From the IMG/VR virus record IMGVR_UViG_3300045996_001223, positions 1-47,942 of that record: a stretch of DNA of 47,942 nucleotides; one strand, 5' to 3'. Each line of letters starts with the position of its first letter. The first letter of the stretch is position 1. Shown here in pieces: positions 1 through 47,942 of the stretch. The notes under the pieces are model-generated. The model was not told where the DNA came from. It made no database searches and saw nothing but the letters and a program-made list of their open reading frames with translations. The position numbers were made by a program, and so were the translations under genes. Origin of the DNA: a virus.

Positions 1-414
1 GCTATCGAGTTGCTCAAGCTGTGCGGCGCGAAGACTGATGTGAGCGGCAACGTCGTTCCGCGCTATCGCTATTCGCGCCATCTGCGGCACGTGATCTACG
101 AGGCCGTCTGGGACATCGACCCCATGAACAAGCGATCGGTCACGCTCAGGCGCGAAGGGGACCGGGGACGGTGGGGCATGGTCTGCGAGATCGAGGGCGC
201 GCGCGGGGACTGGGCCGTGCGAGGAGAGGCGTGGTCGGATGAAGGGGTCGACGACTGTGCCGCGCTGGCCGTGTGCCGGGCGCTCCTGAGTTTCGGCGAC
301 GACGACGGTGACGTGATGTCGCCCGACGCCGTCGTCGCCCTGCTGGAGCGGCAGCGAGAGGGTGCACTTGCCAGCGCGCAAGCGTTCGAGCTCAGGGTGA
401 AGGGCCATGAGTGA
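1..414 (+). CDS. hypothetical protein, probably 5'-truncated
   Basis: The frame is open from the first base, so the gene may begin outside the window; a TTG at 10 is the first possible internal start. The roughly 134-residue product has a central basic stretch and an acidic C-terminal half with a run of Asp around residues 97-101. I recognise no domain. The stop codon overlaps the start of the glycosyltransferase gene at 407 (8 bases), so it belongs to the same operon. Function unknown. Confidence 0.55.
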   Translation, partial: AIELLKLCGAKTDVSGNVVPRYRYSRHLRHVIYEAVWDIDPMNKRSVTLRREGDRGRWGMVCEIEGARGDWAVRGEAWSDEGVDDCAALAVCRALLSFGDDDGDVMSPDAVVALLERQREGALASAQAFELRVKGHE

Positions 415-1279
415 CCATCCGCTGGTCAGCTTCATCACCGGGACGTTCGAGCGACCGGACATGATCGCCGAGCTGATCGAGAACATCCGCGAGCAGACCT
501 ATCGGCCGCTCGAGCACTGCATCGTCATGGAGCCCTCGGACGACCCGGAGATCAACTCCGAGTACCGACAGGTCATCGAGGAGAAGCGCCTCGACGGCAT
601 CCCGCGACTTGGCCGACCGGACCTCCAGGGCGACCGCTATGTCCGGATCAAGTTCGTCGAGGTCGGCCGGCACTGGTCGGGGTTCCTGGCGAACTCGATC
701 AGCGCCGTGCCCTATCAGGTCGCCCAGTGGCTCTCCAGCGGGGCGTACCTGTGCTGGGCCGCCGACGACGAGCGGTTCACGCCCGACCACGTCGAGAAGC
801 TGGTCGCGCTGGCAGAAGCCGAGCAGGCCGACTTCGTCTATCCGCTCCAGGGCTGCTACTGGCGGGGGGCGGTCAGCCGCCACGTCAACTGGATCGGCCT
901 GCCGAAGCCGGCCTACGGCCAGATCACGCACGCGCTCTACCGCGCCGAGTTGCTCGACTACCGCGGCTTCGAGGTCAACGTCGGGTCCGGCACCGACTGG
1001 GATCAGGTCAAGACCTGGATGCAGGCCGGCGCCCGCTGGGCGTTCCTGCCCGAGAAGACGATGACCCACAAGGTAGACAAAGCGGGGGACGCGGGCGCGC
1101 GGCTCACCCGCCAGCCGCTGCGGGGCCACGACGGCGACGTGACGCGCGCCCAGGTCTTCCCGCCGACCGACTGCCGCCTCTGTGGGGACGTCACGCCGCG
1201 GGAGTGCTGGTGCCACACCTCGAGCGGCGGGTCCGACAACAAGCCGTGCCGCTGTGCCGTGAAGGAGCAGGCAGGATGA
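407..1279 (+). CDS. GT2-like glycosyltransferase with Cys-rich tail
   Basis: The 290-aa product starts with the nucleotide-sugar binding pattern of GT-A fold enzymes (LVSFITGTFERPDMIAELI, followed by the IREQTYRP helix end). Near residues 118-124 it has an acidic AADDERF segment that fits the metal-binding DxD site. Residues after about 250 form a Cys-rich tail (CRLCG, CWC, CRC) likely to bind zinc and not part of the core fold. The usual role is sugar transfer from a nucleotide donor; in phages such enzymes glycosylate virion proteins, DNA or host surface. It overlaps both neighbours and is separated from a GT4-like enzyme by a single regulator gene. Acceptor unknown. Confidence 0.75.
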   Translation: MSDHPLVSFITGTFERPDMIAELIENIREQTYRPLEHCIVMEPSDDPEINSEYRQVIEEKRLDGIPRLGRPDLQGDRYVRIKFVEVGRHWSGFLANSISAVPYQVAQWLSSGAYLCWAADDERFTPDHVEKLVALAEAEQADFVYPLQGCYWRGAVSRHVNWIGLPKPAYGQITHALYRAELLDYRGFEVNVGSGTDWDQVKTWMQAGARWAFLPEKTMTHKVDKAGDAGARLTRQPLRGHDGDVTRAQVFPPTDCRLCGDVTPRECWCHTSSGGSDNKPCRCAVKEQAG

Positions 1280-1467
1280 TCTCCGACCCGACCGTCGACC
1301 GCGACGCCTGGGAGATGGACGACCACGAGCACTGCCGCTGCGGCGCCAGGCTGCTGCCGGTACCGCCGCCCTGGCCCGGCAAGCTCTGCGCCGGCTGCGG
1401 GCACATCCACGACGACTGCCCCTGCCGCGACGGCTGCTGCGAGTCCTGCGGCTGGGGGCCGACGTGA
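1276..1467 (+). CDS. small Cys-rich (zinc-ribbon-like) protein
   Basis: This 63-aa protein starts at an ATG sharing ATGA with the stop of the preceding glycosyltransferase. It has about ten cysteines in its second half (CRCGARL, CAGCGHIHDDC, CCESCGW), spaced as in treble-clef or zinc-ribbon modules. It ends in an overlap with the next gene at 1464. No enzyme motif is visible. The Cys spacing resembles the tail of the upstream glycosyltransferase. Function unknown; a metal-stabilised binding protein is the simplest reading. Confidence 0.6.
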   Translation: MISDPTVDRDAWEMDDHEHCRCGARLLPVPPPWPGKLCAGCGHIHDDCPCRDGCCESCGWGPT

Positions 1468-2627
1468 TCGCGATGGATGCGCCGCGCATGGGCGAGGTCA
1501 TCGAGTTGGACGGCGGCGGCGCCGTAACCGTCTGGAGCGATGACGCGCCGATCATCGGCTTCCAGGTCGAGCCGTTCAACTGGCGGCTCCGACGGGCACG
1601 CGAAGCGAAGGGGTGGAGCCGCGCCGAGTTGGCCCGCCAGATCGGCATGAACCCGACCGTCGTCGGCGCGGCCGAACGGCTGCGCCGCGTCTCCGAGAAC
1701 GCCCGGTGGAAGATGGCGCTCGCGCTCGGGGTGCCCGAAGACGTGCTGTTCCCCGACGAGATCGACGCGCTCCCGAAAGACGGCCCGCCCCAGATCGAAC
1801 TGTCGATGACGCGCGAGGATATCCGGTCGGTCGAGGCGCCTGACCCGCATGCGCAGATGATCGAGGGGGCCGAGCGGCGCGCCCTCGTCGAGCGGATCGG
1901 CGAGGCGCTGGGGACGCTGGCGCCTCGAGCGAAGCGCGTCATCGAACTGCGCTTCGGGCTCGACGGCAAAGGACCGAGGTCGCTCGAGGAGGTCGGGCAC
2001 GAATTTGGCGTGAGCCACGAGCGCATCCGCCAACTCGAGTCCGAGGCCCTCCGCAAACTGCGCCACCCGTCCCGCGCGAAGCCGCTGCGACCGTTCCTGC
2101 CTGGTGGGGAGTCGGATGCGCCGGCGCGACGGTCGACGGTGCTCTACACCGACTGGTTGTACGATCAGCGCGGCCGGGACGACGCGGTCGGGCGGCATGC
2201 CCGTGACGTCTTCTCTCGCGAGTGCTGCGTCGGCTGGTCGGCGGCCGGCCTGCGGCAGCATCTCGAGCGCGCGCACGGCATCGAGGCCGGCGCGGTCCTG
2301 AAGGATGCCGCCGACGAGCTCAACGCCTGGCGACGCCAGCGGGATCAGGTGATCCGCCGTCCTGCCGACCCGCCCGTCGCGCGCCTGAAGTTCACGGATC
2401 GGCCCAGGAGATCACCGAAGCCCCCAAGGCCGAAGCCCCCAACGCCGAAGCCGGCCCCTCGCCCGGCGCCTCCGCAGCGGCCGGCCGCGGTCGACCGCGG
2501 CCGGGCCGCGTCGCCGCGCCGAACCGAAGAGGATGCCCGTGCGTCGTTGTCGCCGGACCAGCTCGCCGTCTGGGAGGCGCTGAACGCGACCAGGAGACGG
2601 CTCGGGCTGCCGGAGGTATGGGGATGA
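1464..2627 (+). CDS. XRE-type HTH fused to sigma-70 region 4 and a YozE-like segment
   Basis: This is a 387-aa protein from GTG 1464; an ATG at 1473 is an alternative. Residues 40-96 look like a Cro/C1-type helix-turn-helix (LRRAREAKGWSRAELARQIG). Residues about 125-210 match the end of a primary sigma factor: the linker into region 4, ELRFGLDGKGPRSLEEVG, the recognition helix VSHERIRQLESEALRKLRHP, and the terminal PSRAKPLRPF. Residues 226-290 (DWLYDQRGRDDAVGRHARDVF) resemble a YozE SAM-like domain. A Pro/Arg-rich linker follows. Sigma region 2, needed for -10 recognition and melting, is absent, so it is more likely a transcription factor or RNA polymerase appropriator than a sigma factor. 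It lies between two glycosyltransferase genes in one operon. Confidence 0.8.
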   Translation: MIAMDAPRMGEVIELDGGGAVTVWSDDAPIIGFQVEPFNWRLRRAREAKGWSRAELARQIGMNPTVVGAAERLRRVSENARWKMALALGVPEDVLFPDEIDALPKDGPPQIELSMTREDIRSVEAPDPHAQMIEGAERRALVERIGEALGTLAPRAKRVIELRFGLDGKGPRSLEEVGHEFGVSHERIRQLESEALRKLRHPSRAKPLRPFLPGGESDAPARRSTVLYTDWLYDQRGRDDAVGRHARDVFSRECCVGWSAAGLRQHLERAHGIEAGAVLKDAADELNAWRRQRDQVIRRPADPPVARLKFTDRPRRSPKPPRPKPPTPKPAPRPAPPQRPAAVDRGRAASPRRTEEDARASLSPDQLAVWEALNATRRRLGLPEVWG

Positions 2628-3784
2628 TTCCGCCCGAACTTGCGCCGAGCGTGCTCGCCATGACGGGCGACTTCAACGGCTGCGTCTGGTGGCGGGTGAC
2701 CTCGCCGCTCTCGGAGCTGTTCCGTCGCGGCTACCCCTGCTACGTCGGCCGCAACCAGGACGAGGACACCACGAAGTTCATCCCCCAGATGGACGCCGTG
2801 ATCCTGCCGCGCCTCTCCTGGAAGCCCGACGACCAGGCGCTCGGCGAGAACTGGCGCGACAGCCTGCACGACATGGGCGTCGCGATGATCTTCGAGTGGG
2901 ACGACGACGTCTTCTCCGAGCGGATCGTCAGGCGGGCCGCCGAGGTCTACCCCGAGGAGGGCAAGTCGCCCGAGGAGTGGGACGAGGAGCGGCGCTGCCG
3001 GATCCACGCCATCTCGATCGCGGACGGGATCACCTGCTCGACGCCGCGCTTAGCGACCGTCCTGCGGCAGTACGTCGACGTGCCGGTCAAGGTCGTCCCG
3101 AACTACATCGACCTGGAGTGGTGGCGCCGGGTCCAGCGGACGGCGCACCGGGGGCTGCCGGAGCCGGTGATCGGCTGGGCCGGGGGGCGCCGGCCGGACC
3201 GGGACGCCGAGCCGATGGCGGAAGCCTGGGCCAGGGTGGCGAAGCGCCACCCGGACGCCCGCTTCGTGGTGGCCGGCTGGCAGCCCAGGATTTTCGAGAA
3301 GGTGCCGGAGCGCCAGCTGGTCCTGTCCGACTGGTTGCCGGTCCTGGAGTACCCCAAGAACTACCTCGGCGTCGACATCGGCTGCGCGCCGCTCTCGGCC
3401 GAGTCGTTCAACCGCTGCAAGTCGAACATCAAGGCCCAGGAGTGGGCGGCCAGCGGCGCGGCGGTGGTGGCCTCCCCGACCGTCTACGGCGGGCTGGTCG
3501 ACCACGGCCGGACCGGCTACCTCGCGGAGTCCGTCGACGACTGGGAGTGGGCGATCGAGGACCTGATCAAGCACCGCAAGCGCCGGCTGACGTTCGCCCG
3601 CCGGCTGCTCCGGGTGGTCGAGCGGGACTGGTCGCTCGACGCCCACGTCCACGAATGGGTGGCGGCCTGGAGCGACATCGTGGTGGAGACGCGGCAGCGG
3701 TTGGGCGAAGCGTCGTCGTCGCTGATCCTGCCACCACGGGAGCCGGCCGTGGCCGGCATGGACGCCTGGAGGGCATCGGCATGA
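2624..3784 (+). CDS. GT4-family glycosyltransferase (GT-B fold)
   Basis: The 386-aa product contains a GT-B C-terminal domain: VVPNYIDLEWW, IGWAGG, FVVAGWQ and SDWLPVLEYP, then SNIKAQEWAASGAAVVAS with the conserved Glu of the nucleotide-sugar site. GLVDHGRTGYLAES is the usual end of the motif. I chose ATG 2624 because the AGG-rich ribosome site at 2612-2616 is well spaced from it, whereas the ATG at 2618 is too close; it overlaps the preceding stop as ATGA. With the GT2-like enzyme upstream it may build a two-step glycan on a phage or host acceptor. Confidence 0.82.
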   Translation: MIPPELAPSVLAMTGDFNGCVWWRVTSPLSELFRRGYPCYVGRNQDEDTTKFIPQMDAVILPRLSWKPDDQALGENWRDSLHDMGVAMIFEWDDDVFSERIVRRAAEVYPEEGKSPEEWDEERRCRIHAISIADGITCSTPRLATVLRQYVDVPVKVVPNYIDLEWWRRVQRTAHRGLPEPVIGWAGGRRPDRDAEPMAEAWARVAKRHPDARFVVAGWQPRIFEKVPERQLVLSDWLPVLEYPKNYLGVDIGCAPLSAESFNRCKSNIKAQEWAASGAAVVASPTVYGGLVDHGRTGYLAESVDDWEWAIEDLIKHRKRRLTFARRLLRVVERDWSLDAHVHEWVAAWSDIVVETRQRLGEASSSLILPPREPAVAGMDAWRASA

Positions 3785-3951
3785 GTGAGGTATGGCAAAC
3801 AGCTCTCGGCATCCTCCTGGCCGAGGGGCTTGTTCTCCTGGCGTGCGCCGCCGGCACCATGCTGTTCTTCGGTGTGCTGTGGATCTTCAAGCGGCTGATG
3901 AAAGCTGGGGAGCGCATGGTGAGGCACCGGGACGAGGAGCGGCGAGCATGA
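3781..3951 (+). CDS. small single-pass membrane protein
   Basis: This 56-aa protein starts at an ATG overlapping the stop of the GT4 gene. Residues 8-36 are strongly hydrophobic (ALGILLAEGLVLLACAAG, then MLFFGVLWIF) and are followed by a basic tail (KRLMKAGERMVRHRDEERR). The topology is one or two tightly packed transmembrane helices with a cytoplasmic positive end. No family recognised. Its place directly after the glycosyltransferase might mean membrane delivery of the modification, but this is only inference. Confidence 0.55.
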   Translation: MSEVWQTALGILLAEGLVLLACAAGTMLFFGVLWIFKRLMKAGERMVRHRDEERRA

Positions 3952-4229
3952 GCCTGCTGGACGATGCGCGGAAACTGCTGGCCGATACGCCCATGGAGAC
4001 CGATCGGGGAGGCCGTGGTACCTGCCACTACTGTCCGGGCGGGAACTACGAGGGGGGCTATCTCGACCGCACGCCCACGCTGCTCGAGCCGATCCACAAG
4101 TCCGACTGCCCCTGGCTCAGCATGCCGAAGATCGTGGCGGCGCTGGGGGCGGCCGAGCGATTCATTCATTGTCGCGGAAGCAATGACGACCAGGAGTGGG
4201 AATCCCTCTCGGAGGCGCTGGACGCATGA
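3948..4229 (+). CDS. hypothetical protein with CxxC and His/Cys residues
   Basis: A 93-aa product beginning at an ATG that overlaps the previous stop. It has CHYCPGGNYEGGY near residues 26-38 and later HKSDCPW, spacing consistent with a small metal site. The rest is mixed alpha-helical with an acidic C-terminus. This resembles many uncharacterised phage proteins of the type ARxLLxDTPME...CxxC. Function unknown. Confidence 0.55.
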   Translation: MSLLDDARKLLADTPMETDRGGRGTCHYCPGGNYEGGYLDRTPTLLEPIHKSDCPWLSMPKIVAALGAAERFIHCRGSNDDQEWESLSEALDA

Positions 4230-4408
4230 GCAAAGGACTCGGCTTGAAGGCGAAGCACGAGCGGACCTGTCAGCGGTGCGGCACGGTCTTCACGGCCACC
4301 AAGGCGACCGCCCGCTACTGTGGGGCTGCCTGCTGGAAGGCCGCGGGCCGCTACGGGCGTTCCCACGGCACCGTCGTCCCACGCCGGCTCGGGTGGACAA
4401 AAACGTGA
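4226..4408 (+). CDS. small zinc-finger protein
   Basis: A 60-aa basic protein, start coupled to the preceding gene through ATGA. It carries CQRCGTVFTATKATARYC followed by GAACWKAAGR, i.e. a CxxC...CxxxC zinc finger of the type seen in HNH-associated and DUF-type phage zinc ribbons. The catalytic residues of an HNH nuclease are missing. It is probably a nucleic-acid-binding mini-protein. Confidence 0.6.
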   Translation: MSKGLGLKAKHERTCQRCGTVFTATKATARYCGAACWKAAGRYGRSHGTVVPRRLGWTKT

Positions 4409-4671
4409 TGACCGACCCTCGCCCGTCGAAGCCGCATGTCTGTGTTGATGGTGGATGCCCGGTCCTAGATGCGGCGCGCGCGGTGATCGCGGCGTTCAGG
4501 CAGACCCACGCGCAATCAGACGGCCGTTTCCCGTGCGCCACCGGCCGACGCGCATTCCACACCCGCCCCCGGACGGCCGACGCCTGCTGCGGCGATGGTG
4601 CGGTCGGCCGGGCCTATCGGCGCTGGTCGAGGCACCTCGGACTCTGGATCGAGACGGGGCGGCATTCATGA
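4408..4671 (+). CDS. hypothetical Cys/Arg-rich protein
   Basis: An 87-aa product from ATG 4408; a GTG at 4405 directly in front is also possible. It contains HVCVDGGCPVLDAAR, and helical AARAVIAAFRQTH, then an Arg-rich half with two adjacent Cys (ACCGDG). The codon pattern suggests a real gene, but no family is recognised. It overlaps the upstream and downstream genes by one to four bases. Confidence 0.45.
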   Translation: MTDPRPSKPHVCVDGGCPVLDAARAVIAAFRQTHAQSDGRFPCATGRRAFHTRPRTADACCGDGAVGRAYRRWSRHLGLWIETGRHS

Positions 4672-4688
4672 TGACGGAGGATCGCCCG

Positions 4689-4856
4689 ATGTCGGCTATC
4701 GCCCCGCCGGATTTGTTCAAGCCGGTCTACTGCCAGAATCCGAAGTGTCCGAATGGGCGCCCGATCGGGCGCATGGTGCCGGGCTCGGGCGGCATCGTGG
4801 AGTTTGCCTGCAAGGTCTGTAAGGTCCGGCGCGTCGTGGTCGGGAGCCGGGGGTAG
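4689..4856 (+). CDS. zinc-ribbon protein, Com-like
   Basis: ATG 4689 is preceded at a good distance by ACGGAGG (4674-4680), so I prefer it to the in-frame ATGs at 4668 and 4671, although those would touch the previous stop. The 55-aa product has CQNPKC near the N-terminus and CKVCKVRR near the end, separated by MVPGSGGIVEFA. This layout resembles Com, the zinc-ribbon translational activator of Mu-like phages, but the match is only by pattern. Confidence 0.5.
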   Translation: MSAIAPPDLFKPVYCQNPKCPNGRPIGRMVPGSGGIVEFACKVCKVRRVVVGSRG

Positions 4857-4858
4857 CT

Positions 4859-5044
4859 ATGGAGACGCCCGATCGGTTGCCCTACAAGCAGCGCATCGTC
4901 TGCTCGCGCTGCGGACAGGAAAGCCTCGTGGAAAGCGCGGTCGGCGGCGTCCTGTTCGCGCTGGCGCTCGACCGCTACTTCCGGGCTGGGTGCCCCAAGT
5001 GCGAGGAGATCCCGTCCTCCGGTCCCGCCGACCGCTTGCGCTGA
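4859..5044 (+). CDS. zinc-ribbon mini-protein
   Basis: A 61-aa protein two bases after the previous stop. It has CSRCGQESL at residues 15-23 and CPKCEEIP at about 46-53, a plain CxxC...CxxC ribbon with an aromatic/hydrophobic middle (GVLFALALDRYF). It is the last gene of the 5' operon. The end of the gene overlaps the -35 box of the proposed structural promoter. Confidence 0.55.
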   Translation: METPDRLPYKQRIVCSRCGQESLVESAVGGVLFALALDRYFRAGCPKCEEIPSSGPADRLR

Positions 5045-5064
5045 GCGCATCAATGCCATAGACT
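5036..5064 (+). promoter_or_regulatory. predicted promoter of structural operon
   Basis: TTGCGC (5036-5041), a 17-base spacer and TAGACT (5059-5064) form a sigma-70-like promoter at the end of the small-gene operon. Transcription from about 5071 would read through the hairpin at 5108-5154 into the protease gene. Confidence 0.4.
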
Positions 5065-5107
5065 GTTAGCGACACGGCCCATTCTGCCTTCGTCTCGTAG
5101 GCATTCA

Positions 5108-5154
5108 GGCCCAGCGATTCACCGCCATTCGCGGTCAGTCTGCTGGGCCATTTT
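5108..5154 (+). terminator. terminator-like or attenuator hairpin before prohead protease
   Basis: GGCCCAGC (5108-5115) and GCTGGGCC (5142-5149) are perfect inverted repeats. Inside them ACCGC (5121-5125) pairs with GCGGT (5131-5135), and TTTT follows at 5151-5154. It lies between the predicted promoter and the first head gene, so it could be an attenuator that needs antitermination, or simply the terminator of the upstream operon. Confidence 0.5.
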
Positions 5155-5177
5155 CGTGCCCGGCGATTGGGCCGCCC

Positions 5178-6017
5178 GTGCTGCAGTACAGCAAGCCACT
5201 CCCGATCCAGGAGATCAAGGCCGCCGGCGACGGGACGTGGTCGGTGAGCGGGTACGTCTCGACGTTCGGTAACGTCGACCGGACCGGCGACGTGATCCTG
5301 GCCGGCGCCTTCGACCGGGCGCTCGCCGACGGACGGCGGGTCAAGTTCCTCTACGCCCACGACCAGGCCCAGGTGCTGGGCGTGCCGATCGAATTGAAGG
5401 CCGACGACCACGGCCTGTTCGGGACATTCAAGATCAGCCGGACCCGACTGGGCGAGGACGTCCACACCCTGCTCAAAGACGGGGCGCTGGACTCGTTCTC
5501 GATCGGCTTCTTCATCGACGACCTCGACTTCGACCCGGAGTCGGGCACCCGCATCCTCAAGGACATCGACCTCCTCGAGGCGAGCGTGGTGGCCGTGCCG
5601 GCCAACCCCGAGGCGCTGGTCACCACCGTCAAGCAAGCGGCGAACGCCCGGCTGCTCCGCATGGACGAGCACGCCGAGCTGACCGTCTCCACCCTCAAGT
5701 CCTTCGTGGACCGCTGCTCGGATCTGGCGTCGCTGCGTGCCGGCGACGGCCGTTTCCCGGGCGCGGCGTTCTTCGAGCGTCTCAACGCGGTGCGTGCTGC
5801 CACGGACGAGCTGCTCTCCATCAAGGCCGCCCCGGCGGTCGTCGAGCCGCCTCCGAAACCGGAGCCGACCGGCGAACCCGACGAGGCCGCCCCACCGCCG
5901 GCCGACGACGCCGCGCGCGGCTACTCGACGCTCCTGGCGTTGAAGCGTGCCCGCCTTGCGCGTGCCGGCATCTTGGAGATGCCCTCCGATGAGCATGACC
6001 GCCGCCGATGCACGTAG
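5178..6017 (+). CDS. prohead maturation protease (HK97 family, U35)
   Basis: A 279-aa protein, typical for this family. Conserved blocks are VSGYVSTFGNVDRTGDVI, GAFDRAL, VKFLYAHDQAQVLGVP with the catalytic His, GALDSFSIGFF with the catalytic Ser, and LLEASVVAVPANPEA. It cleaves the delta domain of the capsid protein and itself during head maturation. The C-terminal third is a Pro/Ala-rich tail. The start is GTG 5178, without a strong ribosome site. It overlaps the capsid gene. No portal gene lies immediately upstream, where one is usually found; the glycosyltransferase operon is there instead. Confidence 0.9.
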   Translation: MLQYSKPLPIQEIKAAGDGTWSVSGYVSTFGNVDRTGDVILAGAFDRALADGRRVKFLYAHDQAQVLGVPIELKADDHGLFGTFKISRTRLGEDVHTLLKDGALDSFSIGFFIDDLDFDPESGTRILKDIDLLEASVVAVPANPEALVTTVKQAANARLLRMDEHAELTVSTLKSFVDRCSDLASLRAGDGRFPGAAFFERLNAVRAATDELLSIKAAPAVVEPPPKPEPTGEPDEAAPPPADDAARGYSTLLALKRARLARAGILEMPSDEHDRRRCT

Positions 6018-7305
6018 CGAGATCAAGAATCTCTTCGAGCAGTGCGAGCAGATCGAGCGCCGCTACCCCGACGGCCCGATCAGCGACGCCGAGGACGAGA
6101 AGCAGGTCAAGGCCCTGCTCTCGACCATCGACGACCTGGAGGCCAAGCTGGCCGGGCTCGAAGACACGGAAAGCCGCCGCCGTCGCATCCAGGCAGGCAT
6201 CGAGAAACATTCCCAGCCGGCCCGGAAGGTGATCCACCCGGGCGCGGCGATGGACGTCAAGGACCACGAGATCCTGTCGCCGGGCGAGCAGTTCATCCGG
6301 GGCTCCGAGTATCGCCAGCTCCAGCGCGACGGCGCGTTCAAGTCCGACCTGAACCGGAACCACTTCTCCGTCCAGCTCAAGGGCGGCACCAGCCTGATCG
6401 AGTGGAAGCGCCTGGTCGGCATGCAGTCGAAGGCGCTCCTGCGGGCCGGCAGCGACACCTCGGGCGGCTCGTTCGTCCTGCCGGACGATCGCCCGGGCCT
6501 GATCGACATCCGCCAGCGCGAGCTGACGCTGCTCGACCTGATCCCCCGCCTGACGACCACGTCTGACACAATCCAATACATCCGAGAGGACACCTATACG
6601 ATCAATGCGGCGATGGTCGCGGAGGCGTCGGCCACGACCGGCACCTCGGGCCTGAAGCCAGAGTCCGACCTGGCCTACAGCACCCAGACGGCGACCGTCC
6701 GGACCCTGGCGCACTGGATCCCGGTCACCAACCGGATGCTCGACGACGCGCCGGCGATGCGCGGGATCATCGACTCTCGCCTGCTGCTGGGCCTCGACAT
6801 CAAGCTCGAGGATCAGGTGCTGACCGGCAACGGGACCGGCGAGAACTTCACCGGCATCCTGAACTCCGGCATCCAGTCCCAGGCGCTCGGGTCCGACAAC
6901 GTGGTGGACGCCATCTTCAAGGCCCGCACCAAGGTCCGGGTCACCGGCCACGGCCGTCCGACCGCCGTCGTGCTCCACCCGAACGACTTCCAGGCCGTGC
7001 GCCTGATGCGCGAGAACCTCGCCTCGGCCACCCTCGGGAACTACCTGATGGGGCCGCCGAACGAGGCCGGCCCGACCACCATCTTCGGCATCCCGGTGGT
7101 GGAGTCCGAGGGCATCACCGAGAACACGGGACTCGTCGGCGACTTCTCGATGGGCGCCTCGCTCTTCGACCGCGAAGAGGGCGCCATTCGAGTGGGCACG
7201 ATCGACGACCAGTTCGTGCGCAACATGCAGACGATCCTTGCAGAGATGAGAGCGGCCCTCGTCGTGTGGAGGCCGACCATGTTCTGCCAGGTCACGGGCA
7301 TCTGA
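5989..7305 (+). CDS. major capsid protein (HK97 fold)
   Basis: From ATG 5989 (ATG 5995 is equally possible) the product is 438 aa. Residues 1-70 form a charged coiled coil (EIKNLFEQCEQIERRY, DDLEAKLAGLED), the delta/scaffold domain normally removed by the protease. The mature shell follows, with GGSFVLPDD, EASATTGTSGLKPESDL, LAHWIPVTNRMLDDAP, DQVLTGNGTGENFTGIL, and PTAVVLHPNDFQAVRL. It ends in VVWRPTMFCQVTG, the usual HK97 capsid ending. It directly follows its protease. Confidence 0.93.
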   Translation: MSMTAADARSEIKNLFEQCEQIERRYPDGPISDAEDEKQVKALLSTIDDLEAKLAGLEDTESRRRRIQAGIEKHSQPARKVIHPGAAMDVKDHEILSPGEQFIRGSEYRQLQRDGAFKSDLNRNHFSVQLKGGTSLIEWKRLVGMQSKALLRAGSDTSGGSFVLPDDRPGLIDIRQRELTLLDLIPRLTTTSDTIQYIREDTYTINAAMVAEASATTGTSGLKPESDLAYSTQTATVRTLAHWIPVTNRMLDDAPAMRGIIDSRLLLGLDIKLEDQVLTGNGTGENFTGILNSGIQSQALGSDNVVDAIFKARTKVRVTGHGRPTAVVLHPNDFQAVRLMRENLASATLGNYLMGPPNEAGPTTIFGIPVVESEGITENTGLVGDFSMGASLFDREEGAIRVGTIDDQFVRNMQTILAEMRAALVVWRPTMFCQVTGI

Positions 7306-7323
7306 CAGGGCGCAAGTAGCTAG

Positions 7324-7644
7324 ATGCCACGGTACCGCGTGCTCCGCGACTTCGGCTCCCACCTCGGCAACCACTATCGGGGCGAGCAGCTCGCGCTCCC
7401 CGACGGCGACTTGCCGCGCGGGTTCGCCGGCTTCGTGGAGCTAGTTTCCCCGCCCCAGTCCGAGACGAAGGACGTCCGCCCGGAAGCCGGCGATCCTCCC
7501 GCGCCGGCCCAGTCGGCGGCCGATCCTTCCCCACCGGCCGCCGACGACGCCGCCCCGCCCGAGCCTGATGTGCCGCATACCCCGGCCGATCAGGCTCGGG
7601 CGGGGTACAGCGACAAGATGGTCCGTCCGAGGAAGCGGCCGTGA
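7324..7644 (+). CDS. hypothetical head-region protein
   Basis: A 106-aa protein between capsid and connector. The first 40 residues look folded (RYRVLRDFGSHLGNHYRGEQ); the remainder is a Pro/Ala/Asp-rich low-complexity tail ending in KMVRPRKRP. Small proteins of this kind are common at this position in HK97-like head operons. Possible roles are accessory head or decoration protein, but nothing in the sequence proves either. Confidence 0.55.
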   Translation: MPRYRVLRDFGSHLGNHYRGEQLALPDGDLPRGFAGFVELVSPPQSETKDVRPEAGDPPAPAQSAADPSPPAADDAAPPEPDVPHTPADQARAGYSDKMVRPRKRP

Positions 7645-8288
7645 CGCTGTATACGGACAGTAGCAAGATCGCCGCCTACCTCGGCGCCACCTTCACCGCC
7701 GCCCAGCAGACCCAGGCCGGCCTCGTCGCGGCCGGCGCGTCCAACTTCATCGAGCAGGCGCTCGACCGCTCCTGGCTCGGCTACACCAGCGTGCCGCTGA
7801 GCGTCACCGACGAGCGGCACACCGTCTCCGGCAACCGCATCTGGCTGCTGCACCCACCGGTCGCGACCGTGACCTCGGTCAGCAGCCGCCTCCGGTACGC
7901 CGGCGCCACCATCTACACCCTCGACCAGGACTACCAGTACGAACTGATCGAGCCGGCCATCGGCGAGATCGTGTTCTCCCCGACCTACGAGGGCCAGCGG
8001 ATCGAGGTCGACTACACCTCGACCGAGCCGACCCCGGCCATCATCGCCCAGTTCGCGACCGAGCTTGCGGCCGGCATGCTGGCGCTCTCGCTGGCCGGCG
8101 CCGGCGCCGCCGCGGCCGCCGCGGCCGGCATCAAGCGGTACACGCTCTGGGGCGGCGACCTGTCCGTCGAGTACGCGACCCCCAGCACCTCGCAGTCGAG
8201 CGGCACCACCGCCTCCAGCTCGACCAGGCTGCCGGCCCTCTGGGAGCAGATCGAGGCGATGTTCTCCCGCAAGCTGTCGGTGGCCTGA
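7641..8288 (+). CDS. head-tail connector protein (gp6-like)
   Basis: A 215-aa product from GTG 7641, overlapping the previous stop. It begins with DSSKIAAYLGATFTAAQ and has a long helix, then RIWLLHPPVATVTSV and EIVFSPTYEGQRIEVDYTS. This resembles the DNA-packaging/connector adaptors that form a ring below the portal. An Ala-rich helix (residues about 148-165) and a Ser/Thr linker follow. Its place after the capsid gene and before the closure protein supports the assignment. Confidence 0.65.
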   Translation: MTLYTDSSKIAAYLGATFTAAQQTQAGLVAAGASNFIEQALDRSWLGYTSVPLSVTDERHTVSGNRIWLLHPPVATVTSVSSRLRYAGATIYTLDQDYQYELIEPAIGEIVFSPTYEGQRIEVDYTSTEPTPAIIAQFATELAAGMLALSLAGAGAAAAAAAGIKRYTLWGGDLSVEYATPSTSQSSGTTASSSTRLPALWEQIEAMFSRKLSVA

Positions 8289-8629
8289 TGGACTTCGAGA
8301 CGATGTTCGCCGACACCTTCACCGAGACGGTCACGGTCAGAGAGCCGACCGGCACGGGCACCTACGGCGAGCCGACCTTCACGGGCGCGGCCACCCTGAC
8401 CCTGCCGGCCTGGATCAGTCGCAAGCCCCGCGAGGTCCGGACTCACACCGGCGAGGAGCGGGTCTCGTCGGCCGAGATCTCCATCGGCCACCCCTCGGCC
8501 GGCGTCGCCGTGCCAGATATCTCACCGGAAGCCGAGCTGACGCTCCCCGGCGGACAGAAGCCGGCCATCCTCGCCGTCGCCTCGCTGATCGACCCCGACG
8601 GCGATCGGCACGTGAGGATTTACGTCTGA
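8288..8629 (+). CDS. head closure (stopper) protein
   Basis: A 113-aa all-beta protein starting with FETMFADTFTETVTVREPTGTG and a YGEPTFTGAATLTLPAWIS segment typical of small head-completion proteins of the SPP1 gp16/HK97 gp7 kind. It overlaps both neighbours by one base (TGATG). Assignment rests mainly on order: connector, closure, gp10-like, terminator. Confidence 0.6.
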   Translation: MDFETMFADTFTETVTVREPTGTGTYGEPTFTGAATLTLPAWISRKPREVRTHTGEERVSSAEISIGHPSAGVAVPDISPEAELTLPGGQKPAILAVASLIDPDGDRHVRIYV

Positions 8630-9027
8630 TGGCCGGCGGCATCACCGTCCGACCCGTCGGCCTCGACCGCCTGACCGCCCGCCTGACCGGGCTCGCCTCC
8701 ACCCTGCCCGACGCCGTCGCGGCCGAGTTGTACCGCGACATGGTCGGGGTGATGTTTGAGTCGCAGAAGATCGTGCCCTACGAGGAGGGCGACCTCCACG
8801 ACTCCGGCGAGACCGACCGCCCCGAGATCAATGGCGGCCGGGTCAGCGTGACGCTGCACTACGGCGGCGGGAACGTCGACTACGCCCTGGTCCAGCACGA
8901 GGACCTGACCCTCAACCACCCGAACGGCGGCGAGGCCAAGTTCCTCGAGTCGGCGCTGCACCAGTGGGCCGACGACGGCCCGAAGGCCGTGGCAAACCGG
9001 GCGCTCCGGCGGGCGGCACGTCAATGA
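8629..9027 (+). CDS. HK97 gp10-like tail completion / minor virion protein
   Basis: A 132-aa protein from ATG 8629. It has an N-terminal helix (LDRLTARLTGLASTLPDAVA), then VPYEEGDLHDSGETDRP and a beta hairpin. The segment YALVQHEDLTLNHPNGGEAKFLESAL is the typical gp10 family block, the equivalent of YAxxVExG...KPFLxxAL. These proteins sit at the head-tail joint and help attach tails. Confidence 0.65.
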   Translation: MAGGITVRPVGLDRLTARLTGLASTLPDAVAAELYRDMVGVMFESQKIVPYEEGDLHDSGETDRPEINGGRVSVTLHYGGGNVDYALVQHEDLTLNHPNGGEAKFLESALHQWADDGPKAVANRALRRAARQ

Positions 9028-9224
9028 GCGGGCCTCGGAGCGCAGGGTTTCCCGCGATGCAGCCACGCCTCCGTCTGTGCGTCGGTCGACGGTCGGGCCG
9101 TCGAATACACGAGGTAGTGGCGCCGGATGCCGCAGTCGAGGCATCGCAGGCTCCCCGGGTTGAACCAGAGATGCGGCCCGATCTGGCGGGCCTTGTCCTC
9201 CGAGAGCCGTTCGATCTTCAGCAT
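9021..9224 (-). CDS. antisense small zinc-finger protein (moron-like)
   Basis: A 67-aa product on the strand opposite to the surrounding tail operon, filling a gap of about 210 bases. It has CLDCGIRRHYLVYSTARP and a second Cys near the end (HRGKPC). A -10-like TACACT (revcomp of 9231-9236) lies six bases before the ATG, which would give a leaderless message. The gene overlaps the end of the gp10-like gene by seven bases in convergent orientation. Function unknown; phage morons often alter the host. Confidence 0.5.
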   Translation of the reverse strand: MLKIERLSEDKARQIGPHLWFNPGSLRCLDCGIRRHYLVYSTARPSTDAQTEAWLHRGKPCAPRPAH

Positions 9225-9241
9225 GCCGTGAGTGTACCGCG

Positions 9242-9631
9242 ATGAGCATGCTGACCGACATCCACAGCTACCTGACGGCCAACGGCCAGTCGGCCAACCT
9301 CTACATCGGCGCGCTCCCGGACAGCCCCGACGTGGTGGTCGGGCTGTTCCAGTATCAGGGCCGCCCGCCGGCCGAGGTCCTCGAGGTGGCGGGCATCCGC
9401 CGGGAGCGGCCCGGGCTCCAGGTCCAGGTCCGGTCGGCCCCGAACACCTACGCCGATGCCGAGGCCCGCGCCTACGCCATCTACGACCTCTTGCAGGTCG
9501 CCAACGCCACGCTCGGGTCGGGCTTCTACCAGGAGGTCCGCCCGCTGGGTTCGCCGTTCCCGCTCGGTCGTGATCTGAACCGACGGGTCGTCATCGCGGC
9601 CAACTATCTGGTCAGCCGCGACTGGGTTTAG
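9242..9631 (+). CDS. tail terminator / minor capsid protein
   Basis: A 129-aa product. It shows IHSYLTANGQSANLYIGALPDSPDVVVGL, LFQYQGRPPAEV, then ERPGLQVQVRSAPNTYADAEARAYAIYDLL. This is the pattern of the phage minor-capsid/tail-terminator family that caps the tube. Its place before the tube gene fits tail terminators. Confidence 0.7.
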   Translation: MSMLTDIHSYLTANGQSANLYIGALPDSPDVVVGLFQYQGRPPAEVLEVAGIRRERPGLQVQVRSAPNTYADAEARAYAIYDLLQVANATLGSGFYQEVRPLGSPFPLGRDLNRRVVIAANYLVSRDWV

Positions 9632-9641
9632 GAGGCCCACC

Positions 9642-9851
9642 ATGCCGGAGGAGAAAGACCCGCCGACCGCGTCGCCGGACCGCGCCGAACGACGCGAGCA
9701 GTCTCGCGGTTATCGCGAGCAGACCTGGGGCGGGCACCCGCACTACGTCTGCCTCAGGGAGCCCTGCTGGTACGGCACCTACAGCCGCGCCAACACCTTC
9801 GACGAGGCCGAGATGCAGGGGCACCAGGCCCAGGCCCACGCCGACCAGTAG
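9642..9851 (+). CDS. small C2H2-like protein
   Basis: A 69-aa protein with a GGAGG ribosome site just before ATG 9642. The first 30 residues are charged and probably disordered. Residues 34-66 contain YVCLREPCWYGTYSRAN and HQAQAHAD, matching a C-x4-C...H-x3-H zinc site. It sits between terminator and tube genes. Function unknown. Confidence 0.55.
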   Translation: MPEEKDPPTASPDRAERREQSRGYREQTWGGHPHYVCLREPCWYGTYSRANTFDEAEMQGHQAQAHADQ

Positions 9852-9897
9852 CGGCCCCCACCGGGCCACCGGATGCCATTTTGGAGGGATGTGAGAG

Positions 9898-10341
9898 ATG
9901 ACTGCCGCCGCGATCCTGGGCAAGGGCGCCATCCTGCAGATGTCGGATGCGACCCTGACCGCGTTCTCGTCGATCAGCGAATTGCGCTCGGTGCCGTTCC
10001 CGCAGCTGCAGGGCGACCGCATCGACGTCACCACCCACGACTCGCCGGGCTTCACCCGCCAGTTCGTCTCCGGCCTGGACGACCTGCCGGCCGTGACCTT
10101 CGAGATCAACTGGCTGCCGGCCAACGCCACCCACGACGAGACCACCGGCCTGCTCTCGGTCCAGCGCAGCAAGGCCGTCCGGGTCTTCAAGGTCACCCTG
10201 CCGACGGCGGTCTCGCCGACCAAGGTCTTCACCTTCTCGGCCCAGGTGCTCCAGTTCAACCCGACCGTGCCGATCGACAACGTGATGCAGGCGTCGATCC
10301 AGTTGCAGCCGTCGGCCGCCCCGACCATCGCATCCAGTTAA
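9898..10341 (+). CDS. major tail (tube) protein
   Basis: A 147-aa beta-rich protein with a good ribosome site (GGAGG at about 9883). Motifs are ISELRSVPFPQLQGDRIDVT, THDSPGFTRQFVSGLDDLP, FEINWLPAN and the end VLQFNPTVPIDNVMQASIQL, the usual gpV/tube layout where the last strand carries the IDNVMxASIxL motif. It polymerises as the tail tube around the tape measure. It shows no similarity to the tube protein of the second module. Confidence 0.82.
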   Translation: MTAAAILGKGAILQMSDATLTAFSSISELRSVPFPQLQGDRIDVTTHDSPGFTRQFVSGLDDLPAVTFEINWLPANATHDETTGLLSVQRSKAVRVFKVTLPTAVSPTKVFTFSAQVLQFNPTVPIDNVMQASIQLQPSAAPTIASS

Positions 10342-10350
10342 GGAGGGCGC

Positions 10351-10785
10351 ATGCCCACCGCAACCGACACCAACGGCGCCGCCCCGGCCGCTGAGGCCCG
10401 GGCGGCGACCCCGACCCCGATCAGCCGCCCCCGCATCGTCAAGCCCGTCCCGATCATGCTCGATCGCGAGCGGCACATGGTCATGGACTTCGTCGCGATG
10501 GACGCCTTCGAGGACGTGACCGGCCTCTCCGCCTGGGGGCGGGAAGCCTGGGACGGCCGGCCGCGCAACGTGGTCGCGCTGATCTGGGCAGCCCTCCTGC
10601 ACGAGGATCCGGACCTCGACCTCGATGCCTTCAAGCGGCTGCCGTGCATGACGCTCGCGAACATGGGCTACCTGACCGAGCGGCTGGGCGAATTGTGGGG
10701 CGAGGCGTTCCCCGACGCCGACGACGCATCCGCGAGCGAGGCGGCTGGTGAATCGGACCCAAACCCGCGCCGCCGCGCTGGCTAG
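10351..10785 (+). CDS. tail assembly chaperone G-like (zero-frame product)
   Basis: A 144-aa protein preceded by AAGGAGG. The first 40 residues are an Ala/Pro linker, then PVPIMLDRERHMVMDFVAMDAFEDVTGLS and DGRPRNVVALIWAALLHEDP, DAFKRLPCMTLANMGYLTERLGE. This is the usual helical G-type chaperone found between tube and tape measure genes. A slippery CCCAAAC lies near its end (10758-10764), so a fraction of ribosomes should make the longer GT protein. Confidence 0.75.
   Translation: MPTATDTNGAAPAAEARAATPTPISRPRIVKPVPIMLDRERHMVMDFVAMDAFEDVTGLSAWGREAWDGRPRNVVALIWAALLHEDPDLDLDAFKRLPCMTLANMGYLTERLGELWGEAFPDADDASASEAAGESDPNPRRRAG
10758..10764 (+). promoter_or_regulatory. -1 ribosomal frameshift heptamer CCCAAAC
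   Basis: In the G frame the codons are GAC CCA AAC CCG, so the sequence is C CCA AAC, an exact X XXY YYZ slip site. The -1 frame is open from here to 11126 and encodes a T-like domain. Downstream GC-rich sequence (CCGCGCCGCCGCGCTGGC) could pause the ribosome. Confidence 0.75.
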
Positions 10786-11126
10786 ACCTCTGGTCGTTCG
10801 CCAGGATCGAGCTCGGCCTCTCGTTGGCCGAGTTCTGGTCGTCGACGCCCAGGAGCTACCGGGCGCTGGCCGACCGGGTGCTCGAGCGCGAGCGACGAGC
10901 GGACGCCCGCTTCGGGACGGTCGCGGCGGTCGCGGCCAACCTGATGGGCGGCAAGCGCGGCGGCGGGCAGTTCTCGCCGGCCGACTTCTTCCCGTCGCTC
11001 GCAGAGGCGCCGGCGGCCGGGACGAGGCCGACCGGCCCGTCCGACGAGCAGATCCTGGCCGGCCTGACGGGCTGGGCGGCGCTCTGCGGCACGCCGGTCT
11101 TGGCGCAGGGCCGAGCGCGCCCGTAA
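10764..11126 (+). CDS. tail assembly chaperone T extension (made by -1 frameshift)
   Basis: This frame has no good start of its own (the first ATG-type start, at 10824, lies inside the domain) but continues the G frame after a -1 slip at CCCAAAC. The 120 residues read PAPPRWLDLWSFARIELGLS, LAEFWSSTPRSYRALADR, ERRADARFGTVAAVAANL and FSPADFFPSL, a classical T-type sequence that recruits tape measure and tube. The GT fusion would be about 258 aa. It ends 31 bases before the tape measure gene. Confidence 0.75.
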   Translation, partial: PAPPRWLDLWSFARIELGLSLAEFWSSTPRSYRALADRVLERERRADARFGTVAAVAANLMGGKRGGGQFSPADFFPSLAEAPAAGTRPTGPSDEQILAGLTGWAALCGTPVLAQGRARP

Positions 11127-11157
11127 CGGCGGCGTCCGGCCCCGTCCGGAGGCGGCC

Positions 11158-14100
11158 ATGACGTCGCCGCTCGGATCGTTCTCGTTCACCGTCGACGCCG
11201 AGGTCGGGCCGGCCCAGCGCAAGCTGCAGCAGTTCGTCCAGCAGGCCCAGCAGGCCGGCCGGGCCGTCGAGCAGGCGTTCGGCGGCCGGGGCGAGGCGAT
11301 CCTCCTGAAGGCGGACGGCACGCCGCTGATCCGCGAGGCCCGGCGGGCCGAGGAGGCGATCGAGAAGGTCGGCCGGGCCGCGAAGCAGGTCGCCGACCGC
11401 CCGGTCACCATGACCGTCCGGGCCAACCTGAACGAGGCCGAGCGGAGCCTCGACCGCCTGACGGCGAGCGCCCGAGCGCTCGGGCAGGCCCGCTTCAACC
11501 TGGCCGTCCGGGCCGACGGCTCCAGGGAGGCCGAGCAGGCGATCGTCCGCCTGCAGGCCGCGCTGCGGGCAGCCAGGGCCGGCGAGACGATCAACGTCAA
11601 CGTCCAGGCGGCATCGGTCGGTCAAGCCGACGCCGCCGTGCGCCGGCTGACCGCCGACATCAACGCCGCCAAGGCGGCCGGCGCTCGGGTCGCCGTCAAC
11701 GTCCAGACCAACGCCCAGCAGGGCGGCTTCCTGCGGGAGGTCGGGCGGGGCTTCCTGCAGCAGGCCACGCCGGGCCTGGCGACCGGCGCCGCCGCCGCTG
11801 CTGGCGTGGTCGCGGCCCAGGCCGTTGCCAGGCTCGCTCAGGCGATGCAGGAGGGCATCGCCGCCGGCATCCAGTACAACGCCTCGCTGGAGACTTCGTC
11901 GGTCCAGATGCGGGTGTTCCTGGGGTCGGCCGAGGCCTCGGCCCGGGCGATGCAGCGATTCCAGCGGATCGCCGAAGAGACGCCGTTCTCGCTCCGCCAG
12001 ATCAACGAGGCCGCCGCCTCGTTCTCCCAGGTCTCGGGCGGCAATATCCAGCGCCTGGAGCGGCTCGTCGTGCTGGCGACCCAGCTCGCCGCCGTCAACC
12101 CCAGCGAGGCGACCGGCGGCGGGCTGGGCGGCGCGACGGTCGCCCTCAGAGAGGCGCTCTCCGGCGACTTCACCTCGATCGTCGAGCGGTTCCGCGTCTC
12201 GCGGACCGAGATCAATCGCCTCCGCGAGCTCGGCCTGACCGGCGAGGCGCTGGCCGTCGCGCTGGTCAAGGCGGCCGGTGGCGGCAAGCAGCTCTCCGAC
12301 GCGCTTGCCAACACGTTCGAGTCCCGTGCCGCCAAGGCGGCCGAGATCCTGGAGCGACTGGCCGGGGTGGCGACGAGGCCGATCTTTGCCGTGCTCTCGG
12401 CCGGGCTCGAGGGGTTTGCCGCCAACGTCGAGAAGGTCATCGGTCCGGTCGAACGCCTCGTCGTTGCGCTTGACCGGCTGCAAGGCGGCCGGGGCGCGGC
12501 GGCCGCCACGGCGCTGGTCAGCCCGGCCAGCTTCCTGGCCGCCGCCGCCGTCGCCGCCCCACCAGCGCGCCCGGAGCCGCCCATCAGCCCGGTCGAGTCC
12601 GCCCGACAGGCCAGGATCGGGGCCGCCCAGCAGGAGGCCGACCGGGCCGAGCGGGCACTCCGCCAGCAGGAGCAGGTGGTCAAGGACATCGAGAAGGGGC
12701 TGGAGCAGGTCGCCGCCGCCGCCCGCCTGGTCACCGAGGAGTACGAGGCCCAGCTCCGCCCGCTCGAGGCCCAGCAGCGCGCGCTCGACGCCCAGATCGC
12801 CGCCAACCAGGCCGCCGGCCGCGAGATCGCCGCCCGCGCCCAGGCCGCCGAGGGGCCGGTCGAGACCCGCGCCCAGACGGCCGGCACCCAGGTCATCCTC
12901 GACCACGAGCGCGAGCTGCTGGAGATCCGCCACCGCCGGGCCGAGATCTCGGAGCAGATCGCCGAGGCCGAGCAGGCCGCCGCCAACCGCGCCGCCGAGG
13001 CCCAGATCCGGGCCGCCGAACGGGGACTCCAGGCCGCGCGAGACCGCGCCCAGGCCGAGCGGGACGCCCGCCAGGAGGTGCTGGAGGGGGTCCGCGAGGA
13101 GATCAGGGCACGGCAAGAGGCCCGGCAGGCCGCCCTGGAGGGCATGCGCGCCTACATCCAGGCCATCCAGGAGGCCCGTCGCGAGGCGCTCGACGCCATC
13201 CGCGAGGAGATCGCCGCCCGCCAGGAGGCCCGTCGCGAGGCCATCGACGGGCTGCGCGAGCAGATCGACGAGCGCCGCCGGGCCTACGACCTGGAGCGCG
13301 AGAACCGCGACGAGGCCCGGCAGGCCCAGCAGGAGGCGTTCGCCGAGCAGGAGCGGCAGGCCGAGCGGGCGCACACGATCTCGCAGGACCGCTACCGCGA
13401 CCAGATCGACGCCCTCCGCGCCCAGGCCGACGCCGTCGAGGAGCGGATCGAGCGGGAGAGCGGGGCGCAGCGTGAGCTGGCCGCCTTCGAGCGCGCCGAG
13501 GCCGCACGCCGGCGTGCCCAGAGCGTCGCCTCGGCCGAGCGGAACGTGCTGCAGGCCCGGACGGGCCGGGAGCGCGCCGACGCCCTCCAGCGCCTCGCCG
13601 AGATCCGGGCCGAGGCGACGGCCGACGCCCGTCGGGAAGAGCTGCAGGCCCGGATCGAGCGCCAGCGGGAAGAGGGCGACCGCCGCCGCGAGGCGATCCA
13701 GGCGAAGATCGCCGAGCTGGAGCGCAAGGCCCGAGCCGAGGACCGCGCCTACCAGCGCGACCGCGACGCGCGGCGCGAGGCGTTCGAGGCCCAGCAACGG
13801 GCGCAAGCCGCCGCCGACCGTGCCGAGGAGAAGGCCGAGCGCGAACGCCGCCGGGCGGAAGACGCCCAGGTCCGGGCGCTCGAGAAGGCCGACCGCGAGG
13901 CGACCAAGCGCGAGCAGGCCGAGATCAAGGCGCTCGAGAAGGCCGACCGCGAGCAGACCAAGGCCGAGAACGCGGCCATCCGCGCGGCGGAAGCCTCGGC
14001 GCGGGCCGAGGAGCGGGCCGATCAGGCCCGGCTGCGCGAGGAGGAGCGGGCCGCGCGCGAGGCCGATCGCGCCGCCGATCGGGCGCTCCGCGAGCAGGAG

Positions 14101-15840
14101 CGGGCGGTCGCCGCCCAGCGCGACGAGTTGCAGGCTCGGGTCGCGGCGCAAGAAGAGGCGCGCGACGCCGCCCGCCTGGTTCGGCTGCGCGAGTCGGCCG
14201 AGCTCGAGCAGCGGATCCTCGACAACCGCCAGCGGGCGCTCGAGGCCCAGGACGTCGCGGCGGCGGCCCAGGCCGAAGCCGACCGCGTCCGGAACGAGGC
14301 CGAGGGGCGGGCGCTGGCCGACCGCAAGGCGGCGCTCGACGACCAGCACGACGCGATCGTCCGCAACCGCGACGCCGCACTCGTCGGCCTCGACGAGGAA
14401 GCAGCCAAGCTGACCATCGCCAAAGACCGGGCAACCGAGCTGGTTGCGCAGATGGAGGCGGTCGTCAAGGCGACCCAGGAGGCGGTCAAGCAGGCGCAGG
14501 CGTTCGGGCAGGCGTTCTCGGCTCCGGTTGCGTCCGACGACCTCGATGCCCCCAGCCATCATAGCGTCCAGCAGTCGCGCACCTCGACGCTGGTCGATAT
14601 GGGGAAGTCGTGGGGCGAGACCATCGCCAAGGCGATCGACGGGGCGCTCCGCGCGCAACTGGATATCAACGGCCACCTCAGGCTCGGCCAGTGGTTCTTG
14701 GAAGAGAGCGGCAAGGCCGCTCTCGCGGTCGCTGAGGGGTTCTCCAAGACACTCACCGACGACCAGACGGCCGAGAAAGTTGCCCTGGAGTGGGGCACGC
14801 GGTCGCGCGACGCGATCGTCAAGGGCGTCTGGGACGCCCAGTCACCCTCGAAGGTCACGATCCAGCTGGGCAAGGATGTCGCTGAAGGCTTCGTCCAGGG
14901 GCTGGCTACCAACGAGCGGGCCATCGTCGACGCCCTGGAGGCGCCCTGGATCGAGGTCGACCAGCGCTTCTGGCCCGAGGTCGAGCGGAAGTGGAAGACG
15001 GCCGGCGCCGACCACGCCAAGGCGTACGCCGAGGGCTTCAAGGGCGAGCGGGTCCAGGACGACATCGACAGGTGCATCGACGACGTGCTCCGCAAGATCC
15101 GCGAGAACGACCGCCTGTTCAAGCTGGCCGGCGGGCGGGCCGCCGGCGAGTTCTCCGAGGGCTGGTGCGACCTGCTCTCGCTCCGTGACTGCTTCGCCCG
15201 CGAGATGGAGTGGATGGAGAACAACGCCCAGGCCTACGGCACCCGGGTCGGCGCCAGGTTCAGCACCGGCTTCGGCGAGACCGCCACCGTGGGCGGCTCG
15301 CCCGCCGGCGGCGGGGCCACCGGCGGCGCCATTCAGGAGTGGCACGAGTCCTGGGGCGGCATCTGCAGGATCTGGCGCCGCTACACCGGGGGATGGGCCG
15401 TGTACAGCCGTCACGCGGCCCACGCGGGCATGCAGTCCGGCCCGCCCCCCGGCGCGCCTGGCACCACGCTGAGCGGGAGCCCCGCGGGTTCGCAGCCGCA
15501 GGCCCGCGCCGTCGGCGGCCCGCTCTGGCCGAACATGGACACCGTCGTCGGCGAAGACGGGCCCGAGATCGTGCGCTGGCGGGCCGGGACGCCGACCGTG
15601 ATCCCGCACGCCCTGTCGATGTCGACGCTGGGCGGCGGCGGGTTGGCCTCGATCGGTGGGCGGGGCGCCGTCTCGGTCTCGGTCAACCAGACCATCCACG
15701 CATCGCCCGGCATGGACGCGAACGCGCTCGCCCGAGTCGTGACCGACCAGGCGGTTGCCGCGATCATCGACGTCCTCGACGACGCCGAGCGCCGCACGCC
15801 GAACCCGCTCTCGCGAATCCTTCCGGGCGCGCTTCGATGA
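11158..15840 (+). CDS. tape measure protein, 1560 aa
   Basis: This is the longest gene of the module. The N-terminus (residues 1-170) resembles tape measure starts (SPLGSFSFTVDAEVGPAQRK). Residues 200-460 hold SLETSSVQMRVFLGSAEASA, FQRIAEETPFSL and a small hydrophobic area around 200-225. Residues 490-1110 form a huge Arg/Glu/Ala coiled coil with 18-residue repeats at 652-705. The C-terminal part has WDAQSPSKVTIQLGKDVAEGF and GGPLWPNMDTVVGEDGPEIV, both usual in tape measures. By the accepted rule of about 0.15 nm per residue the tail would be near 230 nm. Confidence 0.9.
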   Translation: MTSPLGSFSFTVDAEVGPAQRKLQQFVQQAQQAGRAVEQAFGGRGEAILLKADGTPLIREARRAEEAIEKVGRAAKQVADRPVTMTVRANLNEAERSLDRLTASARALGQARFNLAVRADGSREAEQAIVRLQAALRAARAGETINVNVQAASVGQADAAVRRLTADINAAKAAGARVAVNVQTNAQQGGFLREVGRGFLQQATPGLATGAAAAAGVVAAQAVARLAQAMQEGIAAGIQYNASLETSSVQMRVFLGSAEASARAMQRFQRIAEETPFSLRQINEAAASFSQVSGGNIQRLERLVVLATQLAAVNPSEATGGGLGGATVALREALSGDFTSIVERFRVSRTEINRLRELGLTGEALAVALVKAAGGGKQLSDALANTFESRAAKAAEILERLAGVATRPIFAVLSAGLEGFAANVEKVIGPVERLVVALDRLQGGRGAAAATALVSPASFLAAAAVAAPPARPEPPISPVESARQARIGAAQQEADRAERALRQQEQVVKDIEKGLEQVAAAARLVTEEYEAQLRPLEAQQRALDAQIAANQAAGREIAARAQAAEGPVETRAQTAGTQVILDHERELLEIRHRRAEISEQIAEAEQAAANRAAEAQIRAAERGLQAARDRAQAERDARQEVLEGVREEIRARQEARQAALEGMRAYIQAIQEARREALDAIREEIAARQEARREAIDGLREQIDERRRAYDLERENRDEARQAQQEAFAEQERQAERAHTISQDRYRDQIDALRAQADAVEERIERESGAQRELAAFERAEAARRRAQSVASAERNVLQARTGRERADALQRLAEIRAEATADARREELQARIERQREEGDRRREAIQAKIAELERKARAEDRAYQRDRDARREAFEAQQRAQAAADRAEEKAERERRRAEDAQVRALEKADREATKREQAEIKALEKADREQTKAENAAIRAAEASARAEERADQARLREEERAAREADRAADRALREQERAVAAQRDELQARVAAQEEARDAARLVRLRESAELEQRILDNRQRALEAQDVAAAAQAEADRVRNEAEGRALADRKAALDDQHDAIVRNRDAALVGLDEEAAKLTIAKDRATELVAQMEAVVKATQEAVKQAQAFGQAFSAPVASDDLDAPSHHSVQQSRTSTLVDMGKSWGETIAKAIDGALRAQLDINGHLRLGQWFLEESGKAALAVAEGFSKTLTDDQTAEKVALEWGTRSRDAIVKGVWDAQSPSKVTIQLGKDVAEGFVQGLATNERAIVDALEAPWIEVDQRFWPEVERKWKTAGADHAKAYAEGFKGERVQDDIDRCIDDVLRKIRENDRLFKLAGGRAAGEFSEGWCDLLSLRDCFAREMEWMENNAQAYGTRVGARFSTGFGETATVGGSPAGGGATGGAIQEWHESWGGICRIWRRYTGGWAVYSRHAAHAGMQSGPPPGAPGTTLSGSPAGSQPQARAVGGPLWPNMDTVVGEDGPEIVRWRAGTPTVIPHALSMSTLGGGGLASIGGRGAVSVSVNQTIHASPGMDANALARVVTDQAVAAIIDVLDDAERRTPNPLSRILPGALR
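13111..13272 (+). repeat. three tandem 18-residue repeats in the tape measure
   Basis: Units begin at 13111, 13165 and 13219, 54 bases each. They start RQEARQAALEG, IQEARREALDAI and RQEARREAIDGL and have Arg/Glu/Ala helix phasing; degenerate units flank them. Another repeated pair (ALEKADREAT / ALEKADREQT) lies near 13878-13960. Confidence 0.65.
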
Positions 15841-15869
15841 GGAGTCTAGACGGCAACCGGACCATGCGT

Positions 15870-15956
15870 CGTGTGCTGAGCGGCAGGGGAATTGAACCCC
15901 TTGCCGCCTCCGACCGGTACGTAGACGGGAGATCCGACACCACCGCTCAGCACACG
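15870..15956 (-). ncRNA. tRNA-like structural element, antisense
   Basis: Outer arms at 15870-15883 and 15943-15956 are a perfect 14-base inverted repeat (CGTGTGCTGAGCGG). On the minus strand, AGGGG TTCAATT CCCCT gives a five-base stem with an exact T-loop (TTCAANN), directly followed by GCCGCTCA, which pairs with GAGCGGT of the 5' arm as a seven-base acceptor stem. There is no recognisable D-arm, and the possible anticodon stem (CCCGT / CCGGT) has mismatches. So it is a tRNA-like fold or tRNA remnant and not a standard tRNA. It fills the 15841-15987 gap, opposite to the tail operon. Confidence 0.5.
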
Positions 15957-15987
15957 AATTATGCCCGCTACCAGCTGGGAGGCGGCG

Positions 15988-16329
15988 TTGGCTAGCTACA
16001 CGTTCGACAACATCACCTGCGCGCCCAGGATCGACCAGATGGTCGGCCAGGTCAACCCTGGCGAGTCGCTCTACTCGGTCCGCAACATCCCGTACTCGTC
16101 GAGCTCCGTGCTCGATCTCGGCGGCCTCGGCGTCCGGCGCTACGGCCCGATCGAGGTCAAGGTGGACCCGGACGACGCCGCCGACTTCGAGGCGCTCCTG
16201 CAGGAGTCGGCCGAACTGGTCGTCAACGGCACGACCTACGCCCGGGCCACGCTGGTCGAGCTGTCGAACAAGCAGGTCACGGCCCGCAACGACTGGGTCT
16301 TCTACACCGCCCAGTGGGTCGTGGGGTAG
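15988..16329 (+). CDS. baseplate/distal tail-region protein
   Basis: I prefer TTG 15988, which has GGGAGG at 15977-15982, over the in-frame ATG at 15961 that has none. The product is 113 aa: SYTFDNITCAPRIDQMVGQ, SLYSVRNIPYSSSSVLDLGG and RYGPIEVKVDPDDAADFEAL, then a Trp/Tyr-rich beta end (DWVFYTAQWVVG). This resembles small tail-tip proteins lying after tape measures, but I cannot name a family. It is three bases before the hub gene. Confidence 0.6.
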   Translation: MASYTFDNITCAPRIDQMVGQVNPGESLYSVRNIPYSSSSVLDLGGLGVRRYGPIEVKVDPDDAADFEALLQESAELVVNGTTYARATLVELSNKQVTARNDWVFYTAQWVVG

Positions 16330-16332
16330 CCG

Positions 16333-18675
16333 ATGGCCTCCCCCGGCCCGTCCGTCATCACCAACCCGGCGCCGGCCACGGGCCTTGCGGTCCGTCGGCC
16401 GCGCTTCCAGGTGTTCGTCGACGGCGAGCCGCTGCCGTTCGTGCTGGAGATGACGATCACGCGCGGCCTCGATCAGGACATGGCGACGGCCGAGGTGCAC
16501 TACCCGCATCCGCTGCCGGACTTCGTGCGCCAGTGGTCGAAGGTCCAGGTCCTGGCCGGGGCCGGCACCCACTACGTCGAGCGGTTCGTCGGCTACGTCA
16601 TCGCCGTCGACATGAGCCTCTGGCCGGGCGCGAAGATGATCCGCTGCCAGGACGTGCTCGCCATCGCCGCCAACAAGTTCACTCCCGAGGAGCAGGACCT
16701 CCACGACCTGACGGACCAGTTCGCCGTCCGCGAGATCCTGTTCGACTGCGGCTACCACGAGGGGACGTTCTCGGGCATCAACGGCGACACCCCGGGCTCG
16801 GGGACCGGCGTGCTGCTGGCCGACGTCGAAGAGGCCCAGTTGTTCTGGGAGCTGGGCCAGTCGGGCCTGGAGGCGATCCAGGGCATCGACTCGATCAGCC
16901 TCGGCTGGCGCACCTACGCCACCGCCGGCGGGCGGATCGTGCGGACCCTGATCAACACCGACCCGAACACGGTCGACACCGTCCACGACTTCGGCGAGGG
17001 CGTCGACATCATCGACGGCTCGGCCACGATGGAGATCCTCGACCCCCGGAACGAGATCACGGTGACGGGGTTCGACGGCTCGGTCACCGTCACGCTCGAC
17101 CCCGAGGACGACCCGTTCGAGTGGAGCCGCAACTCCTACTGGATCCGCTTCATGGCGCTGCGGACCCAGGTGCTCTCGTCGGGCGTCTTGAACCCCGAGG
17201 ACGTGGCGACCTACATCCTCTCGCAGATCGGCAAGCCGCTGATCTCGGTGACGTTCTCGACCCACCTGGATATCCCGTTCGTCGGCCAGGAGGTCATCGG
17301 CCTCACCTCCGAGCACCTCGAGGTCGACCAGCACTTCTGGGTCCAGTCGGTCCAGCTGTCGATCACGCCCGACGGACAGTTCACGCAGACGATCACCGGC
17401 ATCTCGGCGCTCCAGCCCCAGAACCGCCACATGGTCGTGCCGCCCGTGGACGTGGGCGACGTGCCGGACATCTCGCCCGGCGACGACATCGCCGGCGGCG
17501 AACTCGGCGCCCCGGTGGCCTCGTCGAACGCCGATATCCTGGCCGACTTCACGATCGTCGGGATCGACCGCGAGACGGCCGAATTGCCCGAGAACCCGAC
17601 CGGGACCGGATCCGCCTACTACATCGTGACCTGTGCGGCGACGGCCTCGTCCATGACCGGCCTGATCACCGACTGGGCCTGGTCGGCCACGGGGACGGGC
17701 GTCACGGTCACATCGGGCTCCGGCCAGACGTTCACGACGGCCTTCACCGAGCTCGCCGGGGCCGAGATCACCCTGACGGTCACCGACGCCAACGGCAGTA
17801 CCGGCAGCGTCACCCACAGCCCTGATGATGCCGCCGTGCCGGTCCGTGCACGGACCCTGTTCGCCTGCACGACCGACAAGATGCTGGCGAACGACGGCAC
17901 CCAGTGGCGCGAGGCGACCCCGGCGGGGGCGGCCACCGTTCAGTGCGTCGCCAACGGCCCGATGTGGGGCTGCGGCGGGTACGTCGCGGTCTCGGAGGAC
18001 TACCTCGCGACGGCGCCGACCGAGACCTCGGTCTTCGGCGGCGAGGACGTCTCGACCATCTGGATCTCGGAGGCGAACAGCCTGTTCGCGGCCGCCGGCG
18101 GCGACGGCGGCTCCGTCAGCGTGACCCGCGATCGCGGCGTCACCTGGGAGGCGCGAACCAGCCCGGGGAGCTCGGTCAAGTTCATCATCGTCTCGATCCA
18201 CGACTCCTCCGAGTTGCACGTCGTCACGCCCGAAGGGTGGCTGAAGAGTCAGGACGAGGGCGAGTCGTGGGACATGGTCCGCGCGGGCGACTTCACGTAT
18301 CTCGAGCTCTCCCACTCGCGGAACATCATCGTGACGGCCGCCGGCGCCCTGGAGAAGGCCGAGGACGGCACGCCGTTCACGGGCATCACCGGCACCGTGG
18401 TCGCGGCGACCGCCCACATTCGCGAGGACCGCTTCTACGCCCTGACCTCGGACGGCAACACCTGGGTCCAGGACACGCCGGGGTCGTTCGCGATGGTCGC
18501 CGGCGAGCCGATTCCCGATGGCGAGCCGTACCACGCCGGGACCTACCGCGACGGCCTCCAGGTCGACCTCGTCTACTTCGCCGCGCAAGAGGGCGGCCTC
18601 TGGAAGACCCTCGACGGGTTCCAGACCGCCAACGGCTACCTGCGCATTCTGCGAGACGGACTGCTCACACCATGA
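16333..18675 (+). CDS. tail hub protein with PKD-like and Asp-box domains
   Basis: A 780-aa multidomain protein. Residues 1-370 resemble phage baseplate hub proteins (FQVFVDGEPLPFVLEMTITR, ATAEVHYPHPLPDFVRQWSK, LWPGAKMIRCQDVLAIAANK). Residues about 400-500 look like an Ig/PKD domain (TDWAWSATGTGVTVTSG, TLTVTDANGSTGSVT). The remainder carries sialidase-type Asp boxes (TRDRGVTW at about 598, SQDEGESW at about 639, TSDGNTW at about 709), pointing to a beta-propeller. The hub holds the tail tip; the added domains probably touch the cell surface. Confidence 0.7.
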   Translation: MASPGPSVITNPAPATGLAVRRPRFQVFVDGEPLPFVLEMTITRGLDQDMATAEVHYPHPLPDFVRQWSKVQVLAGAGTHYVERFVGYVIAVDMSLWPGAKMIRCQDVLAIAANKFTPEEQDLHDLTDQFAVREILFDCGYHEGTFSGINGDTPGSGTGVLLADVEEAQLFWELGQSGLEAIQGIDSISLGWRTYATAGGRIVRTLINTDPNTVDTVHDFGEGVDIIDGSATMEILDPRNEITVTGFDGSVTVTLDPEDDPFEWSRNSYWIRFMALRTQVLSSGVLNPEDVATYILSQIGKPLISVTFSTHLDIPFVGQEVIGLTSEHLEVDQHFWVQSVQLSITPDGQFTQTITGISALQPQNRHMVVPPVDVGDVPDISPGDDIAGGELGAPVASSNADILADFTIVGIDRETAELPENPTGTGSAYYIVTCAATASSMTGLITDWAWSATGTGVTVTSGSGQTFTTAFTELAGAEITLTVTDANGSTGSVTHSPDDAAVPVRARTLFACTTDKMLANDGTQWREATPAGAATVQCVANGPMWGCGGYVAVSEDYLATAPTETSVFGGEDVSTIWISEANSLFAAAGGDGGSVSVTRDRGVTWEARTSPGSSVKFIIVSIHDSSELHVVTPEGWLKSQDEGESWDMVRAGDFTYLELSHSRNIIVTAAGALEKAEDGTPFTGITGTVVAATAHIREDRFYALTSDGNTWVQDTPGSFAMVAGEPIPDGEPYHAGTYRDGLQVDLVYFAAQEGGLWKTLDGFQTANGYLRILRDGLLTP

Positions 18676-18685
18676 GGACAGCATC

Positions 18686-19714
18686 ATGCCGGTAATCGGG
18701 GTCTCCCACGGACGCTGGGCCACGGTGCCGCCGGTGGTGGCGACCTCGACCCGAGTCTACGTCGCGGGCGACTCCGGGACGATCTACAAGTCATCCGACG
18801 GCGGCGTAACCTGGGAGGAGTTGACCGGGCACGGGCTGACCGGCAGCGACTACGTGCTGGCCGTCGAGTCGGCGGCCGGCGGCAACGACGTCGTCTACCT
18901 CTCGAACAACAGCGGCGCCCGGGTCTCGATCGACGGCGGCGCGTCCTGGTCGACGATCCTCGGCCCGACCGGCGGGCGCCTGATCTGGCCGGAGGTCGGC
19001 CCGGACGGGGCCGTCTACTCGCACAACAGCTACCGCTCGACCAACCACGGCACGTCGTGGTCGGCCATCCCCGGCTCGGGCTTCATGGAGTCGGCCACGG
19101 CCGGCAAGCTCTGGTCGGGCTACTCCGCGACCCAGATCAGCCGGATGGATACCGACGGCACCGATCAGGAGCTGCTGACCCTGGCGAATACCTGGAACAG
19201 CGGGCCGACGGTCCGGGGCCAGAGCGACACGATGGCGCTGATCTTCGGCTTCAACATCACCTCCTCGCCGTACCTCGAGAAGATGGTCGGCACGACCGCC
19301 AGCGACATCAGCCCGCCCGTCACCGGCGACATCAGCGACCGCGAGTGGATCTGGGCCGAGTCGAACGACGGGGGCACGACGATCCTGGCACTGATCGTCG
19401 AGTCGGACCAGGACCAGGATTATCGGGGCCAGCTCTGGCGCTCGGCCGACGGCGGGTCGGCCTGGACGAAGGTGGCCGACGACGTCAACCTGATGCCGCT
19501 GCCGGACTCGCTGCTCGGGCCGACGATCGCCTACGACCCGAACGATACGAGCCTCTGGTACGTCCTCGGCGGGAACCCGTTCAACGACTGGCCGTCCCCC
19601 ACCACCGTCGACGCCGTGCTCTGGCAGTCGACCGACAACGGCCTGACCTGGAACAACGGCCCGATCGCGGCCGGCGAGACGGTGCTCGGCGTGATCCGGA
19701 CGGCCTCGGGATGA
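18686..19714 (+). CDS. Asp-box beta-propeller protein
   Basis: A 342-aa protein from ATG 18686 with GAGGA seven bases upstream. It carries five Asp boxes: SSDGGVTW (about 36), SIDGGASW (about 82), STNHGTSW (about 118), SADGGSAW (about 253) and STDNGLTW (about 315). This is the repeat of sialidase and Vps10/YCF48-type propellers. No sialidase Arg triad is evident, so binding is more likely than catalysis. It resembles the C-terminal part of the upstream hub and may have arisen from it by duplication. Confidence 0.72.
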   Translation: MPVIGVSHGRWATVPPVVATSTRVYVAGDSGTIYKSSDGGVTWEELTGHGLTGSDYVLAVESAAGGNDVVYLSNNSGARVSIDGGASWSTILGPTGGRLIWPEVGPDGAVYSHNSYRSTNHGTSWSAIPGSGFMESATAGKLWSGYSATQISRMDTDGTDQELLTLANTWNSGPTVRGQSDTMALIFGFNITSSPYLEKMVGTTASDISPPVTGDISDREWIWAESNDGGTTILALIVESDQDQDYRGQLWRSADGGSAWTKVADDVNLMPLPDSLLGPTIAYDPNDTSLWYVLGGNPFNDWPSPTTVDAVLWQSTDNGLTWNNGPIAAGETVLGVIRTASG

Positions 19715-21039
19715 GCATGATCATCCGGCCGCCATCCGTCTCGCCGGCCCACCAGCGCCGGCTCAAGCGCACCATCACGCGCCTGCTGGACCGCGCCCAC
19801 GAGCAGGCCGAGCGGACCGCCATCGGCCTGCACCGGACCATCATCACCCAGAACGGGACGGTCACGCCGACCGTGATCCCGGACCTGGCCGGCGACGTGA
19901 TCGGCGCCATCATCGCCAACACCATCGCCAAGATCCGCGGCGTCCCCGTCTCCGGCATCGCCCCGGTCGAGGGGCAGGCGCTGGTCTACGACGGCACCGA
20001 GTGGATCCCCGGCTCGCCGGGCGACGCCTCGGGCGTCATCATCGACTACTCCTCGCTGGTCAACGAGGCCACGACCCCGCAGGGGGCGACCTTCTCGGCC
20101 TCGAGCACGTCGGGCATGGCCACCCAGACGGCCGCCTATGCCGCCGACAACGACGACGCCACCTACTGGCTCTCGGTCGCCGTCGCCTACCCGACCGAGC
20201 CGGCGCCCGGCGCCTGGTGGAAGGCCGACCTCGGTTCGGCCAAAGAGATCACGTGGTATCGGGTCGTCCAGCCCACGGCGACCCCGTTCCGGGCGTCGTC
20301 CTCGAAGCTGCAGTCCTCGACCGACAACGCGGCCTGGACCGATCAGGTCAGCTTCGGCGTCTTCGGCGACTCCGGACTGCTGGAATTGCCGGCCCCGGTC
20401 ACCGCCCGCTACTGGCGGGTGCTCGGGGTGGCCCAGACGCCGCTGACGTCGCTGGCGGCGAACTACTGGGGCCTCGCGACCGTCGCGCTCTATTCGGGCC
20501 AGCCGACCGAGCAGGCACCGGGGCACACGATCGAGGACGAGGGCGTCGGGGTCGTCCAGCGGGCGGTGATGAACTTCGTCGGCGCCGGGGTTGCGGTCGC
20601 CGATGCGGGCGGCAAGACGACCGTCACGGTGGCCGGCGGGACCACGTTCGACGATGGCGCCAGCCCCGCCGACCTCGGGGCCGCCGCGGCACCCGGTGAC
20701 GACGCCTTCGCGGCCCGGCGGGACCACGTCCACCTGGACCCGGTCGTCGCCCACGCGGCGGCGGCGGACCCGCACGCGGGCTACCTGCTGGAGTCCCTGG
20801 TCGACGCCAAGGGCGACTTGCTGGTCGGGACCGCCGACAACACGCCTGCGCGACTCGCGGTTGGAGCGAACGGCCAGGTGCTGACCGCCGACTCGGCCGA
20901 GACGCCCGGGGTGAAGTGGGCCACGCCGTCGGCCTCCTCGTCCGCCCACTGGGAGATCCTGACCGACGGCTCGCTCGACGGCTTCGTCTGGGTCGAGTCG
21001 GGCGGCGTCTACGAGCTCGTCTATGCGGAGGTGCCCTAG
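19711..21039 (+). CDS. tail fibre protein with discoidin-like (F5/8C) domain
   Basis: A 442-aa protein, start overlapping the previous stop (ATGA). Residues 1-60 are a helical attachment part. Residues about 110-265 look like an F5/8 type C domain: AAYAADNDDATYWLS, GAWWKADLGSAKEITWYRVV, then SSTDNAAWTDQV and RYWRVLGV. The C-terminal part has RRDHVHLDPVV and DAKGDLLVGTADNTPARLAV with VKWATP, a common fibre-shaft ending. It probably binds host surface glycans. Confidence 0.75.
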   Translation: MSMIIRPPSVSPAHQRRLKRTITRLLDRAHEQAERTAIGLHRTIITQNGTVTPTVIPDLAGDVIGAIIANTIAKIRGVPVSGIAPVEGQALVYDGTEWIPGSPGDASGVIIDYSSLVNEATTPQGATFSASSTSGMATQTAAYAADNDDATYWLSVAVAYPTEPAPGAWWKADLGSAKEITWYRVVQPTATPFRASSSKLQSSTDNAAWTDQVSFGVFGDSGLLELPAPVTARYWRVLGVAQTPLTSLAANYWGLATVALYSGQPTEQAPGHTIEDEGVGVVQRAVMNFVGAGVAVADAGGKTTVTVAGGTTFDDGASPADLGAAAAPGDDAFAARRDHVHLDPVVAHAAAADPHAGYLLESLVDAKGDLLVGTADNTPARLAVGANGQVLTADSAETPGVKWATPSASSSAHWEILTDGSLDGFVWVESGGVYELVYAEVP

Positions 21040-21551
21040 TGGCCGTACTCGCCGACATCATCGGGCGCGGGCTGGCCTCCGGCCGCCCCGCCGCCGGCAC
21101 CGAGGGGCGCATCTACTCCTCGACCGACACCGGCGCCCTCGAGCGCGACAACGGCAGCTCGTGGGACTCCATCGGCGGCGCCGGGGCCGGCCAGGTCAGC
21201 ACGCTCAACTTCGTGATCGACGGCGGCGGGGCCACCATCGCGACGGGGATCAAGGGCGACCTGGCCGTGGACTTCGCCGGCACCATCACCGGCGTCACCC
21301 TGCTGGCCGACCAGAGCGGCTCGATCGTCGTGGATATCTGGAAGGACACGTACGCCAACTACCCGCCGACCGACGCCGACTCGATCACGGCCGCGGCGCC
21401 GCCGACCATCTCGGCGGCCACGAAGAGCCAGGACACGACCCTGACCGGCTGGACGACGTCCATCTCGGCGGGTCAGATCCTCCGGTTCAACGTCGACTCG
21501 GTGACCTCCATTCAGCGAGTGACCGTGGCCCTGAAAGTAACGAGGAGCTGA
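21039..21551 (+). CDS. putative minor tail/fibre protein
   Basis: A 170-aa product from GTG 21039, sharing bases with the stop of the fibre gene. It begins with ADIIGRGLASGRPAAGTEGR and YSSTDTGALERDNGSSWDSI, a pattern of phage tail-tip proteins where short beta strands display a label sequence, then a beta-sandwich (STLNFVIDGGGATIATGIKG, VVDIWKDTYANYPPT). Probably a receptor-binding accessory. No enzyme residues seen. Confidence 0.6.
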   Translation: MAVLADIIGRGLASGRPAAGTEGRIYSSTDTGALERDNGSSWDSIGGAGAGQVSTLNFVIDGGGATIATGIKGDLAVDFAGTITGVTLLADQSGSIVVDIWKDTYANYPPTDADSITAAAPPTISAATKSQDTTLTGWTTSISAGQILRFNVDSVTSIQRVTVALKVTRS

Positions 21552-21579
21552 CGATGCGCCCAACCGATCGGAGGATACC

Positions 21580-22176
21580 GTGGCACTGACCAAGACCGAC
21601 GAGCAGGTCGTCTACGCCATCGCCGAGACGGCCGCGAACGTCGTTTCGGTCGGCGCGGCGCTGGACGTCTCGACCTACTACGCCGGCCTCCTGCGGATTC
21701 GGATGGGCCGCTCGACCGGCACGGCCTTCACGGTCGGGCCGACCGTGCGAGTCGAAGGCACGCCTGAAACCGGCGCCGAGACGGCCGACCAGTGGGCGGT
21801 CCTCGCCCAGTTCCAGATGGCGGTCGGCGCCTCGATTGGCAGCCAGGCCGTCTCCGGCACCGAGGCCGCCGGTCAGACCGTCGTGACGCTGGCCGCCGGC
21901 ACCAACTTCGCGGCCGGCGACTACGTCTTCTTCCACAACACGACCATCGGCAACAGCGAGTGGTCGCGCGTCGTCTCGGTCGCCTCGGCCGACCTGACGC
22001 TGGAGGAGGGGCTGGTCAACGCCCAGACCGGCGCGACGGCCCGCGATCAGGCCGAGCAGTACATCTGCGCGCTCGACCTGACCTGCATCAACGCGCTGCG
22101 GATCGTCGTCTCCGCTCCCGGCAGCGGGCAGGCCGTCGTCTGCCACGTCACCGGCGGGTTCGTGTCTGGCCTGTGA
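21580..22176 (+). CDS. hypothetical tail-associated beta protein
   Basis: A 198-aa product from GTG 21580, with GGAGG at 21571. It contains ISO-type beta segments: YYAGLLRIRMGRSTGTAF, VVTLAAGTNFAAGDYVFFHN, SEWSRVVSVASADLTLEEGL and CINALRIVVSAPG. It resembles structural proteins of the fibre region but I cannot name a family. Its position between fibre and LamG-like genes suggests a virion component. Confidence 0.55.
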   Translation: MALTKTDEQVVYAIAETAANVVSVGAALDVSTYYAGLLRIRMGRSTGTAFTVGPTVRVEGTPETGAETADQWAVLAQFQMAVGASIGSQAVSGTEAAGQTVVTLAAGTNFAAGDYVFFHNTTIGNSEWSRVVSVASADLTLEEGLVNAQTGATARDQAEQYICALDLTCINALRIVVSAPGSGQAVVCHVTGGFVSGL

Positions 22177-22183
22177 GGCAGCG

Positions 22184-22990
22184 ATGACGTTCTGGCGCTC
22201 GAAGCCGCCGCCCGGGGTCAGGATCGACCCGTCCCACCCGCTCGCGCAGGGGCTGGCGCTGTGCTACGCCCTCAACGAGGGGGCCGGCTACCCGAGCGAC
22301 TGCGCCGGCCGCCTCAATCAGGTGGCCCTGAACAACAGCTCAATCAACGCCGCGCCGGCCTGGTCGGCGCGCGATGGCGTCGGGATGTCGTTCCCCTCGT
22401 CGTCGTACCTGCGGACCAATACCGGCAACGCGCTCGCGGATGCGCCATTCAACGGCGACCTCTCGCTGGTGGTGCGGGCGCTGTCCACCACGGCGAGCGC
22501 CCAGGACGTGGTCAACAAGATGTCGTCGGCCGGGGCTACGCTGACCGTCTTCGACCTCCAGATTCGGTCGACCGGCGCGTTGACGCTGGTGCGTTCGAAC
22601 TCCGGCTTCCGCGACCACGTCGGGCCGGTCATCACGGCGAACGCCATCCAGACCTGGGGCGTCAGCTCGCATCGCCTGATCGAGACGCTGCCAACCTTCT
22701 ATCTCAACGGCGTCGGCTCGATTGCAACACTCGGCAGCGGCAGTGGAACCGGGCAGCCCGCGAGCAACACGGCCGACATCCATGTTGCCCGGCGCCTGAC
22801 CTCGACCCTGACGTTCGCCGGCACGATCTGGTTCATCGGCATCTGGTCGCGGCTGCTCTCGGCGCAGGAGCACGCCGAGATGGCCGCCAACCCCTACCAG
22901 ATCTTCGAGGCGCCGGCCTGGACGCGCATCCAGCCCGTCGTCGGCGGCGGCGGGAGCGGGGCGCGCTCGATGGTCGTGGTGGCCGGCTGA
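22184..22990 (+). CDS. LamG/concanavalin-like lectin domain protein
   Basis: A 268-aa protein. The layout HPLAQGLALCYALNEGAG, VGMSFPSSSYLRTNTGN, FNGDLSLVVRALSTTA, FYLNGVGSIATLGSGSG and TIWFIGIWSRLLSAQEHAEM, then ANPYQIFEAP, is that of phage-borne LamG-like domains (Laminin-G 3 type) in which the final helix reads LS..E......NPYQ. It is probably a carbohydrate-binding virion protein at the end of the tail region. Confidence 0.75.
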   Translation: MTFWRSKPPPGVRIDPSHPLAQGLALCYALNEGAGYPSDCAGRLNQVALNNSSINAAPAWSARDGVGMSFPSSSYLRTNTGNALADAPFNGDLSLVVRALSTTASAQDVVNKMSSAGATLTVFDLQIRSTGALTLVRSNSGFRDHVGPVITANAIQTWGVSSHRLIETLPTFYLNGVGSIATLGSGSGTGQPASNTADIHVARRLTSTLTFAGTIWFIGIWSRLLSAQEHAEMAANPYQIFEAPAWTRIQPVVGGGGSGARSMVVVAG

Positions 22991-23039
22991 GATGACCGCG
23001 AGACGAGGGCACACGGTGGGCGATCGGAGGTGTGGGTGA

Positions 23040-23258
23040 GTGGACAGCGGGGTGTGTTTCTCGCCGGCGGCGCTGGCGCTGCTGGCGTCGATCTGGATCG
23101 TCATCCAGGGGACGATCGTCACCCTGTTCTGGCTCCTGCTCAGGACGAAAGACGGTCAGCTCGCGGACTCGAAAGCGAGCGAGGAGGCCTGGAAGCGGGT
23201 CGCCCTGCGCGGGACCGAGCTCGCCAAGTATTTCGGGGAGAAAGCGACGGCATCGTGA
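23040..23258 (+). CDS. small membrane protein
   Basis: A 72-aa product from GTG 23040. Residues 8-36 form one transmembrane helix (ALALLASIWIVIQGTIVTLFWLL), written here as separate parts ALALLASIWIVI and QGTIVTLFWLLL. A charged amphipathic tail follows (RTKDGQLADSKASEEAWKR). This is typical of small lysis-region proteins such as holin-like or antiholin-like factors. It overlaps the next gene. Confidence 0.55.
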   Translation: MDSGVCFSPAALALLASIWIVIQGTIVTLFWLLLRTKDGQLADSKASEEAWKRVALRGTELAKYFGEKATAS

Positions 23259-23464
23259 GGTGGCTGACGATGATGTGGCAGCGACTCCTGTATCGGCCCG
23301 GACCACCGGAGCCTCCACCGCCGGCGCGCGATCCGGACCTGGACGCCGTGCGCCGGGAGCAGCACGACCTGATCAACAGGGTGACATCGAGCGAGTTGCG
23401 ACGGCAGCTCCGGGAGCGACGGGTGGACATGCGGACACAGGTCTGGCGGCGTGACGATGCTTGA
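23255..23464 (+). CDS. small charged hypothetical protein
   Basis: A 69-aa product from GTG 23255, overlapping the previous stop as GTGA. The start MRWLTMMWQRLLYRPGPP is amphipathic and the remainder is rich in Arg/Asp (DAVRREQHDLINRV, RRQLRERRVDMRT). No recognised family. It overlaps the following membrane-protein gene by 14 bases. Confidence 0.45.
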   Translation: MRWLTMMWQRLLYRPGPPEPPPPARDPDLDAVRREQHDLINRVTSSELRRQLRERRVDMRTQVWRRDDA

Positions 23465-23957
23465 CCGCCAGGCGGTGACGTTCGTGGAGGCCGTCGTGCT
23501 GCTGCTCTCGAACGGCCTCGGCGGGGCGTTGGCGCTGCTGGCGTGGCGCGTCTCGGACGTGGACGTCCAGGAGGCGATCCACTGGGAGCCGCCGACCGAG
23601 GACCAGGGCGAGCAGGCGCGCCTGCGCCACAACCGCCGGGTGGTGACCGAGGATGCCCGCCTCGGCGAGGCGGCCCGATTGCTGTGTCACGCGCTGATCG
23701 CCCTGATCGGCCTGTTCTGGGTCTTGACGCCCCAGCCGACCAACCCGTCGGTGATCTGGTGGGCCATCGCCATCCGGGCCGTGGCCCTCGGCCTGTCGGT
23801 CCTGCTGATCGGGAAGACCCTCCACCACCTGGAAGCGAGATATCGGTTCGACAAGCCCTGGCTCGACGGGGCGACGTGGACGAACCTGGCGCCGGCGCTG
23901 CGGTTGGCCTGGTCCGACTGGCGGGATCGGCCCCGCGCCGGGCGGGGGGACGGGTGA
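23451..23957 (+). CDS. multi-pass membrane protein
   Basis: A 168-aa protein from GTG 23451. It has three hydrophobic segments: FVEAVVLLLSNGLGGALALLA (about 10-31, given here to show the helix), LLCHALIALIGLFWVL (about 77-95) and WWAIAIRAVALGLSVLLIG (about 102-121). The loop between the first two is acidic. A membrane role in lysis is possible from context, but three-segment class I holins are usually shorter. Confidence 0.5.
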   Translation: MTMLDRQAVTFVEAVVLLLSNGLGGALALLAWRVSDVDVQEAIHWEPPTEDQGEQARLRHNRRVVTEDARLGEAARLLCHALIALIGLFWVLTPQPTNPSVIWWAIAIRAVALGLSVLLIGKTLHHLEARYRFDKPWLDGATWTNLAPALRLAWSDWRDRPRAGRGDG

Positions 23958-24286
23958 TGCCGGCCCCGCGCCGATTCTTCCTGGGGTCGTTCCTGCTGGC
24001 GTTCCTGTTCGGCCTCGGCCTCTACGGCGCCTTCTGCGTGAACGTCCAGACGGCGCCGCCGACGCCGGTCTCGACGCTGGTGGTCGTCCAGCCGGCCTCG
24101 CCCTCGCCGACCGTCTACGTGTTCGCCACCATGACGCCGCTGCCCGAGCGTTTGCCGGCGGTCCCGACCGCAACGCCCGTGCCGGAGGTGCTGATCCTCG
24201 ATGCCCCGCTCCCGACCGCGACACCGCCACCGATGCTCGTCCTGCCGCCGCCGACCAACACCAGACTCCCGATCCAGAAGGGGTGA
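23957..24286 (+). CDS. membrane-anchored Pro/Thr-rich protein
   Basis: A 109-aa product from ATG 23957, overlapping the previous stop. Residues 1-28 are a basic N-terminus and one hydrophobic helix (RRFFLGSFLLAFLFGLGLYG), a signal anchor. The rest is Pro/Thr/Val-rich without regular structure (PTPVSTLVVVQPASPSPT, PTATPVPEV). It could span the cell-wall space as a spanin-like rod, but the host class is unknown. Linkers of this style recur in the 495-aa secreted protein downstream. Confidence 0.55.
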   Translation: MPAPRRFFLGSFLLAFLFGLGLYGAFCVNVQTAPPTPVSTLVVVQPASPSPTVYVFATMTPLPERLPAVPTATPVPEVLILDAPLPTATPPPMLVLPPPTNTRLPIQKG

Positions 24287-24289
24287 TCG

Positions 24290-24475
24290 ATGAGCAAGAA
24301 CCGAGTGTTTGAGATCGAGTTGCGCGTGAAGGCCCACCAGCAGCCAGACGCGGTCATTTCGCGCGAGTACACCAGCCACGAGAAGGCCAGCACCGATGGC
24401 GTGGCCGGCGAGATCTGGGAGGGCGTGGCCGACGCCGTCAAGGCCAAGATGAAGTCGGTAGCGGACGGGAACTAA
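24290..24475 (+). CDS. small hypothetical protein
   Basis: A 61-aa product. It has one beta strand segment (RVFEIELRVKAHQQPDA) and two helices (HEKASTDGVAGEIWEGVADA). No membrane segment or motif. It lies between the anchored Pro-rich protein and the secreted protein. Not recognised. Confidence 0.45.
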   Translation: MSKNRVFEIELRVKAHQQPDAVISREYTSHEKASTDGVAGEIWEGVADAVKAKMKSVADGN

Positions 24476-24493
24476 GACTAAGGAGACCGAACC

Positions 24494-25981
24494 ATGAAGC
24501 GACGACTCCTGATCCTCGGAGCGCTGCTGCTGTCCACGCTGGTCGCGCTGCCGGCCGTGCCGGCGCTCGCCTTGAACCTCTGGTGCTCGGTCGTGCCGCT
24601 CGGCGCGCTGGCCGGCCAGCCGCCGCCGATCTGGTGCCTGGACCCGCCGGAGACGGGGCCGGGGACCGCGATCAAGGGTAGCAATACATGGCTGGATGAA
24701 TTCAACCACGGATTGAGCACGGCATCGCTTGGACCCGACTACGTCTCCTATGAGGGCCTGAACGGCTTCAAAACGCAGCACTGGCGCCACAATGACCACT
24801 GGATGGTTGATGTTAGCGGCCAAGATCCTGATGGCCCGCCGCCCTGGAATTGGGGCGCCGGCGGGTTGATGCGTCCCGCCCAGTCGTTCAGATTCGTGAA
24901 CGGAAAACTCGTCGTGGAGGCCGACGTGGCCGCCGGTGTCGAGGACTACGCCGGCAATGCCTGGCCGGAGATCGTCGTCTCGATGGCGCCGCAACCGACC
25001 GGTAAAGTTGTTGATGTGTTGTACGGCTACGGCCAGTTCGGTGGATTCTGGACGGTGGGCTGCCGTCTCCAGGCACAGCGCTCTCCGATCTGCGCGCTCT
25101 ATTCTGACACCGCCGAGAACAGCGGCAATGGCGGGCGCGTGTTCGAGATCAGTGCCCACCAGTGGGAGGGCGCGACCGTCACCGGCGGCGGGCCATTCAC
25201 CCCTGAACAAGATGCCGCGTGGCGAGTGTGCCGAGGCACCGACCCCGACGAGAACTGTCGGGATAGGTTCAGGTGGGAGATCACGAAAGACACGCTCACG
25301 ATTTTCGTGAACGGCGTGCTTTATATGCGACACGCGGGACTCCCGCCGGATAAACAGATCCCCGATGCGATGTTGAGCGGCAACGTCTACGTCTATCTGG
25401 CCGACTGGATCTACCTGCCCGACGACAAGGTCGTCCGATTCCACTGGGACCGCCTCGCCGTGAACCCGGCCGGTGGCGGCACCGCACCGACGCCTACCCC
25501 GGTGGCGGCCACGCCGACGCCGACCCGCACCCCGACGCCCGTCCCGGGGACGGCCACCCCGACACCGGTGCCGGGCACGAGCACGACCGTCACGTTCGAC
25601 GACAAGGCGGGCCAGGATCAGGCGCTCAATGGGCAGTACCCAACGAACGTCATCAATTGGGGCACCGGCCAGTGGTGGCACTCCGGCCCGTTCGGCGCAT
25701 TTACCACCAAGAGCGTGTCGTTCACCGAGGGGCGCACGTCGTCGGTGTTCACGTTCGTCTCGCCGAAGAAACTGGTCAGCCTCAAGGCGTTCAACGGCGG
25801 CGGCTCGTCCGACCCGGCGACCGTGACGCTGGCCTGCTCCGGTCAGCCGACCAAGACCGTCTCGGTGCCGTTCGGCCAGGTCACGACCATCACGACGGGC
25901 TGGACCGGGGCGTGTACGACGGTCACCGTTACGTCGAGCAAGGGCTGGGATCTGAACGTCGATGACTTCGTGATCCAGTAA
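24494..25981 (+). CDS. secreted lectin-like protein with PT linker
   Basis: A 495-aa protein with AAGGAGA before ATG 24494 and a clear signal peptide (KRRLLILGALLLSTLVALPA, cut near AxA at about residue 25). Residues 65-330 look like a jelly-roll (WRHNDHWMVDVSG, DRFRWEITKDTLTIFVNGVL, YVYLADWIYLPDDKVVRFHW). A low-complexity TPTPTPV linker runs from about 332 to 360, and a C-terminal beta-sandwich from about 362 (GTSTTVTFDDKAGQDQALNG). Base composition is visibly less GC-rich in the middle than in neighbours. Host-like exported binding proteins are unusual in a phage lysis region; it may be a moron altering the host surface. Confidence 0.65.
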   Translation: MKRRLLILGALLLSTLVALPAVPALALNLWCSVVPLGALAGQPPPIWCLDPPETGPGTAIKGSNTWLDEFNHGLSTASLGPDYVSYEGLNGFKTQHWRHNDHWMVDVSGQDPDGPPPWNWGAGGLMRPAQSFRFVNGKLVVEADVAAGVEDYAGNAWPEIVVSMAPQPTGKVVDVLYGYGQFGGFWTVGCRLQAQRSPICALYSDTAENSGNGGRVFEISAHQWEGATVTGGGPFTPEQDAAWRVCRGTDPDENCRDRFRWEITKDTLTIFVNGVLYMRHAGLPPDKQIPDAMLSGNVYVYLADWIYLPDDKVVRFHWDRLAVNPAGGGTAPTPTPVAATPTPTRTPTPVPGTATPTPVPGTSTTVTFDDKAGQDQALNGQYPTNVINWGTGQWWHSGPFGAFTTKSVSFTEGRTSSVFTFVSPKKLVSLKAFNGGGSSDPATVTLACSGQPTKTVSVPFGQVTTITTGWTGACTTVTVTSSKGWDLNVDDFVIQ

Positions 25982-25994
25982 GGAGAATCTCACC

Positions 25995-26378
25995 ATGCGA
26001 CGCATCTTGATGATCGCCGCGCTGCTTGCCCTGCTGGTGCTGCCGGCGCCGGCTACCCAGGCTGCGGACTGCCGGACCTACTCGCACACCTACGACGCCG
26101 GCAAGACCGTCACCGGCTTCGAGGCGTCGGCCACCGATGGCTGCAACGTCGCCACCTGGACCGGCTCGATCGGCCAGGGGGCGGGCGGGGGATCGCACAC
26201 GTTCAAGACGAACGGCCACCGTGGCTACTCGTGGCAGGACGGCTACGGGCTCCCGCGCTACGGCGACGACCAGCAGAGCTGTCTCGCTCGGGCGGTCGAA
26301 GAGGCCAACGGGTATTTCACGAACTACTTCCGTGCGCCGGCCGGGACCGAGGTCACCGTCCGCTATCGGTGTGACTGA
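25995..26378 (+). CDS. small secreted protein
   Basis: A 127-aa product with AAGGAGA before the start and a signal peptide (MRRILMIAALLALLVLPAPA, cleavage near TQAA). The mature part has four Cys, enough for two disulphides, and Gly/Thr-rich strands (WTGSIGQGAGGGSHTF). It shares only this general design with the 43445 protein. Probably exported by the host; a role in surface change or superinfection exclusion is conceivable but unproved. Confidence 0.6.
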   Translation: MRRILMIAALLALLVLPAPATQAADCRTYSHTYDAGKTVTGFEASATDGCNVATWTGSIGQGAGGGSHTFKTNGHRGYSWQDGYGLPRYGDDQQSCLARAVEEANGYFTNYFRAPAGTEVTVRYRCD

Positions 26379-26379
26379 C

Positions 26380-26769
26380 ATGGACGGACTGACCGCGAAG
26401 AACGTCACGCAGTACGTCGTCTGGGCCGTGCTCAGCGTCGCGGTCGGTTGCCTGACCGCGCTCGCCGAGCAGTTGCCGGGCGATGACCCGATCAACTGGC
26501 GAGTCATCATCTCGGCCGGCGTCTCCGCGCTGCTGGCCGTCCTGGTGATGGTCGTCCGCTCGATGATGCTGCCACGGGTCGGCTCTGAGCCGCTCGCCGA
26601 GCAGGTCGACCACCTGAAGGCGAGCGGCGTCCCGAGGGCGCACATGGTCGTCATGGACGCCGGCACGAAGCGGGAGGCACAGCGGGCGACCACGCACGCC
26701 GAGAACGCCAATGAGGGCGAGCCGGTGCCGGCCGTCGATCATGAGGCGCCGCCGGCCAGAGGAGCATGA
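26380..26769 (+). CDS. putative holin (two transmembrane segments)
   Basis: A 129-aa product; ATG 26380 is favoured, GTG 26371 is also in frame. Hydrophobic helices lie at about 13-31 (VVWAVLSVAVGCLTALAEQL) and 42-62 (VIISAGVSALLAVLVMVV). A charged C-terminal tail is typical of holins. It ends next to the lysin gene. It is the most convincing holin candidate in module 1. Confidence 0.6.
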   Translation: MDGLTAKNVTQYVVWAVLSVAVGCLTALAEQLPGDDPINWRVIISAGVSALLAVLVMVVRSMMLPRVGSEPLAEQVDHLKASGVPRAHMVVMDAGTKREAQRATTHAENANEGEPVPAVDHEAPPARGA

Positions 26770-26770
26770 T

Positions 26771-28339
26771 GTGGCAAGCCTAGGGCTCAACGTCGACCGC
26801 TCCGGCCGCCATAGCCCGGACCTGATCCGCTCGCAGAATTCCACCTGGCAGCGGATCGTGGCGCTGCCCGACATTGACCTGTCCGTCCACTTCCGCAACT
26901 GCCGGCAGGCCGGCGTCCAGACGTTGCTCGCACTGGCTCGCGAGAGCGCGGGGGATTACGCCCGGTACAACCGCCTCTACGGCTCGCTCGTCTCGGCCGT
27001 CCAGGTTGGCAACGAGCCGGATCTGGAATCCGATTCGTCGTGGACGATGACCCAGGGCGAATTGGTCGCGCTGGGCAAAGCGGCGCGTTCGGCGTTCGGG
27101 CCGACGATGCCGCTCGTTGCTGCCGGGTTGGCGTCTGGGCACCCGGAATGGCTCGACGGCGTCGATTTGAGTCCCTTCGATGCGATCGCGTTCCATCCCT
27201 ACCTCAAGGACGCGCCGAATCCGGACGACCTGGAAGACCTCCCCGATGTGGACGCGCTGGCCCGGGAGTATGCGCGCTTCGGGAAGCCGCTCATCATCAG
27301 CGAGTGGGGCTGGTGGTCCGATCAGGAGCCGCGGGCATCCGAGGAAGTCCGCGACATGATCCGCTGGGCGGCCAGAACGGACCTGATCGACGTCTTCTTC
27401 TACTTCTGCACCGACGATCTCATGGTTCCGCCCTTCGGCCTGCTCGACGCCCAGGGCCGTCCGAAGCCGCGAGCCCGCGCGTTCCGCGATGAGGCGGCCA
27501 ACGCCATTCACTCGCTCTGGCCGACCGTCACCGAGCCGCCGGTCGACCCCGAGCTGCCGCAGCCGGGCCCTGCCCTCCCCAATGCATGGCTCTGGTGGAC
27601 GGCCGACCAGATCGCCACCGCGGCGCAGTGCCCGATCGAGGCCGTCCGCGAGCACTGGCCGCGCCTGGCCGAGCAGCTGAACCATTGCGGCATCCTGGAA
27701 AAGAACGTGGCGATCGCGCTGATCGGGACCATCGCCATCGAGTCGGCCTCGACGTTCCGGCCGATCCACGAGTACCGCAACGCCGACGGCAGCATCCCCG
27801 CCGTCTGGCACACCTACGACGGCGGGCCCGCGTTCCACGGACGCGGCTTCATCCAGCTCACCCACCGCTCCAACTACGCCGCCTACGGCCCGAAGGTGGC
27901 GGCCCTCTGGGGCGCCGGCGGCTGGGAGCCGGACTTCGACCTCGTCGGCGACCCCGACCGGGCGCTCGACCCGGACATCGCGGCGGCCGTCGCGGCGCTC
28001 TACTTCCGGGACGCCGCCGGTGGCGCGCTGCTGGTGGCAGCCAGGGCCGGCCAGTGGGATCAGGTCCGGCGGTATGTGCTGGGCGGTCCCGACCCCAACG
28101 GCTCGGCCAGGATCGCGCGGATCGCCCAACAGCTCGGGGCCGTGACGCCGCAGCCGATCCCGCCCGCCGAACCCGACGTGAAACAGGCGTACGAGATCGC
28201 CCTCAAGACGTTGAGAGACGAGACGCTGCCGGCCATCCGTCGGGAGCAGGCCGCGGCCGAGGAGCGCCTGGACAAGGCCCAGGCGATGCTCGACGAGGCC
28301 CGCCGCATCGTGGCCCAGATGGTCGGGCCGCCGGCCTAG
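26771..28339 (+). CDS. two-domain lysin: GH39/GH5-like plus GH19-like
   Basis: A 522-aa product from GTG 26771. Residues 1-270 look like a TIM-barrel glycosidase with QVGNEPDLES (Asn-Glu acid/base site) and IISEWGWW (nucleophile Glu on strand 7), plus AFHPYLKDAP. Residues 280-460 match phage GH19 chitinase-like lysozymes: IGTIAIESASTF (likely catalytic Glu) and FHGRGFIQLTHRSNYAAYG. The last 55 residues form a charged coiled coil. GH19 lysozymes cut the glycan strands of peptidoglycan. It closely matches the 522-aa lysin of the other module. Its end overlaps the opposite gene by four bases. Confidence 0.82.
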   Translation: MASLGLNVDRSGRHSPDLIRSQNSTWQRIVALPDIDLSVHFRNCRQAGVQTLLALARESAGDYARYNRLYGSLVSAVQVGNEPDLESDSSWTMTQGELVALGKAARSAFGPTMPLVAAGLASGHPEWLDGVDLSPFDAIAFHPYLKDAPNPDDLEDLPDVDALAREYARFGKPLIISEWGWWSDQEPRASEEVRDMIRWAARTDLIDVFFYFCTDDLMVPPFGLLDAQGRPKPRARAFRDEAANAIHSLWPTVTEPPVDPELPQPGPALPNAWLWWTADQIATAAQCPIEAVREHWPRLAEQLNHCGILEKNVAIALIGTIAIESASTFRPIHEYRNADGSIPAVWHTYDGGPAFHGRGFIQLTHRSNYAAYGPKVAALWGAGGWEPDFDLVGDPDRALDPDIAAAVAALYFRDAAGGALLVAARAGQWDQVRRYVLGGPDPNGSARIARIAQQLGAVTPQPIPPAEPDVKQAYEIALKTLRDETLPAIRREQAAAEERLDKAQAMLDEARRIVAQMVGPPA

Positions 28340-28668
28340 CTCTCGGTGCGCTCGTCGGGCGCGGCGGTGTCGTCCGGCGCGAACGCACCTAACCCGCCAT
28401 CCTTCGCGAACTTCCTGAGCACGGCAGCCAGATCCTTCGCCTGCGCGTTCGTCAGGTGCATGCGGCACCCGCCCACGCCGAGCCAGATCGCGTAATACTC
28501 GGCCGACGAGGACTCTTGAATGCTGCACTCCTGGCCGTACCGGTCACGAAAACCCCCGTGCATGAATCCGCGCCCGGTCACGGTCCATTCGATATTCAGT
28601 TCATCGTCGCCGAACTCGGCCAGATCATTCAGGTTCGTCTCGCAATGACACGCCATTCTCACTTTCAC
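28336..28668 (-). CDS. hypothetical protein of small-gene bank
   Basis: A 110-aa product, last of the minus-strand bank. It has HCETNLNDLAEFGDDELNI and a Cys-His segment (GGCRMHLTNAQAKDLAAVL), followed by a PDERTES end that resembles the ends of two other genes of the bank. It may be a beta sheet plus helix fold. Not recognised; coupled to the preceding gene through an overlap at 28665. Confidence 0.5.
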   Translation of the reverse strand: MKVRMACHCETNLNDLAEFGDDELNIEWTVTGRGFMHGGFRDRYGQECSIQESSSAEYYAIWLGVGGCRMHLTNAQAKDLAAVLRKFAKDGGLGAFAPDDTAAPDERTES

Positions 28669-28889
28669 TCCTCTCCATGCTCGGCGGGCGCGTTGTCATC
28701 GTCGTCACGATAGTATTCCGCCCGCAGGGCGCCACGGATCAACTGGTTCTCCGTGGCGTTGATTTCGCGCTCAACCATGTTGCGTTGCGCCCAGGTGAGA
28801 TCCTTCCAGCGCGGCATCTGCGGCGGCCGCAGCGGAAACGCCCGCATCGCCGCTTCCAGGCGTTCGAGTGTCAATCCATCGTCGCTCAT
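28665..28889 (-). CDS. small acidic hypothetical protein
   Basis: A 74-aa product from ATG 28889, sharing bases with the preceding stop. It has MPRWKDLTWAQRNMVEREIN with a long helix, then RGALRAEYYRDDDDNAPAEH. The 3' end carries the shared GCGCCCGCCGAGC element. Function not recognised; length and composition fit the many short phage proteins next to it. Confidence 0.5.
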   Translation of the reverse strand: MSDDGLTLERLEAAMRAFPLRPPQMPRWKDLTWAQRNMVEREINATENQLIRGALRAEYYRDDDDNAPAEHGEE

Positions 28890-29140
28890 CGCCCCTCCGT
28901 GCGCTCGGCGGGCGCGGCTGCCAGGGCGGCGCGGGCACGCTCGCAATGCTCGGAATGGTCGTCGCCATATTCCCAATCGTCCGGACACCCGCACCATTTG
29001 TCGCCGTCGCCATGCCCCATCCCGATCAGTGCCGCCTTGAGCCGCTCGACCTCGGCGCGGGCGGTGTCTCGCTCGCAGCTCAGCGTCCGATTCGCCTCGA
29101 GGAGGCGCTCGCATCCCGTGCAGTACGGCGCATCGCTCAT
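28886..29140 (-). CDS. Cys-rich coiled-coil mini-protein
   Basis: An 84-aa product: CTGCERLLEANRTLSCERD followed by a heptad helix (TARAEVERLKAALIG) and a second Cys/His cluster (KWCGCPDDWEYGDDHSEHC). Such C-x2-C plus WCGCPD...HxxHC patterns are common in phage mini-proteins of unknown role. Its end carries the shared gene-end element with ERTEGR. Confidence 0.55.
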   Translation of the reverse strand: MSDAPYCTGCERLLEANRTLSCERDTARAEVERLKAALIGMGHGDGDKWCGCPDDWEYGDDHSEHCERARAALAAAPAERTEGR

Positions 29141-29143
29141 CCG

Positions 29144-29362
29144 TCACTCCCTCCCCCGCGCCTGCCGACGAGCGGCGAGGCGGGCCTTGAACTCGCTGCG
29201 GGGCACCATACTCCGCAGCGCCTCAATGGCGTCCTCCACGTAGCCGTGGGCGCTGGTGACGTTCGGATCGGTCGTCAGCATGTACAGTTCAATGAGCATA
29301 CCCTCGACGACCTCAAGGTCAGCGAGGGCGTCACTCCGGAGGGCTTCCTGCTCGTCATTCAT
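29144..29362 (-). CDS. small helical hypothetical protein
   Basis: A 72-aa product, mainly helical (EALRSDALADLEVVEGMLIE) with a basic Arg-rich end. No Cys cluster. Its ATG at 29362 shares TGATG with the previous gene, so translation is coupled. Not recognised. Confidence 0.5.
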   Translation of the reverse strand: MNDEQEALRSDALADLEVVEGMLIELYMLTTDPNVTSAHGYVEDAIEALRSMVPRSEFKARLAARRQARGRE

Positions 29363-29532
29363 CAGAAGGCGTCCACGAGAATGTGATCGTCGCAGTAGTC
29401 CTCGCCGCGTGCCCGGTCCTCATTGCAGTCCTTCGCCTTGCAGGCGCCGAAGACCTCCTTGTATCGCTCCACACACTCCCTGGGCGTGAGAAACGGCCGC
29501 TCGTCCGGTGCTATCCTACGCCTTCGGTCCAT
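29362..29532 (-). CDS. 56-aa Cys-containing mini-protein
   Basis: From ATG 29532 with GAGGAGG a few bases upstream. The translation reads MDRRRRIAPDERPFLTPREC, VERYKEVFGACKAKDCNEDR, ARGEDYCDDHILVDAF: five Cys/His ligands in a compact C...C-x4-C...C-x2-H pattern. Start and stop are coupled to neighbours. It is easily missed because of its size. Confidence 0.55.
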   Translation of the reverse strand: MDRRRRIAPDERPFLTPRECVERYKEVFGACKAKDCNEDRARGEDYCDDHILVDAF

Positions 29533-29558
29533 CAGTGGTCCCTCCTCTGGTGGGCTGA

Positions 29559-29586
29559 GCCGCCGGCCCCTGACCGGGCCGGCGGC
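29559..29586 (-). terminator. strong GC hairpin between small genes
   Basis: GCCGCCGGCCC (29559-29569) and GGGCCGGCGGC (29576-29586) are perfect 11-base arms with a six-base loop. No T-run follows on either strand, so termination may be weak or factor-dependent. It lies between the 61-aa and 56-aa genes. Confidence 0.4.
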
Positions 29587-29599
29587 GCTTGGGTGGTCG

Positions 29600-29785
29600 T
29601 TACTCGGGGATCGTCACGGTGCCGAGTCGGTCGCTCTGGTAGGTCGGGATCGCCTTCGCTGCACGGTACATGTCCTGCGTCTCGGCACACTGGCGGCAGA
29701 GCGTCCACCGCTTGCCGTCCGGGCGCGCGCGGGTCGTGAAATAGGATCGGTCTCGCTTGAATCCGCAAACGTTGCACCGTTTCAT
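29600..29785 (-). CDS. zinc-ribbon mini-protein
   Basis: A 61-aa product: CNVCGFKRDRSYFTTRARPD then LCRQCAETQDMYRAAK. This C-x2-C...C-x2-C finger with RDRSYF and GKRWTLCRQC is common in phage genomes and resembles HNH-type zinc scaffolds without the nuclease residues. Probably binds nucleic acid. Confidence 0.6.
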   Translation of the reverse strand: MKRCNVCGFKRDRSYFTTRARPDGKRWTLCRQCAETQDMYRAAKAIPTYQSDRLGTVTIPE

Positions 29786-30072
29786 CGTCGGTCCTCGTTG
29801 ATCTGCGCGGCGAACGCCTCACAGTCCTCGTCGGTCGGATTGTCGATGTCCCAGTCGCCCACCTGACGGAGATCGTTCGCGGTCGCCAGCACCTCGCCGG
29901 CGCGGTCCCCTTCCAGAAACGTCCCGTCACGGGTGGTGTAGCCGAGCGAACCCGACACAACCTCGATCATGTCCGTTACGGCCTCATCTTCATCCAGCCA
30001 CGCCACGAGCATCGGGTCCATGCCGGTTGAGGTCAAGAGTGCTCGGATGTCGGCTGCGGTTACCTGTGCCAT
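29782..30072 (-). CDS. acidic hypothetical protein
   Basis: A 96-aa strongly acidic product (VTAADIRALLTSTGMDPM, WLDEDEAVTDMIEV, DIDNPTDEDCEAFAAQINED). The charge pattern resembles DNA-mimic or regulator-type small proteins, but there is no specific family match. It overlaps the next gene by four bases. Confidence 0.5.
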   Translation of the reverse strand: MAQVTAADIRALLTSTGMDPMLVAWLDEDEAVTDMIEVVSGSLGYTTRDGTFLEGDRAGEVLATANDLRQVGDWDIDNPTDEDCEAFAAQINEDRR

Positions 30073-30122
30073 CGTCGTCTCCAGTGCCCCGGCGGGGCGG
30101 GGGTGTAGCCGGCTGCTTCGTG

Positions 30123-30320
30123 TCAGACTACTTTCATCAACGGCTGTCCCGCCGGGCCGCAGGCTTCATTGGTACACGTCCGCACGTAGATGGGGCGCCC
30201 TGTCCGATTGCGGGTCCACTTCGCGAGATGATCGGCGTACTTACGTATGCTGATCCTGCCCCCTTCGCCTTCAGTTTGCCGCGACGGATCATCCGTGAGA
30301 TGCCAGTGCTTGCGTGCCAT
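30123..30320 (-). CDS. small basic protein
   Basis: A 65-aa basic product starting MARKHWHLTDDPSRQTEGEG, then SIRKYADHLAKWTRNRTGRP and CTNEACGPAGQP. Two Cys and several His may bind a metal. It is the third gene of the minus-strand bank after the regulator-side promoter. Not recognised. Confidence 0.45.
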   Translation of the reverse strand: MARKHWHLTDDPSRQTEGEGGRISIRKYADHLAKWTRNRTGRPIYVRTCTNEACGPAGQPLMKVV

Positions 30321-30362
30321 CGTCCTGTCCCCCGCGCCCTCGGCGCTCGTCGTCTGTCTGAT

Positions 30363-30485
30363 CTACTCATCGGTGTACGGATCGGTTGCCCATTCTTCGA
30401 TGGGCGGACACTCGCAGTCGTAAACGTGGAGATCGTGGCGGGTGCAGTAGAAGTCCTCGCACCCGCTGCAACGTAGCCAGGTCAC
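30363..30485 (-). CDS. 40-aa zinc-finger mini-protein
   Basis: From GTG 30485, coupled to the 104-aa gene by GTGA. The translation is VTWLRCSGCEDFYCTRHDLH, VYDCECPPIEEWATDPYTDE: six Cys and two His in 24 residues, with the CxCPPIEEW end seen in other phage mini-proteins. It is too short to be listed by ordinary gene finders. Confidence 0.5.
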   Translation of the reverse strand: MTWLRCSGCEDFYCTRHDLHVYDCECPPIEEWATDPYTDE

Positions 30486-30796
30486 TCAGCCTCCTGCACC
30501 GGATACACGCCCAAGAGCTTGACGTGGTCGTACGGATACCCCTCCGCATTGTTGACGGCGCCGGCCCAGGTCTTCGACCAAACGACGTGGTAGCGAGTGC
30601 AGGGAATGCGGTAGTCGGGATTGACAACACTGAAGCGAGCCGGCAGGCTTGCGTCACCCTTGCGAGTCCCGGCGACGATGACACCCTTCTCAGGATCATC
30701 GCGCTGCTCGGTGACGGCGGCAAACTTGTACGCCGATGCTGTGGTTCGGGTGAAGGTGCCGAACGGAGTTTCGACCTTGATCGTCTGCTTCGCCAT
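30482..30796 (-). CDS. hypothetical protein, first gene of the minus-strand bank
   Basis: From ATG 30796, which has AAGGAG about seven bases upstream; an earlier in-frame ATG at 30832 lies inside the promoter. The 104-aa product has KQTIKVETPFGTFTRTTAS, AVTEQRDDPEKGVIVAG and RYHVVWSKTWAGAVNNA, a beta-rich layout. It is driven by the TTGCAT-17-TATACT promoter. Not recognised. Confidence 0.55.
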   Translation of the reverse strand: MAKQTIKVETPFGTFTRTTASAYKFAAVTEQRDDPEKGVIVAGTRKGDASLPARFSVVNPDYRIPCTRYHVVWSKTWAGAVNNAEGYPYDHVKLLGVYPVQEAE

Positions 30797-30823
30797 GTCC
30801 GTGCTCCTTGCTGATCTACCTAC

Positions 30824-30852
30824 AGTATACACACTCCATACACACTATGCAA
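30824..30852 (-). promoter_or_regulatory. promoter of the minus-strand small-gene bank
   Basis: On the minus strand TTGCAT (30852-30847), 17 bases, then TATACT (30829-30824): a near-consensus sigma-70 promoter. The -10 box lies inside one arm of the operator repeat. Confidence 0.65.
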
Positions 30853-30916
30853 GTGATTGGAGTGCGCAATATCGGGCACTTTGCGCACGTGTGTATGGCT
30901 ACGAAGTGTGTATACT
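30824..30916. promoter_or_regulatory. divergent operator region with nested inverted repeats
   Basis: Three perfect inverted pairs are nested: AGTATACACACT (30824-30835) with AGTGTGTATACT (30905-30916); CCATACACAC (30836-30845) with GTGTGTATGG (30889-30898); GTGCGCAA (30862-30869) with TTGCGCAC (30881-30888). ACACAC-type half-sites suit binding by the ribbon-helix-helix protein encoded next door. Both outer arms contain a TATACT -10 box, one per strand. Confidence 0.65.
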
Positions 30917-30931
30917 GGTAGGGGAGGCATC

Positions 30932-31138
30932 ATGGAACGACGAAACGTCATGATTGATGACAAGACGATGCGAGCCGCCGACTGGCTCAAAGAGGTCTAC
31001 TCACTCGGATCGACCAGCGCCGCTCTCCGTTACGCCGTGCGCGAACTGGCGCTCCAGACTGGATGGCAGTCTGAGCAGCGGCCACCGAAACCGAAGCGCC
31101 GCCAGCAGGCCGGCGCCGGCCGGGAGGAGGGGGAGTGA
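30932..31138 (+). CDS. ribbon-helix-helix (CopG/MetJ-like) regulator
   Basis: A 68-aa product from ATG 30932 with GGGGAGG upstream. RRNVMIDDKTMRAADWLKEV gives the beta strand and first helix, and STSAALRYAVRELALQTG the second helix, as in CopG/Arc-type dimeric DNA-binding proteins. A short basic tail (PPKPKRRQQ) follows. It stands alone opposite to the small-gene bank, beside paired repeats, so autoregulation of the divergent promoters is likely. It could also be the antitoxin half of a pair, but no toxin is evident. Confidence 0.65.
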   Translation: MERRNVMIDDKTMRAADWLKEVYSLGSTSAALRYAVRELALQTGWQSEQRPPKPKRRQQAGAGREEGE

Positions 31139-31254
31139 TGGAATCGTGGGCATATTGGCTGCTAACGTGGGTTGGTGGCTTCCTGGTAGGTCTCGGCGCT
31201 GGGGGATGGTTGCGGCGCCGGCCTGCTGGCGCCGACCGGGCGGAGGGGGAGTGA
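31138..31254 (+). CDS. 38-aa single-pass membrane peptide
   Basis: From ATG 31138 overlapping the regulator stop (TGATG). Sequence: MESWAYWLLTWVGGFLVGLG, AGGWLRRRPAGADRAEGE. One Trp/Gly-rich transmembrane helix is followed by a triple Arg stop-transfer. Its end is one of three copies of the shared 18-base gene-end element. Confidence 0.5.
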   Translation: MESWAYWLLTWVGGFLVGLGAGGWLRRRPAGADRAEGE

Positions 31255-31406
31255 TGACCGACATGCTTTGCCCGTGCGGGCATCGGGTCGCCAGGCACGG
31301 GGCGGCCGGTTGCCTGGATGCGCAGTGGCGTGGTGAGGCGAGCAACGCCTGGTGCCCGTGCGACCTCGATGAGGATGCGGCGACCGATCGGGCGGAGGGG
31401 GAGTGA
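31254..31406 (+). CDS. 50-aa Cys-rich mini-protein
   Basis: From ATG 31254 coupled to the previous stop. It has LCPCGHRVARHGAAGCLDAQ and NAWCPCDLDEDAATDRAEGE: C-x-C-x-H...C...C-x-C, a likely small zinc site. The end repeats the DRAEGE motif of the upstream gene. It is the last gene before the terminator hairpin. Confidence 0.5.
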   Translation: MTDMLCPCGHRVARHGAAGCLDAQWRGEASNAWCPCDLDEDAATDRAEGE

Positions 31407-31414
31407 CACAAACA

Positions 31415-31446
31415 CAGCCGCCCGGTCGTCCAGTACCGGGCGGCTG
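31415..31446. terminator. bidirectional terminator hairpin
   Basis: CAGCCGCCCGGT (31415-31426) and ACCGGGCGGCTG (31435-31446) are perfect 12-base arms with an eight-base loop. It sits between the end of the + strand regulator operon and the end of the module 2 holin gene. On the minus strand TGTTTGTGTC follows the stem; on the plus strand there is no T-run. Confidence 0.65.
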
Positions 31447-31497
31447 CCAGAGACGGATACCGCCTCCACTCCTCTAGGTCACGCACGGCGCATTTCG

Positions 31498-31680
31498 TTA
31501 CGTTATGTACGGCCAGATCACTTTGAGCAGCACCAGCACTATGAGCAAGATCGCAACGAGCCATACGATCCAGACCAGCTCAGCCGGCACGGGTAGCTTG
31601 CTCGTGATGAGCCAGGCAATCACGTAGATGACCGCACAGACGATGATGGCGATGACGAGCGACAGTATCAACGCTTCCAC
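31498..31680 (-). CDS. holin-like two-helix membrane protein
   Basis: I chose GTG 31680, which has GGAGGG upstream. The 60-aa product has two hydrophobic helices: VEALILSLVIAIIVCAVIYV and LVWIVWLVAILLIVLVLLKV, joined by WLITSKLPVPAE. A short two-helix layout next to a lysin is typical of small phage holins. It lies directly downstream of the module 2 lysin. Confidence 0.65.
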   Translation of the reverse strand: MEALILSLVIAIIVCAVIYVIAWLITSKLPVPAELVWIVWLVAILLIVLVLLKVIWPYIT

Positions 31681-31690
31681 GGTGGCCCTC

Positions 31691-33259
31691 CTAACTCGTT
31701 CCGACGAACTGGCGACAGATCCGCAAACCTTCATCGAGTAAGCGCTGGGCTTCGTCCATCTCGGCCTCGGCCTGGGCTTGACGTCGCATGATCGCCGGTA
31801 TCGTTTCGTCGCGAAGCGTCCGCAGTGCGATCTCCAGCCCAGCAATCTGCGTGTCTTTCGGGTCGGCCGGCGGAATTGGCTGCGGGGTTACGGTCCCGAG
31901 CTGTTGGGCAATCCGGGCAATTCGCTGTGTCCCATCGGGATCGGGACCACCGAGCACGTAGTAGCGGACCTGATCCCACTGGCCGGCGCGAGCGGCCACC
32001 AGGAGCGCCCCGCCGGCGTGGTCGCGGAAGTAAATCGCCGCCGCTGCCGCGCTGAAGTCAGGATCGAGCAACTTGTCAGGGTCGGCCACGAGATCGAAGT
32101 CGGGATGATCGGGCGATGTGCCCCAGAGGGCGGCAATCTTCGGTCCGAGTCCCCGGTAGTTCGATTCCCAGGTGTTTTGTATAAAACCTCTGCCATAGAA
32201 CGGGTAGTACCGCAGCGTCTTGCGGTGGCTCTCGGCCGGCTCCGGCTCGCCCAGGTAGAACGCCTCACGCACGGGACGGAACGTCGATGCCGACTCTTTG
32301 GCGATCGTGCCGATCATGGCAATGGCGACCATCCGGTCATAGATGCCGGCGTGCGTCATTTGCTCCACGAGGCGCGGCCAGTTCGCGCGCACGTTCGTCA
32401 GCGGGCACTGTGCTGCTGAGCTGATCTGCTCGGCCGTCCACCACGCCCACGGGTCGGGCTTCGGCCGCTCAGGTGGATCCGGCTCGATGGGCGGCTCGGT
32501 GACGGTCGGCCAGAGCGAGTGAATCGCCTTCGCGGCTTCCTCAGTAAACGCCTTGGCGCGCGGCTTCGGCTTGCCTCTGGCATCGAGCAGTCCGAACGGC
32601 GGCACCATCGCATCATCCATCGCGAAGTAAAAGAAGACCTCGACCAGATCAGTCCGCGCGGCCCACGCGATCATGTCCCGGACTTCCTCGGTAGCCCTGC
32701 CTTCCTCGTTGCCCCACCAGCCCCACTCCGTTATCAGCAGCGGTTTCCCGAACCGGGCGTACTCACGGGCCAGCGCGTCCACGTCCGGCAAATCTTCCAG
32801 GTCGTCAGGATTCGGCGCGTCCTTGAGATAGGGATGAAACGCGATCGCGTCGCACCAGGACAGGTCAGCACCGTCAAGCCATTCGGGGTGCCCAGACGCC
32901 AAACCGGCGCAGACGATGGGCATGGTGGGGCCGAACGCCGACCGCGCCGCTTTGCCGAGCGCGACCAGCTCGCCCTGCGTCATGCTCCACGATGACTCGG
33001 ATTCCAAATCAGCTTCGTTGCCAACCTGGACAGCCGAGACGAGCGAGCCATAGAGACGGGCGTAGCGGGCATAATCGCCGCCGCTCTCCCGTGCGAGCAC
33101 CAGCAACGTCTGCACGCCGGCCTGTCGGCAATTCCTGAAATGCACGCTCAGATCAACGTCCGTCATGGCGACGATTCGTTGCCAGGTGGCGTTGTGCGAG
33201 CGGACTAGCGCGGCGTCGTGCCGGCCGCTTCTATCTACATTGGTCCCTACGCTCGCCAT
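31691..33259 (-). CDS. two-domain lysin: GH39/GH5-like plus GH19-like (paralogue)
   Basis: A 522-aa product, same length and order as the lysin at 26771. Residues 1-270 are nearly collinear with it: QVGNEADLES (acid/base Glu kept), LITEWGWWGN (nucleophile Glu kept), IAFHPYLKDAP. The GH19-like part has IGTIAKESASTF and FYGRGFIQNTWESNYRG; here the usual QLT is QNT. A segment around residues 340-365 (FYLGEPEPAESHRKTLRYYP) differs completely from its partner. The C-terminal coiled coil is again present. It serves the second virion module. Confidence 0.82.
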   Translation of the reverse strand: MASVGTNVDRSGRHDAALVRSHNATWQRIVAMTDVDLSVHFRNCRQAGVQTLLVLARESGGDYARYARLYGSLVSAVQVGNEADLESESSWSMTQGELVALGKAARSAFGPTMPIVCAGLASGHPEWLDGADLSWCDAIAFHPYLKDAPNPDDLEDLPDVDALAREYARFGKPLLITEWGWWGNEEGRATEEVRDMIAWAARTDLVEVFFYFAMDDAMVPPFGLLDARGKPKPRAKAFTEEAAKAIHSLWPTVTEPPIEPDPPERPKPDPWAWWTAEQISSAAQCPLTNVRANWPRLVEQMTHAGIYDRMVAIAMIGTIAKESASTFRPVREAFYLGEPEPAESHRKTLRYYPFYGRGFIQNTWESNYRGLGPKIAALWGTSPDHPDFDLVADPDKLLDPDFSAAAAAIYFRDHAGGALLVAARAGQWDQVRYYVLGGPDPDGTQRIARIAQQLGTVTPQPIPPADPKDTQIAGLEIALRTLRDETIPAIMRRQAQAEAEMDEAQRLLDEGLRICRQFVGTS

Positions 33260-33378
33260 GCCCTCACCGTCTTTCTATGGCTAGTCTAATTATGACGCTT
33301 CCGGGCGTCACGCTTGCCGGGATGCCGCCAGATCATGCTATGCTACCTCCAGCGAGCGAGGCGGATAGGAGCATCGGC

Positions 33379-33564
33379 ATGCAGACCAACGATTCGCAAC
33401 ACTCCTCCTTGACCGGTGCTCGGGATCGTTCGCCCGAGATAGCCTGGGCGCGCGAGATCGCGCGGGCCAACATGCCCCTGCCGGTCTTCGTCCTCGACGA
33501 CGGGCGGGAGGTATGCTCGCTGTGCGACCTCCTGCCGCCGGACGAGCATAGCCACGCTCGCTGA
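33379..33564 (+). CDS. 61-aa moron-like protein with CxxC
   Basis: From ATG 33379 with AGGAG seven bases upstream; an in-frame ATG at 33277 is much less likely. The product (SPEIAWAREIARANMPLPVF, VLDDGREVCSLCDLLPPDEH) ends in a C-x2-C...H pattern. A weak promoter (TTGCCG 33314-33319, TATGCT 33339-33344, spacer 19) precedes it. It is on the strand opposite to module 2. Confidence 0.5.
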   Translation: MQTNDSQHSSLTGARDRSPEIAWAREIARANMPLPVFVLDDGREVCSLCDLLPPDEHSHAR

Positions 33565-33586
33565 TGCCCCCTTGTCCGCATCGTGC

Positions 33587-34477
33587 CTACGCCTGCCGCG
33601 ATGCAGCGAGATAGGGCGAGACGCCGGAGCCATACGAGATCACGTTGAGCGTGGTGGTGCTCGTCTGCCAGACCACCATCGTCAACAAGTCCCCCGCCGC
33701 GAGCGGCACGTCCTTGCGCGTGACCTGATTGAGCGTGCCGCCGGTCCCGACCGCCGGTAGCGTCTGCTCGATCAGGATATCTACCCCGGCTTTGAAGACG
33801 CGCATCCGCCGGAGGCCGGTCCCGTGCTCGGCCCACATCGCGGACGAGTTGAGGTCGTAATAGCCCGTCTCCGGGATAATCAGTTGCGTCGGCGCCGACG
33901 CGAGCCAGAAGCCGGCGCTGGTGAAATCCCCCACGCCGGTCCAGGTGATCGTCGTGTCGGTGTTATTGTTGATCGGCTGGTTGGACGAGCGGAGCGCCCG
34001 GCCGCGCAGACGTCCCGTCGCATTGGCGGAGGCGTACTTCCGGCGGTCGGTCACGTCGCCGGCCGCGATCGTTGCCGCGCTATTCGCCACGGCCACATAC
34101 GCCAGCGGGATCTCGTACGGATTGACGGCTGACGGCGTCGGCGCGCTCGGCGTGGCGGCCGGCGTGCCCTCTACGACGGCGTAGCTCACCGTGTCGGTCG
34201 TGTCGTTCAGCCGCAGGACGACCAGATCAATCCTCGGATTGCCGCTGCCATTGTTGGTGATCGACAGCTCGACGTCGGCGTCCGTACTGTGCCACGCTCC
34301 CCGGATCGTGCCGACGCCGCTCCGGACGAATACCCGCATGCCGGTCGAATTGGCATAGACCTCATTCCCCGAGAGATAGGACTTGACGACGCCGTCACTG
34401 AATGCCAGCCCCATCATCGTGCGCCATTGGGTTTCGCTGATCCCCTGCGAGGCGGTACCCCAGGTCGTTTCGGTCAT
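33587..34477 (-). CDS. tail fibre/receptor-binding protein
   Basis: A 296-aa product. Residues 1-150 are the known baseplate-upper-protein/fibre type: RTMMGLAFSDGVVKSYLSGN, NEVYANSTGMRVFVRSG, AWHSTDADVELSIT, IDLVVLRLNDTTDTV and EIPLAYVAVANSA, ending in VTDRRKYA. The C-terminal 130 residues (TTITWTGVGDFTSAGFWLAS, IPETGYYDLNSSAMWAEHG, LLTMVVWQTSTTTLNVISYG) look like a C1q/TNF-like trimeric head. It is the last structural gene before the lysis genes. Confidence 0.75.
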   Translation of the reverse strand: MTETTWGTASQGISETQWRTMMGLAFSDGVVKSYLSGNEVYANSTGMRVFVRSGVGTIRGAWHSTDADVELSITNNGSGNPRIDLVVLRLNDTTDTVSYAVVEGTPAATPSAPTPSAVNPYEIPLAYVAVANSAATIAAGDVTDRRKYASANATGRLRGRALRSSNQPINNNTDTTITWTGVGDFTSAGFWLASAPTQLIIPETGYYDLNSSAMWAEHGTGLRRMRVFKAGVDILIEQTLPAVGTGGTLNQVTRKDVPLAAGDLLTMVVWQTSTTTLNVISYGSGVSPYLAASRQA

Positions 34478-34489
34478 CGTGACTGCTCC

Positions 34490-36094
34490 TTATCCCAGCG
34501 CCGTAAAGACATAAATCTCGCCGTTCGTGTTGTTCAGGCCGAGCACGGCCCGGAAGCCGTTCGAGAGCATGGTGATTTGCGTGTTCTCGTTGATGGCATC
34601 CGCGAACAGCAGTTGGACGCTGCTGGTCTGATTGGCGGGGTAGACCCCGACGCCGGTGCCGGCCAGATAGATCCAGACAAACGCCGGCTGGAAGCCGAGC
34701 GACGTGATGTCTTGTGTGCTCGCCCCGTTGCCGGTGTACTGGCCCTGCGCGATCCTGCTGGGCGTGAAGCCGAGATTGTTGAGCGCCGCGCCGGCCGCCA
34801 GCATCGACGCCGTGATGCCGCCGGCCTGCAACGTCGTCAGCGTCGTCTCCAGCGTGTTGACCGCATCTTCCAGGTCCGCGATCCCCGCCTCGGCCAGATC
34901 GAGCCGGCTGTCGAGATCGAGGATCGAGCCGGCGTAGTTCGTGGTCTCGGCGTTGCGCTCCAGGTTGCCAATCCGGGCGCTCGGCGAGATCAGCCGGCGA
35001 CCGGCCGCCGAGAGCGCCGTCGCCCTGGTCGCCACGCTCGGCGTAACCGTCCAGCCGTCCGGCGTGCCGACCAGCTCGACCGCCGTCACGACCACCGCGT
35101 AGCGCGTGCCGTCGCCGGCTACGGCCGTGATGAGGTCGCCCAACCGGTAGTCGCGCCCGTAGACGTATTGGCTGTCGTCGGCCGGCACGATCTCCAGCGT
35201 CACGCCGCCATCGAGCGACTCCAACGCCTCGTCAAGCCGCAAATCGATGTCGTCGGCGTCCTCGGACTGCCGAACGTCCACGAACGACTCCCAGCGGCCC
35301 CACTGGCTGATTGAGGCGTTATTGGCCCGGACCCGGAACTCGCGGGTGGCGCCATCGCCTTTGGCGCCACCGACCACGTAGTTTGCCCTCGGCGCGACCA
35401 TGCCACGGGTAAGACGACTGACCGTCTGGCCGTCCCGGCTGTAGATCACCCGCCGAGACTGGTCTCTGAGGTAGCCGACGTGGAACACCAGGTCCGTATC
35501 TTCCTGGTCGATCCAGAAGCGCAGCCCGTCCACAGATGCGAACTTGACGATCATGTCAATGGTCGGGTCGAACCGGGCCGGCTGCTTGATGACCGTCCCG
35601 AGCGCGCCGTATGGCCCGTGCACCAGCCCGTCCATGACGCGGTCCGAATTCGTGAAGCCGTTCATCGCCTGCTGCTCGACGAAATCGCGGATCATTCTTT
35701 CGGCGACGTATTCCTGGGTGTAGTAGGCCCGCTCGGTGTAGGGGAACGGACACGGCTCGATCAGCCGGGCGGCCAGCCGTCCCAGGTCATCCGTCCCGGC
35801 CATCTCGACCGTCTCGCCGCCGTCATCCTCGGTCGTCGTCACCTGGAGGAAGCCGCCGTTGAACACCGGCGCACCGTCGAGCGTCACGACCAGGCCGGGA
35901 CTGCCGCGCCCATCACCGGCGGCGACCATCGCGCGTGCCAGCTCGGCACACTCGGTATCACCCGGCACCGTCAGCGCGAACGAGCCGGCGCCGTTCAGGT
36001 TCAGGATCAGCTCGCAGCGGTCGAACACATCGACATCACAGACCGGCTCGCGGTCCTTGTTGCGGATCTGGAGGCGCGGATCGAATCGGGCCAT
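34490..36094 (-). CDS. minor tail protein, ReqiPepy6 gp37-like
   Basis: A 534-aa product. Residues 1-350 follow the gp37-like siphovirus layout: DPRLQIRNKDREPVCDVDVF, CELILNLNGAGSFALTVPGD, PVFNGGFLQVTTTEDDGGET, VVGGAKGDGATREF and YGRDYRLGDLIT. Residues 390-440 form a coiled coil (LDLAEAGIADLEDAVNTLET), and the end is a beta domain (PAFVWIYLAGTGVGVYPANQ). Gp37-like proteins form the tail hub/tip behind the distal tail protein, as here. Confidence 0.8.
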   Translation of the reverse strand: MARFDPRLQIRNKDREPVCDVDVFDRCELILNLNGAGSFALTVPGDTECAELARAMVAAGDGRGSPGLVVTLDGAPVFNGGFLQVTTTEDDGGETVEMAGTDDLGRLAARLIEPCPFPYTERAYYTQEYVAERMIRDFVEQQAMNGFTNSDRVMDGLVHGPYGALGTVIKQPARFDPTIDMIVKFASVDGLRFWIDQEDTDLVFHVGYLRDQSRRVIYSRDGQTVSRLTRGMVAPRANYVVGGAKGDGATREFRVRANNASISQWGRWESFVDVRQSEDADDIDLRLDEALESLDGGVTLEIVPADDSQYVYGRDYRLGDLITAVAGDGTRYAVVVTAVELVGTPDGWTVTPSVATRATALSAAGRRLISPSARIGNLERNAETTNYAGSILDLDSRLDLAEAGIADLEDAVNTLETTLTTLQAGGITASMLAAGAALNNLGFTPSRIAQGQYTGNGASTQDITSLGFQPAFVWIYLAGTGVGVYPANQTSSVQLLFADAINENTQITMLSNGFRAVLGLNNTNGEIYVFTALG

Positions 36095-36095
36095 C

Positions 36096-37001
36096 TCAGT
36101 AGGTCAGGAACTCGCGCCGGTAGGCCAGCGTGACCAGCGTGTCAACGGTCGCGCCGTCCATCTCGACCTGGACCGTGTTGCTGCCGTCGCGTAGCGGCCA
36201 GAGCACGCTATCCGTCGTCACGTCCTGGTAGAGGTTATTTCCATACTGGTCGGTCACGGTCTTGATGCCGGGCGCCGTGTCGATCAGGATTTGGTCGGCC
36301 ACCGTCAGGGTACGCTCGATCCGTAGAGAAGCGTCACCGGCCCTGAGCGTCGGATTCGCGCCCGGCCCCTGGATCGTCCAGCGCGGCCAGGCATCACCGT
36401 CGCCGTCGTTCAGGATGACCCGCCGGTCGAGCACCTGCGACGCCGACAGGATGATCGGGTAAAACGGCGCATCGAACAGCCCCTTTGGCGTCGCCGACGC
36501 GAGCGAGAACGTCGTCGCCTGATCCGTCACGTCCGACCAGAACGGATTGGGCAGCGTGAATTCCGCGATCCCAAGCCAGTGCGCCGCGAACAACCCGCCC
36601 GGCCCCTCCGGCCCTTCCAGCCCGCCGGCATAGATGGCGTACGCCTCGCGTTCGGTGCCGTCGATCGCCCGGAACCGCCAGCGCCCGGCCTGCCCGAACG
36701 CGCCATCCAGCAGGCTGGTGGTCGGGTCGAACCAGGAGAGCACCTGGCGGACTTTCGCCCGCATCGCCAGGTCGGTTGCCTCGCGGAAATAGAGCGGCAT
36801 CGAGAGCGTCCGCGCCCGCATGCGCACGCTCTGGAGCTGCGAGCCGTGCCGCCGAGCGGATGGCCGCAGCGACAGTTCCATCTCCGGCATCAGCGCGCCG
36901 GCCATCCCGACCAGGACCGTCAGGTCGTGCTCGACGCCGTCCGGCTCGATCCAGGTAAAGGCCGGTACAACCGGAGTCAGCGGCTCCAGGAACAGCGGCA
37001 C
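36096..37001 (-). CDS. distal tail protein (Dit-like)
   Basis: A 301-aa product. It has PVVPAFTWIEPDGVEHDLTV, then RARTLSMPLYFREATDLAMR, VRQVLSWFDPTTSLLDG and WRFRAIDGTEREAYAIYAGG, the hallmark N-terminal domain of siphovirus distal tail proteins. A C-terminal galectin-like part (ILNDGDGDAWPRWTIQGPGA, LWPLRDGSNTVQVEMDG) follows. It links the tube to the tip proteins. The neighbouring gp37-like gene supports it. Confidence 0.82.
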   Translation of the reverse strand: MPLFLEPLTPVVPAFTWIEPDGVEHDLTVLVGMAGALMPEMELSLRPSARRHGSQLQSVRMRARTLSMPLYFREATDLAMRAKVRQVLSWFDPTTSLLDGAFGQAGRWRFRAIDGTEREAYAIYAGGLEGPEGPGGLFAAHWLGIAEFTLPNPFWSDVTDQATTFSLASATPKGLFDAPFYPIILSASQVLDRRVILNDGDGDAWPRWTIQGPGANPTLRAGDASLRIERTLTVADQILIDTAPGIKTVTDQYGNNLYQDVTTDSVLWPLRDGSNTVQVEMDGATVDTLVTLAYRREFLTY

Positions 37002-37003
37002 GG

Positions 37004-37213
37004 CTAGGCTTCTTTCGCCTTGAGCTTGACCGGCTCGTCCGTCTTGGCGCGCACGCGGTCAAGCTCAGTCAACGCCGCGTCGCGCTCGGCCCGGTAGCGC
37101 TCGGCCAGCGTCCGGAACTCGGCGGCCTGTCGGGCCATCTCGGCGTAACCGATCATGACCTCGTGCCACTGGCCGCTGACCGTCGCCGTGAGCATCGGAA
37201 TCTGATCGTCCAT
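37004..37213 (-). CDS. small helical protein
   Basis: A 69-aa product from ATG 37213. It starts DDQIPMLTATVSGQWHEVMI and continues as a long Glu/Arg helix (AEFRTLAERYRAERDAALTE) ending KAKEA. Such short coiled coils next to fibres may be fibre-assembly or trimerising factors. No family recognised. Confidence 0.5.
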   Translation of the reverse strand: MDDQIPMLTATVSGQWHEVMIGYAEMARQAAEFRTLAERYRAERDAALTELDRVRAKTDEPVKLKAKEA

Positions 37214-37224
37214 ACATCCACTCC

Positions 37225-38979
37225 TTAGAGGTATTCGAGCAGCACGCCCAGGAATGCGGCGTCGGCGGCGTAGGTATCCGAGCCGCTGGCGGCATCGCGG
37301 CGCACCTTGATCGGCAGATAGCCGCCGCGAGCGGTCGGCGTCACTGACCTGACGGTCGCCGTCGTGTCGAGCGCGGTCACGGACGTGGTCGCCGCGACCG
37401 TCAGCGAGTCGCTCCCGCCGCCGACCGTTGCGCCGTCCACGAGTCGATCGGTGGCGCTGAACACCTGCCAGACGACATTGCCGGCGCCGGTCGTGGTCGC
37501 GGCCCACAGGATCTTGAAGGCGATGGCGCCGGCCGTCCAGTCGGACGGTACTTCGATGGACGCCCCGACCGCCTCGGCCGAGGACGCATCCAGCAACCAG
37601 GCCGGCGCGAGTGCGTTGACGACGCTCTGCGCCGGCGAGCCTTCCGCGATCGGCCCGAACGCGGAAGCCGAGATCACCCGCGACTTGACGCCGGATGAGA
37701 ACGTCGCGACCTTCGTCCGGGCGCCGCCGCCGTTGACGTAGAGATGCAGCGCCGAGACGCCGGTGCCGGCGTTGATCCGTTCGCCCTCGAACTCGGCCAG
37801 CAGATTCGTGGTGTCCACGGAGGAATGGCGACTGCCGGTCGCCATCAGATACCGGACCTTCGAGCCGTTCTGGTCCGTCTCGGCGCGGCCCAACAGCGCG
37901 TTGAACGTGTCGCTCGGGTTCGTGATCTCGTGCCCGGCCGGCAGGCTCGCGATCGTCTCGTTGTCGGCGACGTTGCCGTAGCCGGTCCAGAGCGTGCCAT
38001 CCTTGTGCAGCGCGAACACGTCGCGCTGGCCGCCCTCGGCGGACGTGACGCCGACCGCGATGAACCACTGTCCATACCCGTTGGACACGGTCGTGCCGAA
38101 TGAGCGCGGGTAAATCTGCCCCTGCGACCGCATCCCACCGGTCAAGTGGGCCTCGGCCCGGATCACCGCGAGCTGTGCGCCATCGGCAACGTTGGTCGGG
38201 CTGTTCCCGTCGATGGCGCCTTCCGCACGGCCAAGCACGAGGTTGGCCGGATTCCCGATGTTATAGAGCTGCATGCTGCGGCCATAGACGTAACTCGGCG
38301 ACGGCGCGCCGGCATTCAACGGGTCGGCCGGATTGGTTGCTCGTACGGCGAAGTCCGGGAACGATGCTGAATACGTCGGATTCCCGAACCGTAGCTGTTT
38401 TTCGGTCGGGGTGAACCTGGACGCATCGGCGAAGTAACTGTCTTTGCCGAGCCAGAGATTGCCGCCCGTGTCGAACGTGACGATGTTGGCGTTCCCGCCG
38501 CCGGGCTTGACCCAGGTCGCGCTAGCATTGTTGGCGAGCGGGAACGGGTTGGTGATGTTGGCCGGCGGATTCGTCCAGGTCCCGCCGGTGATGTCCGGCG
38601 CCGTCAGCTCGGCGTTGGTGTAGACGTTGCCGTCGATCGTCAGGGTGTCCGGATCGCTATAGAGCACCTGATAGGACGGGTCGATCCGGGCGCCGGCCGA
38701 GGCGAGTGTCCTGGCCGCGTAGGCGCCGGCCGGCGAGAACAGGTCATAGGCGCCGCGATTCGTAACATCAACCCAGAACTCGACCATGCCGCCGGCGTCG
38801 GTCGTCAGGACGGCGCCGAGATCGGTCATGCTGGTTTCGGTCGCGTAGATCGGGAAACTGACCAGCGTCGTTGTGCCCGGCAGATAGACCCGGATCTCCG
38901 ACGACGCGACCGGCACGACCCTGGACGTCAGCCCGTCCGTCTCGACCGCGAACACCCACTCACGGAGCACTGCGCGCAT
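37225..38979 (-). CDS. tail fibre protein between tape measure and Dit
   Basis: A 584-aa product. The N-terminal part (SSEIRVYLPGTTTLVSFPIY, GGMVEFWVDVTNRGAYDLFS) is typical of phage fibre attachment domains with an ATxTDxxG layout. A long beta region follows (NLWLGKDSYFADASRFTPTE, GQRDVFALHKDGTLW). The final 125 residues form a separate beta-sandwich (WLLDASSAEAVGASIEVPSD, GYLPIKVRRDAASGSDTYAA). Its position before the Dit gene is unusual for a fibre. It overlaps the tape measure by one base. Confidence 0.68.
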   Translation of the reverse strand: MRAVLREWVFAVETDGLTSRVVPVASSEIRVYLPGTTTLVSFPIYATETSMTDLGAVLTTDAGGMVEFWVDVTNRGAYDLFSPAGAYAARTLASAGARIDPSYQVLYSDPDTLTIDGNVYTNAELTAPDITGGTWTNPPANITNPFPLANNASATWVKPGGGNANIVTFDTGGNLWLGKDSYFADASRFTPTEKQLRFGNPTYSASFPDFAVRATNPADPLNAGAPSPSYVYGRSMQLYNIGNPANLVLGRAEGAIDGNSPTNVADGAQLAVIRAEAHLTGGMRSQGQIYPRSFGTTVSNGYGQWFIAVGVTSAEGGQRDVFALHKDGTLWTGYGNVADNETIASLPAGHEITNPSDTFNALLGRAETDQNGSKVRYLMATGSRHSSVDTTNLLAEFEGERINAGTGVSALHLYVNGGGARTKVATFSSGVKSRVISASAFGPIAEGSPAQSVVNALAPAWLLDASSAEAVGASIEVPSDWTAGAIAFKILWAATTTGAGNVVWQVFSATDRLVDGATVGGGSDSLTVAATTSVTALDTTATVRSVTPTARGGYLPIKVRRDAASGSDTYAADAAFLGVLLEYL

Positions 38980-41900
38980 CAGCTCCCCCTGCCCTGCATC
39001 GCCGCGTGCATGCGCTCGCGCCGCATCTCGCGAAGCACCCGGTCGGCAACATCCTCGGTGCCGGCGCCGTAGACGTTGATGTCGCCGCGTGACGGCATCG
39101 CACGCGCGAGCGCCGATGCCAGGCGGTCATAGTCAATCACGCTGCTACTGAGGGCGTGATTCGGAATGATCGTGCCGGACCGCGACGCCGTGAATAGCTC
39201 CGGCCCGCGCTCGCCCACCCAATACGTCTCGCCGATATCGACCGGCCCGCCGAGCGCCTTCCCGTCGATGTCCCAGGTGCCTTTGGCGCCCTTCGCGAAT
39301 TGCTTATTGCCCGTGTCGCCGCCCAGCTTGGCAATCGCCGAGGCCGTCTTCTTGGCCTGGTCTTCGGTCTTGCGCATCGAGCCGGTCAGTTGGTCGAAGC
39401 CCTTGCGAGCGGCGTCAAGGCCATGTACGACGGTCGCGCCAACCTCGTTCGCCATGTGCGAGAAGACCTTGACGACGTTGCCGGTGGCGTCCGTGACGAC
39501 CTTGACCATCTCGCCGGTCGAGGTCTTGGCGTTGGTGACCATGACCTCGCCCATCTTCTGGGTCTGGCCGATGACCTGCAGGCCCATCTCGGACGCCTTG
39601 GCGATGATGGCGGCTGACGTTTCGGTCCACGTGGTGTTGAGCTGACCGTGTGTCTCGACCGTCTGCGCGATGATCTGGCCGTTCGTGCCAATGATGGTGG
39701 TCAGGACGTTGCCCATCGCGTCGGTCACGGTCTGGATGGTGTGCCCGGTGAACGCGTCCACGGTCGCCGTGGTCTGCGTGCCCAGGTCCTGCATGCTGAC
39801 CGTGGCGCCGTTGGCCAGCGTGCCGTATTGTGCGAGCACCTGGCCGCTCATGTCGGTGACGGTCGTGATGTAGTTGCCGGCCGTGTCGGTGATGCTGGTG
39901 GTGATCGCGCCGGCCGCACCGGTGACGCTCTCGACGGCGCCGGTTGCCATCAGGTCGTACGACTGCGTCACGGCGGAAGACTGAGCGGCCGTCGTCTCGA
40001 TAATCTGCGCCGCGCCATCAACCACGACAATCCCGAACTGCGCGAAGCCCTCGCCGGTAGCGGCTGTCGCGGCTCCCATCTGGTTCAGGCTGGCGCCGGT
40101 CTCGGCACTCGCCTGTTGGAACGCCGGCCCCATCTGCCCGGCCAGCGTGACGATATCCTGAATATTGCCGCTGATCCGCTCCATGTCCGCGACCGACATC
40201 CACTCGCTGCCGCCGACGAACTTGCCGCTTGTCCCGACGTTGAATTTCCCGGTCTTCGGGTCGAACCCCGTTGACGCGAAGTAGTGCTCGGCGGTCGAGA
40301 AGCCGGTCAGCGGTCCGGCGTTGGCCGCCGCGTTGGTGATCGCCTCGTTCGACCAGTCGCCGGTGCCGGTCGCGACGGCGTTGACGCCGAGACGCCCAAG
40401 CAACTTCACGAAATTGGCCGTGCCGCCCATGCCCTTGACTTCGTTCCAGCCGGAGAGCCGGGCCAACTGCTCGGCCTCTTGCTGGTTCGGCGTCCGGCCG
40501 GTCGCCTGTGCGAAGAGGAACGCCGCGTATGGCCCGCACGCGGCCTGCGCTTCGGCCGGCGTCATCCCGACTTGCGCGCCCCACTGCCCTTGCGTGAGCT
40601 GCGCCATCTGAGGCAGCGCGGCGGCACCGGCGTTCGGGACGCTCACCCGCACCGGCGGCGTCTGTAGGAGGTTGCGATTTCGGGCCACCGTCCACTGGCC
40701 GGCGCCCTCGCGCTCGATCGTTTCCATCCCAAACAGGACTTGCTGTTGCCAGGTGGACGGGTCGCGCACGTTGATGCCGGCGTCGAGCGCCACGTTCCCG
40801 AGGCCGCCGCCGGTGAACAGTTGCAACGGTCCGTGTGAGCGTCCGCTATCGCCGAGCGCCCGCGCGCCCTGGCCGGCGGCCTCACCGTTGATGAGCGCGA
40901 CCAATTCACGAGCCTTCTCCTCAGACCAGCCGCGACCCTTCGCTGCCTGATAGGCGAACTGCTCGACCTCGGACTGTGAGGCGTTCGGGTTGGCGGCACC
41001 GGCGCCGCGCCAGGACAGCGTCGAGAGCGTGCTGCCGCCGCCGCTCCCGCCGCCGCTGCCAAACGGATTGGAACCCCACCAGGACGGCATCTGAATATTG
41101 CCAAGTGAGCGGAGCATCTCAATCAGTTTCGCCAGCGTGCCGAGACCCTCAGCAATCGGTGCGAAGAACCGCTCCAACTGATCGGCCACGAACTTGACGC
41201 CGGCGCCCGATTCCAGCCCCTTCGCCGCGAGATCGGCGAGGAATCCGATCACCTTGACGGCCACGCCGACGATCAACGATAGGACGTTGAAGACCGGCTC
41301 CAGGATCGCATGCAGGTTGGTGAACGCCTGCGTGGCGCCGTCCACGATGCCGCGCTTCTCCAATTCGGCCCACAAGTCCTGTACGAACTTGATGACCAGC
41401 AGGCCGATGCGCTGGCCCTCTTGCATCGCCGCCGTGAGGCCCGGCCAGCCCGTCCCCGAGAGCCAGGTCACGACCGGCTGCAATTTCGGCCCGAACCAAT
41501 CCACCAGCTGCGTGAGGGCCGGAATCAACTGTCCGGTGGTGAACGTCGCGACGGCTTCGCCGGCCGAGACCAGCGCCGGCCAGCCCGTCTCGCTGATCCA
41601 GGTCAGAACCGGCGGAATTTTCGCACCGAGCCAATCGACCATGCCGGCAAGGATCGGTTGGAGCATCGCCCAGAGTGCCGCCGTCGCCTCCTGGATACCA
41701 AGGAAGTTGGTCTGCCACGCGACGGCAAGCGTCGCCACCGCAACCGCAACCAGCCCGATCGGAGAAAGCAAGAAGCCGAACACCGCGATGACACCATTGA
41801 TGGCAACGGTCACCAGTCCCGCCGTGACGATCACGCCGGTAAACGCGCCCACGAACGTCGCGATAGGCGCGAGGTTGGCGGTGAACCAGCCGGCAAGCTG

Positions 41901-43397
41901 CTGGATGACGGGTACAAGCGTGCCGGTGATAAACGCGCCGGTAGCGGCCATTGTCTCGGTTAGCGCGATCGTCGCAGCCTCGGTGAGGCCGAGATCCTGC
42001 AACAGCCCCTCAAAGTGCCCGGTGGTTGACGCCTCTCGGAAGATCGACAGCACATCAGTCCAGGCATCCGGCAGACGCTCCATGATATCGATGCCCTGAT
42101 TGACGCTATCCGTCAGGGCATCGACCATCTTTTTGAGAGCCGGCGTGAAATTTGATCCGAGAATGATTGCGCCGGTTTCGAGCGATCCCGTGAACTTCTC
42201 CCAGGAGCCGGCCAGATTGTTGAGGCGCTCGTTCGCAATCTTCTGCGCGTCTCCCTGTTTCCGCATCTTCTCAGTCATGGTGGCGACGCCTTCGGCCCCC
42301 ATCTTGTTCGCGATGGCGGCGGCGCGTGTCGCATCGGTGCCGAAGATCGTCATGATCGCGTTGATTTGCTGCTCGCGCGTCATCCCGACCAGCGACTTCT
42401 TGAGCGTCTCGAAGACCTCGGCGAGCGGCTTGATCGTCCCGTCGGCCTTGAAGAACTCGTTTTGCATGATGCCCATAGAGATCGCCGCTTTATTGAATTG
42501 CTCATACATCTTGGGCGTGATCGCCGTCGTCTGCGAGACGCCGGCGTTTAGGCGCACGAGCGCCTGCACCATCCCCTCGGTCGTCCCGTCCGTCGTGATG
42601 CCGGCGTCGGCCAGCAGCCGCATCGCCTTTTCGGCGTTGAAGGTCACGAGTCCCAGCTCGTTCATCAACTCCTTCTCTTTGTTCGTCTGCGGGATCAGGT
42701 TCATCATCATCGTCTTGAACGACGTACCCGCGTCCGACCCTCGCAGGCCGGCGTCGGCGAACATCGCGAGGGCGGTGGCTGTTTCCTCAAACGTGAAGCC
42801 CAGCATCGAGGCAACGTTGCCGGAGGCTGCCATCGCGTAGCCCAGCTCATGGACGCTGGTCGCCGAGGCGTTGGAGGCGCCGGCTAGGATGTTGGCGGCC
42901 TGCTCGGCGGTAAGCTGTGTGTCCTTGAACACGTTCAGCGCGTTAGACATGATCGTTGCGGATTCCGCGACAGCGGTCCCGGATGCCGCCGAGAGATCGA
43001 GGACCGCTCGGCCAGCCCCTCCGATCACGGACTCGACCGACACGCCGGCCTTGATGAGTTCCTCCATCCCCTTCGCGGCCTCGGCCGCAGAGAACGACGT
43101 GTCTTTGCCGAGTTGCAACGCCGATTTCGTGAGCGCTTGCATTTCGCTGTCTGAGGCGCCGGCGACCGCCCCGATAGCAGACACTTGCTTCTCGAAGTCG
43201 GCGGCGGTCTTGATGGCTGACCCCAGACCGGCCGCCGCCGCGACACCAACGCCAGCAAGCGCCGTTGCTGTCGCTGTGCCGATGCCGGCCAACGTCGAGC
43301 CGAAGCCGCTGACGGACTGGTTTGCCCGGTGCAGCCCGGCTTCGAGCTGGCTGGTATCCGCCGTGACGTTGACAGAGAGCGCGGCGACGTCAGGCAC
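38979..43397 (-). CDS. tape measure protein with muralytic-like domains, 1472 aa
   Basis: Residues 60-300 match the TP901-type tape measure core (TAADFEKQVSAIGAVAGASD, FSAAEAAKGMEELIKAGVS, NALNVFKDTQLTAEQAANIL). A long hydrophobic stretch is at about 515-570. Residues about 800-905 look like a lysozyme-type domain (ELVALINGEAAGQGARALGD, SHGPLQLF). About 940-1075 resembles a papain-like/C39 peptidase, with AACGPYAAFLF and HYFASTGFDPKTGKF giving Cys and His. Residues about 1110-1290 carry repeated ITDTAGNYITT-type strands. The end has GGPVDIGETYWVGERGPELF. Predicted tail near 220 nm. Confidence 0.9.
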   Translation of the reverse strand: MPDVAALSVNVTADTSQLEAGLHRANQSVSGFGSTLAGIGTATATALAGVGVAAAAGLGSAIKTAADFEKQVSAIGAVAGASDSEMQALTKSALQLGKDTSFSAAEAAKGMEELIKAGVSVESVIGGAGRAVLDLSAASGTAVAESATIMSNALNVFKDTQLTAEQAANILAGASNASATSVHELGYAMAASGNVASMLGFTFEETATALAMFADAGLRGSDAGTSFKTMMMNLIPQTNKEKELMNELGLVTFNAEKAMRLLADAGITTDGTTEGMVQALVRLNAGVSQTTAITPKMYEQFNKAAISMGIMQNEFFKADGTIKPLAEVFETLKKSLVGMTREQQINAIMTIFGTDATRAAAIANKMGAEGVATMTEKMRKQGDAQKIANERLNNLAGSWEKFTGSLETGAIILGSNFTPALKKMVDALTDSVNQGIDIMERLPDAWTDVLSIFREASTTGHFEGLLQDLGLTEAATIALTETMAATGAFITGTLVPVIQQLAGWFTANLAPIATFVGAFTGVIVTAGLVTVAINGVIAVFGFLLSPIGLVAVAVATLAVAWQTNFLGIQEATAALWAMLQPILAGMVDWLGAKIPPVLTWISETGWPALVSAGEAVATFTTGQLIPALTQLVDWFGPKLQPVVTWLSGTGWPGLTAAMQEGQRIGLLVIKFVQDLWAELEKRGIVDGATQAFTNLHAILEPVFNVLSLIVGVAVKVIGFLADLAAKGLESGAGVKFVADQLERFFAPIAEGLGTLAKLIEMLRSLGNIQMPSWWGSNPFGSGGGSGGGSTLSTLSWRGAGAANPNASQSEVEQFAYQAAKGRGWSEEKARELVALINGEAAGQGARALGDSGRSHGPLQLFTGGGLGNVALDAGINVRDPSTWQQQVLFGMETIEREGAGQWTVARNRNLLQTPPVRVSVPNAGAAALPQMAQLTQGQWGAQVGMTPAEAQAACGPYAAFLFAQATGRTPNQQEAEQLARLSGWNEVKGMGGTANFVKLLGRLGVNAVATGTGDWSNEAITNAAANAGPLTGFSTAEHYFASTGFDPKTGKFNVGTSGKFVGGSEWMSVADMERISGNIQDIVTLAGQMGPAFQQASAETGASLNQMGAATAATGEGFAQFGIVVVDGAAQIIETTAAQSSAVTQSYDLMATGAVESVTGAAGAITTSITDTAGNYITTVTDMSGQVLAQYGTLANGATVSMQDLGTQTTATVDAFTGHTIQTVTDAMGNVLTTIIGTNGQIIAQTVETHGQLNTTWTETSAAIIAKASEMGLQVIGQTQKMGEVMVTNAKTSTGEMVKVVTDATGNVVKVFSHMANEVGATVVHGLDAARKGFDQLTGSMRKTEDQAKKTASAIAKLGGDTGNKQFAKGAKGTWDIDGKALGGPVDIGETYWVGERGPELFTASRSGTIIPNHALSSSVIDYDRLASALARAMPSRGDINVYGAGTEDVADRVLREMRRERMHAAMQGRGS

Positions 43398-43422
43398 GGA
43401 ACTACCCGTCCCTGTCCGGCGT

Positions 43423-43439
43423 TACACTACAGAAGGGGA
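43423..43439 (+). promoter_or_regulatory. promoter and ribosome site of the inserted secreted protein
   Basis: TACACT (43423-43428) is a -10-like box and AGAAGGGGA (about 43431-43439) a ribosome site six bases before ATG 43445. No good -35 hexamer is visible. The element lies in the 47-base gap next to the tape measure start. Confidence 0.4.
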
Positions 43440-43444
43440 CTGTT

Positions 43445-43822
43445 ATGAAGCTCATCATCGTCGCCATCATGCTCGCGTTCGCGTTCGTCATCACGCCGTC
43501 ACCCGCCGCCGCGCAGGGGTGCGCATTCCCGCAGGCTGACATGGCCGGGCGCTACGCCGGGGCGCCGGTACTGATGGCCGTGGACGTCACGGACTGCGGC
43601 GGCATCACCGTCGCCTGGTCGAACCCGTACGGCTGGCATCGGGCGCACTACGCCACGACCGAGCGGGTACCTGGCGGCGGCCTGAGCGCCGTTGGCTTCG
43701 TGGCTGATCCTCAGGTCGGCTGGCTCGACAACACCTATGAGATCCTGGTGAAACCCGCCGAACCGGGCTACGTGCAACTGTTCACCGCACGCGGCCACTA
43801 CCGCCTCCAGAAGGTCAGCTAG
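43445..43822 (+). CDS. secreted moron protein inside the tail module
   Basis: A 125-aa product, transcribed against module 2 between tape measure and chaperone genes. It has a signal peptide (KLIIVAIMLAFAFVITPSPA, cut near AAAQ). The mature part has two Cys (QGCAF, TDCGG) and YGWHRAHYATTERVPGGGLS with strands, plus a basic end (ARGHYRLQKVS). It ends one base before the stop of the T domain. Expression from its own promoter during lysogeny and action outside the membrane, such as blocking DNA entry, is a guess from context. Confidence 0.65.
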   Translation: MKLIIVAIMLAFAFVITPSPAAAQGCAFPQADMAGRYAGAPVLMAVDVTDCGGITVAWSNPYGWHRAHYATTERVPGGGLSAVGFVADPQVGWLDNTYEILVKPAEPGYVQLFTARGHYRLQKVS

Positions 43823-43823
43823 C

Positions 43824-44132
43824 CTAGCGACGACCGCCGGCCGCGCGCTGACGCTGCTCGCGCGCGCGTTTGCGGGCCACTTCGTTCTCCGCCCCGACCT
43901 CAGCATTCGTTATGACCCGGTCCCAGACAGCCCAGCATATCCAACGCCGTGCGTCGTCGTAGGCGGCTGGCTCGAAGGTGCCGCTGGCCGGATTGAATCG
44001 ATGGGCGTCGGTGAAGTGGAAGGGGTGCTGTCCGTAGCGTTGGGCACGCTTGACGACGCTCCAATAATCCGGGACTCGATCGGCGGAGAGACGGCCCCCC
44101 GAGACGAGATAGGCTTGAAGGGCCGTCGAGAG
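43824..44132 (-). CDS. tail assembly chaperone T extension, module 2 (-1 frameshift)
   Basis: After the slip at 44138-44132 the -1 frame stays open to the TAG at 43826-43824. It encodes LSTALQAYLVSGGRLSADRV, PDYWSVVKRAQRYGQHPFHF, TDAHRFNPASGTFEPAAYDD, ARRWICWAVWDRVITNAEVG and an Arg-rich helix. It has no start codon of its own at the beginning and would be missed by gene finders. The GT fusion would be about 226 aa. Confidence 0.7.
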   Translation of the reverse strand, partial: LSTALQAYLVSGGRLSADRVPDYWSVVKRAQRYGQHPFHFTDAHRFNPASGTFEPAAYDDARRWICWAVWDRVITNAEVGAENEVARKRAREQRQRAAGGRR

Positions 44133-44503
44133 TTTGGGTCGCTGTTGACATCCCGGACGATCGCGCCGAGAATCGTCGCCGGCAGGCCCGGCGGCAGATC
44201 CACCAGCGTGTCAAACGTAATCGGGACGCTGACGCCGCCGTCCGTCAGATCCCAGCCGCGCTCATCCTCCGGCACGTCCGGACCGGAGGGCAGCAACACC
44301 CGCCGCACTTCGTCGATGATCGCCTTGACGTTCGGGAATCGGGTCGCGCCGTCGAGTGAGGGAACGCCAACCATAACCTCGCCCATCGCGATCAGCGCGC
44401 GGTTGTTGAGATCGGCGCGGTAGCGGCAGAGGATCGTATGCCCCTGCCACTCCACATCGACCTCGCCGTAGCCGCGCTCGATACTCTGTAGGTCGAATGG
44501 CAT
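43910..44503 (-). CDS. tail assembly chaperone G-like, module 2
   Basis: From ATG 44503, which overlaps the tube gene stop. The 197-aa product starts PFDLQSIERGYGEVDVEWQG, then RYRADLNNRALIAMGEVMVG, WDLTDGGVSVPITFDTLVDL and PPGLPATILGAIVRDVNSDP; after CCCAAAC it continues into a low-complexity Ser/Pro tail. Only the first 124 residues look folded, so the zero-frame tail is probably read less meaningfully than the -1 frame. Role: keeps the tape measure soluble with the GT partner. Confidence 0.7.
   Translation of the reverse strand: MPFDLQSIERGYGEVDVEWQGHTILCRYRADLNNRALIAMGEVMVGVPSLDGATRFPNVKAIIDEVRRVLLPSGPDVPEDERGWDLTDGGVSVPITFDTLVDLPPGLPATILGAIVRDVNSDPNSRRPFKPISSRGAVSPPIESRIIGASSSVPNATDSTPSTSPTPIDSIRPAAPSSQPPTTTHGVGYAGLSGTGS
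44132..44138 (-). promoter_or_regulatory. -1 ribosomal frameshift heptamer CCCAAAC, module 2
   Basis: On the minus strand the codons are GAC CCA AAC TCT, giving C CCA AAC exactly as in module 1. The -1 frame then encodes a convincing T-type domain of 102 residues. Confidence 0.75.
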
Positions 44504-45822
44504 CAGAGACTCCTGAGTGCGTTCTTGAGATAGACTCGTGTCCATGCGGACGAGGTCGCGTCGTAGACCAGCCGCCCGCCGAACGGCAAGGTGCTGGCGC
44601 CGTCGATGTCGCCGGCCGAGGGCGCCGCGTTGATCGACATGACGCCGTCGATCCGCAGCTCGTAGGCGTGCCCGGCCTCGATGCTGTTGGCCGCCTTCGC
44701 CGCCCGGATACGCACGTACTTCTTGGTGCCGGCCCGCATGTCGGTGATGAGCGCGCGGCTGACGCTGTCGTTGCCAAGCTCGATGCTCATGGTCGTGTCG
44801 GGCCGGTTCGGGATCGCCTCCTTGTAGCCGGCGAGCGCCGAATTGAGCACCCAGAGCGGGCTATACATGCTGCTAACGGACCACTCGGCCGAGAAATCGC
44901 TGAGCAGCTTGGTCGTCCCGAGGTTGGCCCAGGAGTTGTCCAGGTAGACGTCGATCTCGCCGGCCAGGACCGGCACTAGCGGGATGTCGGTTGATCCCCC
45001 GGCGCTCGTGACCGTGACTGACGCCGTGCCGCCGCCGGTGACCGACGCGGTGCTGATCGTGACCGGGCCGACGTTGGTATTCGCCAGGTCTTCGGTAAAC
45101 GTGATCGTGATGGCGCCGGTGCTGAGCGGCCCGCCGGCCACCGTGCCGTTGCCGGCCCCGACCGTCGAGAGCGCCTCGAAGGCGAGTTCAATCGTGGCGG
45201 CGTTGGCGTTGTAGGCGATGCCGGCCGTGGTCTGGCCACCGAACGAGAGGGTGAACGTGCCGCCGCTCCAGGTGCCGGACGGCGTGATCGTGACGACCTC
45301 GTTGACGTCGATGCTGGCGCTGTAGTTCATCTGCGAGCCGAAGCCGGCGCCGCTCATGGTCTGGGCGCTGGTCCGGTTGAATGCCAGACTCAGGTCAGTC
45401 AGTACACAGCCGTTCGCTTCCTCGGCGTTACCGGCCACGCCCAGGAGCGACGGGGTGCCCGTCCGCGCGGAGAACGTGGTTCGCGGCAGCGCGGACGGCC
45501 CTGGAAACCACGTCCACTCGCCGGCGGTCGTGCCAGCGTTGACGATCGTAGCCGGCCCGAACAGGAACGTGAACAGGTAGGCGAGGCTGTTGTAATCCGG
45601 GTACGCCCCGTCCCCGATCTCGAAGGTAGACCAGTTCTGGCGCAGCGCATCGCCGGTGCCGACACGAATACCCATCGGGTCGATGGGGTCGAACTCGGCC
45701 GCTTCTGAGAGTTTGAATCCGACGCTCAGCAGACGGGTACGGATACCGGTCGCTGGTGCAACACCTTCGGTGGTTTCGACGCCAATCAGGCTGCTCTCGT
45801 CAATAGTGCCTCGGACCGGCAT
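44503..45822 (-). CDS. major tail (tube) protein with inserted Ig-like domain
   Basis: A 439-aa product, longer than usual. Residues 1-170 and 285-439 are tube-like (SLIGVETTEGVAPATGIRTR, SAEWSVSSMYSPLWVLNSAL, DTTMSIELGNDSVSRALITD, KYVRIRAAKAANSIEAG). Between them, residues about 172-278 form a repeat-type beta domain (NEVVTITPSGTWSGGTFTLS, AGIAYNANAATIELAFEAL, ITITFTEDLANTNVGPVTIS) of the kind found decorating tail tubes. A hairpin just upstream may hide its ribosome site. Confidence 0.78.
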   Translation of the reverse strand: MPVRGTIDESSLIGVETTEGVAPATGIRTRLLSVGFKLSEAAEFDPIDPMGIRVGTGDALRQNWSTFEIGDGAYPDYNSLAYLFTFLFGPATIVNAGTTAGEWTWFPGPSALPRTTFSARTGTPSLLGVAGNAEEANGCVLTDLSLAFNRTSAQTMSGAGFGSQMNYSASIDVNEVVTITPSGTWSGGTFTLSFGGQTTAGIAYNANAATIELAFEALSTVGAGNGTVAGGPLSTGAITITFTEDLANTNVGPVTISTASVTGGGTASVTVTSAGGSTDIPLVPVLAGEIDVYLDNSWANLGTTKLLSDFSAEWSVSSMYSPLWVLNSALAGYKEAIPNRPDTTMSIELGNDSVSRALITDMRAGTKKYVRIRAAKAANSIEAGHAYELRIDGVMSINAAPSAGDIDGASTLPFGGRLVYDATSSAWTRVYLKNALRSL

Positions 45823-45830
45823 GGCTCGAA

Positions 45831-45846
45831 CTCCGTTGCTACGGAG
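45831..45846 (-). promoter_or_regulatory. hairpin sequestering the tube-gene ribosome site
   Basis: CTCCGT (45831-45836) and ACGGAG (45841-45846) pair around a four-base loop. On the minus-strand message the second arm holds the GGAG ribosome site, eight bases before ATG 45822. A translation-limiting role is inferred. Confidence 0.35.
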
Positions 45847-45915
45847 CGAGCCGGCGACGCCGGGAGGCTCTCAGACTACGTCGGCGGGCCTGCTAGGCAG
45901 GGCGGCCAGTGTGTC

Positions 45916-46125
45916 CTAGTTGGCGGAAACGCGATCGGGCGACCGCATGCCGTCCCTTGCAGTATACGCTACGTCGTTCGTCTTGCGGTGCATCGCCTCA
46001 CAGGTCTTGCAGCCGGCACAGCGACGACAGGACGGGTCGATACCGGCATACTTCTCGATCAGTCCAACCAGCCCGACGAGATGCCGGCGCGCCTCGGTCA
46101 GGAACTCCCGATCTTCTGGACTCAT
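45916..46125 (-). CDS. small Cys/His-rich protein
   Basis: A 69-aa product between terminator and tube genes. The helix SPEDREFLTEARRHLVGLVG is followed by DPSCRRCAGCKTCEAMHRKT, a C-x2-C-x2-C-x2-C-x3-H cluster. Its ATG overlaps the previous stop at 46122-46125. The 90-base gap to the tube gene contains inverted repeats. Not recognised. Confidence 0.55.
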   Translation of the reverse strand: MSPEDREFLTEARRHLVGLVGLIEKYAGIDPSCRRCAGCKTCEAMHRKTNDVAYTARDGMRSPDRVSAN

Positions 46126-46553
46126 GTGGCTCGCGCCTGACTGCGGTACAGCATGACCCGGTGCAGCCGCTGCCCATCCACGTCATCCTCTACCAGATCC
46201 GTCGTATCCAACAGCCGGAACTTACCGATCTCGGCCCCGCCGGTGGTGCCACGATAGCTCTGGAGCAGCGTATCGACGCGGTCGCTGATCTGACGCAGGA
46301 TGCCGTGACCCTGGCCGACCGTGACCCAGATCGAGACGCGCAAGATGGCATCTTCCCAAACCCGGACGGTGTCGAGCGTTTCGAGCGGTACGTTGCTCTG
46401 AATGCCGAGCGAGACATAGGGGAAGCCGGGCAGGCCGGTGCCCACCGGGACGATCGGCTCCCGCCCGATCCGAGCGCCGACCAGCGCAGAGAGCGTGCTG
46501 TCACCGCTCATTCTCTGGTAGGCCAGATCGACCATCCGGTCAGCGGCGATCAT
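46122..46553 (-). CDS. tail terminator-like protein (DUF3168 type)
   Basis: From ATG 46553, with AGAGGAG five bases upstream; the longer frame beyond it is not supported. The 143-aa product has RMSGDSTLSALVGARIGREP, GFPYVSLGIQSNVPLETLDT, then ILRVSIWVTVGQGHGILRQI and VDTLLQSYRG, the usual layout of DUF3168 tail-completion proteins. It caps the tube; its place upstream of the tube gene fits. Confidence 0.72.
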   Translation of the reverse strand: MIAADRMVDLAYQRMSGDSTLSALVGARIGREPIVPVGTGLPGFPYVSLGIQSNVPLETLDTVRVWEDAILRVSIWVTVGQGHGILRQISDRVDTLLQSYRGTTGGAEIGKFRLLDTTDLVEDDVDGQRLHRVMLYRSQARAT

Positions 46554-46698
46554 CGGACTCCTCTTGACGGTCCTCGACCGTGAACGGCCCGAACACGGTG
46601 TAATCGACAGCGCCGCATTCGTCGCAGGCACCGAATGGCCCCAGTTCGGGATGCCGCATCGAAGTGGTGTAGCGCCAGATATGCTCGTGCTCACTCAT
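46540..46698 (-). CDS. 52-aa metal-site mini-protein
   Basis: From ATG 46698, coupled to the gp10-like stop. The sequence SEHEHIWRYTTSMRHPELGP, then FGACDECGAVDYTVFGPFTV, shows H-x-H, H and C-x2-C ligands, a compact zinc site. It overlaps the terminator gene by 14 bases. Function unknown. Confidence 0.5.
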   Translation of the reverse strand: MSEHEHIWRYTTSMRHPELGPFGACDECGAVDYTVFGPFTVEDRQEESDDRR

Positions 46699-47111
46699 CG
46701 TGGCAGCCTCCCGCCGGTCACGCGACGGATCGTGCCACGGCCGGGCGACACCGTCGCGCTGCCGGCCCGCCGACCGGTGCCGGCCAGGATCGCCTTCCAC
46801 GCCGCCAGATACACCGGTCGATTGGCTTCGAGCGCCGGCCAGAAAAACGGCTGTGCACCCATCCGAGACGTGCCGTACTCGACATAGACGGCGTACGGCA
46901 CGCCGGCGACCACGGTTGAGGATGAACCGGCGCCCTCGACACGGATCGAGTCGCGCAGGGCGCCGGTCCGAACCGGCGCACGCTGCGCGGCATCGGCGGC
47001 GATCTTGCGCGCCGTCTCCGCCACCAGCGCCGCGCCGGCCGACTTCATCTCGCCGGCCAGATTCGGCAGACGATTGAAGACTGTACGGACGGTAAACGGG
47101 TTGGCAGCCAC
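46695..47111 (-). CDS. HK97 gp10-like tail completion protein, module 2
   Basis: From GTG 47111. The 138-aa product has GEMKSAGAALVAETARKIAA and the clear family block DAAQRAPVRTGALRDSIRVE, VPYAVYVEYGTSRMGAQPFF and WPALEANRP. This APVxTGxLRxSI...YAxxVExGTxxxxxxPFxxPA signature is textbook gp10. It is a different lineage from the module 1 counterpart. Confidence 0.85.
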   Translation of the reverse strand: MAANPFTVRTVFNRLPNLAGEMKSAGAALVAETARKIAADAAQRAPVRTGALRDSIRVEGAGSSSTVVAGVPYAVYVEYGTSRMGAQPFFWPALEANRPVYLAAWKAILAGTGRRAGSATVSPGRGTIRRVTGGRLPR

Positions 47112-47112
47112 G

Positions 47113-47394
47113 CTACTTCTTGGCCTCAGCCGGCGCCGGCTTCTCGTCGTCCTTCGGCGCCGCCCGCTCGGCTCGCTTCTCCTCCTGTTCCTTTGTGTAC
47201 GCCGCCTTGGTTTTCGGCCCGTCGTACTCACTCAGGTCTTCGTAGCGGTCACCCAGCCGGTAGCCGGCCTCGGCCGCCGTCTGGAACTCGTGCTCGCCCT
47301 TGCGAAACGTCTTCTTGTGGAAAAAGTCCCGCTCAGTCATCGCCAGCTCGACGGGCTGGCCGTCCTTGTACAAGCGGATCAACTGCTCCGGCAT
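47113..47394 (-). CDS. hypothetical head-tail region protein
   Basis: A 93-aa product. The N-terminal half (PEQLIRLYKDGQPVELAMTE, HEFQTAAEAGYRLGDRYEDL) is a small folded domain; the rest is Lys/Glu-rich with a PAPAEAKK end. It lies one gene before gp10. It resembles in layout (short domain plus charged tail) the 7324 protein of module 1. Role unknown. Confidence 0.55.
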   Translation of the reverse strand: MPEQLIRLYKDGQPVELAMTERDFFHKKTFRKGEHEFQTAAEAGYRLGDRYEDLSEYDGPKTKAAYTKEQEEKRAERAAPKDDEKPAPAEAKK

Positions 47395-47405
47395 GTCATA
47401 CCTCC

Positions 47406-47810
47406 CTAACTGATCTTGACCGCGACGATTTCGACCACGAGCTGATCCGTGACCGGCCCGTGTGATTCGGCCGGCTCGAACGTGCCGGCGGCTTCCCCGG
47501 TGATGACGATACGATCTGACGGACGGAGGTCGATGGCCCCGCCCGGCCAGCGCGTCGCCAGTGCTGACAGCATCACGTTGAACGTCTGGACTGACCCGTA
47601 CCGCTCGGCAATGGCCCGCTCACGCGGCGTCAGCCCGGACTTATCGACCCGACAGGGGATGCCGGAGGCGTAGGTAGCCGTCGTCTCTGACCAGCCGCCG
47701 GTCGTCGCGTCGAGCGTGCGCGTGACGCGGGTGATGGCGGCGACATCCGGCAGTGCCATCTCGATCGTGCCGGCCAGGGCTTGCGCCGCGCCGGCGGAGA
47801 GAATGCCCAT
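47406..47810 (-). CDS. head closure (stopper) protein, module 2
   Basis: A 134-aa product starting at ATG 47810. It reads ALPDVAAITRVTRTLDATTG, GWSETTATYASGIPCRVDKS, GLTPRERAIAERYGSVQTFN and WPGGAIDLRPSDRIVITGEA. The TxxxDxTGGxxETxxTYxxxxPCRV core is usual for head-tail joining proteins (DUF6093/H-T join type). Order closure, gp10, terminator, tube supports it. Confidence 0.7.
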   Translation of the reverse strand: MGILSAGAAQALAGTIEMALPDVAAITRVTRTLDATTGGWSETTATYASGIPCRVDKSGLTPRERAIAERYGSVQTFNVMLSALATRWPGGAIDLRPSDRIVITGEAAGTFEPAESHGPVTDQLVVEIVAVKIS

Positions 47811-47941
47811 CAGTCAATCATCTCCGGCATCTGCCCGGCTCGCCGCCTGGGCACAGGCGTGGACACCACCGGCTCCGTCAGCACCGCTGCGCGTGGGGGG
47901 CTGGCACGCGGTCGGCGCCTGGGAGCCGGTGGTGGGTCAGT
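47810..47941 (-). CDS. partial upstream structural gene (3' end only)
   Basis: One frame is open from the window edge to the TGA at 47812-47810, which overlaps the next start as TGATG. The visible 43 residues (TDPPPAPRRRPRASPPRAAV, LTEPVVSTPVPRRRAGQMPE) are a Pro/Arg-rich tail with a repeated PRRRPRA/PRRRAGQ unit. By order it would be the connector or capsid-side gene; nothing in this tail proves it. Confidence 0.45.
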   Translation of the reverse strand, partial: TDPPPAPRRRPRASPPRAAVLTEPVVSTPVPRRRAGQMPEMID

Positions 47942-47942
47942 A

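Follow-up and report, generated by a model that had tools for sequence, protein, structure and literature searches.

We propose that IMG/VR record IMGVR_UViG_3300045996_001223, a linear contig of 47,942 nt without end repeats that was analysed over its whole length (positions 1-47,942; hereafter, the window), is made up of parts of two distinct siphophage genomes, each ~42-44 kb, that have been joined; we put the probability of this reading at about three in four. That two different phages meet in this DNA had been suggested by a first-pass annotation, and the suggestion is borne out by a difference in codon usage, by unrelated tails, and by single-module relatives on both sides. Positions 1 to ~31.4 kb would be a run of one phage, L, with its pre-capsid genes, head, tail, lysin, leftward operon, divergent promoter and first three early genes, and ~31.4 to 47.9 kb would come, in inverted orientation, from the tail-lysis end of a cousin, phage R, and stop short of its connector and capsid genes. 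Both would be ordinary siphoviruses, each with a late operon, packaging, tail assembly around one tape measure, and lysis by a lysin of a shared type. The cause of the join is probably, at slightly better than even odds, a library or assembly chimera; next comes, albeit as an unlikely cause, a molecule that is really joined, by recombination or otherwise, as distinct from a planned two-virion genome. On our preferred reading, this entry in a public virus collection is a composite. Chimeric contigs arise in virome assemblies when similar viruses coexist, and in simulations usually make up <5% of contigs of at least 10 kb (PMC5610896). Among MDA chimeras, 85% are inverted (PMC1855051).

Gene content of the two regions

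Gene calling and comparison with PHROGs identified two convergent siphovirus late/tail regions, one on the + strand (5.2-28.3 kb) and the other on the - strand (47.8-31.7 kb; Table 1). The left part carries protease, capsid, neck, tube, tape measure and lysin genes in the order of an HK97-type siphovirus, and the right part carries terminator, tube, tape measure, Dit and lysin genes of such a phage. These regions had been described as two complete virion modules, with a full set of genes on both strands. There are indeed two convergent siphovirus gene sets, but they are not complete: PF05065 has a single match, the major capsid gene on the left; no portal (PF04860) was found in the window and no terminase among the window proteins scanned against PHROGs; and the right set is cut by the contig end, just past the head closure gene at 47,810, which leaves the right connector, capsid, protease, portal and terminase outside the window. 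Hence, the window does not hold two complete virion gene sets, and the duplicated part is the tail and lysis region rather than the whole virion. The right phage itself may carry the genes that lie outside, and the left portal and terminase would be located upstream of the contig start, by analogy with two relatives described below (G013 and G010).

Table 1. Features of the 47,942-nt window, with the basis for each assignment
Feature	Position	Strand	Basis or remark
Left pre-capsid genes	1-5044	+	PHROGs/Pfam; between portal and capsid in relatives
First left gene	1-414	+	58% over 119 aa to G013 1936-2289, directly upstream of the G013 glycosyltransferase
Left glycosyltransferases	407-1279, 2624-3784	+	PHROGs/Pfam
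HTH/sigma-region-4 protein	1464-2627	+	HTH_3 domain joined to sigma-70 region 4 domain; upstream of capsid
Left head maturation protease	5178-6017	+	phrog_80, E 6e-49
Left HK97-type major capsid protein	5989-7305	+	phrog_10, E 2e-61; PF05065
Left head-tail adaptor, head closure, gp10/Neck1, tail terminator	7641-9631	+	phrog_442, 3881, 5, 2595
Left tail tube	9898-10341	+	phrog_158, E 3e-17; 91% to L003
Left tail chaperone region	10351-11126	+	phrog_2115
Left tape measure, 1560 aa	11158-15840	+	phrog_1686/167
Left tail tip, hub-size and fibre-like proteins	15988-22990	+	Position
Left lysin	26771-28339	+	Glycosyl hydrolase core and endolysin domain; phrog_181, E 1e-20; PF11790 below cut-off
Leftward operon, about eight small genes	28336-30796	-	ORFs
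Divergent promoter region	30797-30931		Mirrored GTGTGTATACTG sites at 30823-30834 (-) and 30906-30917 (+)
Rightward early operon	30932-31406	+	RHH-like gene 30932-31138; tiny genes 31138-31254, 31254-31406
Right small membrane protein, downstream of right lysin	31498-31680	-	42% over 40 aa to L017 gene 9
Right lysin	31691-33259	-	phrog_181, E 2e-18
Right tail tip and fibres	33587-38979	-	33587-34477; minor tail 34490-36094; Dit 36096-37001; 37225-38979; phrog_17342, 538, 33/106
Right tape measure, 1472 aa	38979-43397	-	phrog_1533, E 3e-93
Right tail chaperone-like gene	43910-44503	-	Position; start MPFDLQSIERGYG of the same kind as the pre-tape-measure gene in G013, G010 and L018
Right tube	44503-45822	-	PHROGs (right tube/terminator/Neck1 set: phrog_10909, 176, 5)
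Right terminator	46122-46553	-	PHROGs
Right Neck1/gp10	46695-47111	-	PHROGs
Right gene between Neck1 and head closure	47113-47394	-	Position
Right head closure	47406-47810	-	Last right gene before contig end

Several tail genes had no match: the left hub-size protein (16333-18675) in PHROGs, phages or Pfam, and the right tail gene at 37225-38979 and chaperone-like gene in PHROGs. Among the left fibre-like proteins, 19711-21039 contains an F5/8 type C domain and 18686-19714 contains BNR-like repeats that score below the cut-off. A 54-bp tandem repeat lies within the left tape measure gene at 13828-13952, in a stretch of strong AT skew. The left late region also includes a gene for a secreted-looking protein of 495 aa with a PTPTP linker (24494-25981), the codon usage of which is right-like; PTPTP-rich secreted proteins may hint at a host among the Chloroflexota. 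On the right, a small protein with a signal-peptide-like start is encoded between the chaperone-like gene and the tape measure gene, on the strand opposite to the tail operon (43445-43822); its homologues in G010 and G013 are encoded shortly downstream of the lysin.

Single-module relatives

Relatives were gathered from IMG/VR by capsid and tape-measure matches, and fall into two kinds of phage contig, both with a single module. The six related contigs of 38-44 kb have exactly one portal each and one capsid each. The two relatives that look circular contain one complete module apiece: G013 (IMGVR_UViG_3300037070_001233; 43.9 kb), which has an exact 126-bp end overlap, and G007 (41.7 kb), both ends of which lie inside its capsid gene. 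The gene order in G013 is terminase, portal, glycosyltransferases, protease, capsid, connector, right-type neck, tube, tape measure and lysin, with one each of terminase and portal. From the glycosyltransferases and protease onwards, this order is also that of the window, which G013 resembles in capsid (48%), connector (40%), tube (40%), tape measure (43%) and lysin (55-57%). Unlike the window, G013 has a single virion module together with terminase, portal and replication-side genes, and its tail tip resembles neither window module. Glycosyltransferase genes (407-3784 in the window) are conserved across the relatives in the interval from portal to capsid.

G010 (IMGVR_UViG_3300037119_000735; 41.8 kb) likewise has a right-type tail, and shares with the window the layout of lysin, leftward small genes, divergent promoter and ribbon-helix-helix (RHH)-like gene; it differs in having one module and an early operon that continues to terminase and portal, and its lysin matches only part of the window lysins. 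The closest left-type relative, L003 (IMGVR_UViG_3300003324_000501; 5.7 kb; capsid 84%, tube 91%, terminator 82%), differs from the window in being only a fragment. In L017 (IMGVR_UViG_3300037119_001823) and L018 (IMGVR_UViG_3300037119_001735), a left-type protease and capsid (49-50% identical to the left capsid) precede neck, tube and tape measure genes of the right type, and each of these contigs has one module; the neck-to-tube gene order of the right region (44503-47810) is common to L017, L018 and G010. Since L017 and L018 join a left-type head to a right-type tail, we infer that the left and right phages are cousins in one exchanging group, and sequence comparison indicates that both window modules come from one phage group that swaps tails on a shared backbone. 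A similar exchange has been described within one phage family, the Peduoviridae, in which a common head/backbone is combined with two unrelated tail modules spread among relatives; those phages are myoviruses, however, with one tail module per genome (PMC10612066). Our preferred reading also reveals an uncultured high-GC phage group in which the head backbone stays and whole tail modules are exchanged. Scans of viral contigs with the left lysin, right minor tail protein, lysin pair, spacer proteins and left hub gave no confirmed near relatives, and no uncut contig of phage L or R was found in them.

The first-pass annotation had offered as one possibility a tail-to-tail pair of prophages with shared, recombined ends. 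Such prophages would occupy a single host chromosome and either share the spacer or abut there. The convergent lysin ends are tidy, as suits such a pair, and there are integrases in the related left-type phages G002, G003 and G007 and a serine recombinase in G008. Nonetheless, the absence of an integrase between the two gene sets, already pointed out in the first-pass annotation, extends to the entire 47.9 kb, in which we found no tRNA, integrase or resolvase/recombinase and noticed no host gene among the called genes. Moreover, in G007 and G008, the two relatives in which the recombinase could be placed, it is at the terminase end and not the lysin end; prophages arranged lysin to lysin are therefore not predicted by the layout of the relatives. 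Neither recombinase family was found in G010 or G013, the nearest right-tail relatives, and the codon usage of the halves differs. We consider a prophage pair improbable. Two genome-contig scans, by capsid alignment and by lysin alignment, found no prophage.

Codon usage of the two halves

The best coarse cut of the window by leave-one-out codon usage, near 24 kb, gives a split of 0.060 log-odds per codon, and a cut at 30.5 kb gives 0.052; in eight relatives, the maximum over any cut is 0.007-0.018. GC3 is mostly near 0.93-0.96 in the left tail genes and near 0.85-0.88 on the right. The difference in codon usage argues both against a prophage pair and against a single genome with two virions. 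The halves of the window are colinear with separate single-module genomes and there is a compositional break between them, although the break is blurred over 24-31 kb rather than sharp at 31.4 kb: the gene at 24494-25981 is right-like, the left lysin gene is intermediate, and the spacer leans right-like. This blurred boundary would fit a left phage whose lysis end had come from a cousin of the right type. Tetranucleotide signatures differ between the halves no more than they vary inside single relatives.

Lysins, spacer and the putative junction

As the first-pass annotation had noticed, the tails are unlike but the lysins are alike: in a BLASTP comparison of left against right, the lysins are the only clear match (72-74% identical; 72% over 475 aa by BLASTP), with the next-best matches near E 0.02. 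The inverted homology comprises complementary arms of 792, 245 and 185 bp at 72-77%. Lysins that are 73% identical suggest that these phages have recombined or share hosts.

Between the lysins, where the first-pass annotation had seen a 3-kb bank of tiny genes, both strands carry small genes over ~3.3 kb, arranged about a single divergent promoter region (30.80-30.93 kb). The stop codon of the left lysin gene overlaps that of the small gene at 28336-28656 (-) in the sequence CTAG. Six peptide patterns from the leftward small-gene operon found no relatives in viral contigs. The divergent promoter region can be aligned with that of G010, where it has the same position and a TATACT-type sequence; divergent operator repeats, which could have tied the spacer to one side, were not found elsewhere in the window. 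The RHH-like protein is 34% identical to the product of a G010 gene at 12728, with SAALRYAV common to both, and a predicted two-helix model has a mean pLDDT of 75; it has no Pfam match. A 23-nt ribosome-binding repeat occurs three times (31116-31138, 31232-31254 and 31384-31406) and combines the stop codon of a tiny gene with the ribosome-binding site for the gene that follows. The third copy, unlike the first two, has no start codon after it. On the - strand, a terminator hairpin at 31447-31414, with a tail to 31404, lies within 8 bp of the end of the early operon and fits the lysin operon of the right phage; the number of terminator hairpins in the seam region is not above that in shuffles.

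In G010, the lysin is followed by leftward small genes, the divergent promoter, the RHH-like gene, and then a long early operon that reaches to the terminase; the window follows this layout only as far as 31,406. There, at the junction, the early operon of the left phage appears to be cut short after three small genes. Because of this colinearity, we place the most likely phage-phage junction at ~31,404-31,497. The CTAG at the lysin end and the divergent promoter were also considered as breakpoints, since both leave genes intact, but colinearity with G010 favours 31.4 kb.

A different interpretation builds on the other possibility raised in the first-pass annotation, that one genome encodes two alternative virions. 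A single siphophage genome would then carry two convergent, unrelated tail/lysis modules around a repressor-controlled divergent promoter, and would make either a single head that can receive one of two tails or two alternative virions. The symmetric divergent promoter with its mirrored sites, the repressor-like gene, the late operons converging on the spacer, and the two lysin ends that reach it without a broken gene would all suit such an arrangement. If it were true, host range or particle type could be switched by transcription rather than by recombination. To our knowledge, two complete tails encoded by one genome would be new for siphoviruses. Literature searches found no precedent for phages with two tail modules; one match to "two tape measure" actually concerns tape measure chaperones in phage Shady. 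We found no positive support for two alternative virions. All six relatives are single-portal and single-capsid, the same cassette in G010 is simply the start of a normal early operon, and the early operon on the left seems to be cut short at the junction. We recognised no replication gene in the window, and such a genome would have to exceed 60 kb by a wide margin, versus 42-44 kb in the relatives. We regard this interpretation as very unlikely.

Our preferred reading, that pieces of two genomes have been joined, has to accommodate the fact that both candidate seams are tidy, with the double stop codon of CTAG at one and, at the other, positions 31,404-31,413 falling precisely in the gap that separates a stop codon from a terminator tail. 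This counts somewhat against a random break, since breakage at random would be expected to interrupt a gene more often. The blurred codon-usage boundary, the likeness of the lysins and the failure to find an uncut contig of L or R also count against our preferred reading. Tidy seams would suit one particular form of joined genomes, namely a recombinant or defective phage that really exists and carries a second, inverted late segment from a co-infecting cousin; the inverted orientation of the 73% identical lysins and the clear exchange of tail modules among these phages point the same way. Nonetheless, the homology ends at the lysin genes, with the seam not inside them, and the joining would have cost the left phage its early operon. 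We consider a real recombinant doubtful. Tail-to-tail prophages are less likely still, and a two-virion phage is the least likely of these readings.
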